Below, in pieces: positions 1 through 64,000 of a stretch of DNA of 64,000 bases. A program made the translations under genes and the position numbers. Source of the stretch: Pseudomonas sp. B6002. Its GTDB lineage: Bacteria > Pseudomonadota > Gammaproteobacteria > Pseudomonadales > Pseudomonadaceae. Location: contig NZ_JACAOY010000006.1 in the NCBI RefSeq assembly GCF_013385985.1, positions 186,001-250,000 on the forward strand. Reading direction: 5' to 3'. Numbering within the stretch: position 1 is the stretch's first letter; every line of letters starts with the position of its first letter. Below the pieces are notes generated by a model. The model did no database searches and was not told the origin of the DNA. It worked only from the letters and a program-made list of their open reading frames with translations.

Positions 1-1643
1 ACGTCACCCACACCGGCTACGATGCGCCCAAGCTGCAAGTGCGCTATGAGGCGGGCAGCCGTGGGTATGCCCAACGTGAGATCAGTTCGGGCCAGGTGCT
101 GGGCGATGCCGATTACTACATCAGCCTTACCGACTCGCAGTCCGACGGCTACCAGCACCAGAGCGCCGGCACGGGTAAAGGTATCGCGGCCAACTTCGGC
201 TATCGCTTCAACCCGGACCTGGAAACACGCTTCTATTTCCGTTACCGCGAGACCACCAACGACAGCCCCGGCAAACTGATGCGCTACCAGATCAGCCATG
301 ACCCCACGGCCGCCAACAGCCTCAACGCTGCGCGTGACTCCAAGCGCCTGCAGCCGGGCTCCACCTGGATTGCCAACAAGACCACCTTGCAGCTGGACGA
401 CAGCTCCCGCGTCGAAGTCGGGCTGGCGTACCACGACTACCCGATGGACCTGCGCGAAGGCACCAATCGCCTGAAAGTCGCCTACACCGACATCAGCAGC
501 ACCCTCAACTACATCCGCCAGGACACGCTGTTCGGCCGCGACAGCAAAACTACCGTCGGCCTGCGCACCACCCAGGCGATGCCGAATAACGGCGCGTCGG
601 AGTACGTGCGCACACCGGCCGGTAATACCGCAATTTATGCCCCCGGCACCAAGACCCGCGACTACAGCTACCTGGGCTCCGACACCGTGCTGCACATCGG
701 CAACGACCTCGAGCTGGTCCCGGACCTGTGGCTCACCACTGGCCTGGCGGCGATCTACACTCGTCGCGAAACCGAAGTTACCTACCCGGATACCCATACG
801 CCGACACGCCAGCAGAACTGGGACTACGCGCCACGCATCGGCCTGCGTTACGACTTCAATCCGCAACTGCAGATGTACGGCAACCTCAGCCGCTCGGTAG
901 AGCCGCCGCATGCGTGGTCCATGATCTGGGGTTCCAATAAATACTTTGGCCCCAGCAGCGGCCCGGCCACCGGTTTGCAACGTGAAGGCGTGAACCTGCG
1001 TAATCAGACCGCAACCACCCTTGAGGTCGGCGCCCGTGGCGAGCACCGTTTCGGCCAGTGGGACCTGGCGCTGTACCGCTCCGAAGTGCGCCATGAGCTG
1101 CTCACCGTCGAAACCCAGGCCCAAACCCAGACCAGCAGCGCCATCGTCGCCGAATCCAACGCCAGCCCCACCGTGCACCAAGGCGTGGAACTGGGCCTGC
1201 TCAGCCCGCTTTGGGACGGCGGCCGTAATGGCCAACTGGCCCTGCGCCAAGCCTATACCTACAGCGATTTCCACTACCGCGACGACGACCGCTTCGGCGA
1301 CAACACCTTGCCGGGCATTCCCAAGCACTACTACCAGGCGCAGTTGCGCTACAGCCACCCGACCGGTTTCTACACCAGCCTCAATACCGAGCATGCCTCG
1401 CGGGTGGCGGTGGACTACGCCAATTCCTACTACGCGGCGGCCTACACCACCCTCGGCGCGACCTTCGGCTACGACGCGCCGAAACAGGACTGGCAAGCCT
1501 GGGTCGACTTGCGCAACCTCACCAACCGGCGCTACGCCAACACCGTCACGCCGGGTTATGACGACAAAGGGCAGGACGCTGCCCGGTCGACCCCAGCCGA
1601 TGGTCGGGGCATCTACACCGGTGTCTCCTGGAGCTGGCGCTAA
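1..1643 (+). CDS. TonB-dependent outer membrane receptor, C-terminal part
   Basis: The reading frame is open from the left edge (first full codon at base 3) to the TAA at 1641-1643, so about 547 C-terminal residues of a larger protein are present and the plug and signal peptide lie outside the window. The residues show the alternating aromatic/polar strands of a 22-stranded beta-barrel, such as repeated YDFNPQLQMYGNLSRSVEPP-like segments. The protein ends in a terminal aromatic strand (GIYTGVSWSWR), the usual outer-membrane assembly signal. It is likely an iron-chelate receptor of the outer membrane, because an ECF sigma factor and FecR-type gene follow directly. Whether it has the N-terminal signalling (STN) domain that talks to FecR cannot be seen. 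The substrate is unknown. Confidence 0.9.
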   Translation, partial: VTHTGYDAPKLQVRYEAGSRGYAQREISSGQVLGDADYYISLTDSQSDGYQHQSAGTGKGIAANFGYRFNPDLETRFYFRYRETTNDSPGKLMRYQISHDPTAANSLNAARDSKRLQPGSTWIANKTTLQLDDSSRVEVGLAYHDYPMDLREGTNRLKVAYTDISSTLNYIRQDTLFGRDSKTTVGLRTTQAMPNNGASEYVRTPAGNTAIYAPGTKTRDYSYLGSDTVLHIGNDLELVPDLWLTTGLAAIYTRRETEVTYPDTHTPTRQQNWDYAPRIGLRYDFNPQLQMYGNLSRSVEPPHAWSMIWGSNKYFGPSSGPATGLQREGVNLRNQTATTLEVGARGEHRFGQWDLALYRSEVRHELLTVETQAQTQTSSAIVAESNASPTVHQGVELGLLSPLWDGGRNGQLALRQAYTYSDFHYRDDDRFGDNTLPGIPKHYYQAQLRYSHPTGFYTSLNTEHASRVAVDYANSYYAAAYTTLGATFGYDAPKQDWQAWVDLRNLTNRRYANTVTPGYDDKGQDAARSTPADGRGIYTGVSWSWR

Positions 1644-1654
1644 CACCCCATCCC

Positions 1655-1745
1655 CTGTAGGAGCCGGCTTGCCGGCGATTGCGGTGTATCAGTCCCTCAT
1701 GGGGTGACTGGCACACCGCCATCGCCAGCAAGCCGGCTCCTACAG
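1655..1745. repeat. REP/REPIN palindrome pair
   Basis: Two inverted arms (CTGTAGGAGCCGGCTTGCCG and its complement ending at 1745) flank about 50 bases between the receptor and the sigma factor gene. It is the first of about a dozen copies of this family in the window. Confidence 0.9.
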
Positions 1746-1840
1746 GTATTTAGGTTGTTACAAAGGCTCTTGCTCCCTCTCTGTTTTACTGGCATTGTTC
1801 GCGCAATTGGTAATATTTCCTATTTGAGAAATTTTTGCGC

Positions 1841-2383
1841 ATGCATGACATTCCGGCCGCGCTGGGTACGCCCACGCGTCAGCAAACCCTCGCGGCAATG
1901 TACGTCGATCACCACGGTTGGCTGCATGGCTGGCTGCGCAAAAAACTCGGTTGCTCCCAGCACGCGGCCGACCTGGCCCACGATGCTTTCATCCGTGTAT
2001 TGATGCTGGCCGAGCCCCACACCATCAAGGAACCTCGCGCCTTTCTCGCCACCACGGCAGGGCGCCTGCTGATCGACGGCGCGCGGCGTCGGCGTATCGA
2101 GAAAGCCTACATGGAAGCCCTGGTGATCCAGTGCGAAGACGCCGGCATGCCCGACCCGGCCGCGATTCACCTGGCGCTGCAAGCCCTGGAACGCATCGCC
2201 GAACTGCTCGCCGGCCTGCCCGCCAAGGCCCGTGAGGCCTTCCTGCTCAGTCGTCTCGACGGGCTGACCTACAGCGAGATCGCCACACGCCTGGAGGTGT
2301 CCTCCAGCACCGTCAAAAACTACATCTCCAGTGCCCTGGTGCACTGTTATCACAGCCTGCACGCGGCGGACCCGTTGTCGTGA
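1841..2383 (+). CDS. ECF sigma factor, FecI type
   Basis: This 180-residue protein has the two-domain layout of extracytoplasmic-function sigma factors. An N-terminal sigma-2 region (residues about 15-80, with DLAHDAFIRVL) is followed by a C-terminal sigma-4 helix-turn-helix (about 120-170, with LDGLTYSEIATRLEVSSSTV). Such factors direct RNA polymerase to iron-transport promoters when an inner-membrane anti-sigma protein relays a receptor signal. I chose ATG 1841 because TGAGAA lies about ten bases upstream; a TTG at 1835 is possible. The stop codon overlaps the GTG start of the fecR-like gene by four bases, so the two are translationally coupled. The receptor upstream is the likely target or partner, although in fecIRA-type loci the receptor usually comes after the regulators. 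Confidence 0.9.
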   Translation: MHDIPAALGTPTRQQTLAAMYVDHHGWLHGWLRKKLGCSQHAADLAHDAFIRVLMLAEPHTIKEPRAFLATTAGRLLIDGARRRRIEKAYMEALVIQCEDAGMPDPAAIHLALQALERIAELLAGLPAKAREAFLLSRLDGLTYSEIATRLEVSSSTVKNYISSALVHCYHSLHAADPLS

Positions 2384-3312
2384 GCTCCGAACAGATCATC
2401 CAGCAAGCCGCGAATTGGCTGACGCGCCTGCACGACGAAGACGTCAGTGACGCCGACCGCCACGCCTTCCACACCTGGTGCCAGGCCGACCCTCGCCACG
2501 CCGTCGCCATCGAGCGCATGCGCTCGCTGTGGGGCAGCTTCGATACTGTGCCCGCCAAGCCCGCGCGGCGGGCGTTGAACCGCGCATTCGCCCCCCGGCG
2601 TTCCCGTGGTGCCCAAGTGGCGGGCGTACTCGGTGTCGTGCTGTGCGCCTGGCTGGGTGTGCAACAGGCGCCTATCTGGATGGCCGACCAACGCACCGGC
2701 GTCGGCGAACGTCGCCAGATCGCCCTGGAAGATGGCAGCCAGTTGCAGCTCAACAGCAATTCGGCCGTGGACGTCAAATTCGACGGCCACCAACGCTTGA
2801 TCGAACTGCTGCAAGGCGAACTGTGGGTGGAGGTGGCCAAGGATGCGCAGCGGCCGTTCGTGGTGCGCACCGACCAGGGCACGGCGACGGCACTGGGTAC
2901 GCGCTATCTGGTCAAGCGCGCGGCGGATGGCACCACGGTCGTGACGGTGATCGAGTCCACCGTGGCGGTCAAAGGTGACACGGGCGAGGGCGTCAAGGTG
3001 ACGGCCGGCCAACGCTCGGTGCTCGATCACGGCCAGCCGCAGCCGCCACGCGCCATCGGCAGCAGCGACGCGGATGCATGGACCCGTGGCCTGCTCAAGG
3101 TCAACGACCAGCCCTTGAGCGAGGTGCTGCAAACCCTGGCCAGCTACCGTCATGGCCTGGTGCGTTTCGACCCGCAAGCCCTGCAGAACCTGCGGGTGTC
3201 TGGCGTGTTCAAGCTCGATGACACGGCCGCTGCGCTGGCGACACTGGCCGACAATTTGCCGATCCAAGTGGAGTACTTCACCGACCTGCTGGTGGTGGTC
3301 AAGCCGCGCTAG
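2380..3312 (+). CDS. FecR-type anti-sigma / sigma regulator
   Basis: The 310-residue protein matches FecR architecture. A cytoplasmic N-terminal DUF4880-like segment (residues about 8-50, with AANWLTRLHDEDVSDADRHAF) comes first, then one membrane segment near residues 77-95 (VAGVLGVVLCAWLGVQQ). A periplasmic FecR domain follows (about 105-205, with GERRQIALEDGSQLQLNSNS and ELWVEVAKD), then a C-terminal STN-like part (about 235-310). FecR proteins hold or activate their sigma factor in response to the receptor's signalling domain. The GTG start overlaps the upstream stop (GTGA), which sets the start. The gene ends three bases inside the convergent sigma-54 activator gene, leaving no room for a separate terminator. 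Confidence 0.92.
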   Translation: MSSEQIIQQAANWLTRLHDEDVSDADRHAFHTWCQADPRHAVAIERMRSLWGSFDTVPAKPARRALNRAFAPRRSRGAQVAGVLGVVLCAWLGVQQAPIWMADQRTGVGERRQIALEDGSQLQLNSNSAVDVKFDGHQRLIELLQGELWVEVAKDAQRPFVVRTDQGTATALGTRYLVKRAADGTTVVTVIESTVAVKGDTGEGVKVTAGQRSVLDHGQPQPPRAIGSSDADAWTRGLLKVNDQPLSEVLQTLASYRHGLVRFDPQALQNLRVSGVFKLDDTAAALATLADNLPIQVEYFTDLLVVVKPR

Positions 3313-5135
3313 GGTTGGCGCAGGCGCTTGTACAGGGTGTTGCGGCTCACCCCCAGTTCCCGCGCCAGGTGGGAAATGTTCCCGCCGGCCGCTTTCAAGC
3401 GCTGTGACAGGTCACGGCTGTCATCCAGCGCTTCCTGGGTGGGCAGCGGCGCCGCCTGGTTCAAGTCGACAAAAAAGTCATCCGGCAGATGCTCGGCGCG
3501 TATCGGCTGGTCCTCGGCCATGGCCAGCGCCACCTGCAACACGCTGCTGACCTGACGCAGGTTCCCGGGCCACGGGTGCTGTTCGAATAACGCCAGCACT
3601 TCGGCACTCAACCCGGCCCACTGGGTCGCCTCGCGGTGCTGCTGCCACAGTTGCTGGAACAGTGCCTGCTTGTCGGTGCGTTCGCGCAGGGGCGGCAGTT
3701 CCAGGGTCAGGCCGCCAATGCGGTAGTACAAGTCTTCGCGAAAGCGCCCGGCCTGCACCCATTCGCGTAGCGTGCGGTTGGTGGCGGAGATGATCCGCAA
3801 GTCCACCGGGAACAACTCGCTGCTGCCCACCGGTTGCACGCAACGTTCCTGCAACACCCGCAGCAAGCGCGCCTGGGTCGGCAGCGGCATATCGCCAATC
3901 TCATCGAGAAACAGCGTGCCTTTGTCGGCTTTGCGGATCAGGCCAATGCTGCCTTTCTGATTGGCGCCGGTGAAGGCGCCTTTTTCATAGCCGAACAGCT
4001 CCGACTCCACCAGCTCTGCGGGTATCGCCGCACAATTCACCGCGATAAACGCCTGCCGGCTGCGCGAACTGGCCTGGTGCAGGGCTTTGACAAACACCTC
4101 TTTGCCCACGCCGGTCTCACCGTGGATCAGCAGCGGAATATCCTTCTCCAGCAAGCGCTCTGCCTGGCGCACGGCTTTCTCCACCCGCACATCGCCAAAG
4201 TGCAAGGTCTGGAGGCCAATCGCGGCGGGCTTTGCCGGCACCGGTTCACTGGCCTTGGGTGCGCTGAACACCCGCGCCTGCACCGGCATCTGCTTGGGTC
4301 GCTTCAATAAGCACTGGAACCGATTGCGTCCCGCCGCCTGCAGCGAAAACGGCAGGCCTTCCGGTTGGTTGAGCAGCTCCAGCAGCGACACCTTGAACAA
4401 ACTGTCGACCATCACCCGCGACAAGCTGATGCCCAACAGGTTATCGGCGCGGCGGTTGGCCGACAGCACCTGGCCGCTCTCATCAAAAATCAGCAGGCCA
4501 GCCCATTGGCTGTCGAGGTTGTTCAGGCCGGTGTTGAAGGTCAGCTGGAAATGCTCGCCGCGAAACAGGTTGAGGATCAGCCGGTTCTCCACGGTCTGGC
4601 TCATCATCTTGACCATGCCCAGGGTGTGGGAGGGCGGTAGGTAGCTGTCGCTGGACACATCCAGCACCGCGATGATTTCACGCTGGGCATCGAAGATCGG
4701 CGCCGCCGAGCCGGTCATGAAGCGGTTGGCTTTCAGGAAGTGTTCGTCGTGCTCGATATGCACCGCCTGGGCACACGCCAGCGCAGTGCCGATGGCATTG
4801 GTGCCGCTGGAACGCTCCTGCCAGCTGGCGCCGGCGCTGAAACCCCGGGCCAACGTGGGCTCGATAAAACGCTGGGTGCCCCACGAGGTCAGCACCTGGC
4901 CCTGATTGTCAGCCAGCATGATCAGGCAGTTGGAGTTGCTCAGGATGTTTTCGTAGTAGGGCAGGACCTCCTGATGGGTGGTCTGCACCAAAGAATGCTG
5001 GCTTTCCAGCAATTGACTGATGCCCTCGGCGGGCAGCTGGTCGAAGCTGGGCGTGCTCTGATGGTCCAGGCCAAAGGCGCGGCAACGGCGCCAGGATTCC
5101 TGGATGAGCGTGTCGTGAGCCAAGGGTTCGGCCAT
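3309..5135 (-). CDS. Sigma-54-dependent activator, AcoR-like
   Basis: This 608-residue protein has three parts. The first is an N-terminal GAF-type sensory region (residues about 60-220). The second is a central AAA+ domain (about 315-545) with Walker A GETGVGKE, the sigma-54 contact loop ESELFGYEKGAFTGA, Walker B GTLFLDEIGDMP and the arginine-finger region LREWVQAGRFREDLYYR. The third is a C-terminal Fis-type helix-turn-helix (about 575-608, with HLARELGVSRNTLYKRLRQ). It activates RNA polymerase containing RpoN from distant upstream sites. ATG 5135 is chosen because AAGAAGGTC sits just upstream; further extension runs into a REP element. It is divergent from the ABC importer, whose promoter is of the -24/-12 type, so it almost certainly controls that operon. 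The GAF ligand is unknown. Confidence 0.93.
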   Translation of the reverse strand: MAEPLAHDTLIQESWRRCRAFGLDHQSTPSFDQLPAEGISQLLESQHSLVQTTHQEVLPYYENILSNSNCLIMLADNQGQVLTSWGTQRFIEPTLARGFSAGASWQERSSGTNAIGTALACAQAVHIEHDEHFLKANRFMTGSAAPIFDAQREIIAVLDVSSDSYLPPSHTLGMVKMMSQTVENRLILNLFRGEHFQLTFNTGLNNLDSQWAGLLIFDESGQVLSANRRADNLLGISLSRVMVDSLFKVSLLELLNQPEGLPFSLQAAGRNRFQCLLKRPKQMPVQARVFSAPKASEPVPAKPAAIGLQTLHFGDVRVEKAVRQAERLLEKDIPLLIHGETGVGKEVFVKALHQASSRSRQAFIAVNCAAIPAELVESELFGYEKGAFTGANQKGSIGLIRKADKGTLFLDEIGDMPLPTQARLLRVLQERCVQPVGSSELFPVDLRIISATNRTLREWVQAGRFREDLYYRIGGLTLELPPLRERTDKQALFQQLWQQHREATQWAGLSAEVLALFEQHPWPGNLRQVSSVLQVALAMAEDQPIRAEHLPDDFFVDLNQAAPLPTQEALDDSRDLSQRLKAAGGNISHLARELGVSRNTLYKRLRQP

Positions 5136-5196
5136 GTTGACCTTCTTTTTATTGTTATGGGGTCTTGCACAATCCAGCGGTTGAAACCGGATCAAA

Positions 5197-5286
5197 CTGT
5201 GGGAGCTGGCTTGCCTGCGATAGCGGTGTATCAGTAACAAATGAGCACGCTGACCCATCGCTATCGCAGGCAAGCCAGCTCCCACA
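5197..5286. repeat. REP/REPIN palindrome pair
   Basis: A variant with arms CTGTGGGAGCTGGCTTGCC and its complement (ending GCCAGCTCCCACA) lies between the activator gene and its own binding sites. Confidence 0.85.
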
Positions 5287-5313
5287 TTTATTCTGTGTTA
5301 GGCATGAGAGTGT

Positions 5314-5382
5314 TGTTCAGAACTGTTCATTGTCAACCCCAGCACTGTTCAGTTGTTCACCCGAAGTGTTCACTCCCGAACA
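5314..5382. promoter_or_regulatory. Repeated TGTTC half-sites, candidate activator UAS
   Basis: Five TGTTCA half-sites occur at 5314, 5324, 5346, 5354 and 5367, and inverted GAAC(A) copies at 5320-5323 and 5378-5382. They form a GTTCAGAAC palindrome at 5315-5323 and an inverted pair TGTTC-N6-GAACA at 5367-5382. They lie about 45-115 bases upstream of the -24/-12 promoter, the place expected for the upstream activating sequences of the divergent sigma-54 activator. Confidence 0.75.
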
Positions 5383-5425
5383 TCCGCTTTACCCCATTTC
5401 TTTACACATCAACCACTTGCCGTTT

Positions 5426-5440
5426 TGGCACGAAACTCGC
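5426..5440 (+). promoter_or_regulatory. Sigma-54 (-24/-12) promoter of the ABC importer operon
   Basis: TGGCACGAAACTCGC has the invariant GG and GC pairs exactly twelve bases apart and a perfect TGGCACG -24 element; the -12 element is TCGC instead of the common TTGC. Transcription would start near 5452, leaving a leader of about 35 bases before the first ATG at 5487. Confidence 0.85.
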
Positions 5441-5486
5441 TCTGACGACTGGCCAGATTCATTCCAATAATAAAAAAGGTCGTGTC

Positions 5487-6580
5487 ATGTCATTGACCCT
5501 GGAACATGTCTCCCGCGTCGTTGAAGGGCAAACCTGGATCGACGACGCCAACCTGCGTTTCGAAGCCGGTTCCTTCAACGTATTGCTCGGCCGCACCCTG
5601 TCCGGCAAGACCAGCCTGATGCGCCTGATGGCCGGCCTGGACAAGCCCGACAGCGGCCGCATCCTGATGAATGGCGTGGACGTCACGCAAAAGCCCGTAC
5701 GCCTGCGCAACGTGTCGATGGTGTATCAGCAGTTCATCAACTACCCGACCATGACCGTGTTCGAAAACATCGCCTCGCCGTTGCGCCAGGCCGGTGTGTC
5801 TAACGAGGTGATCCAGAGCAAGGTGCTGGAAACCGCAAGAATGCTGCGCATCGAGAAATTCCTGCAGCGCCATCCGCTGGAGTTGTCCGGTGGCCAGCAG
5901 CAACGCACCGCCATGGCCCGCGCCCTGGTCAAGGATGCCGAGCTGATCCTGTTCGATGAGCCGTTGGTGAACCTGGACTACAAACTGCGCGAAGAGCTGC
6001 GTCAGGAAATGCGCGAACTGTTCAAGGCGCGCCACACCATCGCCATCTACGCCACCACCGAACCGAATGAAGCCCTGGCCCTGGGTGGCACCACCACCAT
6101 CCTCCACGAAGGCCGGGTGATCCAGAGCGGCAAGGCTGCCGAGGTCTACCACCAGCCGCAAACCGTGTTGGCGGCCGAGCTGTTTTCCGAGCCGCCGATC
6201 AACCTGATGCCGGGGCGGATCAGCGGCAATGAGGTGAGCTTCGCCAATTTTGTGCATTTCCCGCTGAACGTCGATTTACGCCCTATCGGCGAAGGCGAAT
6301 TCCGCTTTGGCGTGCGCCCCAGCCATATCAGCCTGGTGCCGAGCAACGATGACGACCTGGAGCTGGCGGTGACCGTGGAAGTCGCCGAAATCAGCGGCTC
6401 GGAAACCTTCCTGCACGTGCGCAGCGAACACTTCCTGCTGGTGCTGCACCTGCCGGGGGTGCACGAGTACGACGTCGACGCGCCGATCCGCGTGTATATC
6501 CCCACCCATAAACTGTTTGTGTTCGATGGCCAGGGCCGATTGGTCCAGGCCCCCGGGCGCCGTGTCGCGAGGGTTGCCTG

Positions 6581-6581
<1 letters not shown>
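5487..6581 (+). CDS. glpS: ABC importer ATPase 1, GlpS-like
   Basis: The 364-residue nucleotide-binding subunit is of the maltose/glycerol-phosphate importer class. It has Walker A GRTLSGKT (35-42), signature LSGGQ (133-137), Walker B ELILFDE (152-158) and a C-terminal TOBE-like regulatory domain (about 235-355). The switch histidine of the H-loop is replaced: the segment reads YATTEPNEA, with threonine at 191. Its partner GlpT has the histidine but a degenerate signature, so the pair appears to form one intact and one degenerate ATP site. The six-gene order ATPase-ATPase-permease-permease-small membrane protein-binding protein matches the Rhizobium GlpSTPQUV glycerol importer. Start ATG 5487 has AAGG upstream; the stop overlaps the next ATG by one base. 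Confidence 0.85.
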
Positions 6582-7674
<1,093 letters not shown>

Positions 7675-7678
<4 letters not shown>

Positions 7679-8541
7679 ACAAGGTGCAGAACAACAAGGC
7701 CTGGTGGCTGGTGTTGCCGGTGTTCCTGCTGGTGGCGTTCAGTGCGGTGATCCCGATGATGACCGTGGTCAACTACTCGGTGCAGGACATCTTCGACCAG
7801 TCCAGCCGCTACTTTGTCGGTGCCGACTGGTACAAGCAGGTGCTGCTCGACCCGCGTCTGCACGACTCGCTGCTGCGCCAGTTCATCTACTCGGCCTGCG
7901 TGCTGTTGATCGAAATCCCCCTGGGCATTGCCATCGCCCTGACCATGCCGACCAAGGGGCGCTGGTCGTCGCTGGTGCTGATCATCCTTGCCATTCCGTT
8001 GCTGATCCCGTGGAACGTGGTGGGCACCATCTGGCAGATCTTCGGCCGCGCCGATATCGGCTTGCTGGGTTACAGCCTCAACGCCTTGGGCATCAGCTAC
8101 AACTACGCGGCCAACACCATGGACGCCTGGGTCACCGTGCTGATCATGGACGTGTGGCACTGGACCTCGCTGGTCGCACTGCTGTGTTATTCGGGCCTGC
8201 GCGCCATCCCGGATGTGTACTACCAGGCCGCGCGGATTGATCGGGCATCGCCCTGGGCGGTATTCCGACATATCCAACTGCCGAAGATGAAAAGCGTGCT
8301 GCTGATCGCGGTGATGCTGCGCTTCATGGACAGCTTCATGATTTACACCGAACCCTTCGTCCTCACAGGCGGCGGGCCGGGTAACGCCACTACCTTCCTG
8401 AGTCAGACCCTGACCCAGATGGCCGTAGGCCAATTCGACTTGGGCCCGGCGGCGGCGTTTTCCCTGGTGTATTTCCTGATCATCCTGTTGGTGTCCTGGC
8501 TGTTCTATACCGCCATGACCCATTCCGACGCCAACCGCTGA
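7675..8541 (+). CDS. glpP: ABC importer permease 1, GlpP-like
   Basis: The 288-residue inner-membrane protein has about six hydrophobic segments. The first is near residues 10-32 (WWLVLPVFLLVAFSAVIPMM). A MalF-type EAA loop (YYQAARIDRASPWAVFRHIQLPK, about 182-204) docks onto the ATPases. It belongs to the binding-protein-dependent transport family (CUT1-like). It starts in the ATGA overlap with the ATPase gene, and the second permease follows after ten bases. Expected substrate is glycerol or a similar polyol, by analogy to GlpSTPQUV only. Confidence 0.88.
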
Positions 8542-8551
8542 GGCCGCAGCC

Positions 8552-9352
<801 letters not shown>

Positions 9353-9362
9353 GGAGTCGATG

Positions 9363-9635
9363 ATGGAATGGATGGCCTGGACCACCCCCACCGCGTTGTT
9401 CTTCGCGGCCATTGCCCTGTTGCTGGTGGGCATGACCACGTGGGAGCTGCGCTCGCCGAGCATCCCCCGGCGCGGCTTTTTACCGATCAGCACCACCCGT
9501 GGTGATCGTTTGTTTATCGGTCTTCTCGGCAGCGCCTACCTGCACCTGCTGGTGATCGGCGTAACCGGCTGGAGCATCTGGGTGGCGTCCGCGCTGTCCC
9601 TGGTGTGGCTGTTGTGTGTGATGCGTTGGGGCTGA
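9363..9635 (+). CDS. glpU: Small membrane protein of the importer, DUF2160 / GlpU-like
   Basis: This 90-residue protein has two or three hydrophobic stretches: about 4-24 (AWTTPTALFFAAIALLLVGM), 52-68 and 70-85. Small proteins of this family sit between permease and binding-protein genes in GlpSTPQUV-type operons; their exact role is not established. Two in-frame ATG codons occur at 9360 and 9363. The second is better spaced (six bases) from GAGGAG at 9351-9356. Confidence 0.75.
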   Translation: MEWMAWTTPTALFFAAIALLLVGMTTWELRSPSIPRRGFLPISTTRGDRLFIGLLGSAYLHLLVIGVTGWSIWVASALSLVWLLCVMRWG

Positions 9636-9655
9636 TGCGGGTGGCGATCACCCAC

Positions 9656-9723
9656 CTGTAGGAGCCGGCTTGCCGGCGATGGCGTCCGCAAGATCGCTAT
9701 CGCCGGCAAGCCAGCTCCTACAC
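9656..9723. repeat. REP/REPIN palindrome pair
   Basis: Arms CTGTAGGAGCCGGCTTGCCG and the complementary CGCCGGCAAGCCAGCTCCTA lie between the small membrane gene and the binding-protein gene. It may stabilise the upstream mRNA or set the level of the downstream gene. Confidence 0.88.
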
Positions 9724-9773
9724 GGTGGAGGTCGGCGTCTGAAGTCCCGTTTGAAATTAACCAGGAGGTCCCT

Positions 9774-11516
9774 ATGTTCGATAACAACAATAAGCTGCGA
9801 CATAGCATTTCATTGGCCGCCGTACTGGCCCTCAGTGGTTTGAGCGCCACGGCCTGGGCCGATGCGTATGAAGATGCCGCGAAAAAATGGATCGGCAGTG
9901 AGTTCAAACCGTCCACCCTGACCGCCGAGCAGCAGCTCGAAGAGTTGAAGTGGTTTATCAAGGCGGCGGAGCCGTTCCGTGGGATGAAGATCAACGTGGT
10001 GTCGGAAACCCTCACCACCCACGAGTACGAATCCAAGGTGCTGGCCAAGGCCTTTACCGAAATCACCGGCATCAAGCTGACCCACGACCTGCTGCAGGAA
10101 GGCGATGTGGTGGAAAAGCTGCAGACCCAGATGCAGTCCGACAAGAACATCTATGACGGTTGGGTCAACGATTCCGACTTGATCGGTACGCACTTTCGCT
10201 ACGGCAAGACCGAATCCATCACCGACCTGATGGCCAATGAGGGCAAGGCCTTCACCTCGCCGACCCTGGACATCAAGGACTTCATCGGCATCTCCTTCAC
10301 CACCGCGCCGGACGGCAAGATCTACCAGTTGCCCGACCAGCAATTCGCCAACCTCTACTGGTTCCGCGCCGACTGGTTCGAGCGCGCCGACTTGAAAGCC
10401 AAGTTCAAGGAAAAGTACGGCTATGAACTGGGCGTGCCGGTGAACTGGTCGGCCTATGAAGACATCGCCAAATTCTTCAGCGAAGACGTCAAGGAAATCG
10501 ACGGCAAGCGTATCTATGGGCACATGGACTACGGCAAGAAAGACCCGTCCCTGGGCTGGCGCTTCACCGATGCCTGGTTCTCCATGGCCGGTGGCGGCGA
10601 CAAAGGCTTGCCTAACGGCCTGCCGGTGGACGAGTGGGGCATTCGCGTAGAGGACTGCCACCCGGTCGGCTCCAGTGTTACCCGTGGCGGCGACACCAAC
10701 GGCCCGGCGGCTGTGTTTGCCACGCAGAAATACGTGGACTGGATGAAAGCCTACGCGCCACCGGAAGCGGCGGGCATGACCTTCTCCGAATCCGGCCCGG
10801 TGCCGTCCCAGGGCAACATCGCACAGCAGATCTTCTGGTACACCGCGTTTACCGCCGACATGACCAAACCCGGCCTGCCGGTGGTGAACGCCGACGGCAC
10901 GCCGAAATGGCGCATGGCGCCGTCGCCGGTCGGACCTTACTGGGAAAAAGGCATGAAGAAGGGCTATCAGGACGTAGGCTCCTGGACCTTCCTCAAGTCG
11001 ACGCCCGAGAAGCAGAAACTCGCGGCCTGGCTCTACGCTCAGTTCGTGACATCCAAAACCGTCTCATTGAAGAAAACCATCGTCGGCCTGACGCCGATTC
11101 GTGAGTCGGATATCAACTCCCAGGCCATGACCGACCTGGCGCCGAAACTCGGTGGCCTGGTGGAGTTCTACCGCAGCCCGGCCCGTGTCGAATGGACACC
11201 GACCGGTACCAACGTGCCGGACTACCCGCGCCTGGCGCAACTGTGGTGGAGCAACATTGCGGCAGCGGCAAGCGGCGAGAAAACCCCGCAGCAAGCACTG
11301 GACAACCTGGCCAAGGAGCAGGACGCAATCATGACGCGCCTGGAACGCTCCAAAGTGCAACCGGTGTGCGGCCCGAAAATGAACGAAGAGCGTGACGCGC
11401 AATACTGGTTCGACCAGCCGGGCGCACCGAAGCCGAAGTTGGCCAACGAGAAGCCCAAAGGCGAGACCGTGGCCTACGGCGACCTGCTCAAGCAGTGGGA
11501 GGCTGCGCGTAAGTAA
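9774..11516 (+). CDS. glpV: Periplasmic substrate-binding protein, GlpV-like
   Basis: This 580-residue extracellular solute-binding protein has a signal peptide (residues 1-29, cleavage expected after SATAWA). It is longer than most family 1 binding proteins but fits the GlpV type of glycerol importer. Mature-region features include the repeated tyrosine and tryptophan clusters of polyol/sugar sites (about 165-210 YQLPDQQFANLYWFRADWF, and 385-400). The AGGAGG ribosome site at 9763-9768 is the strongest in the operon, in line with the excess of binding protein usually needed. It is separated from the permease genes by a REP element. Confidence 0.85.
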   Translation: MFDNNNKLRHSISLAAVLALSGLSATAWADAYEDAAKKWIGSEFKPSTLTAEQQLEELKWFIKAAEPFRGMKINVVSETLTTHEYESKVLAKAFTEITGIKLTHDLLQEGDVVEKLQTQMQSDKNIYDGWVNDSDLIGTHFRYGKTESITDLMANEGKAFTSPTLDIKDFIGISFTTAPDGKIYQLPDQQFANLYWFRADWFERADLKAKFKEKYGYELGVPVNWSAYEDIAKFFSEDVKEIDGKRIYGHMDYGKKDPSLGWRFTDAWFSMAGGGDKGLPNGLPVDEWGIRVEDCHPVGSSVTRGGDTNGPAAVFATQKYVDWMKAYAPPEAAGMTFSESGPVPSQGNIAQQIFWYTAFTADMTKPGLPVVNADGTPKWRMAPSPVGPYWEKGMKKGYQDVGSWTFLKSTPEKQKLAAWLYAQFVTSKTVSLKKTIVGLTPIRESDINSQAMTDLAPKLGGLVEFYRSPARVEWTPTGTNVPDYPRLAQLWWSNIAAAASGEKTPQQALDNLAKEQDAIMTRLERSKVQPVCGPKMNEERDAQYWFDQPGAPKPKLANEKPKGETVAYGDLLKQWEAARK

Positions 11517-11550
11517 TCCTTACGCCAATTGTCCACGCTGGCACCCACCC

Positions 11551-11640
11551 CTGTAGGAGCCGGCTTGCCGGCGATTGCGGCAGATCAGTCAACCCATTGG
11601 CTGGCTGATACACCGCATCGCCGGCAAGCCGGCTCCTACA
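11551..11640. repeat. REP/REPIN palindrome pair
   Basis: Full-length copy with both arms intact, ending at the base before the stop codon of the convergent AraC-family gene. Confidence 0.88.
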
Positions 11641-12537
11641 CTAATGCCCTCGGCTATCAGCCAGAATCCGCGCGGTATCCCGCGCCGGCGGCAACCCGAA
11701 CACCCGCGCATAATCGCGGCTGAACTGGGTCGCGCTTTCATACCCCACCTCAAACGCCGCATGGGTCACGCTGCTCGCGCTGGCCACCATCAACGTACGC
11801 GCCTGTAACAACCGCACGCGTTTCTGATACTGCAAAGGGCTCAAATTGGTCACCGCCTTGAAGTGCCGATGAAATGCCGAAACACTCATCGCAGCCTTCT
11901 GGGCCAAGGCCTCCACGCGGATCGGTTCGGCATAGTCGCGACGAATCCACTGGATCGCCTGGCTGACCCGGGCCATCGCCGTGTCTGGCGCAGCAATTTC
12001 GCGCAGCATCCAGCCATGAGGGCCTTGCAGTACGTGGTAGAGGATCTCCCGTTCATACGCAGGGGCCAGCGCGGCAATTGCTACCGGGTCACCCATCAGG
12101 CGCAGCATGCGCACCCAAGCATCCATCAAGGCGGGTGTGACGGCCGCCACGGAGAAACCGGCTTCCTGTTCGCAACGCCCGTTGGGGGCCGGCAGGTCAT
12201 TGAGCAGGGTGGTCAGCACGGTCGGATCAAGCGTCAGGCTCACCGCCAGGTAGGGTTCGCCCGTGATCGCCGGATTCACCACGCCGACTGCGGGCAACTC
12301 GATGGACATCACAAAATACGTCGCCGGGTCGTAATGCAGCGTGCGGTCGCCCACGGTCATGCACTTACTGCCCTGCAGGATCAGGTTGATCATCGGGTCA
12401 TACACCGCCGCCAGCATATGCTCGGGAATCGCCCCCTGGACCATCGCCACGCGGGGGATGCCGGTCTCGGTGCGGCGGTTTTCGGCCTTGGCAGCCAAGG
12501 CGCGCAGTTCGATCAATTGAGTGTTCATGGCGACCAT
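11641..12537 (-). CDS. AraC-family transcriptional regulator
   Basis: The 298-residue protein has an AraC N-terminal cupin-like sensory domain (about 20-170, with MLAAVYDPMINLILQGSKCM and HYDPATYFVMS). A C-terminal double helix-turn-helix follows (about 195-290, with KAAMSVSAFHRHFKAVTNLSPLQYQKRVRLLQARTLM and AAFEVGYESATQFSRDYARVFG). It is divergent from a four-gene enzyme operon with about 130 bases between, so it is the probable regulator of that operon. The start at 12537 has AACGGCAGG about seven bases upstream; ATG 12528 is the alternative. The inducer is unknown. Confidence 0.9.
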   Translation of the reverse strand: MVAMNTQLIELRALAAKAENRRTETGIPRVAMVQGAIPEHMLAAVYDPMINLILQGSKCMTVGDRTLHYDPATYFVMSIELPAVGVVNPAITGEPYLAVSLTLDPTVLTTLLNDLPAPNGRCEQEAGFSVAAVTPALMDAWVRMLRLMGDPVAIAALAPAYEREILYHVLQGPHGWMLREIAAPDTAMARVSQAIQWIRRDYAEPIRVEALAQKAAMSVSAFHRHFKAVTNLSPLQYQKRVRLLQARTLMVASASSVTHAAFEVGYESATQFSRDYARVFGLPPARDTARILADSRGH

Positions 12538-12666
12538 GCTGTGCCTGCCGTTGAGCCTTGCGCAAGCAAAAAGCAGAAACAGGCAAGATTGGAGTAGGAA
12601 CGGCTGCGTCGAAGAGTAGGGCGATGACTACTGTGGTCACTCAACTTTTCAGCAGTGGAGCAGGCC

Positions 12667-13410
12667 ATGGGCGTTATCGTGATTACCGGAGGCAGCCGTG
12701 GGATCGGTGCCAGTACCGCCGAACTATGTGCACGTCAGGGGCATGGTGTGATCCTCACCTATAAGCGCAACCCGGATGCGGCACAGGCGGTGGTCCAGCG
12801 TATCGAGGCCAGCGGCGGGAAAGCCGTGGCGCTGGAATTGGACGTTGCGGCTGCCAGCACATTCCCTGTCTTCCGAGAGGCGGTGACGCATGCCCTGCAG
12901 GCCACATGGGGCGCAAGCACCTTGAGTGGGCTGGTGAACAACGCCGGCTACGGCCTGTTCAACCCCCTTGAGTCGGTGACCGAGGCGCAGTTCGACGGCC
13001 TGTTCAACGTGCACCTCAAGGGGCCGTTTTTCCTGACCCAAACCCTGCTGTCGCTGCTGGAAGAACACGCCAGCATCGTCAACCTTACCAGCGCCACCAC
13101 TCGCGTCGCGACGGCGGGTGTCGCGCCCTACGCCACATTCAAGGGAGGGCTGGATGTGCTAACCCGCTATATGGCCAAGGAATTCGGCGAACGGCGTATC
13201 CGCGCCAATGCGGTGTCTCCAGGCGCCATTCGCACCGAACTGGGCGGCGGCTTGAATGACGAATTCGAAGCTCTGTTGGCCGGGCAAACCGCCCTCGGCC
13301 GCGTAGGCGAACCGGAAGATGTGGCACGGGTTATCGCCCTGTTGCTGTCGGAAGAAGGCCGTTGGATCAATGCCCAGACCGTCGAAGTTGCGGGCGGCTA
13401 CATCATCTGA
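12667..13410 (+). CDS. SDR-family NAD(P)-dependent oxidoreductase
   Basis: The 247-residue classical short-chain dehydrogenase has the cofactor motif TGGSRGIG (7-14), the NNAG motif (about 91-94), the catalytic serine in NLTSATT, and YxxxK as YATFK (about 156-160). The PG motif after the active site (VSPGAIRTEL) is intact. Family members reduce or oxidise alcohols and carbonyls in the cytoplasm; the substrate cannot be told. ATG 12667 is preferred to the GTG at 12655 because GGAGCAGG precedes it. It is the first gene of an operon with a VOC protein, a saccharopine-dehydrogenase-like enzyme and an NTF2-like protein. Confidence 0.9.
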   Translation: MGVIVITGGSRGIGASTAELCARQGHGVILTYKRNPDAAQAVVQRIEASGGKAVALELDVAAASTFPVFREAVTHALQATWGASTLSGLVNNAGYGLFNPLESVTEAQFDGLFNVHLKGPFFLTQTLLSLLEEHASIVNLTSATTRVATAGVAPYATFKGGLDVLTRYMAKEFGERRIRANAVSPGAIRTELGGGLNDEFEALLAGQTALGRVGEPEDVARVIALLLSEEGRWINAQTVEVAGGYII

Positions 13411-13426
13411 ATCAGGAGGCTCCACC

Positions 13427-13828
13427 ATGCTCGATCATCTGTTTATCTCGGTGAGCGATATCCAACGTTCGATCCGCTTCTACGAAGCCACCCTGACGCC
13501 GCTCGGCACCACCGCGCGGCATGACTACGACGGCAAGGATGGCCCGCCCGGCCACCCGGACCTGAAGGGCTTTGGCGCCAACGGGCGCATGTTTTTCTGG
13601 CTGCGCGAAGGCGCCGTGGAAGGGCGCGCGGTGCATTTGGGCTTCGTCGCCAATAACCGCGCCGAGGTGGATAACGCCTACGCCGCCGCCCTGGCAAACG
13701 GCGCCACCGACAACGGCGCACCGGGCGCTCGCCTGCACTACGACCCCAACTACTACGCGGCCAACGTGCTGGACCCGGACGGCTACAGCCTCGAATTCGT
13801 CTACAAGAACTGGCAGCACACCTCATGA
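13427..13828 (+). CDS. VOC-family (glyoxalase/dioxygenase fold) protein
   Basis: The 133-residue protein has the paired beta-alpha-beta-beta-beta modules of the vicinal oxygen chelate family. It starts LDHLFISVSDIQRSIRFYEATL and ends with the metal-site strand DPDGYSLEFVYK. Members are lyases, dioxygenases or binding proteins; this length and sequence fit the lyase-like group of unknown substrate. The ribosome site CAGGAGGCTCC is strong. The stop overlaps the ATG of the next gene (ATGA). Confidence 0.85.
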   Translation: MLDHLFISVSDIQRSIRFYEATLTPLGTTARHDYDGKDGPPGHPDLKGFGANGRMFFWLREGAVEGRAVHLGFVANNRAEVDNAYAAALANGATDNGAPGARLHYDPNYYAANVLDPDGYSLEFVYKNWQHTS

Positions 13829-14784
13829 AAACCTTGATGATCTACGGCGCCACCGGCTACACCGGGCGCATGGCGGCGCACCACGCGAAAACACTGGGTC
13901 TCAACCTGGTATTGGCCGGCCGCAACGCCGAGCGCCTGGTCTCCTTGGCGGTTGAGTTGGACGTGCCTTACCGCGTATTCACGGCAGATACCGCTCAGTT
14001 GGAAGGCATCGACGTGCTGCTCAACTTTGCCGGGCCATTCGCCCAGACCGCCGCAGCGCTGATGCGCGCTTGTATTGCCAATGGCACTGACTACCTGGAC
14101 ATCACCGCCGAAATCAACGTGTACCGCCTTGCCGAGCAACTCGGCGCCGAAGCGGACGTGATGTTGCTGCCCGGCGTGGGCTGGGACGTGGTCCCCACTG
14201 ACTGCCTGGCCATGCACGTTGCCGGCCGCGTGCAGCAGCCGCACTCGCTGAAAATCGCCTTGCAGGTGCCCGGTGCCATGTCCCGGGGTTCGGCCATGAG
14301 TGTCAGCGAGATCATCGGCGCCGGCGTGATGGCGCGACTCGACGGTCAGTTGGTCGCCACGCCGGACGCGCAACCCCAGCACCTGGATTTTGGCGACGGA
14401 CCAGTGCTGTGTGCCCCGTTGTCCTTTGGCGACCTGGTCACTGCATGGCATTCCAGCGCCATCCCGAATATCGCTATGTTCGTTCACATCACTGGCGAAG
14501 CGTTCCCGGAGGGCGACCTGTCACTGCTGCCCGACGGCCCCACCCAAGGCCAGCGCGACGCCCATCGTGCCCGTGCCGTGGCCGAAGTCATCGGCATTGA
14601 TGGGACGGTGGCGCGTTCAGTCATCGAGACCGTCAACGGCTACAGCTACACCCCTTTGGCTGCCGTGGAAGCGGCGCTCCGAGTACTGGGCGGTGAACGT
14701 CGCGCGGGTTTTGAAACCCCTGCCAGGCTGTTTGGCGTGGGCTTTGCGCAGACCATTGCCGGCACGCGGATCACCGATTACTAA
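13825..14784 (+). CDS. Saccharopine-dehydrogenase-like NAD(P)-binding protein
   Basis: The 319-residue protein begins with a Rossmann motif (MIYGATGYTGRMAAHHA, GxTGxxG) and carries the family pattern LLNFAGPFAQTA, then TDYLDITAE and LLPGVGWDVVPTDCLA. Such proteins include saccharopine dehydrogenases and trans-acting enoyl reductases. Only the cofactor fold is firmly supported here. It is translationally coupled to the VOC gene and followed by an NTF2-like gene, so it is part of the AraC-controlled operon. A second, more distant family member lies in the siderophore operon at 44629-45726. Confidence 0.82.
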   Translation: MKTLMIYGATGYTGRMAAHHAKTLGLNLVLAGRNAERLVSLAVELDVPYRVFTADTAQLEGIDVLLNFAGPFAQTAAALMRACIANGTDYLDITAEINVYRLAEQLGAEADVMLLPGVGWDVVPTDCLAMHVAGRVQQPHSLKIALQVPGAMSRGSAMSVSEIIGAGVMARLDGQLVATPDAQPQHLDFGDGPVLCAPLSFGDLVTAWHSSAIPNIAMFVHITGEAFPEGDLSLLPDGPTQGQRDAHRARAVAEVIGIDGTVARSVIETVNGYSYTPLAAVEAALRVLGGERRAGFETPARLFGVGFAQTIAGTRITDY

Positions 14785-14803
14785 TCCCACAGGAATTACC
14801 CCC

Positions 14804-15268
14804 ATGACCACCCTCGACCTACACACCGCTGCCGATAAGTTCGCAGTGATCGACACCCTGCATCGCTTCGCAGCAGGCATTGATCTGCACGATCCGGCTT
14901 TGCTCGCTTCGGCGTTCACCGTCAACGCCGTATCGGATTTTGGCCCGGCCGCTGCCAAGGCAGGTTTTGAATACCCGGTGCTGGAAGGGCGCGACACCAT
15001 CGTCACCGCACTGTCCGGCGCCCTCAGTCAACTCGATACCACTCATTCTGTGAGTAACGCGCGGGTAACCCTTGAGGGCGACAGTGCGCGGCTGGATGCG
15101 TTGGTGGAAGCGCAGCACGTGCCCAAAAACGATCCTTCACGGCATTACCTGATGAAAAACCGTTATGACGTGGCGTTGGTGCGGGAAGAGGGCGTATGGA
15201 TGATCCAGCGCGTGACTGTGGATAACGTCTGGCGCTCAGGTGAACCTGCGGTGTTGGCGGGAGTTTAA
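14804..15268 (+). CDS. NTF2-like (SnoaL-type) protein
   Basis: The 154-residue protein has the cone-shaped alpha+beta signature of the nuclear-transport-factor-2 superfamily. An N-terminal helix (AADKFAVIDTLHRFAAGIDLHDPALLASAFT) is followed by strands with DTTHSVSNARVTLEGDSARLDALVEAQHV and KNRYDVALVREEGVWMIQRVTV. Members are small isomerases, dehydratases or binding proteins. It is the last gene of the operon; an AGGAA site precedes ATG 14804. Confidence 0.8.
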   Translation: MTTLDLHTAADKFAVIDTLHRFAAGIDLHDPALLASAFTVNAVSDFGPAAAKAGFEYPVLEGRDTIVTALSGALSQLDTTHSVSNARVTLEGDSARLDALVEAQHVPKNDPSRHYLMKNRYDVALVREEGVWMIQRVTVDNVWRSGEPAVLAGV

Positions 15269-15282
15269 GAACACCAAACGTA

Positions 15283-15372
15283 CTGTAGGAGCCGGCTTGC
15301 CGGCGATGCAGGCGCCTCGGTGTATCAGGGCAAACCGAGCCGATACCATCGCCGGCAAGCCGGCTCTTACAG
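15283..15372. repeat. REP/REPIN palindrome pair
   Basis: Arms CTGTAGGAGCCGGCTTGCCG and CGCCGGCAAGCCGGCTCTTA lie between convergent genes; the right arm has one substitution (CTCTTAC for CTCCTAC). Confidence 0.88.
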
Positions 15373-15376
15373 GTTA

Positions 15377-15805
15377 TCAGGCGGCTTGCGGCTGAATCTG
15401 CAACTCGCCGTCCACGTCCTTGACCAACCCACTGGCCAAAAACAACGGCGCCAGGCGCTTGTGCAGTTGCGGCTCGACAAATTCCTTCACCGTGTCCAGC
15501 ACCAGCACGCCGCTCAGCGGCAGCTCGGCCTTGGTGTAGGACAGCCACGCCTTCTTCAACGCCATCAACACATCACTGCCCGCCGTGGAGGCGAAGCGGC
15601 GGTGGGTGGGTTTGCCGTCGAACGTAAAGCTGTGCTGGAACGCGTAGCCGGTTTCATCGCCGCCGCTGGCGGTGCAGCGCACGCAGGTGCACGGGCCGTC
15701 GCCGAAGGCGCTGCGCAGGTAGGCGTTGAAGTCCACCACGGGCTTGAGTGACAGGCGCTTATCGACTTCGAACAGGTCCCCGGTCATTTTTTCGTCAGTG
15801 TTCAA
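15377..15805 (-). CDS. Hypothetical protein
   Basis: This 142-residue cytoplasmic-looking protein has no signal peptide or membrane segment. It carries a compact CTCVRC cysteine pair (about residues 39-44), which could bind metal. I do not recognise the family. The chosen start is TTG 15805 because GAGGAA lies seven bases upstream; ATG 15787 (MTGDLFEV) is the alternative. It stands alone between a REP element and a divergent binding-protein gene. Confidence 0.65.
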   Translation of the reverse strand: MNTDEKMTGDLFEVDKRLSLKPVVDFNAYLRSAFGDGPCTCVRCTASGGDETGYAFQHSFTFDGKPTHRRFASTAGSDVLMALKKAWLSYTKAELPLSGVLVLDTVKEFVEPQLHKRLAPLFLASGLVKDVDGELQIQPQAA

Positions 15806-15971
15806 CGTCCATTTCCTCGCAGGTTCGACGGTTTTTCAAAGCGCGGCACAATAGCAGCCATGGGCAGGTTTGTGGGCTATTTTGCATAACAATAGATCCC
15901 GATATTCTTTTCCTGTCTTAAAAATCGTGGCTACCCTCGCTCACCTTCTCAAAAGCGCGGCAGACTCCCCC

Positions 15972-16985
15972 ATGACCTTCAAGCGTTCCTCCCTGACCCT
16001 CCTGGCGGCCTCGTTGGCCGCCGCAACGGCCTTGCTCAGCCCCGGTGCCCAGGCCGAAGGCAAGATCAGCATCGCCCAGCAATTCGGCATCGGCTACCTG
16101 ATCCTTGACGTGGTGCGTGACCAAAACCTGATCGAAAAGCACGGTAAGGAACAGGGCCTGGACATCAAGGTGGATTGGAACAGCATTTCCGGCGCCACCG
16201 CGATGAATGAATCGCTGCTGGCCGGCGCGCTGGACGTGGTCTCCGCTGGCGTGCCGCCAATGCTCACGCTGTGGGACCGCACCAAGGGCAAGCAGAACGT
16301 CAAGGCCATCGCCTCGCTGGGCTCGATGCCCAACTACCTGCTCACCAACAACCCGAACGTGAAAACCCTCAAGGACTTCAGCGAGAAAGACCGTATCGCC
16401 GTGCCCGCCGCTGGCGTGGGCTTCCAGTCTCGCACCTTGCAGATCGAGACCGCCAAGCAATTCGGCAATGACCAGTACAAGAAATTCGACGACATCTCCA
16501 TCAGCCTGGCCCACCCCGATGCCACGGCGGCGTTGATTGCCGGTGGTTCGGAGATCAATGCGCATTTCTCCAGCCCACCGTTCCAGTACCAGGAACTGCT
16601 GAACCCCAATGTGCACAAGGTGCTCAGTTCCTACGACATCCTGGGTGGGCAGGCGACGTTCAACGTGCTGTACACCACGCAGAAATTCCACGACGAAAAC
16701 CCCAAGACCTACAAGGCGTTCTATGACGCACTGGCCGAGGCTGAAAAAATCATCAAGGCCGATAAGCCAGCGGCCGCCAAGGCCTACATCCGCGTAGAAC
16801 AGTCGAAACTGCCGTTGGATCTGGTGGAAAAGATCGTCCAGGATCCGGAAATCGACTTCACCATCGTGCCGCAGCGCACCTTCATCTACGCCGAGAAATT
16901 GCAGGAGCTGGGTGTGCTGAAAAACAAGGCCGCCAGCTGGAAGGACTACTTCTTCGAAGAAGCCCACGGCGGCAACGGCAGCTGA
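15972..16985 (+). CDS. NMT1/TauA-like ABC substrate-binding protein (orphan)
   Basis: The 337-residue protein has a signal peptide (residues 1-29, cleavage after GAQA) and the NMT1/SsuA-type fold. The pattern QFGIGYLILDVVRDQNLIEKHGKEQGLDIKV is followed by NESLLAGALDVVSAGVPPML and GVGFQSRTLQIETAKQFG. Such proteins bind nitrate, taurine, sulfonates, pyrimidine precursors or related ligands in the periplasm. No permease or ATPase gene adjoins it, so it is an orphan that may work with components encoded elsewhere. Flanking REP elements suggest a single-gene transcript. The ligand is not predictable by eye. Confidence 0.82.
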   Translation: MTFKRSSLTLLAASLAAATALLSPGAQAEGKISIAQQFGIGYLILDVVRDQNLIEKHGKEQGLDIKVDWNSISGATAMNESLLAGALDVVSAGVPPMLTLWDRTKGKQNVKAIASLGSMPNYLLTNNPNVKTLKDFSEKDRIAVPAAGVGFQSRTLQIETAKQFGNDQYKKFDDISISLAHPDATAALIAGGSEINAHFSSPPFQYQELLNPNVHKVLSSYDILGGQATFNVLYTTQKFHDENPKTYKAFYDALAEAEKIIKADKPAAAKAYIRVEQSKLPLDLVEKIVQDPEIDFTIVPQRTFIYAEKLQELGVLKNKAASWKDYFFEEAHGGNGS

Positions 16986-17019
16986 TCCGCAACCCGTTTC
17001 TGATACCGAACACGATCAA

Positions 17020-17108
17020 CTGTAGGAGCCGGCTTGCCGGCGATAGCGGTGGATCAGCCAGAACATTGATAGCAGACACACCGTCATCGCAGGCAAGCCA
17101 GCTCCCAC
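17020..17108. repeat. REP/REPIN palindrome pair
   Basis: The left arm is of the CGGCTTGCCGGCGAT type and the right arm of the CAGGCAAGCCAGCTCCCACA type, so the two arms belong to different subvariants. Confidence 0.85.
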
Positions 17109-17131
17109 ATTTGGATCTCTGTTGTGATCAT

Positions 17132-17223
17132 CTGTAGGAGCCGGCTTGCCGGCGATAGCTGCGTGTCAGTCGATACATTCGGTAGCTGATACACCGATAT
17201 CGCCGGCAAGCCGGCTCCTACAG
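17132..17223. repeat. REP/REPIN palindrome pair
   Basis: A second full copy follows only 24 bases after the previous one, in the same orientation, and precedes the convergent LysR-family gene. Confidence 0.88.
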
Positions 17224-17241
17224 AGGTGTTGTGTATCCCGT

Positions 17242-18138
17242 CTACTGCGCAATCAGACTGCGCTTGATCCAGTCATACAAGTCATTCCCCTCGCTCGACA
17301 ACTCACTGTTGGCGCGCCGGCACAGGTAGTACTGGCGGCCGTCATTGACCTGCAGATCAAACAACTTCACCAGCTCACCACTCGCCACATGGGGCGCCAC
17401 CAGCGGCTCGCGCAGCAGCGCGCAACCGAGGCCGGTGAGGGTGGCGGTGAGTGCCAGTTGGCCGTCTTCCAGCAGCAAGCCATTGAGCGCTGTGGTGTCG
17501 ACTTCGGCGGCCTCGAACCATTGGCCCCAGGTGCCGCGTTCTTCGTCGTGCAGCAACGGCAGTTCACTCAGCGCCTGGGGAGTGTCGATGGGCCCGTGCT
17601 GCGCCAGGAACGCGCGGCTGCAATAGGGCGTCACCGCGCCAGAGATCAACGGCTCGCTGTGGTAGCCCGGCCAATGCCCGGTGCCAAAGCGGATCGACAG
17701 GTCCGCTGCGTCGCTGGGGTAGCTGCGGTGGTTGGCGTAGGTCACGTTGATGTCCAGCGCCGGGTGATCCTTCAGGAAATTCGCAAGGCGCGGGATAAAC
17801 AGGTTGATGCCAAACAGCGGGATCAGGCTGATGGTGACCTGGCGCGTCGCGCTTTTTTCGCGCACGTGTTCGGTGGCGCTGCGCAGTACCGCAAAGGCTG
17901 AGCGAATCGCACGGTAGTACTCGCGACCTTCGTCGGTGAGCACCAGGTTGCGGCCCTGGCGCAAGGTCAGCGGCTGCTGCAAAAAGTCCTCGAGCAAATG
18001 CAACTGATGGCTGATGGCCGAGGCGGAGACGTCCAGCTCGCGGGCAGCGGCATTGACCCCGCCATGGCGCGCAAAGGCTTCGAACGTACGCACGGCACGC
18101 AGGGGAGGGTCATTGGCTAACTGTTCTGATTTATTCAT
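17242..18138 (-). CDS. LysR-family regulator, GcvA-like
   Basis: The 298-residue protein has an N-terminal winged helix-turn-helix (residues about 14-72, PLRAVRTFEAFARHGGVNAAARELDVSASAISHQLHLLEDFL). A two-lobed effector domain follows from about residue 95. The starting phrase and the GRNLVLTDEGREYYRAI segment are typical of the GcvA subgroup. It is divergent from the LivHMGFK-type operon with about 160 bases between, making it the likely local regulator. The effector may be the transported compound. Confidence 0.88.
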   Translation of the reverse strand: MNKSEQLANDPPLRAVRTFEAFARHGGVNAAARELDVSASAISHQLHLLEDFLQQPLTLRQGRNLVLTDEGREYYRAIRSAFAVLRSATEHVREKSATRQVTISLIPLFGINLFIPRLANFLKDHPALDINVTYANHRSYPSDAADLSIRFGTGHWPGYHSEPLISGAVTPYCSRAFLAQHGPIDTPQALSELPLLHDEERGTWGQWFEAAEVDTTALNGLLLEDGQLALTATLTGLGCALLREPLVAPHVASGELVKLFDLQVNDGRQYYLCRRANSELSSEGNDLYDWIKRSLIAQ

Positions 18139-18184
18139 GTATTGAATTAAATACCAACTTTATCGCCGAATAAAGAGCCATAAG

Positions 18185-18200
18185 TGCCGTATTTGCGGCA
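18185..18200. promoter_or_regulatory. Inverted repeat between LysR gene and liv operon
   Basis: TGCCG-TATTTG-CGGCA is a perfect 5-base inverted repeat with AT-rich flanks (ATAAG before, TAAAT after). It lies about 45 bases from the LysR start and 100 from livH. It could be the LysR operator; there is no other evidence. Confidence 0.35.
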
Positions 18201-18301
18201 TAAATGGCCTGTTCTATGTTGGGTATAACGATATGACTTTCTGATATTTGATAAAAACAGAATAGATGCTTAGTGTGCCGCCCTTGTACGCACTGAGGTC
18301 G

Positions 18302-19254
18302 ATGGTCCTGATGGATGGGTTTATCCAACAACTGCTCAACGGTTTGATGACGGGCAGTCTCTACGCGCTGGTGGCCCTGGGTTACACCATGGTCTACGGC
18401 ATTTTGCGCATCATCAACTTCGCCCATGGCGACGTGTTGATGATCGGCGCGCTGGTGGGCTTGTCGGTGATCCGCCTGTTGCAGGCGACCTGGCCCGCCT
18501 TGCCGCCGGTGCTGGTGTTGCTCTGCGCCACTGTTGTCGCCATGGCCTTCTGCGCGGTGCTGGCGGTAGTGATCGAGCGTGTTGCCTATCGCCGCCTGCG
18601 CCATGCCCCGCGCCTGGCACCGTTGATCAGTGGCATCGGTGTGTCGCTGCTGCTGCAAACCGTTGCCATGCTGGTGTGGACGCGCAACCCGCAGATGTTC
18701 CCGCAATTGCTGCCCCTGGCGCCGATTGAAGTGCTGGCCGGCGCCTCCCCGCACCCGGCGATCACCAACGTGACGGCCCTTACCACCATCGCCATCGCCG
18801 TTTCGGTGATGGTCGCGCTGCTGGTGTTGGTGGAGCGCACGCGCTTCGGCCGGGCCATGCGCGCCGTGGCAGAAAACCCGCAAGTGGCGAGCCTGATGGG
18901 TATCAACCCCAACCGCATCATTGTCATCACCTTTGCCATTGGCGGCGCGCTTGCCGCGTTGGCGGGGATCATGATGGCCAGCAACTACGGCAGCGCGCAT
19001 TTCTACATGGGCTTTTTGCCCGGCATCAAGGCCTTCACCGCAGCCGTGCTGGGCGGTATCGGCAACCTCAAGGGCGCCATGCTCGGCGGCCTGTTGCTGG
19101 GGCTGATCGAAGCCCTGGGTACCGGCTATTTGGGTTCGGCTACCAACGGCGTGTTTGGCAGCAATTACCAGGATGTGTTTGCCTTTATCGTGTTGATCGC
19201 GGTGCTGGTGTTCCGGCCTTCGGGCTTGCTGGGCGAACGTTTGGCGACCCGCGC

Positions 19255-19258
<4 letters not shown>
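18302..19258 (+). CDS. livH: Branched-chain amino acid-type ABC permease LivH
   Basis: The 318-residue permease has about eight membrane segments. The family opening is FIQQLLNGLMTGSLYALVALG, followed by YTMVYGILRIINFAHGDVLMIGAL. The EAA-like stretch GRAMRAVAENPQVASLMGIN (about 183-202) contacts the ATPases. It forms the inner-membrane channel with LivM. ATG 18302 is preferred since TGAGG is just upstream; ATG 18311 is close by. The operon downstream carries thiazoline/carbamoyl-cysteine hydrolase-like genes, so its cargo may be a cysteine-related compound and not a branched-chain amino acid. Confidence 0.9.
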
Positions 19259-20336
<1,078 letters not shown>

Positions 20337-20340
<4 letters not shown>

Positions 20341-21110
20341 ACGCACCGTTGTTGCAGATTGACAAGGTCAACAAACACTTCGGCGGCGTTGCGGCGCTGA
20401 CCGACGTGAGCCTGAGTATCCAGCCCGGCGAAATCTACGGGTTGATCGGCCCCAATGGCGCGGGCAAGACCACCTTCTTCAATGTGATGACCGGCCTCTA
20501 CACCCCGGATTCCGGGCGTTTCCAGCTCGATGGCCGGGACTACACGCCCACCGGTGTGCACCGGGTGGCCGAAGCCGGCATTGCCCGAACCTTCCAGAAT
20601 ATCCGCCTGTTCAACGCCATGAGCGCCCTGGAAAACGTCATGGTCGGGCGCCATGTGCGCACCCGCAACGGCCTGTGGGCGGCGCTGAGTCAGCATCGTC
20701 GGGCGCGTGAGGAAGAAGCGCAAACCCGAGCCCACGCCCATCGCCTGCTGGCGTATGTGGGCCTGGCCGGGTTTGCCCATTACCGCGCCGACAGCCTCAG
20801 CTACGGCCATCAGCGCCGCCTGGAAATCGCCCGCGCCCTGGCCACCGAACCGCGCCTGCTGGCGCTGGATGAACCGGCAGCCGGCATGAACGCCAGCGAA
20901 AAAGTGCAACTACGTGGCCTGCTGGAAAAGATCCGCGACGACGGCCACACGCTGCTGCTGATCGAGCACGACGTGAAGCTGGTGATGGGCGTGTGCGACC
21001 GCATCAGCGTGCTCGATTACGGCCAAGTCATCGCTGTGGGCCCACCCGCCGATGTGCGCCAGCACCCGGCTGTGATCCAGGCCTACCTGGGAGCCAGTGC
21101 CCATGTCTGA
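20337..21110 (+). CDS. livG: Branched-chain amino acid-type ABC ATPase LivG
   Basis: The 257-residue ATPase carries Walker A GPNGAGKT (about 38-45) and Walker B LLALDEPAAGMN. The signature segment reads SLSYGHQRRLEIARAL in place of LSGGQ, which is normal for LivG. The H-loop is IEHDV. It works with LivF to power the permeases. It overlaps LivM by four bases and LivF by eight. Confidence 0.92.
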
Positions 21111-21819
21111 AGCCCTGTTGAGTGTCGACGGTTTGCAAGTGCGCTACGGCGCCATCGAAGCCGTCAAATCCCTGGACCTGCAGATCCACGAAGGCGAGCG
21201 CGTCACGCTGATCGGTGCCAATGGCGCTGGCAAGACCTCCAGCCTCAAGGCCCTCACCGGGTTGCTGCCTGCGACCAGAGGCGAGATCCGCTTTGCGGGG
21301 CGTTCGATCCGCGGCGCAGCGCCCGACCAACTGCTGCGCCAGGGCATCGCCATGGTCCCCGAAGGGCGCGGGATCTTTGCGCGCATGAGCGTGCTGGAAA
21401 ACCTGCAAGCCGGTGCCTTCCTGCGCCGTGACAACACGCAGGTGCAGCGTGAAATGCGCCAGTTGTTCGACCACTTCCCGCGCCTGCAGGAACGCCTGCA
21501 CCAGTCGGCCGGCCTGCTGTCGGGCGGCGAGCAGCAGATGCTCGCGCTGGCTCGTGCACTGTTGTCTCGCCCGCGCTTGCTGATCCTCGATGAGCCGTCC
21601 ATGGGCCTGGCACCGATCATGGTGGAGAAGATTTTCCAGGTGATCGATGACGTGTGCCGCCAGGGCATGACCCTGTTGCTGGTGGAGCAGAACGCACGGC
21701 TGGCGCTGCAGGTCACCGACCGCGCCTACGTGATGGACACCGGCCGTATCAGCCTCACGGGGCCGTCCCAGGATTTGCTTGAACACCCCGAGGTGCGCAG
21801 TGCGTACCTCGGCGAATAG
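21103..21819 (+). CDS. livF: Branched-chain amino acid-type ABC ATPase LivF
   Basis: The 238-residue ATPase has Walker A GANGAGKT (about 38-45), signature LSGGEQQMLALARAL, Walker B LLILDEPSMGLAP and the H-loop-equivalent VEQNA, in which glutamine replaces histidine as is usual for LivF. ATG 21103 lies inside the end of livG. The binding-protein gene follows after 66 bases. Confidence 0.92.
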   Translation: MSEALLSVDGLQVRYGAIEAVKSLDLQIHEGERVTLIGANGAGKTSSLKALTGLLPATRGEIRFAGRSIRGAAPDQLLRQGIAMVPEGRGIFARMSVLENLQAGAFLRRDNTQVQREMRQLFDHFPRLQERLHQSAGLLSGGEQQMLALARALLSRPRLLILDEPSMGLAPIMVEKIFQVIDDVCRQGMTLLLVEQNARLALQVTDRAYVMDTGRISLTGPSQDLLEHPEVRSAYLGE

Positions 21820-21885
21820 ATCACCCATGACGCTACCGGACGCCCGGCGTGTTCCGACCCGCCTGAAAACCAGCAGGAACCCCAG

Positions 21886-23025
21886 ATGAACACATTGAAG
21901 AAAACCGCACTGATCGGCCTGGCCCTCAGCAGCCTCGCCAGCGCCGTGGCCCAGGCCGACCAGACCGTGCTGATCGGCTTGGCTGGCCCACTCACCGGCC
22001 CGTCCGCACGGATCGGCAAGGACCTGGAAAACGGCGCGCAACTGGCCATCGACCAAGCCAACGCCAAGCACCCGAAAATCAACGGTGAAGCCGTGACGTT
22101 CAAGCTGGTCTCCGAAGACGACCAGTCCGACCCGCGCACCGCCGTGACCGTGGCCCAGCGCCTGGTGGATGAAGGCGTGGTCGGCGTGGTCGGCCACTGG
22201 AACACCGGCACCAGCATCCCGGCTGCGCGGGTGTACCACGACGCCGGCATTGCCCAGGTCGCCCCGGTTGCCACCGGCCACGCCTATACCCAGCAGGGTT
22301 TCGACACCAGCTTTCGGATCATGGGCCATGACGACGATGGCGGCCGCGTGGCCGGCGACTATGCTTTGAATACCCTGAAAGCCAAGCGCATCGCCGTGAT
22401 CGACGACCGCACCGCGTTCGGCCAGGGCCTGGCCGACCAGTTCGTCAAGGCCATCGAGGCGGGCGGCGCAACGGTGGTGGGCCGCGAATACGTGGACGAC
22501 AAGACCATCGACTTCAGCGCCGTGCTCACCAACATCCGCAGCCAGAACCCGGACCTGATCTTCTTCGGCGGCGTCGACTCCCAGGCCGCACCGCTGGCCC
22601 GACGCATCAAGCAACTGGGCATCAAGGCACCGTTGATGGGCGCGGGCGGGTTTGTCAGCCAGACCTTCCTGCAACTGGCGCAGAACGAAGGCGAGGGCGT
22701 GATCGCCCTGGAACCGGGCCTGGCGGTCGCGCAGATGCCGGGCGGCAAGGCGTTCGAGCAGGCTTACAAGGCGCGCTACAAGGCCAACATCGAGCTGCAT
22801 GCGCCGTTCGCCTACGACGGCGTCGGCGTGCTGGTGGCGGCGATTGAAAAGGCCGACTCGGTGGATCCGCAGAAGTACCTGCCGGTGTTGCACGCCATTA
22901 GCTACCCGGGCGTAACCGGCACTATCGCGTTCGATGCCGAGGGCAACTTGAAGAAGCCGTCGTTCACCGTTTACCAGGTCAAAGCCAACCAATGGCAGCC
23001 CGTAAGCGTGGCCGGCGGTCAATAA
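21886..23025 (+). CDS. livK: Periplasmic LivK-type binding protein
   Basis: The 379-residue type I periplasmic binding protein has a signal peptide (residues 1-24, cleavage after VAQA). It has the family start VLIGLAGPLTGPSARIGKDLENGAQLAIDQAN and a loop with VVGHWNTGTSIPAARVYHDAGIAQVAP. In known LivK proteins the ligand's amino acid group is held by Ser/Thr residues in such loops; here the loop keeps T and S. It delivers ligand to LivHM. Ligand identity is open: the two downstream hydrolases hint at 2-aminothiazoline-4-carboxylate or a carbamoyl amino acid. Confidence 0.88.
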   Translation: MNTLKKTALIGLALSSLASAVAQADQTVLIGLAGPLTGPSARIGKDLENGAQLAIDQANAKHPKINGEAVTFKLVSEDDQSDPRTAVTVAQRLVDEGVVGVVGHWNTGTSIPAARVYHDAGIAQVAPVATGHAYTQQGFDTSFRIMGHDDDGGRVAGDYALNTLKAKRIAVIDDRTAFGQGLADQFVKAIEAGGATVVGREYVDDKTIDFSAVLTNIRSQNPDLIFFGGVDSQAAPLARRIKQLGIKAPLMGAGGFVSQTFLQLAQNEGEGVIALEPGLAVAQMPGGKAFEQAYKARYKANIELHAPFAYDGVGVLVAAIEKADSVDPQKYLPVLHAISYPGVTGTIAFDAEGNLKKPSFTVYQVKANQWQPVSVAGGQ

Positions 23026-23034
23026 ACAGGTCGA

Positions 23035-23124
23035 CTGTAGGAGCCGGCTTGCCGGCGATGGCGGTCTATCAGCCAAGGATGTACAGGCTGGCACACCGCG
23101 ATCGCCGGCAAGCCAGCTCCCACA
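23035..23124. repeat. REP/REPIN palindrome pair
   Basis: The copy sits inside the operon between the binding-protein gene and the ATC-hydrolase-like gene, ending about twenty bases before the latter's start. Confidence 0.88.
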
Positions 23125-23145
23125 TTGGTTTGGAGGAGAGATGAA

Positions 23146-23628
23146 ATGAGCAAGCTGGAAGGTGAACTGGGCATTCTTGCCCGTCGGCGGATCGAGGCCG
23201 AAATCATCAAGCCGATCTACGAGATTCTCAAGCGCGAGCAGGGCCAGGCATTTGCCGCGGCCGTGATCGGCGAGGCCGTGGGCAACGCGGCGATCCAGGC
23301 CGGCAAACATTTTGCCGCGCTGGAAGAGCAGGGCGCCGACCTCAAGAGCTTTGTCGAACTGCAAGTGCTGTGGGAGAAGGATGACGCCCTCAAGGTCGAG
23401 ATCATCGCCAGCGATGCCGAGCACTACGATTACGACGTCAAGCGTTGCCGCTACGCCGAGATGTACCACGAAATGGGCCTGGGCGAGATCGGCCACCTGC
23501 TGTCGTGCAACCGCGACGAGCTGTTTATCGTCGGCTACAACCCCGACATCGAACTGACCCGCACCCAGACCATCATGGACGGTGCCCATCACTGTGACTT
23601 CCGCTACCGGGCCAAGCCTCATGAATGA
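23146..23628 (+). CDS. L-2-amino-thiazoline-4-carboxylate hydrolase-like protein
   Basis: The 160-residue protein matches, from memory, the L-ATC hydrolase family. It is mostly helical, with ILARRRIEAEIIKPIYEILKRE at the start and LKVEIIASDAEHYDYDVKRCRYAEMYHEMG followed by LLSCNRDELFIVGYNPDIELTRTQTIMDG. In ATC-using Pseudomonas strains this enzyme opens the thiazoline ring to give N-carbamoyl-L-cysteine, which a second hydrolase (AtcC) converts to cysteine. The next gene is of exactly that second type and overlaps it by eight bases. GGAGGAGAG precedes ATG 23146. Related family members have other or unknown substrates, so ring opening is an inference. Confidence 0.72.
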   Translation: MSKLEGELGILARRRIEAEIIKPIYEILKREQGQAFAAAVIGEAVGNAAIQAGKHFAALEEQGADLKSFVELQVLWEKDDALKVEIIASDAEHYDYDVKRCRYAEMYHEMGLGEIGHLLSCNRDELFIVGYNPDIELTRTQTIMDGAHHCDFRYRAKPHE

Positions 23629-24856
23629 TCACGCACGGGTAAACGGCGAGCGCCTGTGGGACTCGCTGATGGACATGGCAACGATCGGCGCCACCGAAAA
23701 GGGCGGCGTCTCGCGCCTGGCCCTCACCGATGAGGACCGCCGTGGCCGCGACCTGTTTGTGCAATGGTGCACGGCGGCCGGGTGCAGCATTCGCGTGGAC
23801 GCGATGGGCAATATCTTCGCGCGCCGCGCCGGTCGCCACGACCAGCTGGCCCCGGTGCTGACCGGCTCCCATGGCGACTCTCAACCCTTCGGTGGCAAGT
23901 ACGACGGCATCTACGGCGTGCTCGCCGGGCTGGAAGTGCTGCGCACCTTGAACGACCTGGGCATTGAAACCGACCGGCCCATCGAAGTGGTCAACTGGAC
24001 CAACGAAGAAGGCTCACGCTTCGCTCCGGCGATGATTTCATCGGGCGTCTACGCCGGTGTCTTTGACTTGGAATACGGTTTGTCCCGCGAGGATAAAGCG
24101 GGGGTGACCATTGGCGAGGCGCTGAAAGAAATCGGCTATGCCGGCGCACATCCGGTGGGCGGCCAGGCGATACACGCCGCGTTCGAACTGCACATCGAAC
24201 AAGGCCCGATCCTTGAAGCCCAGGGCATCACCATCGGCGTCGTCACCGGCGCCCAGGGCCAACGCTGGTATGAAGTGGAACTGAGCGGGCGCAGCGCCCA
24301 CGCCGGTACCACGCCCATGGACCATCGCCTGGATGCCTTGCTCGGTTTTGCCCGTGTCGTCGAGGCAGTGAACGGCCTGGGGCTGGAACAAGGTGCCGAA
24401 GGGCGCGCCACGGTGGGTATGGCGAACATCTTCCCCAACTCACGCAACGTGGTGCCGGGCCGGGTGTTTTTCAGCGTGGAATTCCGTCACCCGGACGAAG
24501 CAGTCCTGGCGCGCCAGGATCAGCAACTGCGCGACGCCGTGGCCCGTATCGCCGAGGGCATCGGCTTGCAGCACAGCGTGAAGCAGATCTTCCAGTACGC
24601 GCCAATTGCCTTCGACAGCGACTGTGTAGAAGTGGTACGTGCCTCGGCTGAAAAGCTCGGCCACAGCCACCGGCCAATGATCTCCGGTGCCGGGCACGAC
24701 GCCTGCTACCTCAACCAGGTCGCGCCCACTGCGATGATCTTTGTGCCGTGTGTGGACGGGTTGAGCCATAACGAAGCCGAGGCCATCTCTCCCGAGTGGT
24801 CGACAGCCGGCGCCGATGTGCTGTTGCAGGCCATCCTGGCCAAATCCCGGCGCTGA
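23621..24856 (+). CDS. M20-family N-carbamoyl-amino acid amidohydrolase
   Basis: The 411-residue enzyme belongs to the hydantoinase/carbamoylase branch of peptidase family M20. Metal ligands are visible in GSHGDSQPFGGKYDG, WTNEEGSRFAP, ELHIEQGP and the C-terminal SGAGHDACYLNQVAPTAMIFVPCVDGLSHNEAE. The dimerisation region GRSAHAGTTPMDHRLDAL is present. The first motif reads GSHGDSQ, whereas GSHLDTV is the common form, which may reflect a different substrate pocket. Together with the gene before it, it fits hydrolysis of N-carbamoyl-L-cysteine to cysteine, CO2 and ammonia in the cytoplasm. Confidence 0.82.
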   Translation: MNDHARVNGERLWDSLMDMATIGATEKGGVSRLALTDEDRRGRDLFVQWCTAAGCSIRVDAMGNIFARRAGRHDQLAPVLTGSHGDSQPFGGKYDGIYGVLAGLEVLRTLNDLGIETDRPIEVVNWTNEEGSRFAPAMISSGVYAGVFDLEYGLSREDKAGVTIGEALKEIGYAGAHPVGGQAIHAAFELHIEQGPILEAQGITIGVVTGAQGQRWYEVELSGRSAHAGTTPMDHRLDALLGFARVVEAVNGLGLEQGAEGRATVGMANIFPNSRNVVPGRVFFSVEFRHPDEAVLARQDQQLRDAVARIAEGIGLQHSVKQIFQYAPIAFDSDCVEVVRASAEKLGHSHRPMISGAGHDACYLNQVAPTAMIFVPCVDGLSHNEAEAISPEWSTAGADVLLQAILAKSRR

Positions 24857-24953
24857 CAAGCGGCGATCAAACAGCACGTACATCCAATTTTCATCACCCC
24901 CGCCCACGGCACACTCCCCTCATCGCTGATCTTTCAAGGCAGAGGGGAGCACC

Positions 24954-25544
24954 ATGGACCCAGCACCAGAGACAGGGCCCGACGAAGTCGTCACCCTGGT
25001 CGTCAAACACCTGATCAAGAAAGGCCTTGAGGCCGACTATGAAGCCTGGCTGCGGCGCATTGTGCGCATCGCCGGTGAGCGCCCCGGCCACCTCGGCGTG
25101 GACGTGGTGCGCAGTCAACAGAACGGCCTGGCGCTGTTCACCTGCGTATTGCGCTACCGCTCCACCGACGCGCTGGAGCGCTGGCTCGACTCCCCCGAAC
25201 GCAACGACCTGATCGCCGAAGCTGCGCCCATGCTGGCCGACGGCGACAAGACCGAAGTCGGCGGCGTCAACGAGTTCTGGTTCTCGCCCCTGGCCGACAG
25301 CGCCGCCAAGCCGCCACGCTGGAAGCAGGCGGTGGTCACCCTGTTCGTGATCCTGCCGCTGACCCTGCTGGTGCCGCTGGTGTGGGGCCCGGTCCTGCGC
25401 CTGCATCCCTTTCTCTCCAACTACGTGGTTGCCACCTTCCTGGTGACCCTGACCATCGTGTTGCTGGTGGTCTACCTGTTGATGCCGGCGGCTACCCGGC
25501 TGTTCGCTCCCTGGCTTGAAGCCTCTGTAAAGGAAATCCTATGA
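24954..25544 (+). CDS. Antibiotic-biosynthesis-monooxygenase-like protein with two membrane helices
   Basis: The 196-residue protein joins an ABM-type dimeric alpha+beta barrel (residues about 12-108, with VTLVVKHLIKKGLEADYEAWLRRIVRIAGERPGHLGVDVV) to a C-terminal hairpin of two membrane segments (about 125-147 and 156-178). This membrane-anchored form recurs in proteobacteria, with unknown function. Its stop overlaps the start of the amidohydrolase gene (ATGA), so the two act in one transcript. The gap of about 100 bases before it holds a GC-poor stretch but no clear promoter. Confidence 0.75.
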   Translation: MDPAPETGPDEVVTLVVKHLIKKGLEADYEAWLRRIVRIAGERPGHLGVDVVRSQQNGLALFTCVLRYRSTDALERWLDSPERNDLIAEAAPMLADGDKTEVGGVNEFWFSPLADSAAKPPRWKQAVVTLFVILPLTLLVPLVWGPVLRLHPFLSNYVVATFLVTLTIVLLVVYLLMPAATRLFAPWLEASVKEIL

Positions 25545-27379
25545 ACGCCGATCTGATTCTGTTCAATGGCCAGTTCCACACCGTGGACCGTGAAAACCCG
25601 CGCGCCACCGCCGTCGCTATCAGTGGTGGGCGTTTCGTCGTCGTGGGCACCGATGGCGAGGCCATGGCCCTGCGCGGCAGCGGCACCCAGGTCATCGACC
25701 TCAAGGGTCGCACCGTCATCCCCGGGCTCAACGACTCTCACCTGCACCTGATTCGTGGCGGGCTGAACTACAACCTCGAACTGCGCTGGGAAGGCGTGCC
25801 GTCCCTGGCCGATGCATTGCGCATGCTCAAGGACCAGGCCGACCGCACGCCAACCCCGCAATGGGTGCGCGTGGTGGGCGGCTGGAACGAATTCCAGTTC
25901 GCCGAAAAACGCATGCCCACCCTCGACGAGCTGAACCAGGCCGCGCCCGACACCCCGGTGTTCGTACTGCACCTGTACGACCGCGCCTTGCTCAACCGCG
26001 CGGCCCTGCGCGTGGCCGGCTACACCAAGGACACGCCCAACCCACCGGGCGGCGAGATCGTGCGCGACAGCAACGGCAACCCCACCGGCATGCTGGTGGC
26101 GCGGCCCAACGCGATGATCCTGTATGCGACCCTGGCCAAAGGCCCGAAATTGCCGCTGGAATACCAGGTCAACTCGACCCGCCAGTTCATGCGTGAACTC
26201 AACCGCCTGGGCCTCACCAGTGCGATCGACGCCGGTGGCGGTTTCCAGAACTACCCCGACGACTACGCGGTGATCGAACAGTTGGCCAAGGACGAACAGT
26301 TGACGGTGCGCATCGCCTACAACCTGTTCACCCAGAAGCCCAAGGAAGAGCTCAGCGACTTCAAGAACTGGACCGGCAGCGTCACCCTGCACCAGGGCGA
26401 TGACTACCTGCGTCACAACGGCGCCGGCGAGATGCTGGTGTTCTCGGCCGCTGACTTCGAAGACTTCCTCGAACCCCGCCCGGACCTGCCGCTGACCATG
26501 GAGCAGGAACTGGAGCCGGTGGTGCGTCACTTGGTGGAGCAGCGTTGGCCGTTCCGCCTGCACGCCACCTATGACGAGTCCATCTCGCGCATGCTCGACG
26601 TGTTCGAGAAGGTCAACCGCGACATCCCGTTCAATGGCCTGCCGTGGTTCTTCGACCACGCCGAAACCATCACCCCGAAAAACATTGAGCGCGTGCGTGC
26701 CCTCGGCGGCGGGATTGCGATCCAGGACCGCATGGCGTTCCAGGGTGAATACTTCGTCGAGCGCTACGGCGCCAAGGCCGCCGAAGCCACGCCACCGATC
26801 CAGCGCATGCTCGCCGAAGGCGTGCCGGTGGGGGCGGGCACCGATGCCACGCGGGTGTCGAGCTACAACCCGTGGACCTCGCTGTACTGGATGGTCAGCG
26901 GCCGTACGGTAGGCGGCTTGGCGCTGCACGCCGAGGGCTTGCCGCGCCTCACCGCGCTGGAACTGTTTACCCACGGCAGCGCCTGGTTCTCGTCCGAGCA
27001 AGCCAAGAAAGGCCAGATCAAGGTCGGCCAATTGGCGGACGTTGCTGCGCTGTCGGCGGACTTCTTCAGCGTCGAGGAAGAGGCCATCAAGTGGATCGAG
27101 TCGGTGCTCACCGTGGTCGGCGGCAAGGTGGTCTACGGCGCCGGCGACTTCGAAGAGTACGCACCGCCACACGTGCCGGTGCTGCCGGACTGGTCGCCGG
27201 TGGTCAAGGTGCCCGGGCACTGGCGCCCGGGTGCGGCGTTGCAGGCTCAGGTGCACCAATGCAGCGGCCCGTGTGGCGTGCATGTGCACAGCCATGAAAA
27301 AGCGCGTCTTTCCAGCGTGCCGGTCAGCGACTTCCAGGGTTTCTGGGGTGCGTTCGGCTGCTCGTGTTTTGCCTTCTGA
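25541..27379 (+). CDS. YtcJ-type amidohydrolase
   Basis: The 612-residue metal-dependent hydrolase of the amidohydrolase superfamily has an N-terminal small beta domain (MNADLILFNGQFHTVD) and the HxH metal motif DSHLHL (His67, His69). A mid-domain histidine region FRLHATYDESISRML and FDHAETI is followed by the late aspartate in GAGTDATRVSSYNPW. The catalytic fold is a TIM barrel; substrates of YtcJ relatives are amides or esters. The last 45 residues are odd: a cysteine-rich tail CSGPCGVHVHSH ending GAFGCSCFAF, which might bind metal. It is coupled to the ABM-like membrane gene before it. Confidence 0.83.
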   Translation: MNADLILFNGQFHTVDRENPRATAVAISGGRFVVVGTDGEAMALRGSGTQVIDLKGRTVIPGLNDSHLHLIRGGLNYNLELRWEGVPSLADALRMLKDQADRTPTPQWVRVVGGWNEFQFAEKRMPTLDELNQAAPDTPVFVLHLYDRALLNRAALRVAGYTKDTPNPPGGEIVRDSNGNPTGMLVARPNAMILYATLAKGPKLPLEYQVNSTRQFMRELNRLGLTSAIDAGGGFQNYPDDYAVIEQLAKDEQLTVRIAYNLFTQKPKEELSDFKNWTGSVTLHQGDDYLRHNGAGEMLVFSAADFEDFLEPRPDLPLTMEQELEPVVRHLVEQRWPFRLHATYDESISRMLDVFEKVNRDIPFNGLPWFFDHAETITPKNIERVRALGGGIAIQDRMAFQGEYFVERYGAKAAEATPPIQRMLAEGVPVGAGTDATRVSSYNPWTSLYWMVSGRTVGGLALHAEGLPRLTALELFTHGSAWFSSEQAKKGQIKVGQLADVAALSADFFSVEEEAIKWIESVLTVVGGKVVYGAGDFEEYAPPHVPVLPDWSPVVKVPGHWRPGAALQAQVHQCSGPCGVHVHSHEKARLSSVPVSDFQGFWGAFGCSCFAF

Positions 27380-27408
27380 TTACCCAACCCCCGTTAGGAG
27401 ATAACCCC

Positions 27409-28023
27409 ATGGCTTACAACCGTTTGAACAAAGATGACGCCGTCGTACTGCTGGTCGACCACCAGACTGGCCTGATCTCCCTGGTGCAGGACTTCTCGCC
27501 CAACGAGTTCAAGAACAACGTGCTGGCCCTGGCGGACCTGGCCAAGTTCTTCAACTTGCCGACCATCCTCACCACCAGCTTTGAAAGCGGCCCCAACGGC
27601 CCGCTGGTGCCGGAACTCAAGGAAATGTTCCCGGACGCGCCATACATTCCGCGCCCTGGCCAGATCAATGCGTGGGACAACGAAGACTTCGTCAAGGCCG
27701 TCAAGGCGACCGGGCGCAAGCAGATCATCATCGCGGGCGTGGTAACGGATGTCTGTGTGGCGTTCCCGACCCTGTGCGCACTGGCTGAAGGCTTTGAGGT
27801 GTTCGTGGTCACCGACGCGTCCGGCACCTTCAACGAAACCGTGCAACAAGCCGCCTGGGCACGCATGAGTGCGGCCGGCGCGCAACTGGTGAACTGGTTC
27901 TCGGTGGCCTGCGAGCTGCAGATCGACTGGCGCAACGACATGGAAGGCCTGGCCAACCTGCTGTCCCAGCGCATCCCGAACTACCGCAACCTGATGAACA
28001 GCTACACAGCGTTTACTAAGTAA
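27409..28023 (+). CDS. Isochorismatase-family cysteine hydrolase, YcaC-like
   Basis: The 204-residue protein carries the cysteine-hydrolase triad pattern. The Asp lies in VVLLVDHQTG (about 13-22), the Lys in VKAVKATGRKQIIIAG, and the Cys in GVVTDVCVAFPTL (about 115-127). YcaC relatives form octamers and hydrolyse small amides of unknown identity. GGAGATAACCCC precedes ATG 27409. It closes a run of three hydrolytic genes, all likely acting on C-N bonds. Confidence 0.87.
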   Translation: MAYNRLNKDDAVVLLVDHQTGLISLVQDFSPNEFKNNVLALADLAKFFNLPTILTTSFESGPNGPLVPELKEMFPDAPYIPRPGQINAWDNEDFVKAVKATGRKQIIIAGVVTDVCVAFPTLCALAEGFEVFVVTDASGTFNETVQQAAWARMSAAGAQLVNWFSVACELQIDWRNDMEGLANLLSQRIPNYRNLMNSYTAFTK

Positions 28024-28050
28024 TTATCGCTAGAGAACAACGCTGAACCC

Positions 28051-28142
28051 CCGTGGGAGCCGGGCTTGCCCGCGATGGCGGAGTGTCAGTCGACAGTAAC
28101 GTCTGCTGATACACCGCCATCGCAGGCAAGCCAGCTCCCACA
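28051..28142. repeat. REP/REPIN palindrome pair
   Basis: Variant arms GTGGGAGCCGGGCTTGCCCG and AGGCAAGCCAGCTCCCACA; the left arm differs from the common form (GGGCTTGCCC). Confidence 0.82.
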
Positions 28143-28206
28143 TTTTGTTTTGTGGTGTTGCTACTGGCGCGCTATAAAACCGCTAAATGTCCACCGAGAA
28201 GCGACA

Positions 28207-29088
28207 ATGAACCCCTTCGAAGACATGCGCCTGTTCTGCCAGGTCATGGAGTCCGGCAGTTTCACCGCCGCCGCCGAGCAACTGGGCCTGTCCAAGCAAT
28301 TTGTCAGCCGCCGCCTGATCCAGCTGGAAGATCGCCTGGGCGTGCGCCTGCTCAACCGTTCCACCCGCCGCCTGGACGTTACACCACTCGGCCAGAGTTA
28401 CTACGAATCCGCCTTGCGCCTGCTCGGAGAAGTCGAGCAAGTCGAGCAGGGCATCGCCGGCCAGAACAGCGAGCCGCGCGGCACCCTGCGCCTGAGTGCG
28501 CCGTTGTCGTTTGCCATGGCCCATTTGGGCTGCCTGTTGCCGCTGTTCCTGCAGCGCCATCCCCAGGTGTCGGTGGAAGTCGACCTCAGTGACCGTCCTG
28601 TCGACCTGATCGGCGAAGGCTATGACCTGGTGCTGCGTATCGGCACCCTGGAAGACTCCACCCTGATCGCCCGCCGCATCGCCAGCATCCCGCGGGTGTA
28701 CTGCGCCAGCCCCGCGTACCTGGCCCTGCGCGGCACGCCGCAAAAACCCGAAGACCTCAATGAGCACGACTGCCTGCCATACGGCCATGGCCGTCAGGTT
28801 CAGTGGCGCTTCAAGGGCAAGGTGCAGGCGTTGAACGTGAGTGGGCGCATGCGCGTGAACAACGGCGATTTGCTGCGCGACACCGCTATCGCCGGCCTGG
28901 GGGTGACGTACTTGCCCACCTTTATCGTCGGCGACGCGTTGAAGGACGGCCGCCTGGTCACGGTCCTGGACGACTTCGCCCCCGAAGCCCTGACCCTGTC
29001 GGCGGTGTACCCCCAGCACCGGCAGAGTTCACGGCCGGTGCAGGCGTTGGTGGAGTTTTTGCGCGAACAGCTGGCGCAGGGCTGCTGA
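28207..29088 (+). CDS. LysR-family regulator, CrgA/DmlR-like
   Basis: The 293-residue protein has the winged helix-turn-helix typical of the large CrgA-like subgroup (FEDMRLFCQVMESGSFTAAAEQLGLSKQFVSRRLIQLEDRLGVRLLNRSTRRLDVT). An effector domain with GTLRLSAPLSFAMAHL follows. ATG 28207 follows GAAGCGACA, a weak ribosome site. It converges on the 2-hydroxyacid dehydrogenase gene with only ten bases between, so it probably controls something other than its immediate neighbours, or itself. Confidence 0.87.
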   Translation: MNPFEDMRLFCQVMESGSFTAAAEQLGLSKQFVSRRLIQLEDRLGVRLLNRSTRRLDVTPLGQSYYESALRLLGEVEQVEQGIAGQNSEPRGTLRLSAPLSFAMAHLGCLLPLFLQRHPQVSVEVDLSDRPVDLIGEGYDLVLRIGTLEDSTLIARRIASIPRVYCASPAYLALRGTPQKPEDLNEHDCLPYGHGRQVQWRFKGKVQALNVSGRMRVNNGDLLRDTAIAGLGVTYLPTFIVGDALKDGRLVTVLDDFAPEALTLSAVYPQHRQSSRPVQALVEFLREQLAQGC

Positions 29089-29098
29089 CGGGCAAGCG

Positions 29099-30046
29099 TC
29101 AGCGGTTGGCGAGGTTCGCCAATTCGAGACCCGCGACATACCGCTCCAGATTCGCCAAAAACGCGTCGGCAATCTCATGGCGGCTGTGAGTCGAAATCGC
29201 TGATGTATGGGGCGACAACCGTACCCTCGGGTGCGTGTACAGCGGATGCCCGTCCGGCAAGGGTTCCGGTTCGGTCACGTCCAGCGACGCCAGGCCGACC
29301 TGCCCATTGTCCAGCGCCTCCACCAACGCCTCCTGATCCACCAAACCGCCGCGTGCGATGTTGATCAGGTGCAGCCCTGGCTTCGCGCTGCCCAGCACAT
29401 CGCGGTCGACGATTTGCCGCGTCGCCTCGGTCAGCGGCGCCGCCAGCACCAGGTGATCGGCGCGGGCGAACAGGTCGTGGATGTCCTTGGCCGCCTGCAC
29501 ACCGTCGACGCCAAACGGCGCTGTGCTCTGACGCAACGCCACGACGTTTATGCCCAAGGCCAGTGCCTTGTGCGCCAGGCGTTCGCCAATTGCACCAAAG
29601 CCGAGGATGCCCAGTGTGGTGCCTTTGAGCGGACGCAGCGGGGTGAAACTCCACTGCGCATCGTTCACCCAGATGTCCGGCAAATGCTTGGACGCCGCAA
29701 AGATCGCCGCCAGGGCGAACTCGGCAAGGTTGTCGGCGGCGCTGCCACGTGAGGTGGTGACCGGCGGGCCGTTGAACAGCCACTGCGGGTAGAAGTCGAT
29801 GCCCGACGACACCAGGTGCACCCATTGCGCGCCATACGGCCAGCCCGGTGGCGGGGTGTCCGGGGCGGTGTAGCCGCGCACGTTGATCGGGCGCAGCAAC
29901 AGGATAGTGGCCTGGGGCGGCAGGTCGCTGGGCACGCCCACCGGCACGCCGATCACCTGGGCCTGCGGGTGGTGCGCGGCGAGGCGCTGGCGGATCACGT
30001 CGTTGTAATCCTCGTCCAACTGGCTGGCAATAATCACCTGGGTCAT
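29099..30046 (-). CDS. D-2-hydroxyacid dehydrogenase family protein
   Basis: The 315-residue NAD(P)-dependent enzyme has the Rossmann motif GFGAIG (149-154). The family's catalytic trio is placed as Arg232 (NIARGGLVD), Glu near 259 (DVTEPEPLP) and His280 (LSPHTS). Family members reduce 2-oxoacids to D-2-hydroxyacids. It starts inside the stop of the SfnB-like gene (ATGA), so it belongs to the sulfur-scavenging transcript. It might handle the carbonyl product left after desulfonation, which is inference from context. Confidence 0.85.
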   Translation of the reverse strand: MTQVIIASQLDEDYNDVIRQRLAAHHPQAQVIGVPVGVPSDLPPQATILLLRPINVRGYTAPDTPPPGWPYGAQWVHLVSSGIDFYPQWLFNGPPVTTSRGSAADNLAEFALAAIFAASKHLPDIWVNDAQWSFTPLRPLKGTTLGILGFGAIGERLAHKALALGINVVALRQSTAPFGVDGVQAAKDIHDLFARADHLVLAAPLTEATRQIVDRDVLGSAKPGLHLINIARGGLVDQEALVEALDNGQVGLASLDVTEPEPLPDGHPLYTHPRVRLSPHTSAISTHSRHEIADAFLANLERYVAGLELANLANR

Positions 30047-31212
30047 GGGCGTTCCTTCTCACGTTGGGCGAACACCGCTTTGCCGACGCCTTGCAACACG
30101 GCGTCGTTCTGCGGGGTGTGTACGCGACTGCACAGCACGTCGCGGTAATGCCGTTGCAGCGGGCTATGGCGCGACAGGCCGGGGTTGCCCGAGGCCTCGA
30201 TGGCCAGTTCCACGGCACGGATGGCGTTATTGGTCACCAGGTACTTCAACTGCGCCGCGTTGGCGGCCGGGGTGTGGCCTTCTGCCGCGGCGTCGAGCAG
30301 GCTGCGGTTGGCAAACAGCAGGGTGTCGATATGGCCGACGGTCTCCTGGAACCGCGGCAGGGTCGACAGGGCTGCACCGAGGTTGGACGGCTTGCGTGCT
30401 TCCAGCCAGTTCACCAGCCAGTCCCGCGCGGCCTGGGCCACGGCGTCATACACCGATGACAGCAGCACCGACATCCACAGGAAACCCTCGCCATCCAGCT
30501 CCGGCGATGGTGCGCTCCAGGGGCTGACGCCGACGGCGTGGTCCAGCGGCACCAGCACGTTGTCGAGTACCACTTCATGGCTGCAGGTGGCGCGCATGCC
30601 CAAATGGTCCCAGGTGTCGATGATGCTCACGCCGGGGCTGTCCTTGGGCACCAGCCAGGCGCCCACCAGCGGGTCCGGGTCATCGCTGCGCGCCCACACG
30701 CTGAACCAGCTCAGGCCGTGGCTGCCGGTGGAGTAGATCTTGCGCCCGCTGATGCGCCAGCCTTCGGCCGTGCGTACCGCCGTGGTCGCCGGCAGGCCGC
30801 CACGGGCCGGGGTGCCGAGGTCGGGCTCGACGCGCAGGGCGTTGATCAACGCGCCGTTGCGTACTGCGTCCTCGGCCACTTGCTGGCGCAGGTGTGCAGG
30901 CCAGGTCTTGCTGTCTTGCAGGCGGGTGTGTTGCAGGTACTGCATCACCAGGATCAGCGCCGTGGAGGGTTCGCCCTTGGCAATCGCGCTGATCGCCTTG
31001 CGCGCCTGGGGCAGGCTGGCACCGCCACCGCCGAGGGCCTTGGGCACGGTGAGGGCGACCAGGCCGTGTTCGTGCAGCAACTTGAAGTTGGCGTGGGGGA
31101 AGGCGCCGCTCTCGTCATACAGGTGCGCGGTGCTCGCCAGTTCGGCGCTGAGGCGTTCGAGCAGAGCTTCGAAATTGGCGACTTCCACGGAGCGTAGGGA
31201 TGGCTGAGTCAT
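30043..31212 (-). CDS. Acyl-CoA-dehydrogenase-fold flavoprotein, SfnB/DszC-like
   Basis: The 389-residue protein has the three-part acyl-CoA dehydrogenase fold: an N-terminal helical domain, a middle beta domain (TPARGGLPATTAVRTAEGWRISGRKIYSTG and WDHLGMRATCSHEVVLDNVLVP), and a C-terminal helical domain. Relatives with this pattern include SfnB and DszC, which act in dimethyl sulfone or dibenzothiophene desulfurisation with reduced flavin. No strong catalytic base of the fatty-acid enzymes is obvious to me. ATG 31212 is used; ATG 31218 is equally possible. A REP element separates it from the upstream peroxiredoxin gene. Confidence 0.82.
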   Translation of the reverse strand: MTQPSLRSVEVANFEALLERLSAELASTAHLYDESGAFPHANFKLLHEHGLVALTVPKALGGGGASLPQARKAISAIAKGEPSTALILVMQYLQHTRLQDSKTWPAHLRQQVAEDAVRNGALINALRVEPDLGTPARGGLPATTAVRTAEGWRISGRKIYSTGSHGLSWFSVWARSDDPDPLVGAWLVPKDSPGVSIIDTWDHLGMRATCSHEVVLDNVLVPLDHAVGVSPWSAPSPELDGEGFLWMSVLLSSVYDAVAQAARDWLVNWLEARKPSNLGAALSTLPRFQETVGHIDTLLFANRSLLDAAAEGHTPAANAAQLKYLVTNNAIRAVELAIEASGNPGLSRHSPLQRHYRDVLCSRVHTPQNDAVLQGVGKAVFAQREKERP

Positions 31213-31234
31213 AAGCATGTACTCGATCAAAAAG

Positions 31235-31319
31235 TGTAGGAGCCGGCTTGCCGGCGATGGCGGCAGAAGGCTTTGCGCATGGCTTGGGGGCCAATCGCCG
31301 GCAAGCCGGGCTCCTACAG
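31235..31319. repeat. REP/REPIN palindrome pair
   Basis: The arms are TGTAGGAGCCGGCTTGCCGG and CCGGCAAGCCGGGCTCCTACA; the right arm carries an extra G. It lies within the sulfur gene run. Confidence 0.87.
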
Positions 31320-31335
31320 GGGGGGGCGGTGTGGG

Positions 31336-32019
31336 TCAGATGGCGAGGCGCACGGGTTGCTGGCCCAGCAGGTGTTCCACCGCTTGCAACACCGGCTCGG
31401 CTTCCGTGCGCACCAACCAATCCGGGCTGACTTCCACGAACGCCACGGTGCCGTCCCGGGCGATCACCACCACGGTCGGTTGCGGCAATTCCCATGTCCC
31501 GGTGCCGGTGGTGTCGCCGATGTGATTGCCCTTGGCCAACGCCGCGTTTCGCGAGGCGTCGTCAAAGCTGTAGAGAATGCCCAGCCGCCGCCCGAGGTTG
31601 TTGTCCGGGTCGCTGGCCACTAGCAGTCGCAGGGTGTGCCGGGTCTTGATCTCCACCAGGCGCTCCGGCACCTGCGGGCTGACCGCGACTAACGGCACGC
31701 CCCATTCCCGCAGGCGTGGGTAGAGCTGGCGCTCGTAATAGGGCAGGGCGAGGTTGCACGCGGGGCAGCCTGCAAAGCGGAAAAAGATCAGCACCGCCGG
31801 GCCGTCGGCCAGCAGCAGCTCACGGTTCAGTTCGCCACCTTCCACGTTCAGTAGAGTAAAAGGGTCCAGCTCGTCACCGACCTGCACGTAGTTGTCAGGC
31901 TGCGCTTCGTCCACCAGGCGCTGGCGCTGGTCGATGTTGACCTGCAAGGCGGCCGGCGCCCAGGTGGCCAGGCGTTCGGCATGCAGGTCGGCCAACTGAC
32001 GGTTGAGGGACTCGCTCAT
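31336..32019 (-). CDS. AhpC/TSA-type peroxiredoxin-like protein
   Basis: The 227-residue protein has a thioredoxin fold with a resolving-type motif [20 protein letters not shown] (C-P-A-C, about residues 84-87). Such proteins sit beside flavin monooxygenase genes in sulfur-starvation operons, where they could reduce peroxide leaked by the reduced-flavin enzymes; that role is inferred. Its ATG overlaps the stop of the LLM monooxygenase gene by four bases. The long N-terminal helix before the fold (1-45) is a mark of the AhpC/TSA proteins found in such operons. Confidence 0.82.
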
Positions 32020-33365
32020 GCCAGTGCCTCCTGTTCTGTCTCCACTTCGTTTGCAACGCTGTAGCGGTTGGCCGGCACGTCCAGGCCCAGGTTGTCGCGC
32101 AGGGTCTGGCCGCTGTACTCGGTGCGGAACAGGCCACGCTGTTGCAACACCGGCACCACCAGTTCGGTGAAGTACTGCAAGCCATCGGGCAGTACCGAGT
32201 TGATGATGAAGCCGTCGCTGGCGCCGGTCTCGAACCAGGTCTGGATCGCATCGGCCACTTGCTCCGGGGTGCCGACAAAATCACGTTTGGGCCGCGAGAA
32301 CCGCAAGGCCACTTCGCGCAGGGTCAGGCCTTCGTCCCTGGCCAGTTGCTTGACGCGGTCGGAGCCGCCTTTCTGGCTGTTGGCGCCCAGGTCGCCGAGT
32401 TCCGGGAAGGGGGCGTCGAGCGGGTACTGGCTGAAGTCGTGGTCATTGAACGGGCGGCCCAGGGCGACGATCGCATCCTCTACGGTCACCAGGTCCACGG
32501 CTTGCTGGTAGCGGCTTTCCACCTCGGCTTCATCGCGCCCGACAATCGGGCGAATACCCGGCAGGATCGACAGGCTGTCGGCGTCACGCCCGAAGCCCTG
32601 GGCGCGGCGCTTGAGGTCCTGGGTGTAGGCCAGGCCTTCTTCGATGCTCTCCACGTGCACAAAGATCGCATCGGAGTGTTCGGCGGCAAAGTTGCGCCCG
32701 TCTTCGGAGGTGCCCGCCTGGAAGATCACCGGCTGGCCCTGGCGAGAGCGCGCGATATTCAGCGGGCCCTTGACCGAGAAAAACTCGCCCTTGTGTTTGA
32801 GTGCGTGCAGCTTGGCGGGGGCGAAAAACTCGCCGCTGTGTTTGTTGTAGGAGAAGGCGTCATCTTCCCAGGAATCCCACAGGCCCTTGACCACGTTCAG
32901 ATGTTCCTTGGCGATGCGGTAGCGCACCGCGTGCGGCGGGTGCTCGGCCTTGCCGAAGTTGTCGGCGGTGCCGCTGAGCCAGGAGGTGACCACGTTCCAC
33001 CCGGCCCGGCCGCCGCTGATGTGGTCCAGGGACGCAAACTGGCGCGCCACCTGGTAGGGCTCGGTGTAGCTGACGGTCACGGTGGCGACCAGGCCGATAT
33101 TGCTGGTCAGCGCGGCCAGGGCCGACAGGATGGTCAGCGGCTCGAAACGGTTGAGGTAGTGCGGGCTGGACTTGGCGTGGATGTGCAGGCTGTCGGCGAT
33201 GAACACGAAGTCGAACTTGGCGCTTTCGGCCAGCTCGGTCTGCTGCTTGTAGAAACCAAAGTTAGTACTGGCATTCGGTTGCGCCTGCGGGTGGCGCCAT
33301 TCGCCCCAGCCGTGACCGACGCCGTGGACCATGGCACCGAGTTTGAGTTGACGTGGCTTGCTCAT
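32016..33365 (-). CDS. LLM-class flavin monooxygenase, NtaA/SnaA/DszA family
   Basis: The 449-residue protein has the bacterial luciferase-like fold: [19 protein letters not shown] at the start, [12 protein letters not shown], and [22 protein letters not shown]. These mark FMNH2-dependent monooxygenases that cleave C-N or C-S bonds. Relatives act on sulfones, dimethyl sulfide or chelators such as NTA. It lies sixteen bases downstream of an aliphatic-sulfonate binding-protein gene and is coupled to a peroxiredoxin gene, so a sulfur-scavenging role is likely. A flavin reductase is not encoded here and must come from elsewhere. Confidence 0.87.
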
Positions 33366-33380
33366 GTTCTGCTCCTTGTT

Positions 33381-34355
33381 TCAGCGCGAGGCTTGGGAAA
33401 GTGGGACACGCTTGGCGTTAAAGCTCTTGTCGAAACCCTGCGACACGTCGATGTGCTTGGGCAGCAGGCCTTCCTGTTGGTAGGTGTCGGCCGTGGCTTG
33501 CAGGCCGCTGATCACGCTGTCGTCAATCGCCACCGGGCTCAGGTGGGTGTCCTTGGCCACCTCCAGGTGTACGGCCAGGGGCAGGCCGGTGATCTTGGCT
33601 TGAGCGGCGGCGTATTCGTCGGGGTGCACGTTGGCCCAGGCATAGGCCCGGTCGACCCGCGCCACAAAGTCATCCAGTTGCACGCGCTTGTCGGCGATCG
33701 CCTGGCCGGTGGCGGCGAAGTACAGGTGGTTGCTCAACAGCTTGTTGCCGCTGATCAGCACACGGGCGTGGCTTTGGGAGGTGACGACGGTGGTGTAGGG
33801 GTCCCAGGTGGCCCAGGCGTCGACGGTGCCGTTGTCCAGCACCAGGCGTGATTCGCTGGGCAGCAGGAAGATGAATTGCACGTCCTTTGTGCTCAGGCCG
33901 GCGCTGGCCAGGGCCTTGATCGCCAGGTAATGGCCGATGGAGCCGCGCCCGGTGACGATTTTCTTGCCCTTGAGGTCGGCCACGGTCTTGATCGGCGAGT
34001 TCTCTGGCACCAGCAGGGCCGTGGTGTTGCGCCCTTCGGCGTGGATGATACTGACCACCTTGAGCGAGGCACCCGCGCCGAGTGCGAACACATAAGGCGC
34101 GTCGCCCAAGGCGCCCACATCCACCGCGCCGGCATTCAGGGCTTCACCCAAGGGCGAGGCGGAAGGGAATTCCGACCATTGGATTTCATAAGGCACATTC
34201 TTCGTTTCGCCGGAGACTTCCAGCAGCGCCTTGATGGTGGATTTCTGGTTGGCCACCCGCAGCGGTTGCAGGTCGGCGGCGTGTGCGGTGCTGATCAGGC
34301 CGAGGGCCAGGGCGGTGCCCAGGAGCAGGCGTTTGAAGGGGGTGGTAAAGACCAT
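33381..34355 (-). CDS. Aliphatic sulfonate ABC binding protein, SsuA-like
   Basis: The 324-residue protein has a signal peptide (residues 1-26, cleavage after STAHA) and an SsuA-type NMT1 fold. The recognisable stretches are LRVANQKSTIKALLEVSGETKNVPYEIQWSEFPSASPLGEALNAGAVDVGALGDAPYVFA and VTGRGSIGHYLAIKALASAGL. It captures sulfonates or sulfate esters in the periplasm. No cognate permease or ATPase is adjacent. It is the first gene of a minus-strand run and has a shared AT-rich motif about 110 bases upstream of its start. Confidence 0.87.
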   Translation of the reverse strand: MVFTTPFKRLLLGTALALGLISTAHAADLQPLRVANQKSTIKALLEVSGETKNVPYEIQWSEFPSASPLGEALNAGAVDVGALGDAPYVFALGAGASLKVVSIIHAEGRNTTALLVPENSPIKTVADLKGKKIVTGRGSIGHYLAIKALASAGLSTKDVQFIFLLPSESRLVLDNGTVDAWATWDPYTTVVTSQSHARVLISGNKLLSNHLYFAATGQAIADKRVQLDDFVARVDRAYAWANVHPDEYAAAQAKITGLPLAVHLEVAKDTHLSPVAIDDSVISGLQATADTYQQEGLLPKHIDVSQGFDKSFNAKRVPLSQASR

Positions 34356-34466
34356 GGGATGCAGGCTCCAGGTAGCTCGAAAAAGGGTTTGGCTACCTCC
34401 GCCTGGAGAAGGGGTCGGTGAGGACTTAACGTTATTCCCATAAAAACTCCCTGTGAAGTTCTTTTT

Positions 34467-34490
34467 GGTTATAAGTTAATCATTAAAATA
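34467..34490 (-). promoter_or_regulatory. Shared AT-rich sulfur-promoter motif, copy 1
   Basis: On the minus strand it reads TATTTTAATGATTAACTTAT followed by AACC, upstream of the SsuA-like gene. It is 112 bases from that start codon and nearly identical to the copy at 36901. Confidence 0.6.
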
Positions 34491-34539
34491 CCTGATCATT
34501 ATTTATCTGATTATTCCTATATTGCATGTTAATACGACC

Positions 34540-34630
34540 TGTAGTGAGCGGGTTCGCCCCGCGCCGCGGTCTCCCAGGCGCCTGATACACACCTGACACA
34601 CCGCCGCGCGGGGCAAGCCCGCTCACTACA
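34540..34630. repeat. REP-like palindrome pair of a second family
   Basis: The arms TGTAGTGAGCGGG-TTCGCCCCG and CGGGGCAAGCCCGCTCACTACA surround about 45 bases. It differs in sequence from the TGTAGGAGCCGG family found elsewhere in the window. It separates the rhodanese gene end from the SsuA promoter. Confidence 0.8.
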
Positions 34631-34639
34631 AGTTGAGGG

Positions 34640-36223
34640 TCAGATCACGTAGAAACCGTGGGTGCCGTCGCGGGCCAGTTGCGCGACCAGGCCGAACTCC
34701 CAATCCAGGTACGCCTGCATGGCTTCCTTGGGGTTGTCGGTGCCTTCGTACGGGCGGCGGTAACGGTCGATGCGCGGTGAGGCCAGGCGGGTTTCGCCTT
34801 CTTCCAGCGGCAGCTTTTCAGCGATCCACTGGGTGGTGCCGCCTTGCAGCAGGAACACCGGCTTGCCGGTAAGGGCTTCGACGTCTGCCACGGCCAGGCG
34901 CGCCAGTTGGCTGCTGCCGCAGGTCAACACATAACGTTCGGCGGGCGGCACCTTTGCCAGGGCGTGCGGCAACTGCGCACGCAAGGCCCAGTAGGCCCCG
35001 GGGATATGGCGCTTGACGTAATTGACGCTCGGGGTGAAATCCAGCACGGCGGTGTCGCCATGGGCCAGCCAGTCCACCAGGGTGTGGGGGCTGATCAATT
35101 CCGCCTGGGCCGGCGCAGGCACTGGCGCGACCCACGCACCGGTCTCGCTGAAATGCTCAGGCTGCAGGTCATCCAGCACATGCACTTCCCAGCCCAACTG
35201 AGCCAACCACGAGGCCGACATATTGGCGCGCACGCCATCGTCATCCGCCAGCACCAGGCGTGCGCCGCGTACGCTGGCCACATGGTCGGTTTCCTGCACC
35301 AGCTGGCCGCCCGGTGTCGAGCGTGAACCCGGCAGGTGGCCGGCTTCGAATTCTTCCGGGGTGCGCACATCGAACAGGTAGGTGGTGCGGGTTGTTTCCT
35401 GCTGCCAGCGTTGCAGGTCGGCCAGGGTGGCGCGGCCAACACGGGCCTTGTCGGCCACTTGGCGTGCGTCCTTGGCGGCGATCTGGCGGTGTTCTTCCGA
35501 GGTCGGCGCAAAGCGGCGCGACTGGCCGTGGGCGAGTTTCTGCCCGGCGAGCGTCCAGCCGATGGTGCCGTTGCGCAGGGCTGACACCGGGTTGGCCACG
35601 CCGGCGTTGATCAGCGACTGGGTGCCGATGATGCTGCGGGTGCGCCCGGCGCAGTTGACGATGATGCGGGTGGCCGGGTCGGGCGCCAGTTCACGGGCGC
35701 GCAGTACCAGTTCGGCACCGGGCACGCTGATGCCGGTGGGGATGCTCATGGTTTGGTATTCGTCGAAGCGGCGGGCGTCGAGCACCACCACGTCGGCCTG
35801 GCTGTCGAGCAGTGCTTGCACTTCTTCGGCGGCGAGGGAGGGCGTGTGCCGCTCACTCTCGACCAACTCACCGAAAGCTTTGCTCGGCACGTTCACGTCG
35901 ATGAACAGTTCGCCACCGGCGTTGCGCCAACCTTCCAGGCCGCCTTCCAGCAGGCTGACCTGGGTGTACCCCAGTGCAACCAGACGCTCGGCGGCACGGG
36001 CGGCCAGGCCTTCGCCGTTGTCGTACACGGTGACCTGGGTATCACGCCGTGGAATGCGCGAATTCACCTCCAGCTCAAGCTTGGACAGCGGGATATTCGC
36101 GGCAAACAACGGGTGGGCTTCGGCAAACGGCGCTTCTTCGCGCACGTCCACCAGGGCGACTTCTTCATGGTCCAGCAGGGCCTGGCGAATCTGCGCGAAG
36201 CTGCGGGTCGATACGGTGGTCAT
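34640..36223 (-). CDS. Multidomain rhodanese-type sulfurtransferase
   Basis: The 527-residue protein appears to hold four rhodanese modules of about 110-130 residues. Module 2 keeps an active-site cysteine (IIVNCAGRTRSIIGTQSL) and so does module 4 (YVLTCGSSQLARLAV). The equivalent loops of module 1 (VTVYDNGEGLAARAA) and module 3 (LVLADDDGVRANMSA) have aspartate instead, so these are probably inactive. Rhodaneses carry sulfane sulfur as a persulfide in the cytoplasm. It overlaps the thiol dioxygenase gene by four bases (ATGA). The pair suggests oxidation of a thiol and recycling of the released sulfur. Confidence 0.87.
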   Translation of the reverse strand: MTTVSTRSFAQIRQALLDHEEVALVDVREEAPFAEAHPLFAANIPLSKLELEVNSRIPRRDTQVTVYDNGEGLAARAAERLVALGYTQVSLLEGGLEGWRNAGGELFIDVNVPSKAFGELVESERHTPSLAAEEVQALLDSQADVVVLDARRFDEYQTMSIPTGISVPGAELVLRARELAPDPATRIIVNCAGRTRSIIGTQSLINAGVANPVSALRNGTIGWTLAGQKLAHGQSRRFAPTSEEHRQIAAKDARQVADKARVGRATLADLQRWQQETTRTTYLFDVRTPEEFEAGHLPGSRSTPGGQLVQETDHVASVRGARLVLADDDGVRANMSASWLAQLGWEVHVLDDLQPEHFSETGAWVAPVPAPAQAELISPHTLVDWLAHGDTAVLDFTPSVNYVKRHIPGAYWALRAQLPHALAKVPPAERYVLTCGSSQLARLAVADVEALTGKPVFLLQGGTTQWIAEKLPLEEGETRLASPRIDRYRRPYEGTDNPKEAMQAYLDWEFGLVAQLARDGTHGFYVI

Positions 36224-36831
36224 AGGGCAGGGCTCTTTTCTTTGGACAAATCCCAGATGTTCGGGAGGAAGGCGTTGGAATAACCGGAGATAAACAGTTT
36301 CTCGCTGCCGTCGGGCTGATACACCGCGCGGCGCACGGCACCGATATTGGCGCCGTAGACATGGATGCTGATGGACACCTGGTCGCTGTGGGCATTGCTC
36401 ACTTGATGGATATCGCCGACCTTGGGCGAGACCGCTTCCACCTGGCCTGGCACCAACTGGATGGGCTTACCTTCGGCAACCAGGCTGCCATCGGGGGCGC
36501 GTTCAAAACCCTGGGAGAATTCAGCGCCGCGCAACATGCCGATCAGCCCCCACACCCGGTGATCATGAATCGGCGTGCTTTGCCCGGGCCCCCACACAAA
36601 GCTGACGATGCTGAAGCGCTGGCGCGAATCGGCATGCAACAGAAATTGCTGGTAGCGCTCGGGGTCGGGTCTGGCGAATTCGTCGGGGAGCCAGTCGTCA
36701 TGGCTGACCAGCTGCGCCAGGAGCTTGCCGCCACGGTGCAACAGGTCGCCTTCGCGTGGGTTGCCGTCAATCAATTCCGCCAGGGCGCCTATGAAGGCTC
36801 TCAGTCTCTCGGGGTGCTTGGCCTGGGTCAT
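36220..36831 (-). CDS. Thiol dioxygenase (cysteine / 3-mercaptopropionate dioxygenase)
   Basis: The 203-residue cupin has the three-histidine iron site at His89 and His91 (TPIHDHRVWG) and His142 (GDIHQVSNAHSD). The glycine after HRVW stands where mammalian cysteine dioxygenase has its crosslinked cysteine, as in bacterial thiol dioxygenases that prefer 3-mercaptopropionate. The product would be a sulfinic acid. It heads a two-gene operon with the rhodanese and is divergent from a CysB-like regulator, with a shared motif between them. Substrate choice between cysteine and mercaptopropionate cannot be fixed by eye. Confidence 0.9.
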   Translation of the reverse strand: MTQAKHPERLRAFIGALAELIDGNPREGDLLHRGGKLLAQLVSHDDWLPDEFARPDPERYQQFLLHADSRQRFSIVSFVWGPGQSTPIHDHRVWGLIGMLRGAEFSQGFERAPDGSLVAEGKPIQLVPGQVEAVSPKVGDIHQVSNAHSDQVSISIHVYGANIGAVRRAVYQPDGSEKLFISGYSNAFLPNIWDLSKEKSPAL

Positions 36832-36871
36832 GACAACTCCATCGTGTGGTCGGTGGTGATGGGTTTATCTA

Positions 36872-36897
36872 AGCATAATGTTTATAGTTAATATGCT
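36872..36897. promoter_or_regulatory. Inverted repeat upstream of the thiol dioxygenase operon
   Basis: AGCATA and TATGCT are separated by 14 AT-rich bases in the divergent region between the dioxygenase and CysB-like genes, next to the shared AT-rich motif. It is a possible LysR-type site. Confidence 0.4.
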
Positions 36898-36900
36898 ATT

Positions 36901-36921
36901 TTTTAATGATTAGCTTATAGC
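36901..36921 (+). promoter_or_regulatory. Shared AT-rich sulfur-promoter motif, copy 2
   Basis: TTTTAATGATTAGCTTATAG lies in the dioxygenase/CysB-like intergenic region. Nineteen of its first twenty positions, or close to that, match the minus-strand copy at 34467-34490. Confidence 0.6.
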
Positions 36922-37048
36922 TGTAGGTAATTTAGAACCGGTCTGAATAGTGTTAGACGTTATCGATAGGTCGGTGGGCTATCCAGACCGTGTTCCGACA
37001 ACTATGCTTCGCACACATCTTAATGACTGTTCTCTATGTGCGGCCCAA

Positions 37049-37954
37049 ATGAAAATTGACGATATCGATGCCTTTGTCGAAGTGATTCGTTGCCAGTCCA
37101 TTAGCCACGCCGCCGAGTCGCTGCAACTGACCCAGCCGGCCATCACCCGCCGCGTGCAGAACTTCGAGCAGGCGCTGGGGGTGGAGCTGTTCGACCGCAA
37201 CACCAAGCCCCTCAAGCCTACGCTGATCGGCACTCGGGTGTATGAACAATGCCGGCTGATCCTGCGCGAAATGGATGCCCTGCGTGAGCTGGTCGCCACC
37301 GACGCGCCGCCCACCGGCCTGCTGCGCCTGGGCGTGCCGCAGACCATCGGCGATGTGGTGCTGCTCGATGCGCTCAAGCACCTGCGTACCGAATACCCCG
37401 ACCTGCGCGCCCAGGTCGCCACTGGCTGGGGCAGCCAGTTGGTGGGCAAGATCGAGCGCGGCGAGCTGGACGCGGCGGCGGCGTTGTTCCCGGCAGGCAA
37501 GATCTTCCCGGACAATATCGTCGGTGAGTCCATCGGCAAGATGGAACTGGTGGTGGTCTGCGCCAAATCCCAGCTGCCGAAAAAGCCCTGCAAGCTGGCA
37601 GACGTGTACCAGAACGGTTGGATCCTCAACCCCGACGGTTGTGGTTTCCGCGCCGGTTTGCAGCGCACCTTGTCGGATCAGGGCCTGGCGTTGCGGGTCA
37701 ACCTGGAAACCTTCGGCACCGAACTGCAACTGGGGCTGGTGGCCGACGGCCTGGGCCTTGGCCTGGTACCGCGCCCGCTGCTGGAACGCAGTGCCCACCG
37801 CGAGCACCTGGCGGTGATGCCCCTCAAGGATTTCAAACCGGTGATGGACCTGTGGCTGATCTACCCGCACTTTCTCGGCAACCTGCAAGGGCCGGTGGAC
37901 GCCTTCGGCAAGCTGGTGGCGGCTTCACTGCACAAGGTCCGCAACGCCGCCTGA
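37049..37954 (+). CDS. CysB-like LysR-family regulator
   Basis: The 301-residue protein has an N-terminal winged helix-turn-helix (MKIDDIDAFVEVIRCQSISHAAESLQLTQPAITRRVQNFEQALGVELFDRNTKPLKPT) and a two-lobed effector domain from about residue 90. It is divergent from the thiol dioxygenase-rhodanese operon and flanked by organosulfur genes, so a sulfur-responsive role like that of CysB, Cbl or SsuR is inferred. ATG 37049 is preferred over upstream in-frame starts, as the N-terminus then matches the family length. A shared AT-rich motif lies about 130-150 bases upstream of the start. Confidence 0.85.
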   Translation: MKIDDIDAFVEVIRCQSISHAAESLQLTQPAITRRVQNFEQALGVELFDRNTKPLKPTLIGTRVYEQCRLILREMDALRELVATDAPPTGLLRLGVPQTIGDVVLLDALKHLRTEYPDLRAQVATGWGSQLVGKIERGELDAAAALFPAGKIFPDNIVGESIGKMELVVVCAKSQLPKKPCKLADVYQNGWILNPDGCGFRAGLQRTLSDQGLALRVNLETFGTELQLGLVADGLGLGLVPRPLLERSAHREHLAVMPLKDFKPVMDLWLIYPHFLGNLQGPVDAFGKLVAASLHKVRNAA

Positions 37955-37995
37955 CCCCTCGGGCGATGCGGCCCCTGAATTTTCGGTGGCCTCAC

Positions 37996-38279
37996 GGCCG
38001 CCATCGCCGGCAAGCCGGGCTCCTACGGATTTGCGGCGTGCACAAGAATATCGATACCCGCAACCCTTGTAGGCGCCGGCTTGCCGGCGATGAGGCCCTT
38101 GGATTTTGCACGCATCTCGCGGCCGCCATCGCCGGCAAGCCGGGCTCCTACGGATTTGCGTCGTGAACAAGAATATCGATGCCCACAACCCTTGTAGGAG
38201 CCGGCTTGCCGGCGATGAGGCCTTTGGATTTTGCACGCATCTCGAGGCCGCCATCGCCGGCAAGCCGGGCTCCTACAGG
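37996..38279. repeat. Tandem array of REP-containing 125-base units
   Basis: CCATCGCCGGCAAGCCGGGC recurs at 38001, 38126 and 38251, exactly 125 bases apart, with TGTAGG(C/A)GCCGGCTTGCCGG arms at about 38070 and 38194 between. The non-REP parts (GGATTTGC...CAAGAATATCGAT and GGATTTTGCACGCATCTCG) are also repeated, so whole units were duplicated. The rest of the 450-base gap up to 38406 holds an AT-rich promoter-like stretch. Confidence 0.9.
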
Positions 38280-38306
38280 GTGTTTGACGCTGTTATGGTT
38301 ATGAAA

Positions 38307-38328
38307 AAAAATAATAATTAGCTTAGAT
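38307..38328 (+). promoter_or_regulatory. Shared AT-rich sulfur-promoter motif, copy 3
   Basis: AAAATAATAATTAGCTTAGA lies about 80-100 bases upstream of the class II aldolase gene and shares AATTAGCTTA with the other copies (ATTAGCTTA in the copy at 36901). It is the weakest of the four. Confidence 0.5.
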
Positions 38329-38406
38329 TAAAATGTGCTTTTTATTATTTTTTTGCACCCCGTAGGCTTGCCTGGAAGTCCTTAAGGCCATCCAGGAAGT
38401 TTTGCC

Positions 38407-39201
38407 ATGAGCAGCGTCACCTCGATTTCCAGCGTTTCCAACAACGTTCGCCAACGCGTCACCCCGGAAGAATGGGAAGTGCGCGTCAAACTGGCCGCCG
38501 CCTATCGCCTGGCGGCCTTGTACAAATGGACCGACCACATCTACACCCACTTCTCCGCCCGCGTGCCGGGCCCGGAGGAGCATTTCCTGATCAACGCCTT
38601 CGGCTTGCTGTTCGATGAAATCAGCGCCTCCAACCTGGTCAAGGTTGACCTCGACGGCACCATCGTCGACGACCCCACTGGCCTGGGCATCAACTACGCC
38701 GGCTACGTGATCCACAGCGCCATCCACGGCGCGCGGCATGACCTGCAGGCGGTGTTGCACACCCATACCCGCGACGGCATCGCGGTGTCGGCGCAGAAGG
38801 ACGGTTTGCTGCCCATCTCCCAGCATTCCATCGGCTTCTCCGGGCGCGTGGCGTACCACGGCTACGAAGGCGTGGCGTTGGACCTGGACGAACGTGAGCG
38901 GCTGGTCGCAGACCTGGGTGACAAAAGCGTGATGATCCTGCGCAACCACGGCCTGTTGACCGCGGGTGTCAGCGTCGAGCATGCCTTTCAGCAACTGCAA
39001 GGGCTGGAGCGCGCGTGCAACATTCAGATCGCGGCGCAGGCGGCGGGGAATGCGGAGTTGATCTTCCCGCCGGCCGAGGTGGTGGCCAAGGTCGAGAAAC
39101 AAGCCGAAGTGTTCAAGGCCGGCGATGGACCGGGTGTGGCGCGGCATTGGAACGCGCTGATCCGGCAGTTGGAGCGTACTGATACGGACTACAAAAACTG
39201 A
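38407..39201 (+). CDS. Class II aldolase/adducin-family protein
   Basis: The 264-residue protein has the family metal site: the HTHTRDGIAVSA pair of histidines (about 117-119) and a later histidine in LRNHGLLTAG (about 180). The early substrate-binding stretch THFSARVPG is present. Members are zinc-dependent aldolases or epimerases, though many homologues have no known substrate. It follows the sulfur regulator and has a copy of the shared motif upstream, so it may process a carbon skeleton left after desulfurisation. It converges on the second LLM monooxygenase gene. Confidence 0.85.
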   Translation: MSSVTSISSVSNNVRQRVTPEEWEVRVKLAAAYRLAALYKWTDHIYTHFSARVPGPEEHFLINAFGLLFDEISASNLVKVDLDGTIVDDPTGLGINYAGYVIHSAIHGARHDLQAVLHTHTRDGIAVSAQKDGLLPISQHSIGFSGRVAYHGYEGVALDLDERERLVADLGDKSVMILRNHGLLTAGVSVEHAFQQLQGLERACNIQIAAQAAGNAELIFPPAEVVAKVEKQAEVFKAGDGPGVARHWNALIRQLERTDTDYKN

Positions 39202-39227
39202 TCCACGGTACACAGCAGATCCAAAAA

Positions 39228-39315
39228 TGTGGGAGCTGGCTTGCCTGCGATAGCATCAACTCGGTTCATCTGAACAACCGAGGTGTCTGCATCGCAGGCA
39301 AGCCAGCTCCCACAT
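39228..39315. repeat. REP/REPIN palindrome pair
   Basis: TGTGGGAGCTGGCTTGCCTG and its complement lie between convergent genes, the same subvariant as the copy at 5197-5286. Confidence 0.86.
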
Positions 39316-39336
39316 TTGATTTTGCAGTGTTCTGAA

Positions 39337-40419
39337 TTAAGCGACCTGTTTGGCCTGTTCGCGCTCAGCAATCAGCTGGCGGGTGAGGGGGATCAGGCGC
39401 TTGCCGTAGTCGATCGCATCATTGAGCGGGTCGAAGCCGCGGATCAGGAACGTGGTGATCCCCAGGTCGTAGTAATCCACCAGTGCTTCAGCCACCTGTT
39501 CGGCGGTGCCCACCAGGGAGGTGGAGTTACCCTGCGCCCCGAGCAACCCGGCGATACCGGTCCACAGGCGCTTGTCCAAGCGTGTACCTTGCGCCGCTGC
39601 CGCGAGCAGTCGACGCGATCCTTCATTCGGCGGTTCGCGCCGCACAAAGCCATTTTTCTCAGCCAGCGCAGTGGCCTGTTGCAGGATGCTGTCGGCACGC
39701 GCCCACGCCAGTTCTTCGGTCTCCGCGAGGATCGGCCGCAGTGACAGACTGAAGCGAATCGTGCGCCCATGCTTGGCTGCTTCGGCGCGTACCTGGGTCA
39801 CGATTTCGCGCACTTGCTCATAGGTTTCACCCCACAACGCATACACGTCAGCATGCTTGCCCGCCACCGCAATCGCGGCCGCCGAAGACCCACCGAAGTA
39901 CAGCGGGATATGCGGCTGTTGCGGCGACTTTACCGTGGAGTGCGCGCCTTCGACCTGGTAGTAAGTGCCGTCGAAATCGAACGGTTGCTCGCTGGTCCAT
40001 TCCTGGCGCACCACGCTCAGGTATTCGTCGGTGCGCGCATAGCGTTCGTCCTTGCCGATATGGCTGCCGTCGGCACGCAACTCACGGTCGTCGCCGCCGG
40101 TGATGATGTGCACGGCGGTGCGCCCGCCGTTGAACACATCCAGCGTGTTGAACTGGCGGGCGGCGAGGGTGGGCTGGGCAAAACCCGGGCGGTGGGCGAT
40201 CAGGAACTTGAGCTTGCTGGTCACGCTCGCCGCGTGGGAGGCGATCAGCGTGCTGTCGGGGCTGTTGGAATGGAACGCCACCAGGGCGCGGTCGAAACCG
40301 GCTTCCTCGTGGGCGCGGGCCACGGTTTCGACGTAGTCCGGTTGCAGGGTCGGGCCGCTGCGCGGGTGGATTTCGGAAGCGTGGTGGCCGCCGATATAGC
40401 CGATGAATTCGATGCTCAT
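39337..40419 (-). CDS. LLM-class alkanesulfonate-type monooxygenase, SsuD-like
   Basis: The 360-residue protein shows the SsuD/LLM pattern: FDRALVAFHSNSPDSTLIASHAASVTSKLKFLIAHRPG, FNGGRTAVHIITGGDDRELRADG and IPLYFGGSSAAAIAVAGKHADVYALWGE. Such enzymes use FMNH2 and oxygen to release sulfite from alkanesulfonates. No FMN reductase (SsuE) or permease is adjacent. It is transcribed alone on the minus strand, from a region holding the fourth copy of the shared AT-rich motif. Confidence 0.88.
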   Translation of the reverse strand: MSIEFIGYIGGHHASEIHPRSGPTLQPDYVETVARAHEEAGFDRALVAFHSNSPDSTLIASHAASVTSKLKFLIAHRPGFAQPTLAARQFNTLDVFNGGRTAVHIITGGDDRELRADGSHIGKDERYARTDEYLSVVRQEWTSEQPFDFDGTYYQVEGAHSTVKSPQQPHIPLYFGGSSAAAIAVAGKHADVYALWGETYEQVREIVTQVRAEAAKHGRTIRFSLSLRPILAETEELAWARADSILQQATALAEKNGFVRREPPNEGSRRLLAAAAQGTRLDKRLWTGIAGLLGAQGNSTSLVGTAEQVAEALVDYYDLGITTFLIRGFDPLNDAIDYGKRLIPLTRQLIAEREQAKQVA

Positions 40420-40521
40420 GGTCTTTCCTTGTTCAGTGCGTGGTGGTCACCTCCACCGGGCAAGGGGTCGGTTATTCGCCTTCAAAGTAGGGGCAGGGGC
40501 AAGGCCTGTAAAATGCCGATT

Positions 40522-40545
40522 GGTTCTAACCTAATTATTAAAATA
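40522..40545 (-). promoter_or_regulatory. Shared AT-rich sulfur-promoter motif, copy 4
   Basis: On the minus strand it reads TATTTTAATAATTAGGTTAG followed by AACC, 103 bases upstream of the SsuD-like start. Both ends match copy 1 (TATTTTAAT...AACC), and a GATCATT follows each on the outer side. Confidence 0.6.
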
Positions 40546-40683
40546 AAGAATGATCATTTTTTTGTGTATCAGTAATATGCATTTTGTGGCTGCATAAAAA
40601 ATGCCCTTTGCATTCCCGCGGTTGAATTGGTGTTGAGAGTGGTTATCATCACGCCTCGTTCATCAGCCATTGGGAATGCCTTC

Positions 40684-41418
40684 ATGACCACCGCCGATCC
40701 GTATGCGTTATCTGCCGAATTCTACGATGTGCTGTGCGAGCAGCAGTGGTTGCAACGCGGCGGGCCTATCGCCCGGGCGTTGCAGGAAGTGGACCCCAAC
40801 GGGGTGATTCTGGATGTCGGCGCCGGCACCGGGCCGTGTGTTCAGGTGATCGCCGAGGCCTTGCCCAACGCGCGCATTCTTGCGGTGGAACCTTCGGCCG
40901 CCATGCGCGCGGCGTTGGTGGGGCGGATCATGCGCAGCAGCGATTTGCGCCAACGCGTCACCGTGTTGGCCGGCACCCTCGAGCAGGTCACCTTGCCGTC
41001 ACGCCTGTCCGCGGCGGTCATCTGCGGCACCATTGGTTACCTCGATACAGCACAGCGCCACCACCTCTGGCAGCAACTGGCCGAGCGCCTGGATGAGCGC
41101 GGCCTCGTCATCGTCGACGTGATGATGCTCAAGGCGCCGCAAACGGTGCCGCTGATGCAGGTCGCCAACGCGGACATCGGCGAACACACCTACCACGTCG
41201 CCCTGCAGGGTGAGCCCGCCGGCGGCGACCTGATGCACTGGACCCTCGACTATCAGGTGCGTGCCGGCGAGCAGGTGCTGCGCCAGTTCCAGGCCGACCA
41301 TCACTGGCACACCTTCGGCCTCGAACAGGTCGCCGAAGAGGCCGGCGCCGCAGGGTTTGTGCTTGAGCCTTTGGGCGATGCGCTGATCCCCGCCGCAGTC
41401 TTGCGCAAGCGCAGTTAA
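40684..41418 (+). CDS. Class I SAM-dependent methyltransferase
   Basis: The 244-residue protein has SAM motif I ILDVGAGTGPCVQV (about residues 37-50), an acidic residue at the end of strand 2 (ILAVEPSAAM) and motif II-like AAVICGTIGYL. The acceptor is unknown. It is transcribed toward the siderophore-side MFS gene but separated from it by a likely terminator. Whether it belongs to the siderophore locus is open; the N-methyltransferase needed for a pyochelin-like product is already built into the NRPS. Confidence 0.82.
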   Translation: MTTADPYALSAEFYDVLCEQQWLQRGGPIARALQEVDPNGVILDVGAGTGPCVQVIAEALPNARILAVEPSAAMRAALVGRIMRSSDLRQRVTVLAGTLEQVTLPSRLSAAVICGTIGYLDTAQRHHLWQQLAERLDERGLVIVDVMMLKAPQTVPLMQVANADIGEHTYHVALQGEPAGGDLMHWTLDYQVRAGEQVLRQFQADHHWHTFGLEQVAEEAGAAGFVLEPLGDALIPAAVLRKRS

Positions 41419-41427
41419 TCCCGATTC

Positions 41428-41462
41428 GGGGGGCCGTTGCAGGTTACGGGCGGCGCCCCTTT
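41428..41462 (+). terminator. Candidate intrinsic terminator after the methyltransferase
   Basis: GGGGGGCCG and CGGCGCCCC form a stem with one mismatch around a 14-base loop, followed by only TTT. The short T-run lowers confidence. Confidence 0.45.
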
Positions 41463-41512
41463 GGCGGATCCCGTTAGATGGGCTTTTTCAGCATTTGGGG
41501 CAGGGTGAACAC

Positions 41513-42769
41513 ATGCAATCGGTTGTCGAGACTTCCCCCGCCAGCCCGCGCGCGGCGGTGACGCGGGATTGGCGAATTGTGCTGGTGGTGGCCGGTCTGT
41601 ACCTGGCCCAGGGCTTGCCGGTGGGACTGGCGTTCCAGGCGTACCCCACGCTGTTGCGCAACATGGGCGCCTCCCTCGACCTGGTGGCGTTGACCCCGTT
41701 GGCGAGCCTGCCGTGGGTGGCCAAGCTGTTCTGGGCCGCTGCCGTGGAAAACCGCTGGAGCCCGCGCCTGGGGCGGCGTCGCAGCTGGATTCTGCCGTTG
41801 CAGGCAGGCTCGGTGCTGACCCTGGCGGCCATGGCGCTGGTGCCCTTTGATGTGCCGAACATGGGTCTGTTGCTGGGCCTGATTGCCTTGCTCTCGCTGT
41901 TCAGTGCCACCCAGGACATCGCCGTCGATGGCCTGGCCGCCGAGCGTTTGCCGAGCGCCAGCCTGGGGCGCGTCAACACCTTCCAGGTGGCGGGTTTCAT
42001 GGTCGGCATGCTGCTCGGCGGGCCGGGCACGATGCTGCTGTTCGATCACTTCAGCGCGCCGCTGGTCTTTACCTTGTTGGCGGCTGTGGTGCTGCTGTGC
42101 AGCCTGCCGGTGCTGTTCTGGCAGGAGCCCGCTGCATTGCCGGCGGCAGACAAAGCCAGCCTGCGGCGCTTCTTCAAACGTCGGTTTTCCGGGCGCCTGA
42201 CGGCCCTGGTGATGCTGGTGACTCTTGGCGGCTCGACGTTCTTCGGCCTGGCCAAATTGATCCTGCTCGATGATGGCTGGTCGGTGAGTGATGTGGGGGT
42301 GCTGGCCGGTGTCGGGCAGTTGCTCACCATCATCGTTGGCTGTGGCGTGGCCGGGTTGTTGCTGCGCCATTACTCGCGCTGGAGCACCTTGCTGACGGGC
42401 CTGGCGATGGTCGGTTCGGCCGGAGTGCTGTGGCTGGGTCTGGTGCTGCAACCGGGCCTGTCGGGCATGGGGTATGTGAGCGTGGCGACAGTGCTGGGCG
42501 GGCTGGGCATTGGTGTCACCAGCGTGGCGTCCTACACCTTGGCGATGCGCTTTGCGCAGTTGGGCGAACAGCCGGGCACGGACTGTTCGGTGTTCCAGGG
42601 CTTGCAGACCCTCGGCGATATCCTGGTGTCTTCGGTGGCCATCGGCGTGGCGGCCAGCTGGGGTTACGCCAGTGGCCTGGGCGTCGGCTTGCTGGCCCTG
42701 GCTGCTGCGCTCGGCATGCTCTGGCATGTGCGGCGCAGCACCCGTGGGCTGGGGTTGGACGACGCCTAA
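41513..42769 (+). CDS. MFS siderophore transporter, RhtX/FptX-like
   Basis: The 418-residue protein has about twelve membrane segments. The opening YLAQGLPVGLAFQAYPTLLRNMGASLDLVALTPLASLPWVAKLFWAAAVENRW resembles the RhtX/FptX inner-membrane siderophore importers and the related AmpG permeases. FptX takes up ferripyochelin in P. aeruginosa, so uptake of this locus's ferri-siderophore is likely. Unlike usual fptABCX loci, it lies alone on the plus strand and converges on the biosynthetic operon, its end overlapping the thioesterase gene's end by four bases. ATG 41513 follows AGGGTG. No Fur box was seen in the short gap before it. Confidence 0.8.
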   Translation: MQSVVETSPASPRAAVTRDWRIVLVVAGLYLAQGLPVGLAFQAYPTLLRNMGASLDLVALTPLASLPWVAKLFWAAAVENRWSPRLGRRRSWILPLQAGSVLTLAAMALVPFDVPNMGLLLGLIALLSLFSATQDIAVDGLAAERLPSASLGRVNTFQVAGFMVGMLLGGPGTMLLFDHFSAPLVFTLLAAVVLLCSLPVLFWQEPAALPAADKASLRRFFKRRFSGRLTALVMLVTLGGSTFFGLAKLILLDDGWSVSDVGVLAGVGQLLTIIVGCGVAGLLLRHYSRWSTLLTGLAMVGSAGVLWLGLVLQPGLSGMGYVSVATVLGGLGIGVTSVASYTLAMRFAQLGEQPGTDCSVFQGLQTLGDILVSSVAIGVAASWGYASGLGVGLLALAAALGMLWHVRRSTRGLGLDDA

Positions 42770-43560
42770 GGCATTTCAAGGGCCTGGGAGTGATTCACCC
42801 CCAGGTACCGGCTGACACAGCGCAATACCGCCTCACGCTGGGGCACCAGGTAAAAATGCCCGCCTTCAAAGTGGTGCACCTGCAGGCCTTCACGGGTTTC
42901 CTGTGCCCAGGCCTCGGCATCCCCGGGGTTCAGCTCTCGATCATCACGCCCCACCAGCACCTCGATGGGCACGTTCAAGCGCGCACGCTCGGGGGCGGGC
43001 CGGTACGTCTCGATCAACTGGTAGTCATTGCGCAAGATCGGCAAGGCCATGGCCTGCAGTTCCGGTGAGGTTTGCAAGGCCTTGGGGCTGCCACCCAACG
43101 CGGCAATGTCTGCCAGCAACCGCGCATCGTCCGCCAGGTGCAGGCAGCCGCCGTGATGACGTTCAGGGCCTTCGCGGCCTGACACCATCAAGCAGATCGG
43201 CAGCCTCAGCGCCTGGCGTTGCAAGGCCAGGCACAGCTCATGGGCCACCGCCGCGCCCATGCTGTGGCCGAACAGCGCATAAGGGCGGTCGAGCCATGCG
43301 GGCACGGCCGCCATCAGGGCATTCACCAGCGCATGCATGTGTGGGATCAACGGCTCATTGATGCGCTCTTCGCGCCCGGGCAATTGCACGGCGATCACTT
43401 CAATACTCGGCGGCAGCAGGCGCGCCCAATCGGCAAAAAAACGGGCGCCGCCGCCGGCATGGGCCAGGCAGAACAGGCGCTGGCGGGCCAGGGGGCGCGG
43501 TTCGAAACGGCGCACCCAGCGTTGCTGATGCTGTTGCAGGTGCAGGATTTCATTGAGCAC
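42766..43560 (-). CDS. pchC: Type II editing thioesterase, PchC/YbtT-like
   Basis: The 264-residue alpha/beta hydrolase has the nucleophile elbow GHSMG (Ser100), an acid region VGRDDREL and a final histidine in FEGGHFYLV. The early LFCLAHAGGGARFFADW pattern is typical of NRPS-associated type II thioesterases, which clear wrongly loaded carrier proteins. GTG 43560 is chosen because GAGGA lies ten bases upstream; TTG 43584 would lengthen it by eight residues. It overlaps the end of the imide reductase gene by eleven bases and is the last gene of the siderophore operon. Confidence 0.85.
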   Translation of the reverse strand: MLNEILHLQQHQQRWVRRFEPRPLARQRLFCLAHAGGGARFFADWARLLPPSIEVIAVQLPGREERINEPLIPHMHALVNALMAAVPAWLDRPYALFGHSMGAAVAHELCLALQRQALRLPICLMVSGREGPERHHGGCLHLADDARLLADIAALGGSPKALQTSPELQAMALPILRNDYQLIETYRPAPERARLNVPIEVLVGRDDRELNPGDAEAWAQETREGLQVHHFEGGHFYLVPQREAVLRCVSRYLGVNHSQALEMP

Positions 43561-44632
43561 GGGGCAGGTTCCTCGTTGGGGCAACCCAGGCCTGCATGGC
43601 CAGGGGCACCGGGGGCTCGGGGTGGATGGCTTGGGCGGGGCCCAGCACAGTGCCCAGTTGCTGCCAGGCTTTGCAGCAACTGAGGTGGAACTGTGCCAGG
43701 GCCGAGTCGTTGGGCTGTCCGATTGCGGCGTGTACCCGCAGCAAGGCGTGGGCGATGCTGTCGGGCCACAGGTCGCTGAACACCTCGCGCAAGGTCGGTG
43801 GCTGCGGATGACCGATCAGGCTGCTCACCGCCAGGTCCAGGGCTGGGGCGTCGCCGTCCATTTCCAGCACGCCCTGGGCATTGCGGTGCACGTGGGCGCG
43901 GGGGCTCCACAGCACGCTGGCGTGGGTGTCGGTCAGGCTCAACGTGCCGCCACGGGTGCCCAGCACAATACGGTGCAGCAACTGGGTGTGGTTGTCCGGA
44001 TCGCCCGGGTGCATCTGGTTCTGCACCCGCAAATGCAGGGGGATTCCGGCCAGTTCGCCGCTGATGCTCATGAACGGCCCCACGGCTTCGGCGTGCAGGT
44101 TGAAGGCCCAGGGGCGCAGGCCGCCGAGGGCCTGGCCGAGCATCTCCACCAGCGGGAACAGCACGTGCACGCTGCAGGCGGCTTCGATGTACTCGGCTTC
44201 ACGCAGGCTCAGCACATGGCGCGCCGCGTCGATAAAACACCGCACGGGCGCCAGGTCGCTGTAGAACGGATTGAGCCGGTACAGCACGCCGTGCTGCCGG
44301 GCCAGGCGCAGGCAGTCGACCACTTCGTCGTGATGCACCGGGTGCTCCTGGACCACGTTGATGCCTCGGGCCAGCAATGCCTTGGCCAGCTCGGTGCCAT
44401 GGCCGCCGACCACCGCCGAACGCACGGCCACGCAGGCCAGGTCCACCTCGGGCAGCTCCTCGACATTGCGGTACAGCGGCACCTGCCAGCGCCGGGCACA
44501 GGCCTCGGACGCTGCGCTGCCGCGTCCCAGGATGCCCACCACGTGGTAGTGCGCCGGCAATCGCGCAAGGCCTTGCAGGTAGACATTGCCGAAGGTGGTG
44601 CCGCATACAATCACCCTTAATACCGTGCTCAT
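43550..44632 (-). CDS. pchG: Thiazolinyl imide reductase, PchG/Irp3-like
   Basis: The 360-residue protein has a Gfo/Idh/MocA-like Rossmann start (RVIVCGTTFGNVYLQGLARLPAHYHVVGILGRGS) and the family's mid-region VVQEHPVHHDEVVDCLRLARQHGVLYRLNPFYSDLAPVRCF. PchG and Irp3/YbtU reduce one carrier-bound thiazoline to thiazolidine with NADPH. In this locus it would act on the chain held by the NRPS carrier domains. It starts inside the stop of the saccharopine-dehydrogenase-like gene (ATGA). Two kinds of reductase gene in one operon is unusual. Confidence 0.85.
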   Translation of the reverse strand: MSTVLRVIVCGTTFGNVYLQGLARLPAHYHVVGILGRGSAASEACARRWQVPLYRNVEELPEVDLACVAVRSAVVGGHGTELAKALLARGINVVQEHPVHHDEVVDCLRLARQHGVLYRLNPFYSDLAPVRCFIDAARHVLSLREAEYIEAACSVHVLFPLVEMLGQALGGLRPWAFNLHAEAVGPFMSISGELAGIPLHLRVQNQMHPGDPDNHTQLLHRIVLGTRGGTLSLTDTHASVLWSPRAHVHRNAQGVLEMDGDAPALDLAVSSLIGHPQPPTLREVFSDLWPDSIAHALLRVHAAIGQPNDSALAQFHLSCCKAWQQLGTVLGPAQAIHPEPPVPLAMQAWVAPTRNLPRAQ

Positions 44633-45726
44633 AACACGCCTTCCTCTTCGGCCGTGGTCGTCTGCGCCGCCAGGTTGACGATGCTCAGGGCCTGGCACGC
44701 AGAGTCGGCTTGCACGGCCGTGATCACGTCGTCGGGCATCAGGCAGTCACCGGCCCAGTGCGCGCCACGCCAGGACGGATCGCGCAGCAACTGCAACGTC
44801 GCACACACCGCGACGCAGGCACTCAGCCCATAACTGTCCTGGCTGCTCAGTACCGCGCGTTGGCGCACGGCTTGCCCGCCACGCCAGCCGCTGAGTTCCA
44901 CGCTCAGCCGGTAGTACGGGCGACGGCCGAGCAATTGCAGTTCAGCGGCGTGCACCAGTTGCGCCACCGCAGCGGGCAGGGCGCTCGGGTCCTGGCTCAG
45001 GCGTTGGCATGACGCAGCGATCAGCGCCGGGATCTCGGCCTGGTCGAATACGTTATGAAAGCTCGCCCGGGGCACACCAAGGGTGCGCGCCAGGCGTTGC
45101 AGTTCATCGGTGAGGTAGGCACTGCAAAACACCGCTTCGGGAAAGCCCGCCAGGCGCTGAGCCTGCTGCTCGATTGGCGATGCTTGCACACGGCCTTCTA
45201 CCCATTGGGCGTTCGGCGTACCAAAGCCGCCCAGGGCGCTGAGCAACACATCGGCACCGCCGGCCTGGCTGCAATGCTCGCGGCCACCGGCGTGAATGTG
45301 CAGGCTACTGACCCGGTCGAAGCCCCGATTCGCCATCCAGCGCGGCAGCAACGCAGTAAGGCCCGGAAACACCCCGGCGCCGATGATTGAAGGCTGACGG
45401 GCACCCTGTAACGCCGTCAGCAACGCCGCATTGCCAAAGGCATCCACATACGCCGCACCCGCCGCCTGGGCGGCTTGGGCCACGCGGTCACCCACTTGCC
45501 ACGACGGCCCCGCGCAGTTGAGGACCACCTGGCAGCCGCTGCAAAACGCCGCCAGTGCCTGTGGGTCGAATACATCCAACACCCCTCCATCGACATCTTC
45601 TGGCCAGCTTTGAGCCCGGCGCTGGCCTGCACGCACGTGCACGTCCGCCTGCCGCCGCAACTGAGCCAGCGCCGCGCTGCCCACGGCCCCTCCGGCGCCG
45701 ACCAGTCCAACCAAACGCCGGCTCAT
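44629..45726 (-). CDS. Saccharopine-dehydrogenase-like protein, possible second thiazoline reductase
   Basis: The 365-residue protein starts with a Rossmann motif (LVGLVGAGGAVGSAALAQL). It carries the family pattern VVLNCAGPSWQVGDRVAQAAQAAGAAYVDAFGNAAL, then IIGAGVFPGLTALLP. From memory, the enantio-pyochelin locus of P. protegens uses a reductase, PchK, unlike PchG; I cannot confirm that it is of this family. Given its place in the operon, between the terminal NRPS and PchG-like genes with ATGA overlaps on both sides, a tailoring reduction of a ring is the most likely role. Dehydrogenation of a thiazoline to a thiazole is another option. Confidence 0.72.
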   Translation of the reverse strand: MSRRLVGLVGAGGAVGSAALAQLRRQADVHVRAGQRRAQSWPEDVDGGVLDVFDPQALAAFCSGCQVVLNCAGPSWQVGDRVAQAAQAAGAAYVDAFGNAALLTALQGARQPSIIGAGVFPGLTALLPRWMANRGFDRVSSLHIHAGGREHCSQAGGADVLLSALGGFGTPNAQWVEGRVQASPIEQQAQRLAGFPEAVFCSAYLTDELQRLARTLGVPRASFHNVFDQAEIPALIAASCQRLSQDPSALPAAVAQLVHAAELQLLGRRPYYRLSVELSGWRGGQAVRQRAVLSSQDSYGLSACVAVCATLQLLRDPSWRGAHWAGDCLMPDDVITAVQADSACQALSIVNLAAQTTTAEEEGVL

Positions 45727-48700
45727 GCGGGCACCTGCGCGCCCAGCAGCACGGGCAACAGTTGGCTGACATGGGGCGCCTGCATGCACGACACATGGTC
45801 GCCGCTGATGGTCTGCAAGCTGATGTCGCCCAGCGCCAAATCATTCCAGAAACCGCGCATATCGCCTTGCAGGCCCGGCAGGAAATGCAGGGTCTCGTCG
45901 TCGAGCAGGATGCGCAGGTCACCGGTAAACGGCGCCGGTTGGTAACGCGCCACGGCATTGAGGCTGTGGCGGAACACGCGGAACAGCGCCTGCACTTGTT
46001 CGGCTGGCATCGGCTCGGCTTGGGTCTGTACCTGAGCGGCGAGGGCTTGCAGACGCCTGTCGCTGGGTTGCTCGGCGAGCTGGCGGTAGCTGGCCGCGAT
46101 GGGCGCCCATTCACCATCCAGCTGTTGCAGGCAATCGGCCGGGAGTTGCCGGCCGTGGCGCTCGATCAAGTGCGCCAGGGCACTGTGTAAACCGGCGTCG
46201 TCGACCGCATGCCCGGCCGCCTGGATATCGGCCCCGAGCAAGCGGCCGAAGGCGCGTTCCAGCAACAGTTCATCGGCGATTTCATAGCGGAAGCGGTCGC
46301 TGCTGATTATGCTCACGGTGCCCACCTGCGCACCGGCTTCCAGCAAGCAGCGGGCGACCTCAGTGGCCAGCAGGCCGCCCATGCAATAGCCCACCAATTC
46401 GAAGCGCAGGTTGCCGTGGGCCAGCAGTTCACTGGCATACCGTGCGCCCAACTGTTCGATCAATTGTTCGGCGTCCACCTTCAGGTACGCCGCTTCATCC
46501 AGCAGGCTCAGGCCCAGGATCGCACCTTGGCGTTGCGGCGCCGTGCGCAGGGCGGCGAGCAGGCTGCGGTAAGGGGCGAGGGTGCCGCTGCCGTCGTGCA
46601 GCAACACATGCACGGTGCTGCACGCCGGGTCGCGAGCCGGCGCCAGTACGCTCAAGCACGATGCGTCGGTGGCGTGGCCGGTGGGCGCTTGCGCCGGCGC
46701 ATCCTGCAAGCGTGCGGCGATGGCCTTGACCGTGGGTTCACGCAGCACTTCGCGCAGCAGGCGATCCCATTCCCAGCCTGAGGTTTCCGGCAGTTGCTCG
46801 CGCATCTTGGCGACGATCTGCGCCACCAGCAGCGAGTCGCCACCGGCTGCGAAAAAGTCCTGGTCCCGGGCCAAGTCGGTGCAACCCAACGCTTGGCTCC
46901 AAAGCTTGGCGATACGTTGTTCCAGATCGGTTTGCGGCGCTTCACCGCTGTCCATCACGCTGCTGCCTTGAGCCTGCAGGCGCTGGGCCAGGCGTGCGCG
47001 ATCGACCTTGCCATTGGCCGACAGGGGCAGGCTTTCGAGCACTTGCAGCTGGCTTGGCACCATGTAGCCGGGCAGGCGCTGGTGCAGGTAGTCCTGCAGT
47101 TGTTCACTCCCCAGCGCCACGCGACGCGCCGGGAAGCGTGTGACAAATGTGGTCTGGCCCGCGCAATCGAGCACGTCCTGGGCCTGGGGCCACGCGGCCA
47201 CCAGTTCGGCGCCGGCGTCGCTGAACAACGCCTGCCATTGGGCGCGGCTGATAAAGGTCTGGTCACTGCCGGCGCGCAAGTCGGTGAAGCCGTCCAGGCC
47301 TTCCTTGAATTCCATGGAGGTCAGCAATGAAAGGATCTCGCGGGTGGCCTCCATCACCAGCAAGTGCCCACCGGGCGCTGCCAATTCGCGCAGGCTGTTC
47401 AACACCGTGGGCGCATGGCGGGCGTTGTGAAGCACGTTGGCGCAGACGATCAGGTCCCAGCTTCCCGCGTTCAGCCCCTGGGTCAGGGCATCGCTGTTGA
47501 TGTCGAACAGGCCGAAGCGCACCCACGGTCGGTCGGCAAAATGCTCACGTGCTTCGTTGATAAAAAACGTCGAGACGTCGGTGAACAGGTAATCCACGGC
47601 AAACCCATCCAGGGCCGGGATCAAGTCGCGGCTGGTGCCGCCCACCCCGGCGCCGATTTCCAGCACCCGTAGCGGCAGGCCGAGGGCGGCGCGCTCACGG
47701 GCAATGTGCTGGGCGCTGGCGCAGATCACCTGGTTCATGCAGCGCATCAACAGGTTTTCGTGATAGGCCGCCAGCGCGGTGTCCATGCTGCCCTGGGGGA
47801 ACAGCAGCGCCAGCGGGTCGACCTCGCCACTGAGCAACTGCGGCAGGCGCTCGCTGGACTCGTGCAAATAACGCAGCAGTTCGGCGCCATAGTTCAGGCG
47901 TTGCTCCAGGGCATTCATGGCCTGCCAGCACACGGCGCGCTGGTCGGCCGCGGGGGCTTCGCCCAGGCGGTAGCCGTCGGCGTCTTGCAACAGCCAGCCT
48001 TCGTTGACCAGCGCCTTGAGCCAGCGGCGCATCAGGCGTTGATGGGCCGGCGCAACACGGCATTGCTGCTGCACCTGGGCCAGGCTGTGGCGGGCCTTGG
48101 CATCGGTGAACAGCCCGGCGTCGCGCAGGGTCTTGAGGATGTCGAGCAGGGCGATACGGTTGGCCATCGCCACCCATTCGGCGAACAGGCTGCGGTCCAG
48201 CTGTTCGGTGGCCTGGGCGCCACATGCCAGGGCACTGTCGGCCAGGGGCGCGGCGCTGCTGTCGGTGTTCAGGTGGCGCGCCTCGACGAACGCGGCCAGG
48301 CGGCGCTCCATCGGGTTGTCACCGCTGAGCAGCACCACGCCGTGGGCCACGTCCGGGTGTTCGTTGAGCAGGCTTTCGATTTCGCTGAGTTCGATGCGGT
48401 GCCCGCGCAACTTGACCTGGGTGTCTTCGCGGCCGAGGAACTCGATCTGCCCGTCGGCACGGTAGCGGCCGAAGTCGCCAGTACGGTACAGCCGCGCGCC
48501 GCTGTGGGGGTGGCGGACAAAACGCTGGTCGCTGCGCTCGGGGTCGTTGAGGTAACCGTCTGCCAGGCCCACGCCGCCGATGTACAACTCGCCGGCCACG
48601 CCGTCCGGGCGGTCCTGGAATTGTTCGTCCAGCACATGGAACTGCTGGTTGGCCAAGGGGGTTCCGTAGGGAATGCTGCGGGCGTTGGCGGGGACGCTGT

Positions 48701-51197
48701 CGATCTCATGGCCAATCGACCAGATCGCCGCCTCGGTGGCGCCGCCCAGGCTGATCAAGCGCAACCCAGGGCAATGGGCCTTGATCGCACCCGGCAGGCT
48801 GACGGCGATCCAGTCGCCGGACAACAGCGCCACGCGCAGGCATTTGGGCGCGGCATAGGGTTCGGCCTCCAGGTAGCTGCAGAGCATCTGCATCTGCGCC
48901 GGCACCGAGTTCCACAGGCTGACCTGATGCAGGTTGATCAGGCCGGCCCAGTGCGCCGGGTCGCTGCGTTGGGCCGGGTCGGGCAGCACCAGCGTGGCGC
49001 CCGCGAGGAAGCTGCCGAACAGGTCGTACACCGACAGATCGAAGCCGAGGTTGGCCAGGCCGAGCACGCGGTCCTGTGCGCTCAACGCCACCCGCTGGTT
49101 GATATCGAGCAGGGTGTTGAAGGTGGCGCGGTGGCTCATCATCACGCCCTTGGGCCGCCCGGTGGTGCCCGAGGTGTAGATCACATAGGCGAGGCTGGCC
49201 GGATCGGTTTTCACCTGGGGCAACTGCTCGAAGGGCAATGGCGCCAGGCGCTCGACGGCGATTAACGTGGCATGCTCTGGCCAGATACGGTGTTCCGCCT
49301 GGGCGGTGTCGGTGAGCACGTAGCGGATGCCCGCGTCTTCAAGAATCGCGTCACGGCGTGCCTCTGGCTGGCCGCTGTCGATAGGCACATACACCGCGCC
49401 TCGCAACAGCGTGCCGAGTACGGCGGCCACCTGGTCCACCCCCTTGTCGAGCACGATGGCGACCTTGGCACCCACCTGGCAGCCTTCGCGGTGCAAGGCT
49501 TGCGCCACGGCGTTGGCCCGTTCGGCCAGGGCGTGGTAGCTGAAGGTGCCTTCATGGGTGATCAGTGCCGGGGCCTGCGGCGTGCGTTGCAGGCTGTCGA
49601 CAAACCCGTCGTGCAGGCAGCCTTGGGGCCAGTCGACCTCGGTAGCATTGCTGTGCAAGTGGCGTTCGGCCATGGCCGCGGGCAACTGCGAGGGGCTCGC
49701 GGCCTGCCAACAGGCCGGCTGTTCGGCCAGCTCGCGCAGTAACTGTTCGAAGCTGACAAACGCGGCCTCCACCAGGCCTTCGGGGAACACGCCGCTGCGC
49801 ACGTCCCAGTTCACTTGCAAGCCTTGCGGGCCTTCGCTGACCTGGCAGTCCAGCCACACCTGGGGCGTCTGGGTGATGCCATAGCCCAGGGTGGCACCGC
49901 GCATGAACGGGCGCGCTTCGCCCACGCCCAGGGTGCTGGTGAACACCACCGGCATCAGGCTGCGGCCGTGGACCCGGGCGCGCTCACGCAGCACTTCTAT
50001 GCCGGAGAAGGCGCCATGCTCCAGGTCTTGCCACAGCTGTTCCTGCAAGGCACTGGCGCGTTGGTGAAAATGGCTGTCGGCGGGCGGCTGCACCGCCAGC
50101 ACGTTCACCGCGGTGAAGTCGCCCAGCACCTTGTCGATGTCGGCGTGCAGCGGCGGGCGCTTGAGCACGGTGACACTCAGGCTGAACGCCGGTCGGCGTG
50201 ACCAGCGCCCCAGTGTCTCGGCGAAGGCGGCAAGCACGGCGGCCGAGGGCGTGAGGCGTTGTTGCGCGGCGTGGGCGCAGAAGCGTTGCCACTGCGCAGG
50301 GGAGAGGCCGGTGGCATGGCGTTTGAAACGCGGCGCCTGGCCCTCTACCGGTTCCAGAGTGGGCAATTCGGGTGCCGGCGGCAATTGCTCGAGGCGTGCC
50401 AGCCAGTAGTCGCGGTCACGGCTGTGGCGGGCTTGCGCGGCGGGGGTGTCGAGGGCCGCGCGCTCGGCCAGCAGGGCATCGCGAAAGGTCAGTTCCAGCG
50501 CCGGCAGCGGCTGCTCGGGGGCGTGATAGAGCTGGTCCAGCTCCCCCAGCAGGCACTGGATGCTGACAAAGTCGGCCACCAGCAAATCAATCGACAAGTG
50601 CAGGCGACTGCCGTTGTTGCGTTGGCTCAGGCGCAGTTCGTACAGCGGCCAGGCGTCGGCGGCGTACACGCGGTGGGCCAGGTCTTCGCGGGTGGCCAGC
50701 AGCGCCAGTTGCTCGGCATCGGCAGGCAGTGCACGCAGGTCCTGGCTGTGCAGCGCCGGCAGTTCCACCTCGGGCAGTACCTGCTGGTGGCCAGCTTGGG
50801 CAATCACCGCACGCAGCATCGGGTGACGCAGAATCAGTTGGTGCCAGGCGCGCTCCAGGCGCTTGGGGTCGAGGGCCGGGCCATCGAGTTCCACATAGCC
50901 GTGGCAACCGACACCGCCGTAGTCGTAGGCATCGCTGCGACCCACCAGGTAGGCGGCTTGCACATCGGTGACGGCAAAGGGTTGGAACTGGTTGGCCGGG
51001 TCGGCAACCACCTCTGCCTGCTGCGGGCTGAACCACTGCAACAGCAGCTCCTTGTGCTCGCGCAGGCGTTGTTTGAGGGCGTCGTCCAAGGCGCCGGCCG
51101 GTGCGCGAAACCGCAGCTGGCCGGCTTCGGCCCACAGGCGGATACCCAGGGCTTCGCATTCAGCGAGAAAGTGCGACAGGTTCAATGGGGAATTCAT
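45723..51197 (-). CDS. pchF: NRPS, PchF-like: TubC-Cy-A(MT)-PCP-TE
   Basis: This 1824-residue synthetase has a TubC-type docking domain (1-55), then a cyclisation domain (about 70-500) with Asp204, Asp209 and Ser212 of DxxxxDxxS. The adenylation domain (about 535-935 and 1360-1405) has pocket residues D720, L721, Y724, N763, I825 and W826 and Lys1397. A methyltransferase domain is inserted in it (about 995-1355), with SAM motif LEIGAGVGGTS (1179-1189). A carrier domain (Ser1455) and a thioesterase (about 1525-1820) follow. It should add, cyclise and N-methylate the last cysteine and release the product. The thioesterase nucleophile reads GYCMG, Cys1605 instead of serine, with His1801 in place. 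Gene overlaps at both ends are ATGA. Confidence 0.9.
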   Translation of the reverse strand: MNSPLNLSHFLAECEALGIRLWAEAGQLRFRAPAGALDDALKQRLREHKELLLQWFSPQQAEVVADPANQFQPFAVTDVQAAYLVGRSDAYDYGGVGCHGYVELDGPALDPKRLERAWHQLILRHPMLRAVIAQAGHQQVLPEVELPALHSQDLRALPADAEQLALLATREDLAHRVYAADAWPLYELRLSQRNNGSRLHLSIDLLVADFVSIQCLLGELDQLYHAPEQPLPALELTFRDALLAERAALDTPAAQARHSRDRDYWLARLEQLPPAPELPTLEPVEGQAPRFKRHATGLSPAQWQRFCAHAAQQRLTPSAAVLAAFAETLGRWSRRPAFSLSVTVLKRPPLHADIDKVLGDFTAVNVLAVQPPADSHFHQRASALQEQLWQDLEHGAFSGIEVLRERARVHGRSLMPVVFTSTLGVGEARPFMRGATLGYGITQTPQVWLDCQVSEGPQGLQVNWDVRSGVFPEGLVEAAFVSFEQLLRELAEQPACWQAASPSQLPAAMAERHLHSNATEVDWPQGCLHDGFVDSLQRTPQAPALITHEGTFSYHALAERANAVAQALHREGCQVGAKVAIVLDKGVDQVAAVLGTLLRGAVYVPIDSGQPEARRDAILEDAGIRYVLTDTAQAEHRIWPEHATLIAVERLAPLPFEQLPQVKTDPASLAYVIYTSGTTGRPKGVMMSHRATFNTLLDINQRVALSAQDRVLGLANLGFDLSVYDLFGSFLAGATLVLPDPAQRSDPAHWAGLINLHQVSLWNSVPAQMQMLCSYLEAEPYAAPKCLRVALLSGDWIAVSLPGAIKAHCPGLRLISLGGATEAAIWSIGHEIDSVPANARSIPYGTPLANQQFHVLDEQFQDRPDGVAGELYIGGVGLADGYLNDPERSDQRFVRHPHSGARLYRTGDFGRYRADGQIEFLGREDTQVKLRGHRIELSEIESLLNEHPDVAHGVVLLSGDNPMERRLAAFVEARHLNTDSSAAPLADSALACGAQATEQLDRSLFAEWVAMANRIALLDILKTLRDAGLFTDAKARHSLAQVQQQCRVAPAHQRLMRRWLKALVNEGWLLQDADGYRLGEAPAADQRAVCWQAMNALEQRLNYGAELLRYLHESSERLPQLLSGEVDPLALLFPQGSMDTALAAYHENLLMRCMNQVICASAQHIARERAALGLPLRVLEIGAGVGGTSRDLIPALDGFAVDYLFTDVSTFFINEAREHFADRPWVRFGLFDINSDALTQGLNAGSWDLIVCANVLHNARHAPTVLNSLRELAAPGGHLLVMEATREILSLLTSMEFKEGLDGFTDLRAGSDQTFISRAQWQALFSDAGAELVAAWPQAQDVLDCAGQTTFVTRFPARRVALGSEQLQDYLHQRLPGYMVPSQLQVLESLPLSANGKVDRARLAQRLQAQGSSVMDSGEAPQTDLEQRIAKLWSQALGCTDLARDQDFFAAGGDSLLVAQIVAKMREQLPETSGWEWDRLLREVLREPTVKAIAARLQDAPAQAPTGHATDASCLSVLAPARDPACSTVHVLLHDGSGTLAPYRSLLAALRTAPQRQGAILGLSLLDEAAYLKVDAEQLIEQLGARYASELLAHGNLRFELVGYCMGGLLATEVARCLLEAGAQVGTVSIISSDRFRYEIADELLLERAFGRLLGADIQAAGHAVDDAGLHSALAHLIERHGRQLPADCLQQLDGEWAPIAASYRQLAEQPSDRRLQALAAQVQTQAEPMPAEQVQALFRVFRHSLNAVARYQPAPFTGDLRILLDDETLHFLPGLQGDMRGFWNDLALGDISLQTISGDHVSCMQAPHVSQLLPVLLGAQVPA

Positions 51198-54100
51198 AAG
51201 GTGCCTTCCTCGAAATGCTCGGCGTGTTGTTCGGTAGGGCTGCCCAGGTAGTCGCACAGGGCGGCGATGCTCGGATGAGCGAAGAGTTCGCGCAGGCTCA
51301 GCGGGGCCAGGCACACGCGGCGGCGCTTGAGGGTTTCCACCAGGCGCGTGGCGCTCAGGCTGTCGCCCCCCAGCAGGAAAAAATCACTGTGGCGCCCGGG
51401 GATCGGGCGTTGCAGCACCTCGCTCCAGATCTCCGCCATTTCCCGTTCCTGCGCACCTTGCGGGGCATCGCTGTGTTCAGTTGCGATGTCCGCCAGGCAT
51501 TGACGCAGCGCATTGCGGTCGGCCTTGCCGTTGGCGCTCAAGGGCAGCTCGTTGAGCAGGTGCAGGCTGGCGGGCAGCATGTAGTCCGGCAGGCGCTGGC
51601 GCAGCTGTTGACGCAGCACTTCCAGCGACACCTCGCCGTCGACCACCACGGCGGCGGCCAGGCTTGGCGGGTTGCCCAGGGTTACCGTGAGCGCCTGGCG
51701 TACCTGCGGGCAGGCGAGCAGGGCGTTGTCGATTTCCCCCAATTCAATGCGATGGCCGCGCACTTTTACCTGTTGGTCGCGGCGGCCGAGAAACTCCAGG
51801 CTGCCGTCCGGCCAGTAGCGGCCCATGTCGCCGGTGCGGTACCAGCGCTGGCCGTCATGCTCGACAAAGCGCTCGGCCGTCAGCTCGGCTGCGCCGCGAT
51901 ACTCCATGGCCACGCCGCGCCCGCCAATCCACAGCTCGCCGGTGACCCAGTCCGGGCAATCGCGCCCTTGGCTGTCCACCACGCGATAGCACTGGTTGCC
52001 CAGCGGGCGGCCGTACGGGATCGATTGCCAGTGGCGGGGCAACGGCAGGCAAACGGGCTGGTAGTTGGACCAGATCGCCGCTTCGGTGGCACCGCCCATG
52101 GCGATCAACTGGCAGCGACCATGACTGGCCGCGTGCAGGCGCGCCGGCAGGTCGAGGCCGATCCAGTCACCGGACAACCAGGCCTGGCGCAGCGGCAAGG
52201 TGTCGGCCACGGTCAGCAACATGTCCAGCAGCATCGGCACCGAGTTCCACAGGGTGACCTGGTGTTGCTGGATCAGGCGCTGCCAGGCCGAGGCATCGCG
52301 GCGCTGCTCTTCATCCAGCAGCACCACGCTGCCGCCCACCGCCAGCACGCCGAAGAGGTCGTACACCGACAGGTCGAAGTCCAGCGCGGACACGGCCAGC
52401 AAGCGGTCTTCGGCACCGATGACGAAGCGCTGGTTGAGGTCGTCCAGAGTATTACAGGCGGCGCGATGGCTGATCTGCACACCCTTGGGCTCACCGGTGG
52501 AGCCGGAGGTGAAGATCACGTAGGCCGGGCTGTCGACGCTGACGGCGACGGGCGCGGGCAGTGCTTCGCTGTGCAGGGCCAGGGCCAATTGTTCGGCATC
52601 CAGGGTCAGGCGAATGGCTGCGCGCTGTTCGATGCGTTGGCGGCGCTCCAGCGGTTGGCGCATGCCCATCGGCACGTAGCAGGCGCCGGCGGCCAATACG
52701 CCGAACAGGGCGATCACCGCGTCAGCCCCCCGGGGCAGGTGCACGCCAATGGCGTCGGCGGGTTGCACGCCCTGGGCCTGCAGCCAGGCGGCCACCCGCA
52801 GGGCGCCTTCACGCAATTGCCCATAGCTGACGCGGCGCTCGCCGTCGATCAGGGCCAGGCGTCGGGAGGCGATGGCGAAGGGCGCGTCGAGCAGGGTCCG
52901 GGGGGCAATCTCGACGGCAGTGGCATTAGCCTGGGCGCGTATTTGCGCTTGGTTGCCTGGCAGTGGCAAGGCCAATGGCGCCTGCCAGTCGGCGTCGATC
53001 AGCCCGAGCAAAGCCTGAGTGTAGCTGGCAAAGGCGGCGTCCAGCAGGCCCTCGGGAAACAGCGCATCTACCGCATCCCAGCACAGCACCAGCGCGCCGC
53101 GATGTTCATAGAGCTGGTGGTCGAGCCACACCTGCGGGGTTTCCGACAGGCCGCCAGCGACGATGTCCGGGAAGCCTTCGGGCAGGTCTTGCAGCAGGTC
53201 ATCGGCCAGCCCCAGGGTGCTGGTGAACACCACCGGCAATGCGGCGGCCTGCGGTCCGACTCGGCGGGCGCGTTCGCGTTGCACCCAGATGGATGAGCAC
53301 GCTGCGTGTTGCAGCACATCGGCGACTTGCGCCTGCACCGCCTGGGCTTCGCTGAGGAAGCTGGCGTGGGCGCGCGGGTAGACACTCACCGGCGCCAAGG
53401 ACGTGAAGTCCCCGAGCACCTGGCCAATCTGCGGGTGCAGGTCCTGGCGGTCGAACAGCGTCAGGTTGAGGGTGTGCGGCTGGCCGTCGCTCCAGCGCGC
53501 CAGGGTCTGGGCATATACGCTCAGCAACAGCACCGAGGCGGTGATGCCAGACTCGCGCGCCCGTTGGCGCAAGGCTTGCCACTGCGGCGCGGCCAGGCGG
53601 AATTCGCGGCGGCTGAAGTGCACCTCGCCCAACTGCTGCGGCGCGGTGTGCAACGGTAGCGCCGGCGGGCCGGGCAGGTCGTCCAGGCGTGCCTGCCAAT
53701 AGGCCTGGGCGAGTGCAAGGCCCGCCGGGTCGGGTTGGACCTGCAGCACGTAATCGCGAAACGACAGGTCCAGCGCAGGCAGTTGCGTGTGCGGCTGGGT
53801 GTAGAGCAGCGCCAGTTCCGCCAGCAGGCGCTTGATGCTCAGGCCGTCGAGGGTCAGGTAGTCGAAGAACAGCCCGACACGCCAGCCGTGCTCGCCATAG
53901 CTGACGGCATGCACCTCGAACATCGGCCACTGATGGCGCGGGCGCGATGCCCAGCACTCGGCCAGGCGCTGACGGGCGGCGGCCGCGTCAGGCGCCTGGT
54001 GCCGATGCACCTGCATCGGCGGCACCTCGGGCAGGATCACCTGCTGGTCATCGCCCACCAACTGCGCACGCAGCATTTCATGGCGCTGAATGAGGCGGTC

Positions 54101-57100
54101 CCAGGCCTGTTCGAAGCGTGGAATGTCCAGCGCTGCGCCGTCCAGTTCGATCAGGTAGGTGGTGCCGCACGACAGCGGCAGGCCCTGGCTTTGTCCGCGC
54201 CAATAAGCTTGTTGCACTTCGGTGAGCGGGAAGGGTTGATGGCGTTGGCCGGGGTTGGCCACCAGGCGTTGCTCGGCCTGTACACCGGGGGTTTGCAACT
54301 GCGCCACGAACTCCGCCAGGCGCGGCGTGGCAAACAGCTGCCGCAGGCTCTGCGCATTGGCCAGGCCAGCGCGGCGCAGGCGTGCGCTGCATTGGGTGGC
54401 GAGCAGGCTGTCGCCGCCCAAACGGAAGAAATCACTCTGGCGATACACCTGGGCACCGGGCAGCAGCTCGGCCCAGATCGCGGCAACCTGTTGCTCGCGT
54501 TCACCGCACGGCGCTTCGTTGGCGGTGGCATGTTGCGGGTGAGCCTGCTCGGCCAGTGTCACCAGTGCGTGGCGGTCGAGTTTGCCGTTGGCACTCAGGG
54601 GCAGCGTGTCCAGCAACAGCCATTGGCTGGGCAACATGTAGTCGGGCAGTTGCGTGCCGAGGGCCTGGCGCAGTTCCTCGGTGCACAGCGCCCCTTCGGT
54701 CGGGACCACCGCCGCCAACAGGTGCAACGGCGTACCCACCGCCAGGGCCACCGCCTGGCGGATGCGCGGTTGCACGAGCAGGGCGTTTTCGATTTCGCCC
54801 AGCTCGATACGGTGGCCGCGCACTTTCACCTGGTGGTCGCGGCGGCCGAGGAATTCCAGGCGGCCATCGGGCCAATAGCGGCCCAGGTCACCGGTGCGGT
54901 ACCAGCGTGCGCCCTGGTGTTCAACGAAGCGCTCGGCGCTCAGGTCCGGCGCACCTCGGTAACCGTCGGCGACGCCCGCACCGCCGATCCACAGCTCGCC
55001 CGCCAGCCAATCCGGGCAGTCGCGGCCCAGGCTGTCGACCACGCGATATTGCTGGTTGCCCAACGGCGTGCCGTAAGGGATCGAGCGCCAGTGCGCCGGC
55101 AAGGGCAGGTCCACCGGTTGATAGTTGGACCAGATCGCCGCCTCGGTGGCGCCGCCCATGGCGATCAAGCGGCAACCGCCGTTGCTGGCCGTGTGCAGGC
55201 GTGCAGGCAGGTCGAGGCCGATCCAGTCGCCGGACAGCCACGCCATGCGCAGCGGCAGCGTGTCGGCCACGGTCAGCAGCATGTCGAGCAGCAACGGCAC
55301 CGAGTTCCACAGGGTGACCTGGTGTTGCTGGATCAGGCGGTTCCACATCGAGGCGTCGCGGCGTTGCGCTTCGTCCAGCAGCACCACGCTGCCGCCCACG
55401 GCCAGCACGCCAAACAGGTCGTACACCGAGAGGTCGAAGTCCAGTGCTGACACGGCGAGCAAGCGGTCGTTTTCAGTGATGGAGAAACGTTGGTTCAGGT
55501 CGTCCAGAGTATTGCAGGCAGCGCGATGGCTGATCTGCACGCCCTTGGGTTCGCCGGTGGAGCCGGAGGTGAAGATCACATAAGCCGGGCTGTCGGGGCT
55601 CACCGCCACAGGTGCCGGCAGCGGCGCGAAGGCCAGGGCGTGATCCAGCCAGGCAGGGTCGATCAGCGTGTCGATGGCGGCACGTTGGCAGATGCGTTCG
55701 CGACGCGCCTGGGGCTGGCTCGGGCTGAGGGGCACATAACACGCGCCCGCCGTGAGTACGCCATACAACGCCAGCACCGCACGATGGCCACGGGGCAGGC
55801 ACACGCCCACCGCGTCACCCGGTTGCACACCCTGTTCCAGCAGCGCTGCAGCAATCCGCAGGGCGCCCTGTTGCAGCTGTGCGTAGGTGATGCGCTGGTC
55901 GCCATTGATCAGGGCCAGGCGCTCACCGCTGATGGCAAACGGCGCTTGATGCAGCGTGCGTGGAGCAATCGCGGTGGCGGTGGCGTTGACCTGTTGGCGC
56001 ACCTGGTGCTGCTGCGCTGGCAAGTGTGCGAAGGCGGGCGCATCCCAAGCATTGTCGTGTTGCAGGTTGTGGAGCAGGTCCAGGTAGGCGCCGAACATGG
56101 CGTCCAGCAGGCCCTCGGGAAACAGCGCGTCCTGGGCATCCCACGCCAGTAGCAGGGCGCCGTCCTCTTCGTAGACCTGGTGGTCGAGCCACACCTGCGG
56201 CGTCTGGGAAATCATCTGGGTGAGGGCGCCGAGGGTTTGCGCGTCCCTTTGGCCCAACAGCGGCGTGCCGAGGTTGCAGGCAAACACCACCGGCGAAAAA
56301 CTGCGCTGGCCCGCACCACGTAGGGCGAGGTCGCGTTGCACCTGCACCCCGGAATAGTCGGCGTGGGCCATGTCGCGGTGGAACTGCGCCTGCACCTGCA
56401 TCAGTTGCTGGGCGACGCTGCCGGGCTGGCGCAGGTCGACTTCGAGCAACAGCAGGTTGGTGAAGTCCGCCACGACTTGATCCAGCCCCGGCGTGTCGCC
56501 CTGGCGATCGAACAGCGGCAGGTTGAGCAGAAAGTGCGGCACCTCGCTCCAGCGCCCCAGCACCTGGGCGAAGGCCCCGGCGAGCAGCATGGCCGGGGTG
56601 AGCTGGCGCTTGGCGGCGGCCTCCCGCAGGCGTTGCCACACCGCTGGCGTGAGGCGTTGCTGGCGACGGGTAAAGCGCACCTGCTCGATGGCCTCGGGTT
56701 CGCAGGCCAAAGGCAGGGCGGGGCCGGCGGGCAGGTGGTCCAGTCGCGCCTGCCAGTACTGCGCGGCGCTGGCTTTAGGGGCCGGGCGTTGGGCCAGGTA
56801 GTGCGCGAAATGCCAATCGCGCCCGGCCTCGGTCAGGCGTTCGCCACGGTACAGCGCGGCCAGGTCACGCAGGATCAGGTGCAGGCTGTGCACGTCCGCC
56901 ACCAGCAGGTCGAGGTCGAAGTGCAGGCGCGTACGGCCCTCGGGCAGCAGGCTAAGTTGCAGCCCGGCGACTTCGCCGTGTTCGACCGCCAGTTGCCGGT
57001 GGGACAGGCTGTCACGCGTCGCCTGCAAGGCCTGTTCCCGGGCCGCCGGTGCCAGGCCGCGCAGGTCGTGAACCTGCAGCGCGGACATGCCGTCGTCGAG

Positions 57101-57571
57101 GATCTGCTGGCGGCCTTCGTCATCAAACCGCGCACGCAACATGCCGTGCCATTGCTGCAACCCTTGCCAGGCAAAGGCTAGTTGCTGCGGGTCGAGGGCG
57201 TCGCCGTCCAGCTCCAGGTAAGCGTGACAACCGACGCCGCCCAGCACCTGCTCGGCGCCTCGGCCAATCCAGTAGGCGTGTTGCACGTCGGTGAGGGCGA
57301 AGGGCGCGGCAGGGTCGATCACGACAGCCGCGTTGGCCGCTTTACGCGGGGTGGCCGTGAGGCGTGGCAGCCAGTGGGCGAGGGTCGGTTGTTCGATCAG
57401 GTCGGCGAAGGTCACGGGGGCGCCGGCCTGGCGCCATTGGTTGACCAGGCGCATCAGGTGCAGGGAGTCCAGTCCCAGCTCGATCAGGTTGGCTTGATCG
57501 TCCAGCGCCGGGCCACCGTGCAGCAGCGCGCCAATCTGTTCGCGCAGGTGTTCGACCGTCAGCGCACTCAT
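51194..57571 (-). CDS. NRPS with two cysteine modules: ArCP-Cy-A-PCP-Cy-A-PCP
   Basis: This 2125-residue synthetase opens with an aryl carrier domain (1-75, GLDSL, Ser36). The order is Cy1 (about 90-510; Asp221, Asp226, Ser229), A1 (535-1000; D713, L714, Y717, N756, I813, W814, Lys997), PCP1 (Ser1055), Cy2 (1115-1530; Asp1237, Asp1242, Ser1245), A2 (1555-2020; D1733, L1734, Y1737, N1776, I1833, W1834, Lys2016) and PCP2 (Ser2071). Both pockets fit the cysteine code of PchE/HMWP2. PchE has one such module with an epimerase-like insert; here there are two and neither A domain has an insert. It should make a salicyl chain with two cysteine rings and pass it to the TubC domain of the next NRPS. 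Confidence 0.9.
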   Translation of the reverse strand: MSALTVEHLREQIGALLHGGPALDDQANLIELGLDSLHLMRLVNQWRQAGAPVTFADLIEQPTLAHWLPRLTATPRKAANAAVVIDPAAPFALTDVQHAYWIGRGAEQVLGGVGCHAYLELDGDALDPQQLAFAWQGLQQWHGMLRARFDDEGRQQILDDGMSALQVHDLRGLAPAAREQALQATRDSLSHRQLAVEHGEVAGLQLSLLPEGRTRLHFDLDLLVADVHSLHLILRDLAALYRGERLTEAGRDWHFAHYLAQRPAPKASAAQYWQARLDHLPAGPALPLACEPEAIEQVRFTRRQQRLTPAVWQRLREAAAKRQLTPAMLLAGAFAQVLGRWSEVPHFLLNLPLFDRQGDTPGLDQVVADFTNLLLLEVDLRQPGSVAQQLMQVQAQFHRDMAHADYSGVQVQRDLALRGAGQRSFSPVVFACNLGTPLLGQRDAQTLGALTQMISQTPQVWLDHQVYEEDGALLLAWDAQDALFPEGLLDAMFGAYLDLLHNLQHDNAWDAPAFAHLPAQQHQVRQQVNATATAIAPRTLHQAPFAISGERLALINGDQRITYAQLQQGALRIAAALLEQGVQPGDAVGVCLPRGHRAVLALYGVLTAGACYVPLSPSQPQARRERICQRAAIDTLIDPAWLDHALAFAPLPAPVAVSPDSPAYVIFTSGSTGEPKGVQISHRAACNTLDDLNQRFSITENDRLLAVSALDFDLSVYDLFGVLAVGGSVVLLDEAQRRDASMWNRLIQQHQVTLWNSVPLLLDMLLTVADTLPLRMAWLSGDWIGLDLPARLHTASNGGCRLIAMGGATEAAIWSNYQPVDLPLPAHWRSIPYGTPLGNQQYRVVDSLGRDCPDWLAGELWIGGAGVADGYRGAPDLSAERFVEHQGARWYRTGDLGRYWPDGRLEFLGRRDHQVKVRGHRIELGEIENALLVQPRIRQAVALAVGTPLHLLAAVVPTEGALCTEELRQALGTQLPDYMLPSQWLLLDTLPLSANGKLDRHALVTLAEQAHPQHATANEAPCGEREQQVAAIWAELLPGAQVYRQSDFFRLGGDSLLATQCSARLRRAGLANAQSLRQLFATPRLAEFVAQLQTPGVQAEQRLVANPGQRHQPFPLTEVQQAYWRGQSQGLPLSCGTTYLIELDGAALDIPRFEQAWDRLIQRHEMLRAQLVGDDQQVILPEVPPMQVHRHQAPDAAAARQRLAECWASRPRHQWPMFEVHAVSYGEHGWRVGLFFDYLTLDGLSIKRLLAELALLYTQPHTQLPALDLSFRDYVLQVQPDPAGLALAQAYWQARLDDLPGPPALPLHTAPQQLGEVHFSRREFRLAAPQWQALRQRARESGITASVLLLSVYAQTLARWSDGQPHTLNLTLFDRQDLHPQIGQVLGDFTSLAPVSVYPRAHASFLSEAQAVQAQVADVLQHAACSSIWVQRERARRVGPQAAALPVVFTSTLGLADDLLQDLPEGFPDIVAGGLSETPQVWLDHQLYEHRGALVLCWDAVDALFPEGLLDAAFASYTQALLGLIDADWQAPLALPLPGNQAQIRAQANATAVEIAPRTLLDAPFAIASRRLALIDGERRVSYGQLREGALRVAAWLQAQGVQPADAIGVHLPRGADAVIALFGVLAAGACYVPMGMRQPLERRQRIEQRAAIRLTLDAEQLALALHSEALPAPVAVSVDSPAYVIFTSGSTGEPKGVQISHRAACNTLDDLNQRFVIGAEDRLLAVSALDFDLSVYDLFGVLAVGGSVVLLDEEQRRDASAWQRLIQQHQVTLWNSVPMLLDMLLTVADTLPLRQAWLSGDWIGLDLPARLHAASHGRCQLIAMGGATEAAIWSNYQPVCLPLPRHWQSIPYGRPLGNQCYRVVDSQGRDCPDWVTGELWIGGRGVAMEYRGAAELTAERFVEHDGQRWYRTGDMGRYWPDGSLEFLGRRDQQVKVRGHRIELGEIDNALLACPQVRQALTVTLGNPPSLAAAVVVDGEVSLEVLRQQLRQRLPDYMLPASLHLLNELPLSANGKADRNALRQCLADIATEHSDAPQGAQEREMAEIWSEVLQRPIPGRHSDFFLLGGDSLSATRLVETLKRRRVCLAPLSLRELFAHPSIAALCDYLGSPTEQHAEHFEEGTL

Positions 57572-60531
57572 GGCTGCACCTCCGCGGCGCGCTGGGTTTC
57601 AACGGCCAGCACGCGCACATGGGGGGCGATGCTGGCGAGTTTTTCGCGGGTTTCTTCCAGTTCCCGTTCGGGCAGCGACAACGAGACAATCCCCGCGCCG
57701 GCCTGCACCCAGGCCTGGCCCTGGTCTTCGAACACGCTGCGCAATACCAGGGCGGCGTCGAGGCTGCCGTCGCTGTCGGCGATCAGCACGCAACCGCTGT
57801 AGAGGTCGCGGCTGCGGCCCTCGTGCTCGGCAATCGCGGCGATGGCTTCACGCTTGGGAATGCCCGATGCGGTCACGGCGGGGAACAGCGCGGCGAAAGC
57901 GTGCCAGGCATTGCAGTCGGGCTTGAGCCGGCCTTTGAGGCGCGAACTCAGGTGCTGCACGCTGCCTCGCCGCGAGATGCCCATGAACTCGCTGACCCCC
58001 AGGCCTTGTGGCTCGCAGATCGGTTGCAGCTCTTCAAACGCCAGCTTGACCGACACCGCGTGCTCGGCGATTTCCTTGGGGTCCTGGTACAGCGATTGGC
58101 GCAGGCGCGCTTCCTCTTCCACGTCACGGCCCAGCGCGCGCGTGCCGGCCAGGGGCTGGGTGCTCACGGCGCCGCCGGCACTGACTTCCACCACGGTTTC
58201 CGGGCTGAAGCCTACGCAGGAGAACCCGCCCTGATGATGGATGAACGAGCGCGCCGGCGTGTTGGCGCGCCGCCCGGCGCGGTAGCTGGCCACCAGATCG
58301 ACGCGACCGTCGAGGGGCACTTTGCGCGACAGGATGATCTTCTGGTAATCGCCACGGACGATCTGCGCCACGGCGCTTTCGACCTGGCTGCAATACCGCG
58401 CAGCGTCATGCCCGGCGACGTCCACTAAGGCGGCGCGGGGCAACGGTTGATCCAGGGCGCACTCGGCGTCCAGCGCCTGCACGCGGCTTTGCGCGGCGGC
58501 GAGGGCGGCCGGTTGCAGGGCGCGAATCAGCGCGCAGCCTTCGCGCAGGCGGATCTCCAGGGTGGGGATGTCCAGGTGCAGCAGCGGGCGTGTGCTGGGC
58601 AGGTCTGCCAGTTGGTAAAAGCGTCGCGCCAGTTCAAAGGTAGCAGTGCCGTAGGCGCGCCACTGTTCGAAGGGCAGGGCCTGGGCGGCTTTTTCCAGGG
58701 CCAGCGGGATGTCGTCGGCGGGCCAGCTCCAGCGCTGGCCGGCCACGCTCAATTGCACGGTGCTGCCGCTGAGGCGTACCTGGGCGATGCTGCCCACACC
58801 GAGGGACCATTCGCCCTGGTGCTCGTAAAGGGTCAGGTCCTCGGGCAGGTAGACACCGGCCAGGGCGGCCGCCAGGTCCTGCGGTTCGGCACTGATCGGC
58901 ACGCGGCATTCCAGGTAGCGCTGGCGGGGTTCGGCATTGCATTGGAAGCGTTGCTGCAATTGGCGTTTGTCGAGTTTGCCGACGCTGGTCAGGGGCCAGC
59001 TGTGCAGGATTTCCAGTTGGTCCGGCCACTTGTGGCGCGGCAGGCCGAGGCCCTGGAAATGCTGGTGCAGGGTGCTCAAGGCAAAGGGTTGCGGCGTGTG
59101 CAGGATCACGCAGGCGCACACCCGTTCGCCCAGGCGTTCGTCGGTGAGGGCGACCACGGCGGCGTCTTGCACCAGCGGGTGTTCGCGCAGCAGTTGTTCG
59201 ATTTCGGCAGCGGCGATTTTTTCGCCGGCGCGGTTGATCTGTTCCTTGATCCGCCCCTCGACCACCAGGTTGCCGTCGGCGGTCCAGCGCGCCAGGTCGC
59301 CGGAATGGAAGAAGCCTTCGGCGTCGAACACCTGGCGGTTGTGGGCGTCGGCACGGTAATAGCCGGCGATGGTGTAGGGGCCGCGCACGATCAGCTCGCC
59401 GACTTCGCCGGGGGCGACGGGGGTGCCATTCGCGTCCACCAGGCGCACGTCGTCGGCGCTGCACAGGGGCCGGCCTTGGGTATTGAGCACCACCGATTGC
59501 GGGTCATCCAGGCGGGTGTAGCAGAGCAAGCCCTCGGCCATGCCGAACACTTGTTGCAGGGCGCAGCCCAGGGCGGGCGCGACACGTGCGGCAACGTCGC
59601 TGGACAGCCGCGCGCCGCCGACCTGCAACAGGCGCAGGCTCGACAGGTCACTGTGGTCCCACTCGCGCGCCTGCAGCCACAGCTTCACCAGGGGCGGCAC
59701 CAGGGCGGTGTGGGTCACGCGGTGGCGGGCGATCAGATCGAAGGCTTCATCGGCCCCGGCCGTGCGCGAGAACACCACGCGACCGCCGCTGGACAAGGCA
59801 CCGATCAGCCCCGGGCAAGCCAGTGGAAAGTTATGCGCGATGGGCAGGGCGGCGAGGTACACCGAGTTTTGGTCGAACCCGCAGAGTTGCGCAGACGCCA
59901 TGGCGTTGTAGGCGTAATCGGCATGGCTGCGCGGGATCAGTTTGGGGGTGCCGGTGGTACCGCCGGACAGCAACAGCAACGCGGTGCTGTGGGGGTCGAC
60001 CTTCGCCGGTTCGCGCAGCGCGCCGTTGACGCTGGCCAGGGTCACGCCTTGAGCGGCCACGGCACCGGCGATGATCAACTGTTTCAGGGACGGGCACAGC
60101 GCCAATTGGCGTTCGGCCATGGGCCGGTAATCAAAGCCCAGGAAGCGCTCGGCGACGATGTAGGCACTGGGTTCGGCCAGCTCGCACAGGGCCTGGATTT
60201 CCCGTTCGCGGTGCGCCGGCATGGCCAGGATCGGCCATGCGCCCACCCGCAACAGGGCGAACAGGGTGCGGGCGAAGTCGATGCCGTTGGGCAGTTGCAC
60301 CAGTACGCGGTCGCCGCTGTGGATGCCGAGGTCGGCCAGCCCACCGGCGAGGCAACACACTTGATGTTCGAAGTCGCGGTAGCTCAGTTGTTGCTCGCCT
60401 TCGATCAGGGCGATGCGTGGTCCGAAGGTGCGTGCCCAGCCTTGCAGGTGCTCATTCAGGCTTTGGGGTTGCCACAGGCCGCCTCCGGTCAGGTGCTGGG
60501 CTTGAGTGTCGCGCCAATGAAGAGGGTGCAT
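57568..60531 (-). CDS. Fused salicyl-AMP ligase / salicylate synthase
   Basis: This 987-residue protein joins two complete enzymes. Residues 1-535 form an aryl-AMP ligase (PchD/YbtE/DhbE type), with the phosphate loop LSGGTTGTPKLIPRSH (189-203), the hinge GRIKEQINRAGEKI and Lys519 near SVGKLDK. Residues about 545-987 form a salicylate synthase of the MbtI/Irp9/YbtS type: GDYQKIILSRK (Lys731), FSPE (Glu778), PLAGTRALG (793-801), EHAVSVKLAFEEL and a C-terminal GSLDAALVLRSVFEDQ with AGAGIVSLS. It should turn chorismate into salicylate and load it on the aryl carrier domain. ATG 60531 follows AAGGAG. It is the first gene of the operon. No separate PchA/PchB genes are present. Confidence 0.9.
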   Translation of the reverse strand: MHPLHWRDTQAQHLTGGGLWQPQSLNEHLQGWARTFGPRIALIEGEQQLSYRDFEHQVCCLAGGLADLGIHSGDRVLVQLPNGIDFARTLFALLRVGAWPILAMPAHREREIQALCELAEPSAYIVAERFLGFDYRPMAERQLALCPSLKQLIIAGAVAAQGVTLASVNGALREPAKVDPHSTALLLLSGGTTGTPKLIPRSHADYAYNAMASAQLCGFDQNSVYLAALPIAHNFPLACPGLIGALSSGGRVVFSRTAGADEAFDLIARHRVTHTALVPPLVKLWLQAREWDHSDLSSLRLLQVGGARLSSDVAARVAPALGCALQQVFGMAEGLLCYTRLDDPQSVVLNTQGRPLCSADDVRLVDANGTPVAPGEVGELIVRGPYTIAGYYRADAHNRQVFDAEGFFHSGDLARWTADGNLVVEGRIKEQINRAGEKIAAAEIEQLLREHPLVQDAAVVALTDERLGERVCACVILHTPQPFALSTLHQHFQGLGLPRHKWPDQLEILHSWPLTSVGKLDKRQLQQRFQCNAEPRQRYLECRVPISAEPQDLAAALAGVYLPEDLTLYEHQGEWSLGVGSIAQVRLSGSTVQLSVAGQRWSWPADDIPLALEKAAQALPFEQWRAYGTATFELARRFYQLADLPSTRPLLHLDIPTLEIRLREGCALIRALQPAALAAAQSRVQALDAECALDQPLPRAALVDVAGHDAARYCSQVESAVAQIVRGDYQKIILSRKVPLDGRVDLVASYRAGRRANTPARSFIHHQGGFSCVGFSPETVVEVSAGGAVSTQPLAGTRALGRDVEEEARLRQSLYQDPKEIAEHAVSVKLAFEELQPICEPQGLGVSEFMGISRRGSVQHLSSRLKGRLKPDCNAWHAFAALFPAVTASGIPKREAIAAIAEHEGRSRDLYSGCVLIADSDGSLDAALVLRSVFEDQGQAWVQAGAGIVSLSLPERELEETREKLASIAPHVRVLAVETQRAAEVQP

Positions 60532-60573
60532 GGTTCGGGCTCCTTGTGAGGGTCGCTGGAAAGCTGGTTTGTT

Positions 60574-60586
60574 GAGAATCATTCTC
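60574..60586. promoter_or_regulatory. Fur box between biosynthesis and ABC genes
   Basis: GAGAATCATTCTC is a perfect 6-1-6 palindrome of the Fur type (GATAAT-N-ATTATC consensus). It lies 43 bases upstream of the ligase/synthase start and about 200 upstream of the ABC genes, so iron repression of the biosynthetic operon, and perhaps of both, is expected. Confidence 0.85.
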
Positions 60587-60786
60587 CTTATTCAACGAAT
60601 GGACTGCCCGAAACCGAACGTCATGGCCCTGATCCGAATTTTTTGGTTACAACCTTATGCCCAAAAGTGCGCAGCGCCGGGCCAGCAATAATTCCCATCC
60701 GGGGCCTGTGCGAACCGATCAGGGGAGCCGTCGACCGGCCGCTTGATCAATCATCCCGGGACACTCGAATCAGGCTGGGGATGGCG

Positions 60787-62568
60787 ATGAAAACTGAACA
60801 GGCCGACGCGCCAACGCCGAGCTGGCGTTGGCTGCTACGGGGCCAGGGGCGACGATTGGGCCTGGCGGTGGCCATGGCGGTGCTGGCAGCGGCGGTGGAG
60901 TTGCTGCCGTTTTTCCTGCTGGCCCAAGCGGTGAACCGCGTGGTGCAGGGCGGGCCTGGCGTGGGGGCTGACCTGTTCACCCTGGCCGGCTGGATGGCGG
61001 CGGCCCTGCTGGGCAAATACCTGCTGTACACCCTGGCGTATTACCTGAGCCATGTGGCGGCGTATCGCGTGTTGCTCAACACCCGGCGTGCGTTGGTGCG
61101 GCATTTGTCGTGGGCGCCGCTGCCGTGGTTGAGCCGCTTGAGCAGCGGCGAACTCAAGCAGCGGGTGATCCAGGATGTGGAGCGCATGGAGCAATTTATC
61201 GCCCACCACAGCGTCGAGTGTGTGGCGGCGTTGTTGAGCCCGATCTGGGTATTCATCGCCCTGTGCCTGCTCGATTGGCGCCTGGCGTTGTGTGCCTTGT
61301 TGCCGGTGCCGTTGGCGCTGCTGGCCCAGGCCTGGATGATGCGCGGCCTGGGTGAGCGGCTGGCGCAGTACGCCGGGGCGGTGGATGACCTGGACGGCGC
61401 GACCCTGGAGTTCTTGCGCAGTGCACCGTTGATGAAAGCCTTCCGCCAGGACGCCCGTTCGTTCAAGCGCATGCGCGAGGCCTTGGCCCATTACCGGCAA
61501 TTGATAGGCCGCATGATCGGCATGACGGTGCCCGGCTGGTCGGTGTTCGTGGTGTTGCTGGGGGCCAACGTCGTGGTGCTGTTCCCCGTGGGGTTGTGGT
61601 TGTACGGCGCGGGGCAGTTGACCCAGGCCGAGCTGGTGCTGGTGTTGATCCTGGGCACCGGCATGCTGCGGCCGTTGTTACGGGTGGCGCGGCTCAATTC
61701 CCAGGTGCAGGAAATCATGGGCGGCGTGCGTCGGTTCGCGCCGTTGCTGGTGTGGCCGCAGCCTGCGGGCGGGCGAGATCAAGCCTTGAGCCCGCCGCTG
61801 GAGGTGATGTTTGAAGGGGTGTCGTTCAGCTATGACCCGCAGCCCGTGTTGCAACACATCGACCTGCACTTGCCTGCCGGGCAGATGACTGCGTTGGTGG
61901 GGCCCTCTGGCAGTGGCAAAAGTACCCTGGCCTGGTTATTGGGTGGGTTGCTGGACGCTGAAAGCGGGCAGGTGCGGGTGAACGGTGAGCCGTTGTCGGC
62001 ACTCAGCGAGGCTGCCCGCGCAGCGACGGTTGGGGTGGTGTCCCAGGACGCGTTCATCTTCCAGGGCACGTTGCTGGATAACCTGCGCATCGGCAGTCCC
62101 GACGCGACCCTCGAACAAATCGACAGCGCCCTGCGCGTGGCCCAGGCCGAGGACTTTGTACGGGCCTTGCCAATGGGGCTGAACACGCCGATGGATGAGC
62201 GTGGCGTACGTTTGTCCGGGGGCGAACGCCAGCGTATCGGCCTGGCCCGGGCGCTGCTGGCGCAGACGCCGATCCTGGTGCTGGACGAGGCCACGGCCTT
62301 TGCCGACAGCCGTACGGAGCAGCGCTTTTACCAGGCGCTGCGCGCCACCTGGCCGGACAAGACCTTGCTGGTGATTGCCCACCGCCTGACCAGCATTTGC
62401 GACGCCGAACAGATCGTGTTGCTGGAGCGCGGGGTAATCCAGGCATCGGGCACTCACGGCCAGTTGCTCGCGCGCAGCGGCACTTATGCCACGCAATGGC
62501 AGCACCAGTTCGACAGCGAAGACTGGACCATCCGAGAAGGGAGTACGCAGCATGCACGGGTTGATTGA
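60787..62568 (+). CDS. pchH: ABC transporter permease-ATPase, PchH/YbtP-like
   Basis: The 593-residue half-transporter has an N-terminal type IV exporter-fold membrane domain of six segments (about 20-315) and a C-terminal ATPase domain: Walker A GPSGSGKS, Q-loop VVSQDAFIFQ, signature LSGGERQR, Walker B ILVLDEAT and H-loop IAHRLTS. In pyochelin and yersiniabactin loci such pairs (PchHI, YbtPQ) move the siderophore or release its iron at the inner membrane, likely as importers despite the exporter fold. Two in-frame ATGs exist, 60781 and 60787; the second is better spaced from GGGG. It overlaps the next gene by 17 bases. Confidence 0.87.
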   Translation: MKTEQADAPTPSWRWLLRGQGRRLGLAVAMAVLAAAVELLPFFLLAQAVNRVVQGGPGVGADLFTLAGWMAAALLGKYLLYTLAYYLSHVAAYRVLLNTRRALVRHLSWAPLPWLSRLSSGELKQRVIQDVERMEQFIAHHSVECVAALLSPIWVFIALCLLDWRLALCALLPVPLALLAQAWMMRGLGERLAQYAGAVDDLDGATLEFLRSAPLMKAFRQDARSFKRMREALAHYRQLIGRMIGMTVPGWSVFVVLLGANVVVLFPVGLWLYGAGQLTQAELVLVLILGTGMLRPLLRVARLNSQVQEIMGGVRRFAPLLVWPQPAGGRDQALSPPLEVMFEGVSFSYDPQPVLQHIDLHLPAGQMTALVGPSGSGKSTLAWLLGGLLDAESGQVRVNGEPLSALSEAARAATVGVVSQDAFIFQGTLLDNLRIGSPDATLEQIDSALRVAQAEDFVRALPMGLNTPMDERGVRLSGGERQRIGLARALLAQTPILVLDEATAFADSRTEQRFYQALRATWPDKTLLVIAHRLTSICDAEQIVLLERGVIQASGTHGQLLARSGTYATQWQHQFDSEDWTIREGSTQHARVD

Positions 62569-64000
62569 AGGGCTGCGCCAAGTGGTGAGCATTGCCGATA
62601 CGCGCTCGCCGCGCCTGTGGTGGGGCTTGGGTTTTCGCGTGTTGGAGCGGGCGTGTGCGATTGCGCCGTTCTTTCTCGGGTTTGTGTGGCTGCTTGAACC
62701 CGCGATGCCTTCACTGGTGTGGCTGGGCGTGGGCTTGGCGGCACTGTTGGTAGCGCAGTTGGTGTGTTCGCACTTCGGCCAGCTCAACAGTTTTCTCGGC
62801 GGTTATGAGTTGATGCACGGTTACCGGCGCCACTTGCTCGACCATGTGGCGCATCTGCCGTTGGGCGCGCTTCGCCAAGAGAGGATCGGGCAACTGGGTG
62901 AGCGCTTGACGGAAGACGTCAAGCGTATCGAAACCATTTTCACCCACGTGCTCGGTGAGTTGCTGGCATCGCTGGCGGTGCCGTTGCTGTTCATCGGCGT
63001 GCTGGTGTGGGTGGACTGGCGCCTGGCCCTGGCGCTGCTGGTGACGTTGCCCTTGGCGTTTGTGTTGTTGAACCGCTTGAGCGGGTTTTTCCTGGCGGCG
63101 GGCCGGCGCAAGCAGCACAGCTTTATGCAGGCGGCGGGGGTGCTGGTGGAGTTTATCGGCGGGCTGCGCACCTTGCGTCTGTTCAATCGCGCCGGGGCGT
63201 GGCGCGAACGGTTGGACCAGCAGTTCGGCGAGATTGAACGTCACAGCCTGGGGGTGGAAGTGTGGGGCGGCAGCGCCATCCAGTTGTACCGGTTGTGCGT
63301 GGACTTGAGCCTGGTGCTGCTGTTGCTCGTGGCGGGCCTGCTGGCGAATGCCGAGCAACTGCCGGCGCTGACCTGGATGTTGTTCGCGCTGGTGGCGCCG
63401 CGTTTGCTCGACCCCTTGCTGGATGTGGCGGCGTACCTGAGCGAACTGCGCGGCCTGGCCCAGGCGCAAGCGCGGTTGCAGGCCTTGCTGGAGATGCCTG
63501 AGGTTGCCGAGCCCTCGCAGCCGGTGGCGCCACAGGGCCACGGCGTGCGTTTTTGCGAGGTGGGCCTGCGTTATCCCGAACAGCCGGAGTGGGCGTTGCA
63601 GGGGTTGGATTTTGCCGTGGAGCCAGGGCAGATGCTGGCGATTGTCGGGCCTTCCGGCGCCGGTAAAAGCAGCGTGCTGCATTTGCTGGCGCGCTTTTAT
63701 GACCCGCAGCAGGGGCGTATTGAACTGGGGGGCGTGGACGTGCGCGACATGCGCCTGGACCAGCTGTACGCCGCGTGCAGTTTCGTGTTCCAGGACGTGC
63801 AACTGTTTGACGCCAGCGTGCTCGACAACGTGCGCCTGGGCAAGCCCGACGCCAGCCTGGCGCAGGTGAGGCACGCCTGTGCCCAGGCCGGTTGTGATGA
63901 GTTTATCCAGCGTTTGCCCCAGGGGTATGACACGCCCATCGGCGAGAACGGCCAGCGGTTGTCGGGGGGCGAACGTCAGCGTTTGTCGATCGCCCGGGCG
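62552..64000 (+). CDS. pchI: ABC transporter permease-ATPase, PchI/YbtQ-like (partial)
   Basis: The frame from ATG 62552 stays open to the right edge, giving 483 residues so far. It begins HGLIEGLRQVVSIADTRSP, has six membrane segments (about 25-290), then an ATPase domain with Walker A GPSGAGKS, Q-loop VFQDVQLFD and signature LSGGERQRLSIARA at the cut. It should form a heterodimer with the preceding protein. It starts inside that gene, 17 bases before its end, so they are co-translated. The Walker B and H-loop lie beyond the window. Confidence 0.87.
   Translation, partial: MHGLIEGLRQVVSIADTRSPRLWWGLGFRVLERACAIAPFFLGFVWLLEPAMPSLVWLGVGLAALLVAQLVCSHFGQLNSFLGGYELMHGYRRHLLDHVAHLPLGALRQERIGQLGERLTEDVKRIETIFTHVLGELLASLAVPLLFIGVLVWVDWRLALALLVTLPLAFVLLNRLSGFFLAAGRRKQHSFMQAAGVLVEFIGGLRTLRLFNRAGAWRERLDQQFGEIERHSLGVEVWGGSAIQLYRLCVDLSLVLLLLVAGLLANAEQLPALTWMLFALVAPRLLDPLLDVAAYLSELRGLAQAQARLQALLEMPEVAEPSQPVAPQGHGVRFCEVGLRYPEQPEWALQGLDFAVEPGQMLAIVGPSGAGKSSVLHLLARFYDPQQGRIELGGVDVRDMRLDQLYAACSFVFQDVQLFDASVLDNVRLGKPDASLAQVRHACAQAGCDEFIQRLPQGYDTPIGENGQRLSGGERQRLSIARA

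Follow-up and report, generated by a model that had tools for sequence, protein, structure and literature searches.

A pyochelin-like siderophore cluster in a Pseudomonas related to a mushroom pathogen, most likely for a product with an extra cysteine ring and two reduced rings

Mupirochelin (PMC10080011) and sorangibactin (PMC10127202) are chemically studied relatives of the locus described here. Mupirochelin and sorangibactin C are described with the identical formula, C22H28N4O4S3, and a nearly identical gene set (PMC10080011, PMC10127202), which suggests that they are the same kind of molecule. Specifically, mupirochelin, for which an iterative four-residue structure was proposed, may instead be built from an aryl-oxazoline, a pair of N-methyl-thiazolidines and a homocysteine thiolactone. 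For Pseudoalteromonas, two thiazolinyl imine reductases have been reported in ulbactin biosynthesis (PMC12819058). In Pseudomonas, a 'pyochelin-like 1' cluster was predicted with the layout A / C-A-T-C-A-T / C-A-MT-T-TE and called ulbactin F-like, and both 'pyochelin-like 1' and '2' were predicted to give aryl-Cys-Cys-Cys (PMC8719888, eLife 2021); the three-cysteine idea is therefore not new. Some of these 'pyochelin-like' clusters may be mupirochelin-like. A literature search on pyochelin-like together with thiazolidine found nothing, and the one paper found that names both Pseudomonas gingeri and siderophores mentions neither pyochelin nor yersiniabactin in its main text; an earlier description of the present cluster is possible.

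The window analysed here is a 64,000-nucleotide stretch (G000:C48:186001-250000) of the 6.68-Mb genome of Pseudomonas sp. B6002, a relative of a mushroom pathogen. As read from its genes, the window holds most of a cluster whose product is most likely a pyochelin-like siderophore with an extra cysteine ring and two reduced rings. The locus is an intact, well-organised variant among aryl-thiazoline siderophores, plausibly a new relative of known siderophores and not a new kind of system.

Gene organization and probable regulation

The siderophore operon lies on the minus strand in the order fused ligase/synthase, two-module non-ribosomal peptide synthetase (NRPS), one-module NRPS, two reductases and type II thioesterase. 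The features of the cluster are as follows, with L009 coordinates for those beyond the window.

40629..40653: Fur-box-like doublet before the methyltransferase-importer pair (two overlapping 12/19 matches 6 bp apart)
40684..41418, plus: stand-alone SAM methyltransferase (ORF from 40627, likely ATG 40684)
41495..42769, plus: MFS transporter of the RhtX/FptX siderophore-transporter family, probable importer (TIGR02718)
42766..43584, minus: type II thioesterase, PchC-like (PF00975, E 1e-48)
43550..44698, minus: PchG/Irp3-type thiazolinyl imine reductase (TIGR01761, PDB 4gmf)
44629..45789, minus: PchK-type (saccharopine-dehydrogenase-like) reductase (PF03435)
45723..51197, minus: PchF-like NRPS, TubC docking-Cy-A(MT)-PCP-TE (Pfam, motifs, pocket DLYNLSLIW, GYCMGG)
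51194..57571, minus: PchE-like two-module NRPS, ArCP-Cy-A-PCP-Cy-A-PCP (Pfam, motifs, two pockets DLYNWSMIW)
57568..60531, minus: fused salicyl-AMP ligase and salicylate synthase (TIGR03494; Pfam AMP-binding, Chorismate_bind)
60568..60592: Fur-box-like doublet, divergent promoter (two overlapping 13/19 matches 6 bp apart)
60643..62568, plus: ABC transporter half 1, membrane and ATPase domain (PF00664/PF00005)
62486..64000, plus: ABC transporter half 2, running 264 bases past the window end
L009:4269-5216 and L009:7516-8673: AraC regulators beyond the window
L009:5346-7541: TonB receptor beyond the window

The three large minus-strand ORFs are 57568-60582 (1004 aa, ATG at 60531), 51194-57571 (2125 aa) and 45723-51314 (1863 aa, likely ATG 51197). 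An earlier note on this DNA had given the operon as 42766-60531. The coordinates fit, the ATG at 60531 being the end of that range, but cluster genes on both flanks were left out, namely the methyltransferase, the FptX-like importer, the ABC pair, the TonB receptor and the AraC regulators. The methyltransferase and MFS genes adjoin the 42766 end and are convergent with the siderophore operon. An ORF at 39769-40575 was discarded, as a strong luciferase-type monooxygenase lies across it on the opposite strand. The neighbours at 34640-40419, beside this cysteine-hungry pathway, look like sulfur metabolism (a four-rhodanese protein, a cysteine-dioxygenase-like protein, a LysR regulator and an alkanesulfonate-monooxygenase-like enzyme); these genes have no match on L080, a piece of the related genome G200.

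The layouts ArCP-Cy-A-PCP-Cy-A-PCP and TubC-Cy-A(MT)-PCP-TE, as well as three intact Cy motifs, had been proposed before and are borne out by Pfam domains and motifs; the Cy motifs read DLLVADVHS, DYLTLDGLS and DLLVADFVS. The 2125-aa protein contains two Condensation domains, two AMP-binding domains and three carrier stretches, and the PchF-like protein contains TubC_N, Condensation, AMP-binding, Methyltransf_12, PP-binding and Thioesterase domains. Carrier serines, A3-A10 motifs, the SAM motif VLEIGAGVG and the thioesterase motif GYCMGG are all present. Judged by alignment, this is full-length coding homology and not chance, with a PchE (PDB 7emy) match at E 1.9e-264. The A domains of the 2125-aa NRPS have no PchE-like epimerase insert (Pfam, PDB alignment), and the enantio series is therefore expected. 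Consistent with the earlier claim that a malonyl unit is missing, no PKS domain was found among the operon proteins scanned.

The gene at 57568-60531 fuses two consecutive pathway steps, salicyl-AMP ligase and salicylate synthase. The synthase half scores 449 bits with TIGR03494 (NCBIfam equivalog cut-off 325), while the ligase half scores 613 bits, below the dihydroxybenzoate-ligase cut-off of 723, which would fit a salicylate enzyme. Single-piece matches of the fused gene also occur in two Pseudoalteromonas records (a 1009-aa frame in L087) and a Klebsiella plasmid record; in the fragmented G200 assembly it has no close match (best 29%).

Uptake-type genes, a TonB receptor and an FptX-type transporter, are present. 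The match of the MFS protein to TIGR02718 spans residues 27-408 and reaches 294.5 bits, short of the curated cut-off (356.15). With a doublet defined, after an earlier scan, as both registers matching at least 12/19 and lying 6 bp apart, there are exactly three Fur-box doublets in 31 kb. They lie at 40629, 31 bp before the likely ATG of the methyltransferase (40684); at 60568, 37 bp before the likely ATG of the fused enzyme (60531); and at 67441, 27 bp before the likely ATG of the TonB receptor (67414). Block shuffles gave a mean of 0.035 doublets, and 0 of 200 reached three. Single Fur-like sites of at least 13/19 also occur at 38304, 65302 and 68506. The cluster is probably iron-controlled, and the Fur-like sites together with TonB/FptX-type uptake genes are those expected of a siderophore system.

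Close copies are carried by two named relatives. Pseudomonas sp. P7548, labelled P. gingeri, has 97% identity over the 2125-aa NRPS on a contig that stops inside the Irp3-type gene, and P. viridiflava isolate p11.D4 has part of the NRPS gene at 83% on a 7.2-kb contig. We infer that G200 and L011 are one genome. In G200 the cluster is split over several contigs: L080 ends with the methyltransferase and the beginning of the MFS gene, and L071 carries the remainder of that gene, the type II thioesterase, Irp3, PchK and part of PchF. Gene order thus appears to be kept in G200, with the contig ends joined by deduction. Past the methyltransferase, L080 (contig C158) carries ArdC, a TraI_2 relaxase/helicase, a second TonB receptor and a periplasmic binding protein, suggesting that the cluster there lies within a conjugative element.

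Adenylation pockets, reductases and the stand-alone methyltransferase

The nine mapped pocket positions (235, 236, 239, 278, 299, 301, 322, 330 and 331) read DLYNWSMIW in A1 and A2 and DLYNLSLIW in A3. The earlier assignment of three cysteine-type pockets holds: S301, I330 and W331 are as in PchE and the bacillamide synthetase BmdB in PDB alignments, the two pocket anchors used here, both of which are presumably cysteine-specific. A1 and A2 are 75.6% identical, and modules 1 and 2 therefore probably share a substrate; A1 and A3 are 51.1% identical. W299 is also found in the PchF-like pocket of a Burkholderia arboris locus (DLYNWSLIW).

The S301, I330 and W331 of window A1 stand in place of the G301 and H331 marks of the hydroxy-amino-acid type. 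Twelve of the 13 loci of mupirochelin-like layout differ, with DLFNLGLIH as the first adenylation pocket visible. In all of these loci except L069 the fetched region ends within the first NRPS, and 'mch-like' is our own label for the 12, the A1 code having been among the sorting criteria. Likewise, all three Streptomyces loci that we call coelibactin-like have DLWQLGLVH or DLYNLGLIH in this position, and in the Pantoea line both of the first two adenylation pockets visible read DLYSMGLIH. This contrast with the sibling lines supports Cys-Cys-Cys. The 13th locus of mupirochelin-like layout, L072, has the cysteine-type DLYNLSLIW at its first A domain seen, so cluster type alone does not predict the pocket. 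For sorangibactin A1, antiSMASH called cysteine and labelled feeding gave serine (PMC10127202), which shows that a 'Cys' call by antiSMASH is not always right for A1. From pockets and domains together, a predicted backbone of salicylate plus Cys-Cys-Cys with no malonyl unit is well supported.

The two reductases belong to different families. The protein of 43550-44698 scores 310 bits with TIGR01761 (cut-off 188.8) and matches PDB 4gmf at E 2e-38; residues H101 and Y128 of the 4gmf chain, which we take to be catalytic candidates, are conserved in the alignment. The protein of 44629-45789 is 33-38% identical to the reductase beside PchF in seven of seven Pseudomonas loci that we class as enantio-pyochelin-type, and a PchK-like gene lies directly 3' of PchF in 7/7 two-module Pseudomonas loci. 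In the enantio-pyochelin cluster of Pf-5, PFL_3491 is listed as 'saccharopine dehydrogenase PchK' (PMC3377617), and it is from this table entry and the gene order that 44629-45789 takes its putative label of PchK-type reductase. The saccharopine-dehydrogenase-like protein of sorangibactin, listed with function unknown, is probably also a PchK-type second thiazoline reductase.

A PchK-like gene was found at E 1e-12 in 23 of 399 genus genomes (best 4 candidates scored per genome). With G051 added, the 24 genomes sort into seven of enantio-pyochelin type; 12 mch-like, including one broken locus and five without a P450 match; two of the window type (G000, and G200 in pieces); two of another type (G003, where a single NRPS holds three cysteine modules, and G336, where two are seen before the contig end); and G051 itself, with three cysteine-type modules and both reductases. 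Irp3 was found at E 1e-8 in 15 of the 24 (the 12 mch-like genomes, the two of the window type and G051) and was not found at this threshold in the seven enantio-pyochelin-type genomes, G003 or G336. Among plasmid records, all three two-module lines (Azospirillum, Burkholderia and Clostridiaceae) have one reductase in the stretch read, and all four lines of at least three modules (three Streptomyces, one Pantoea) have both; L023, a Streptomyces line, gave no thioesterase motif match. The compared lines are related, so these counts are not independent. Both reductases occur together in the window, in L010 and in the G200 piece L071. Because both accompany the compared two-protein lines of at least three modules, two thiazolidines are likely; L073 (G003), and probably L070 (G336), are exceptions to a simple rule, so that ring number is not always paired with two reductases.

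In protein trees built from 28 PchF-like and 27 PchK-like rows, which omit the fragments L011 and L071, the broken L069, and L070 and L073, the window type is on its own deep branch; because of the long branches, its exact neighbour is unsure. In the 13 loci of mupirochelin-like layout, comprising the mch-like L052, L053, L055, L056, L059, L062-L065, L067, L068 and the broken L069 as well as L072, the PchK-like gene follows the last NRPS at a distance of about 3.5 kb, which matches the gene order published for mch. L069 (G380) is split into several frames in its NRPS and reductase genes, which probably reflects either decay of the locus or a sequencing error. L072 (G051, from a different family of this order) has mupirochelin-like gene spacing and tree position, pockets that are all cysteine-type (DLYNLSLIW twice, then DLYNMSMIW) and both reductases; it is a candidate second three-cysteine line. 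The single NRPS of L073, 3277 aa long, reads DLYNMSMIW in all three pockets. This locus also has a weak PchK-like gene and unfused genes for salicyl-AMP ligase and salicylate synthase, whose products are 59% and 53% identical to the halves of the window fusion. L070, with two DLYNMSMIW pockets before the contig end, looks like the L073 type.

The methyltransferase of 40684..41418 shares 38-41% identity with those of coelibactin-like and Pantoea clusters; its solved relatives are weakly similar (best E 1.8e-6). At E 1e-8, with the best 6 candidates scored per genome, it was found in two of 399 genus genomes, the two with the window-type cluster. The mupirochelin-like genomes had no match for it. 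All four plasmid records with strong matches also carry PchF-like and PchK-like genes, and the gene lies within the cluster in each of the three regions opened.

Predicted pathway, product and alternatives

We regard as probable, from gene content, a Fur-controlled locus for a product of salicylate and three cysteines with two thiazolidines and thioesterase release. The genes, their domains and motifs, the pockets, the co-occurrence of genes and the Fur-like sites are read from the sequences; ring count, the assignment of reductases to rings, the place of methylation, release, transport and regulation are deduced. In the proposed pathway, the fused enzyme would convert chorismate to salicylate, which would then be activated onto the ArCP. 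The three Cy domains would join and cyclise three L-cysteines with no epimerisation, giving a hydroxyphenyl-thiazoline and two further rings. These two would become thiazolidines, one through the Irp3/PchG-type enzyme and the other through the PchK-type enzyme, and the last would be N-methylated by the MT domain of the final module. The stand-alone methyltransferase probably supplies a second methyl, most simply on the middle thiazolidine, and could act on carbon or oxygen instead. The terminal thioesterase would free the chain, by default as the free acid. The iron complex would be returned via the TonB receptor and the FptX-like transporter, the ABC pair would move the siderophore or its complex into or out of the cell, and the AraC (PchR-like) regulators would respond.

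With two reductions and one N-methyl, the computed acid is C17H21N3O3S3 ([M+H]+ 412.0818); with the second methyl, C18H23N3O3S3 (426.0974); with one reduction, C17H19N3O3S3 (410.0661). The two masses put forward in the earlier note, 410.07 and 412.08, are arithmetically right (410.066, 412.082), but the former is less likely than the latter because two different reductases are present. Two thiazolidines and an [M+H]+ of 412.08 are the likely prediction; the co-located methyltransferase may raise the product ion to 426.10 if it acts on the chain.

A product with a single reduced ring, one reductase being redundant, would have the 410.07 ion and seems unlikely to us. It has a precedent in Streptomyces venezuelae, reported to carry two pchK genes but to need just one of them to reduce the thiazoline (PMC11626248). 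Here, however, the co-occurring enzymes are of different families, each compared two-protein line of at least three modules has both, and sorangibactin, with two thiazolidines, is reported to be abolished by deletion of either reductase type (PMC10127202). Module layout, both reductases and the Cys thioesterase speak for a thiazoline version of the sorangibactin/mupirochelin type, in which the Cys-nucleophile thioesterase would release the chain onto homocysteine as a C-terminal thiolactone (C22H28N4O3S4, [M+H]+ 525.11); this we consider decidedly improbable. Since loci that we class as pyochelin- and enantio-pyochelin-type also have the Cys thioesterase motif, and pyochelin itself is a free acid, the motif has no diagnostic value. 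It was set aside as a marker of homocysteine release, being common to a Burkholderia pyochelin-type locus (GYCSGG) and the enantio-pyochelin-type loci (GYCLGG). The VOC-family gene (SrbJ) needed by sorangibactin was not seen among the neighbours scanned. Of the same formula and mass, the full all-sulfur counterpart of sorangibactin/mupirochelin is slightly more doubtful again. It would combine a hydroxyphenyl-thiazoline with two thiazolidines, N-methylated once by the MT domain and once by the stand-alone enzyme, and its homocysteine thiolactone would be made by the Cys-nucleophile thioesterase.

Ulbactins had been named as the closest class, which is probably not the case, and an ulbactin cluster is very improbable. 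The fused ligase/synthase is 49% identical to the Pseudoalteromonas one, there are three cysteine modules, and ulbactin analogues identified from Pseudoalteromonas are reported to need two thiazolinyl imine reductases (PMC12819058). However, Pseudoalteromonas L087, which we infer to be an ulbactin-type locus, has four modules and a terminal NAD_binding_4 domain for reductive release, and neither window reductase has a homologue in the 34 kb read (E 1e-6), whereas the window has three modules and TE-type release.

The preferred reading, salicylate and three cysteines with two thiazolidines, predicts definite masses for an as yet undetected siderophore of Pseudomonas associated with mushrooms and plants. 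It makes testable the PchK-type second-reductase role of the saccharopine-dehydrogenase-like protein that sorangibactin needs, and the use of A1 residues 301/331 as a divider between cysteine-first and hydroxy-amino-acid-first lines, both of which automatic tools can call cysteine.

Comparison with described siderophore systems

Enantio-pyochelin (pch) of Pseudomonas resembles the window locus in its PchD/E/F logic, PchK-type reductase and PchC-like thioesterase, and its PchF is, L010 aside, the closest to window PchF (48-49% identity). The window adds one cysteine module, an Irp3-type reductase and the stand-alone methyltransferase, and its ligase and salicylate synthase are fused, whereas enantio-pyochelin has an isochorismate synthase plus lyase. 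Pyochelin and enantio-pyochelin have two cysteine modules, one each in PchE and PchF, and one reductase, PchG or PchK; the window has three modules with three Cys pockets, and both reductase types.

Yersiniabactin shares salicylate, Cy domains, an Irp3-type reductase and an Irp9-type salicylate synthase with the window, but has a PKS module (HMWP1) and a malonyl unit, neither of which is predicted from the operon proteins scanned. The 'pyochelin-like 1' and '2' clusters are compared with the window here by published layout (for '1') and predicted aryl-Cys-Cys-Cys backbone (for both; PMC8719888).

The window has the coelibactin/sorangibactin/mupirochelin layout, that is, a two-module and a one-module NRPS, MT, TE and both reductases. 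The mupirochelin cluster (mch) of Pseudomonas sp. NCIMB 10586, compared here by its description, is similar in its two-module and one-module NRPS with MT and TE, its saccharopine-dehydrogenase-like and thiazolinyl reductases, and its AraC and TonB genes; unlike the window, it is described with a P450, a VOC protein, two other methyltransferases and separate isochorismate enzymes (PMC10080011). A P450 of the coelibactin kind has no match in the window (E 1e-8), nor in L072 or the five mch-like regions counted above. Sorangibactin/coelibactin-like clusters share the module layout, both reductases and the Cys thioesterase (PMC10127202), and the coelibactin-like L021 and L022 contain a homologue of the window methyltransferase. 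Sorangibactin differs from the window prediction in its first residue, serine with an oxazole, its P450 and a homocysteine thiolactone reported as shown (PMC10127202). Mupirochelin and sorangibactin are closer comparisons for this locus than ulbactin.
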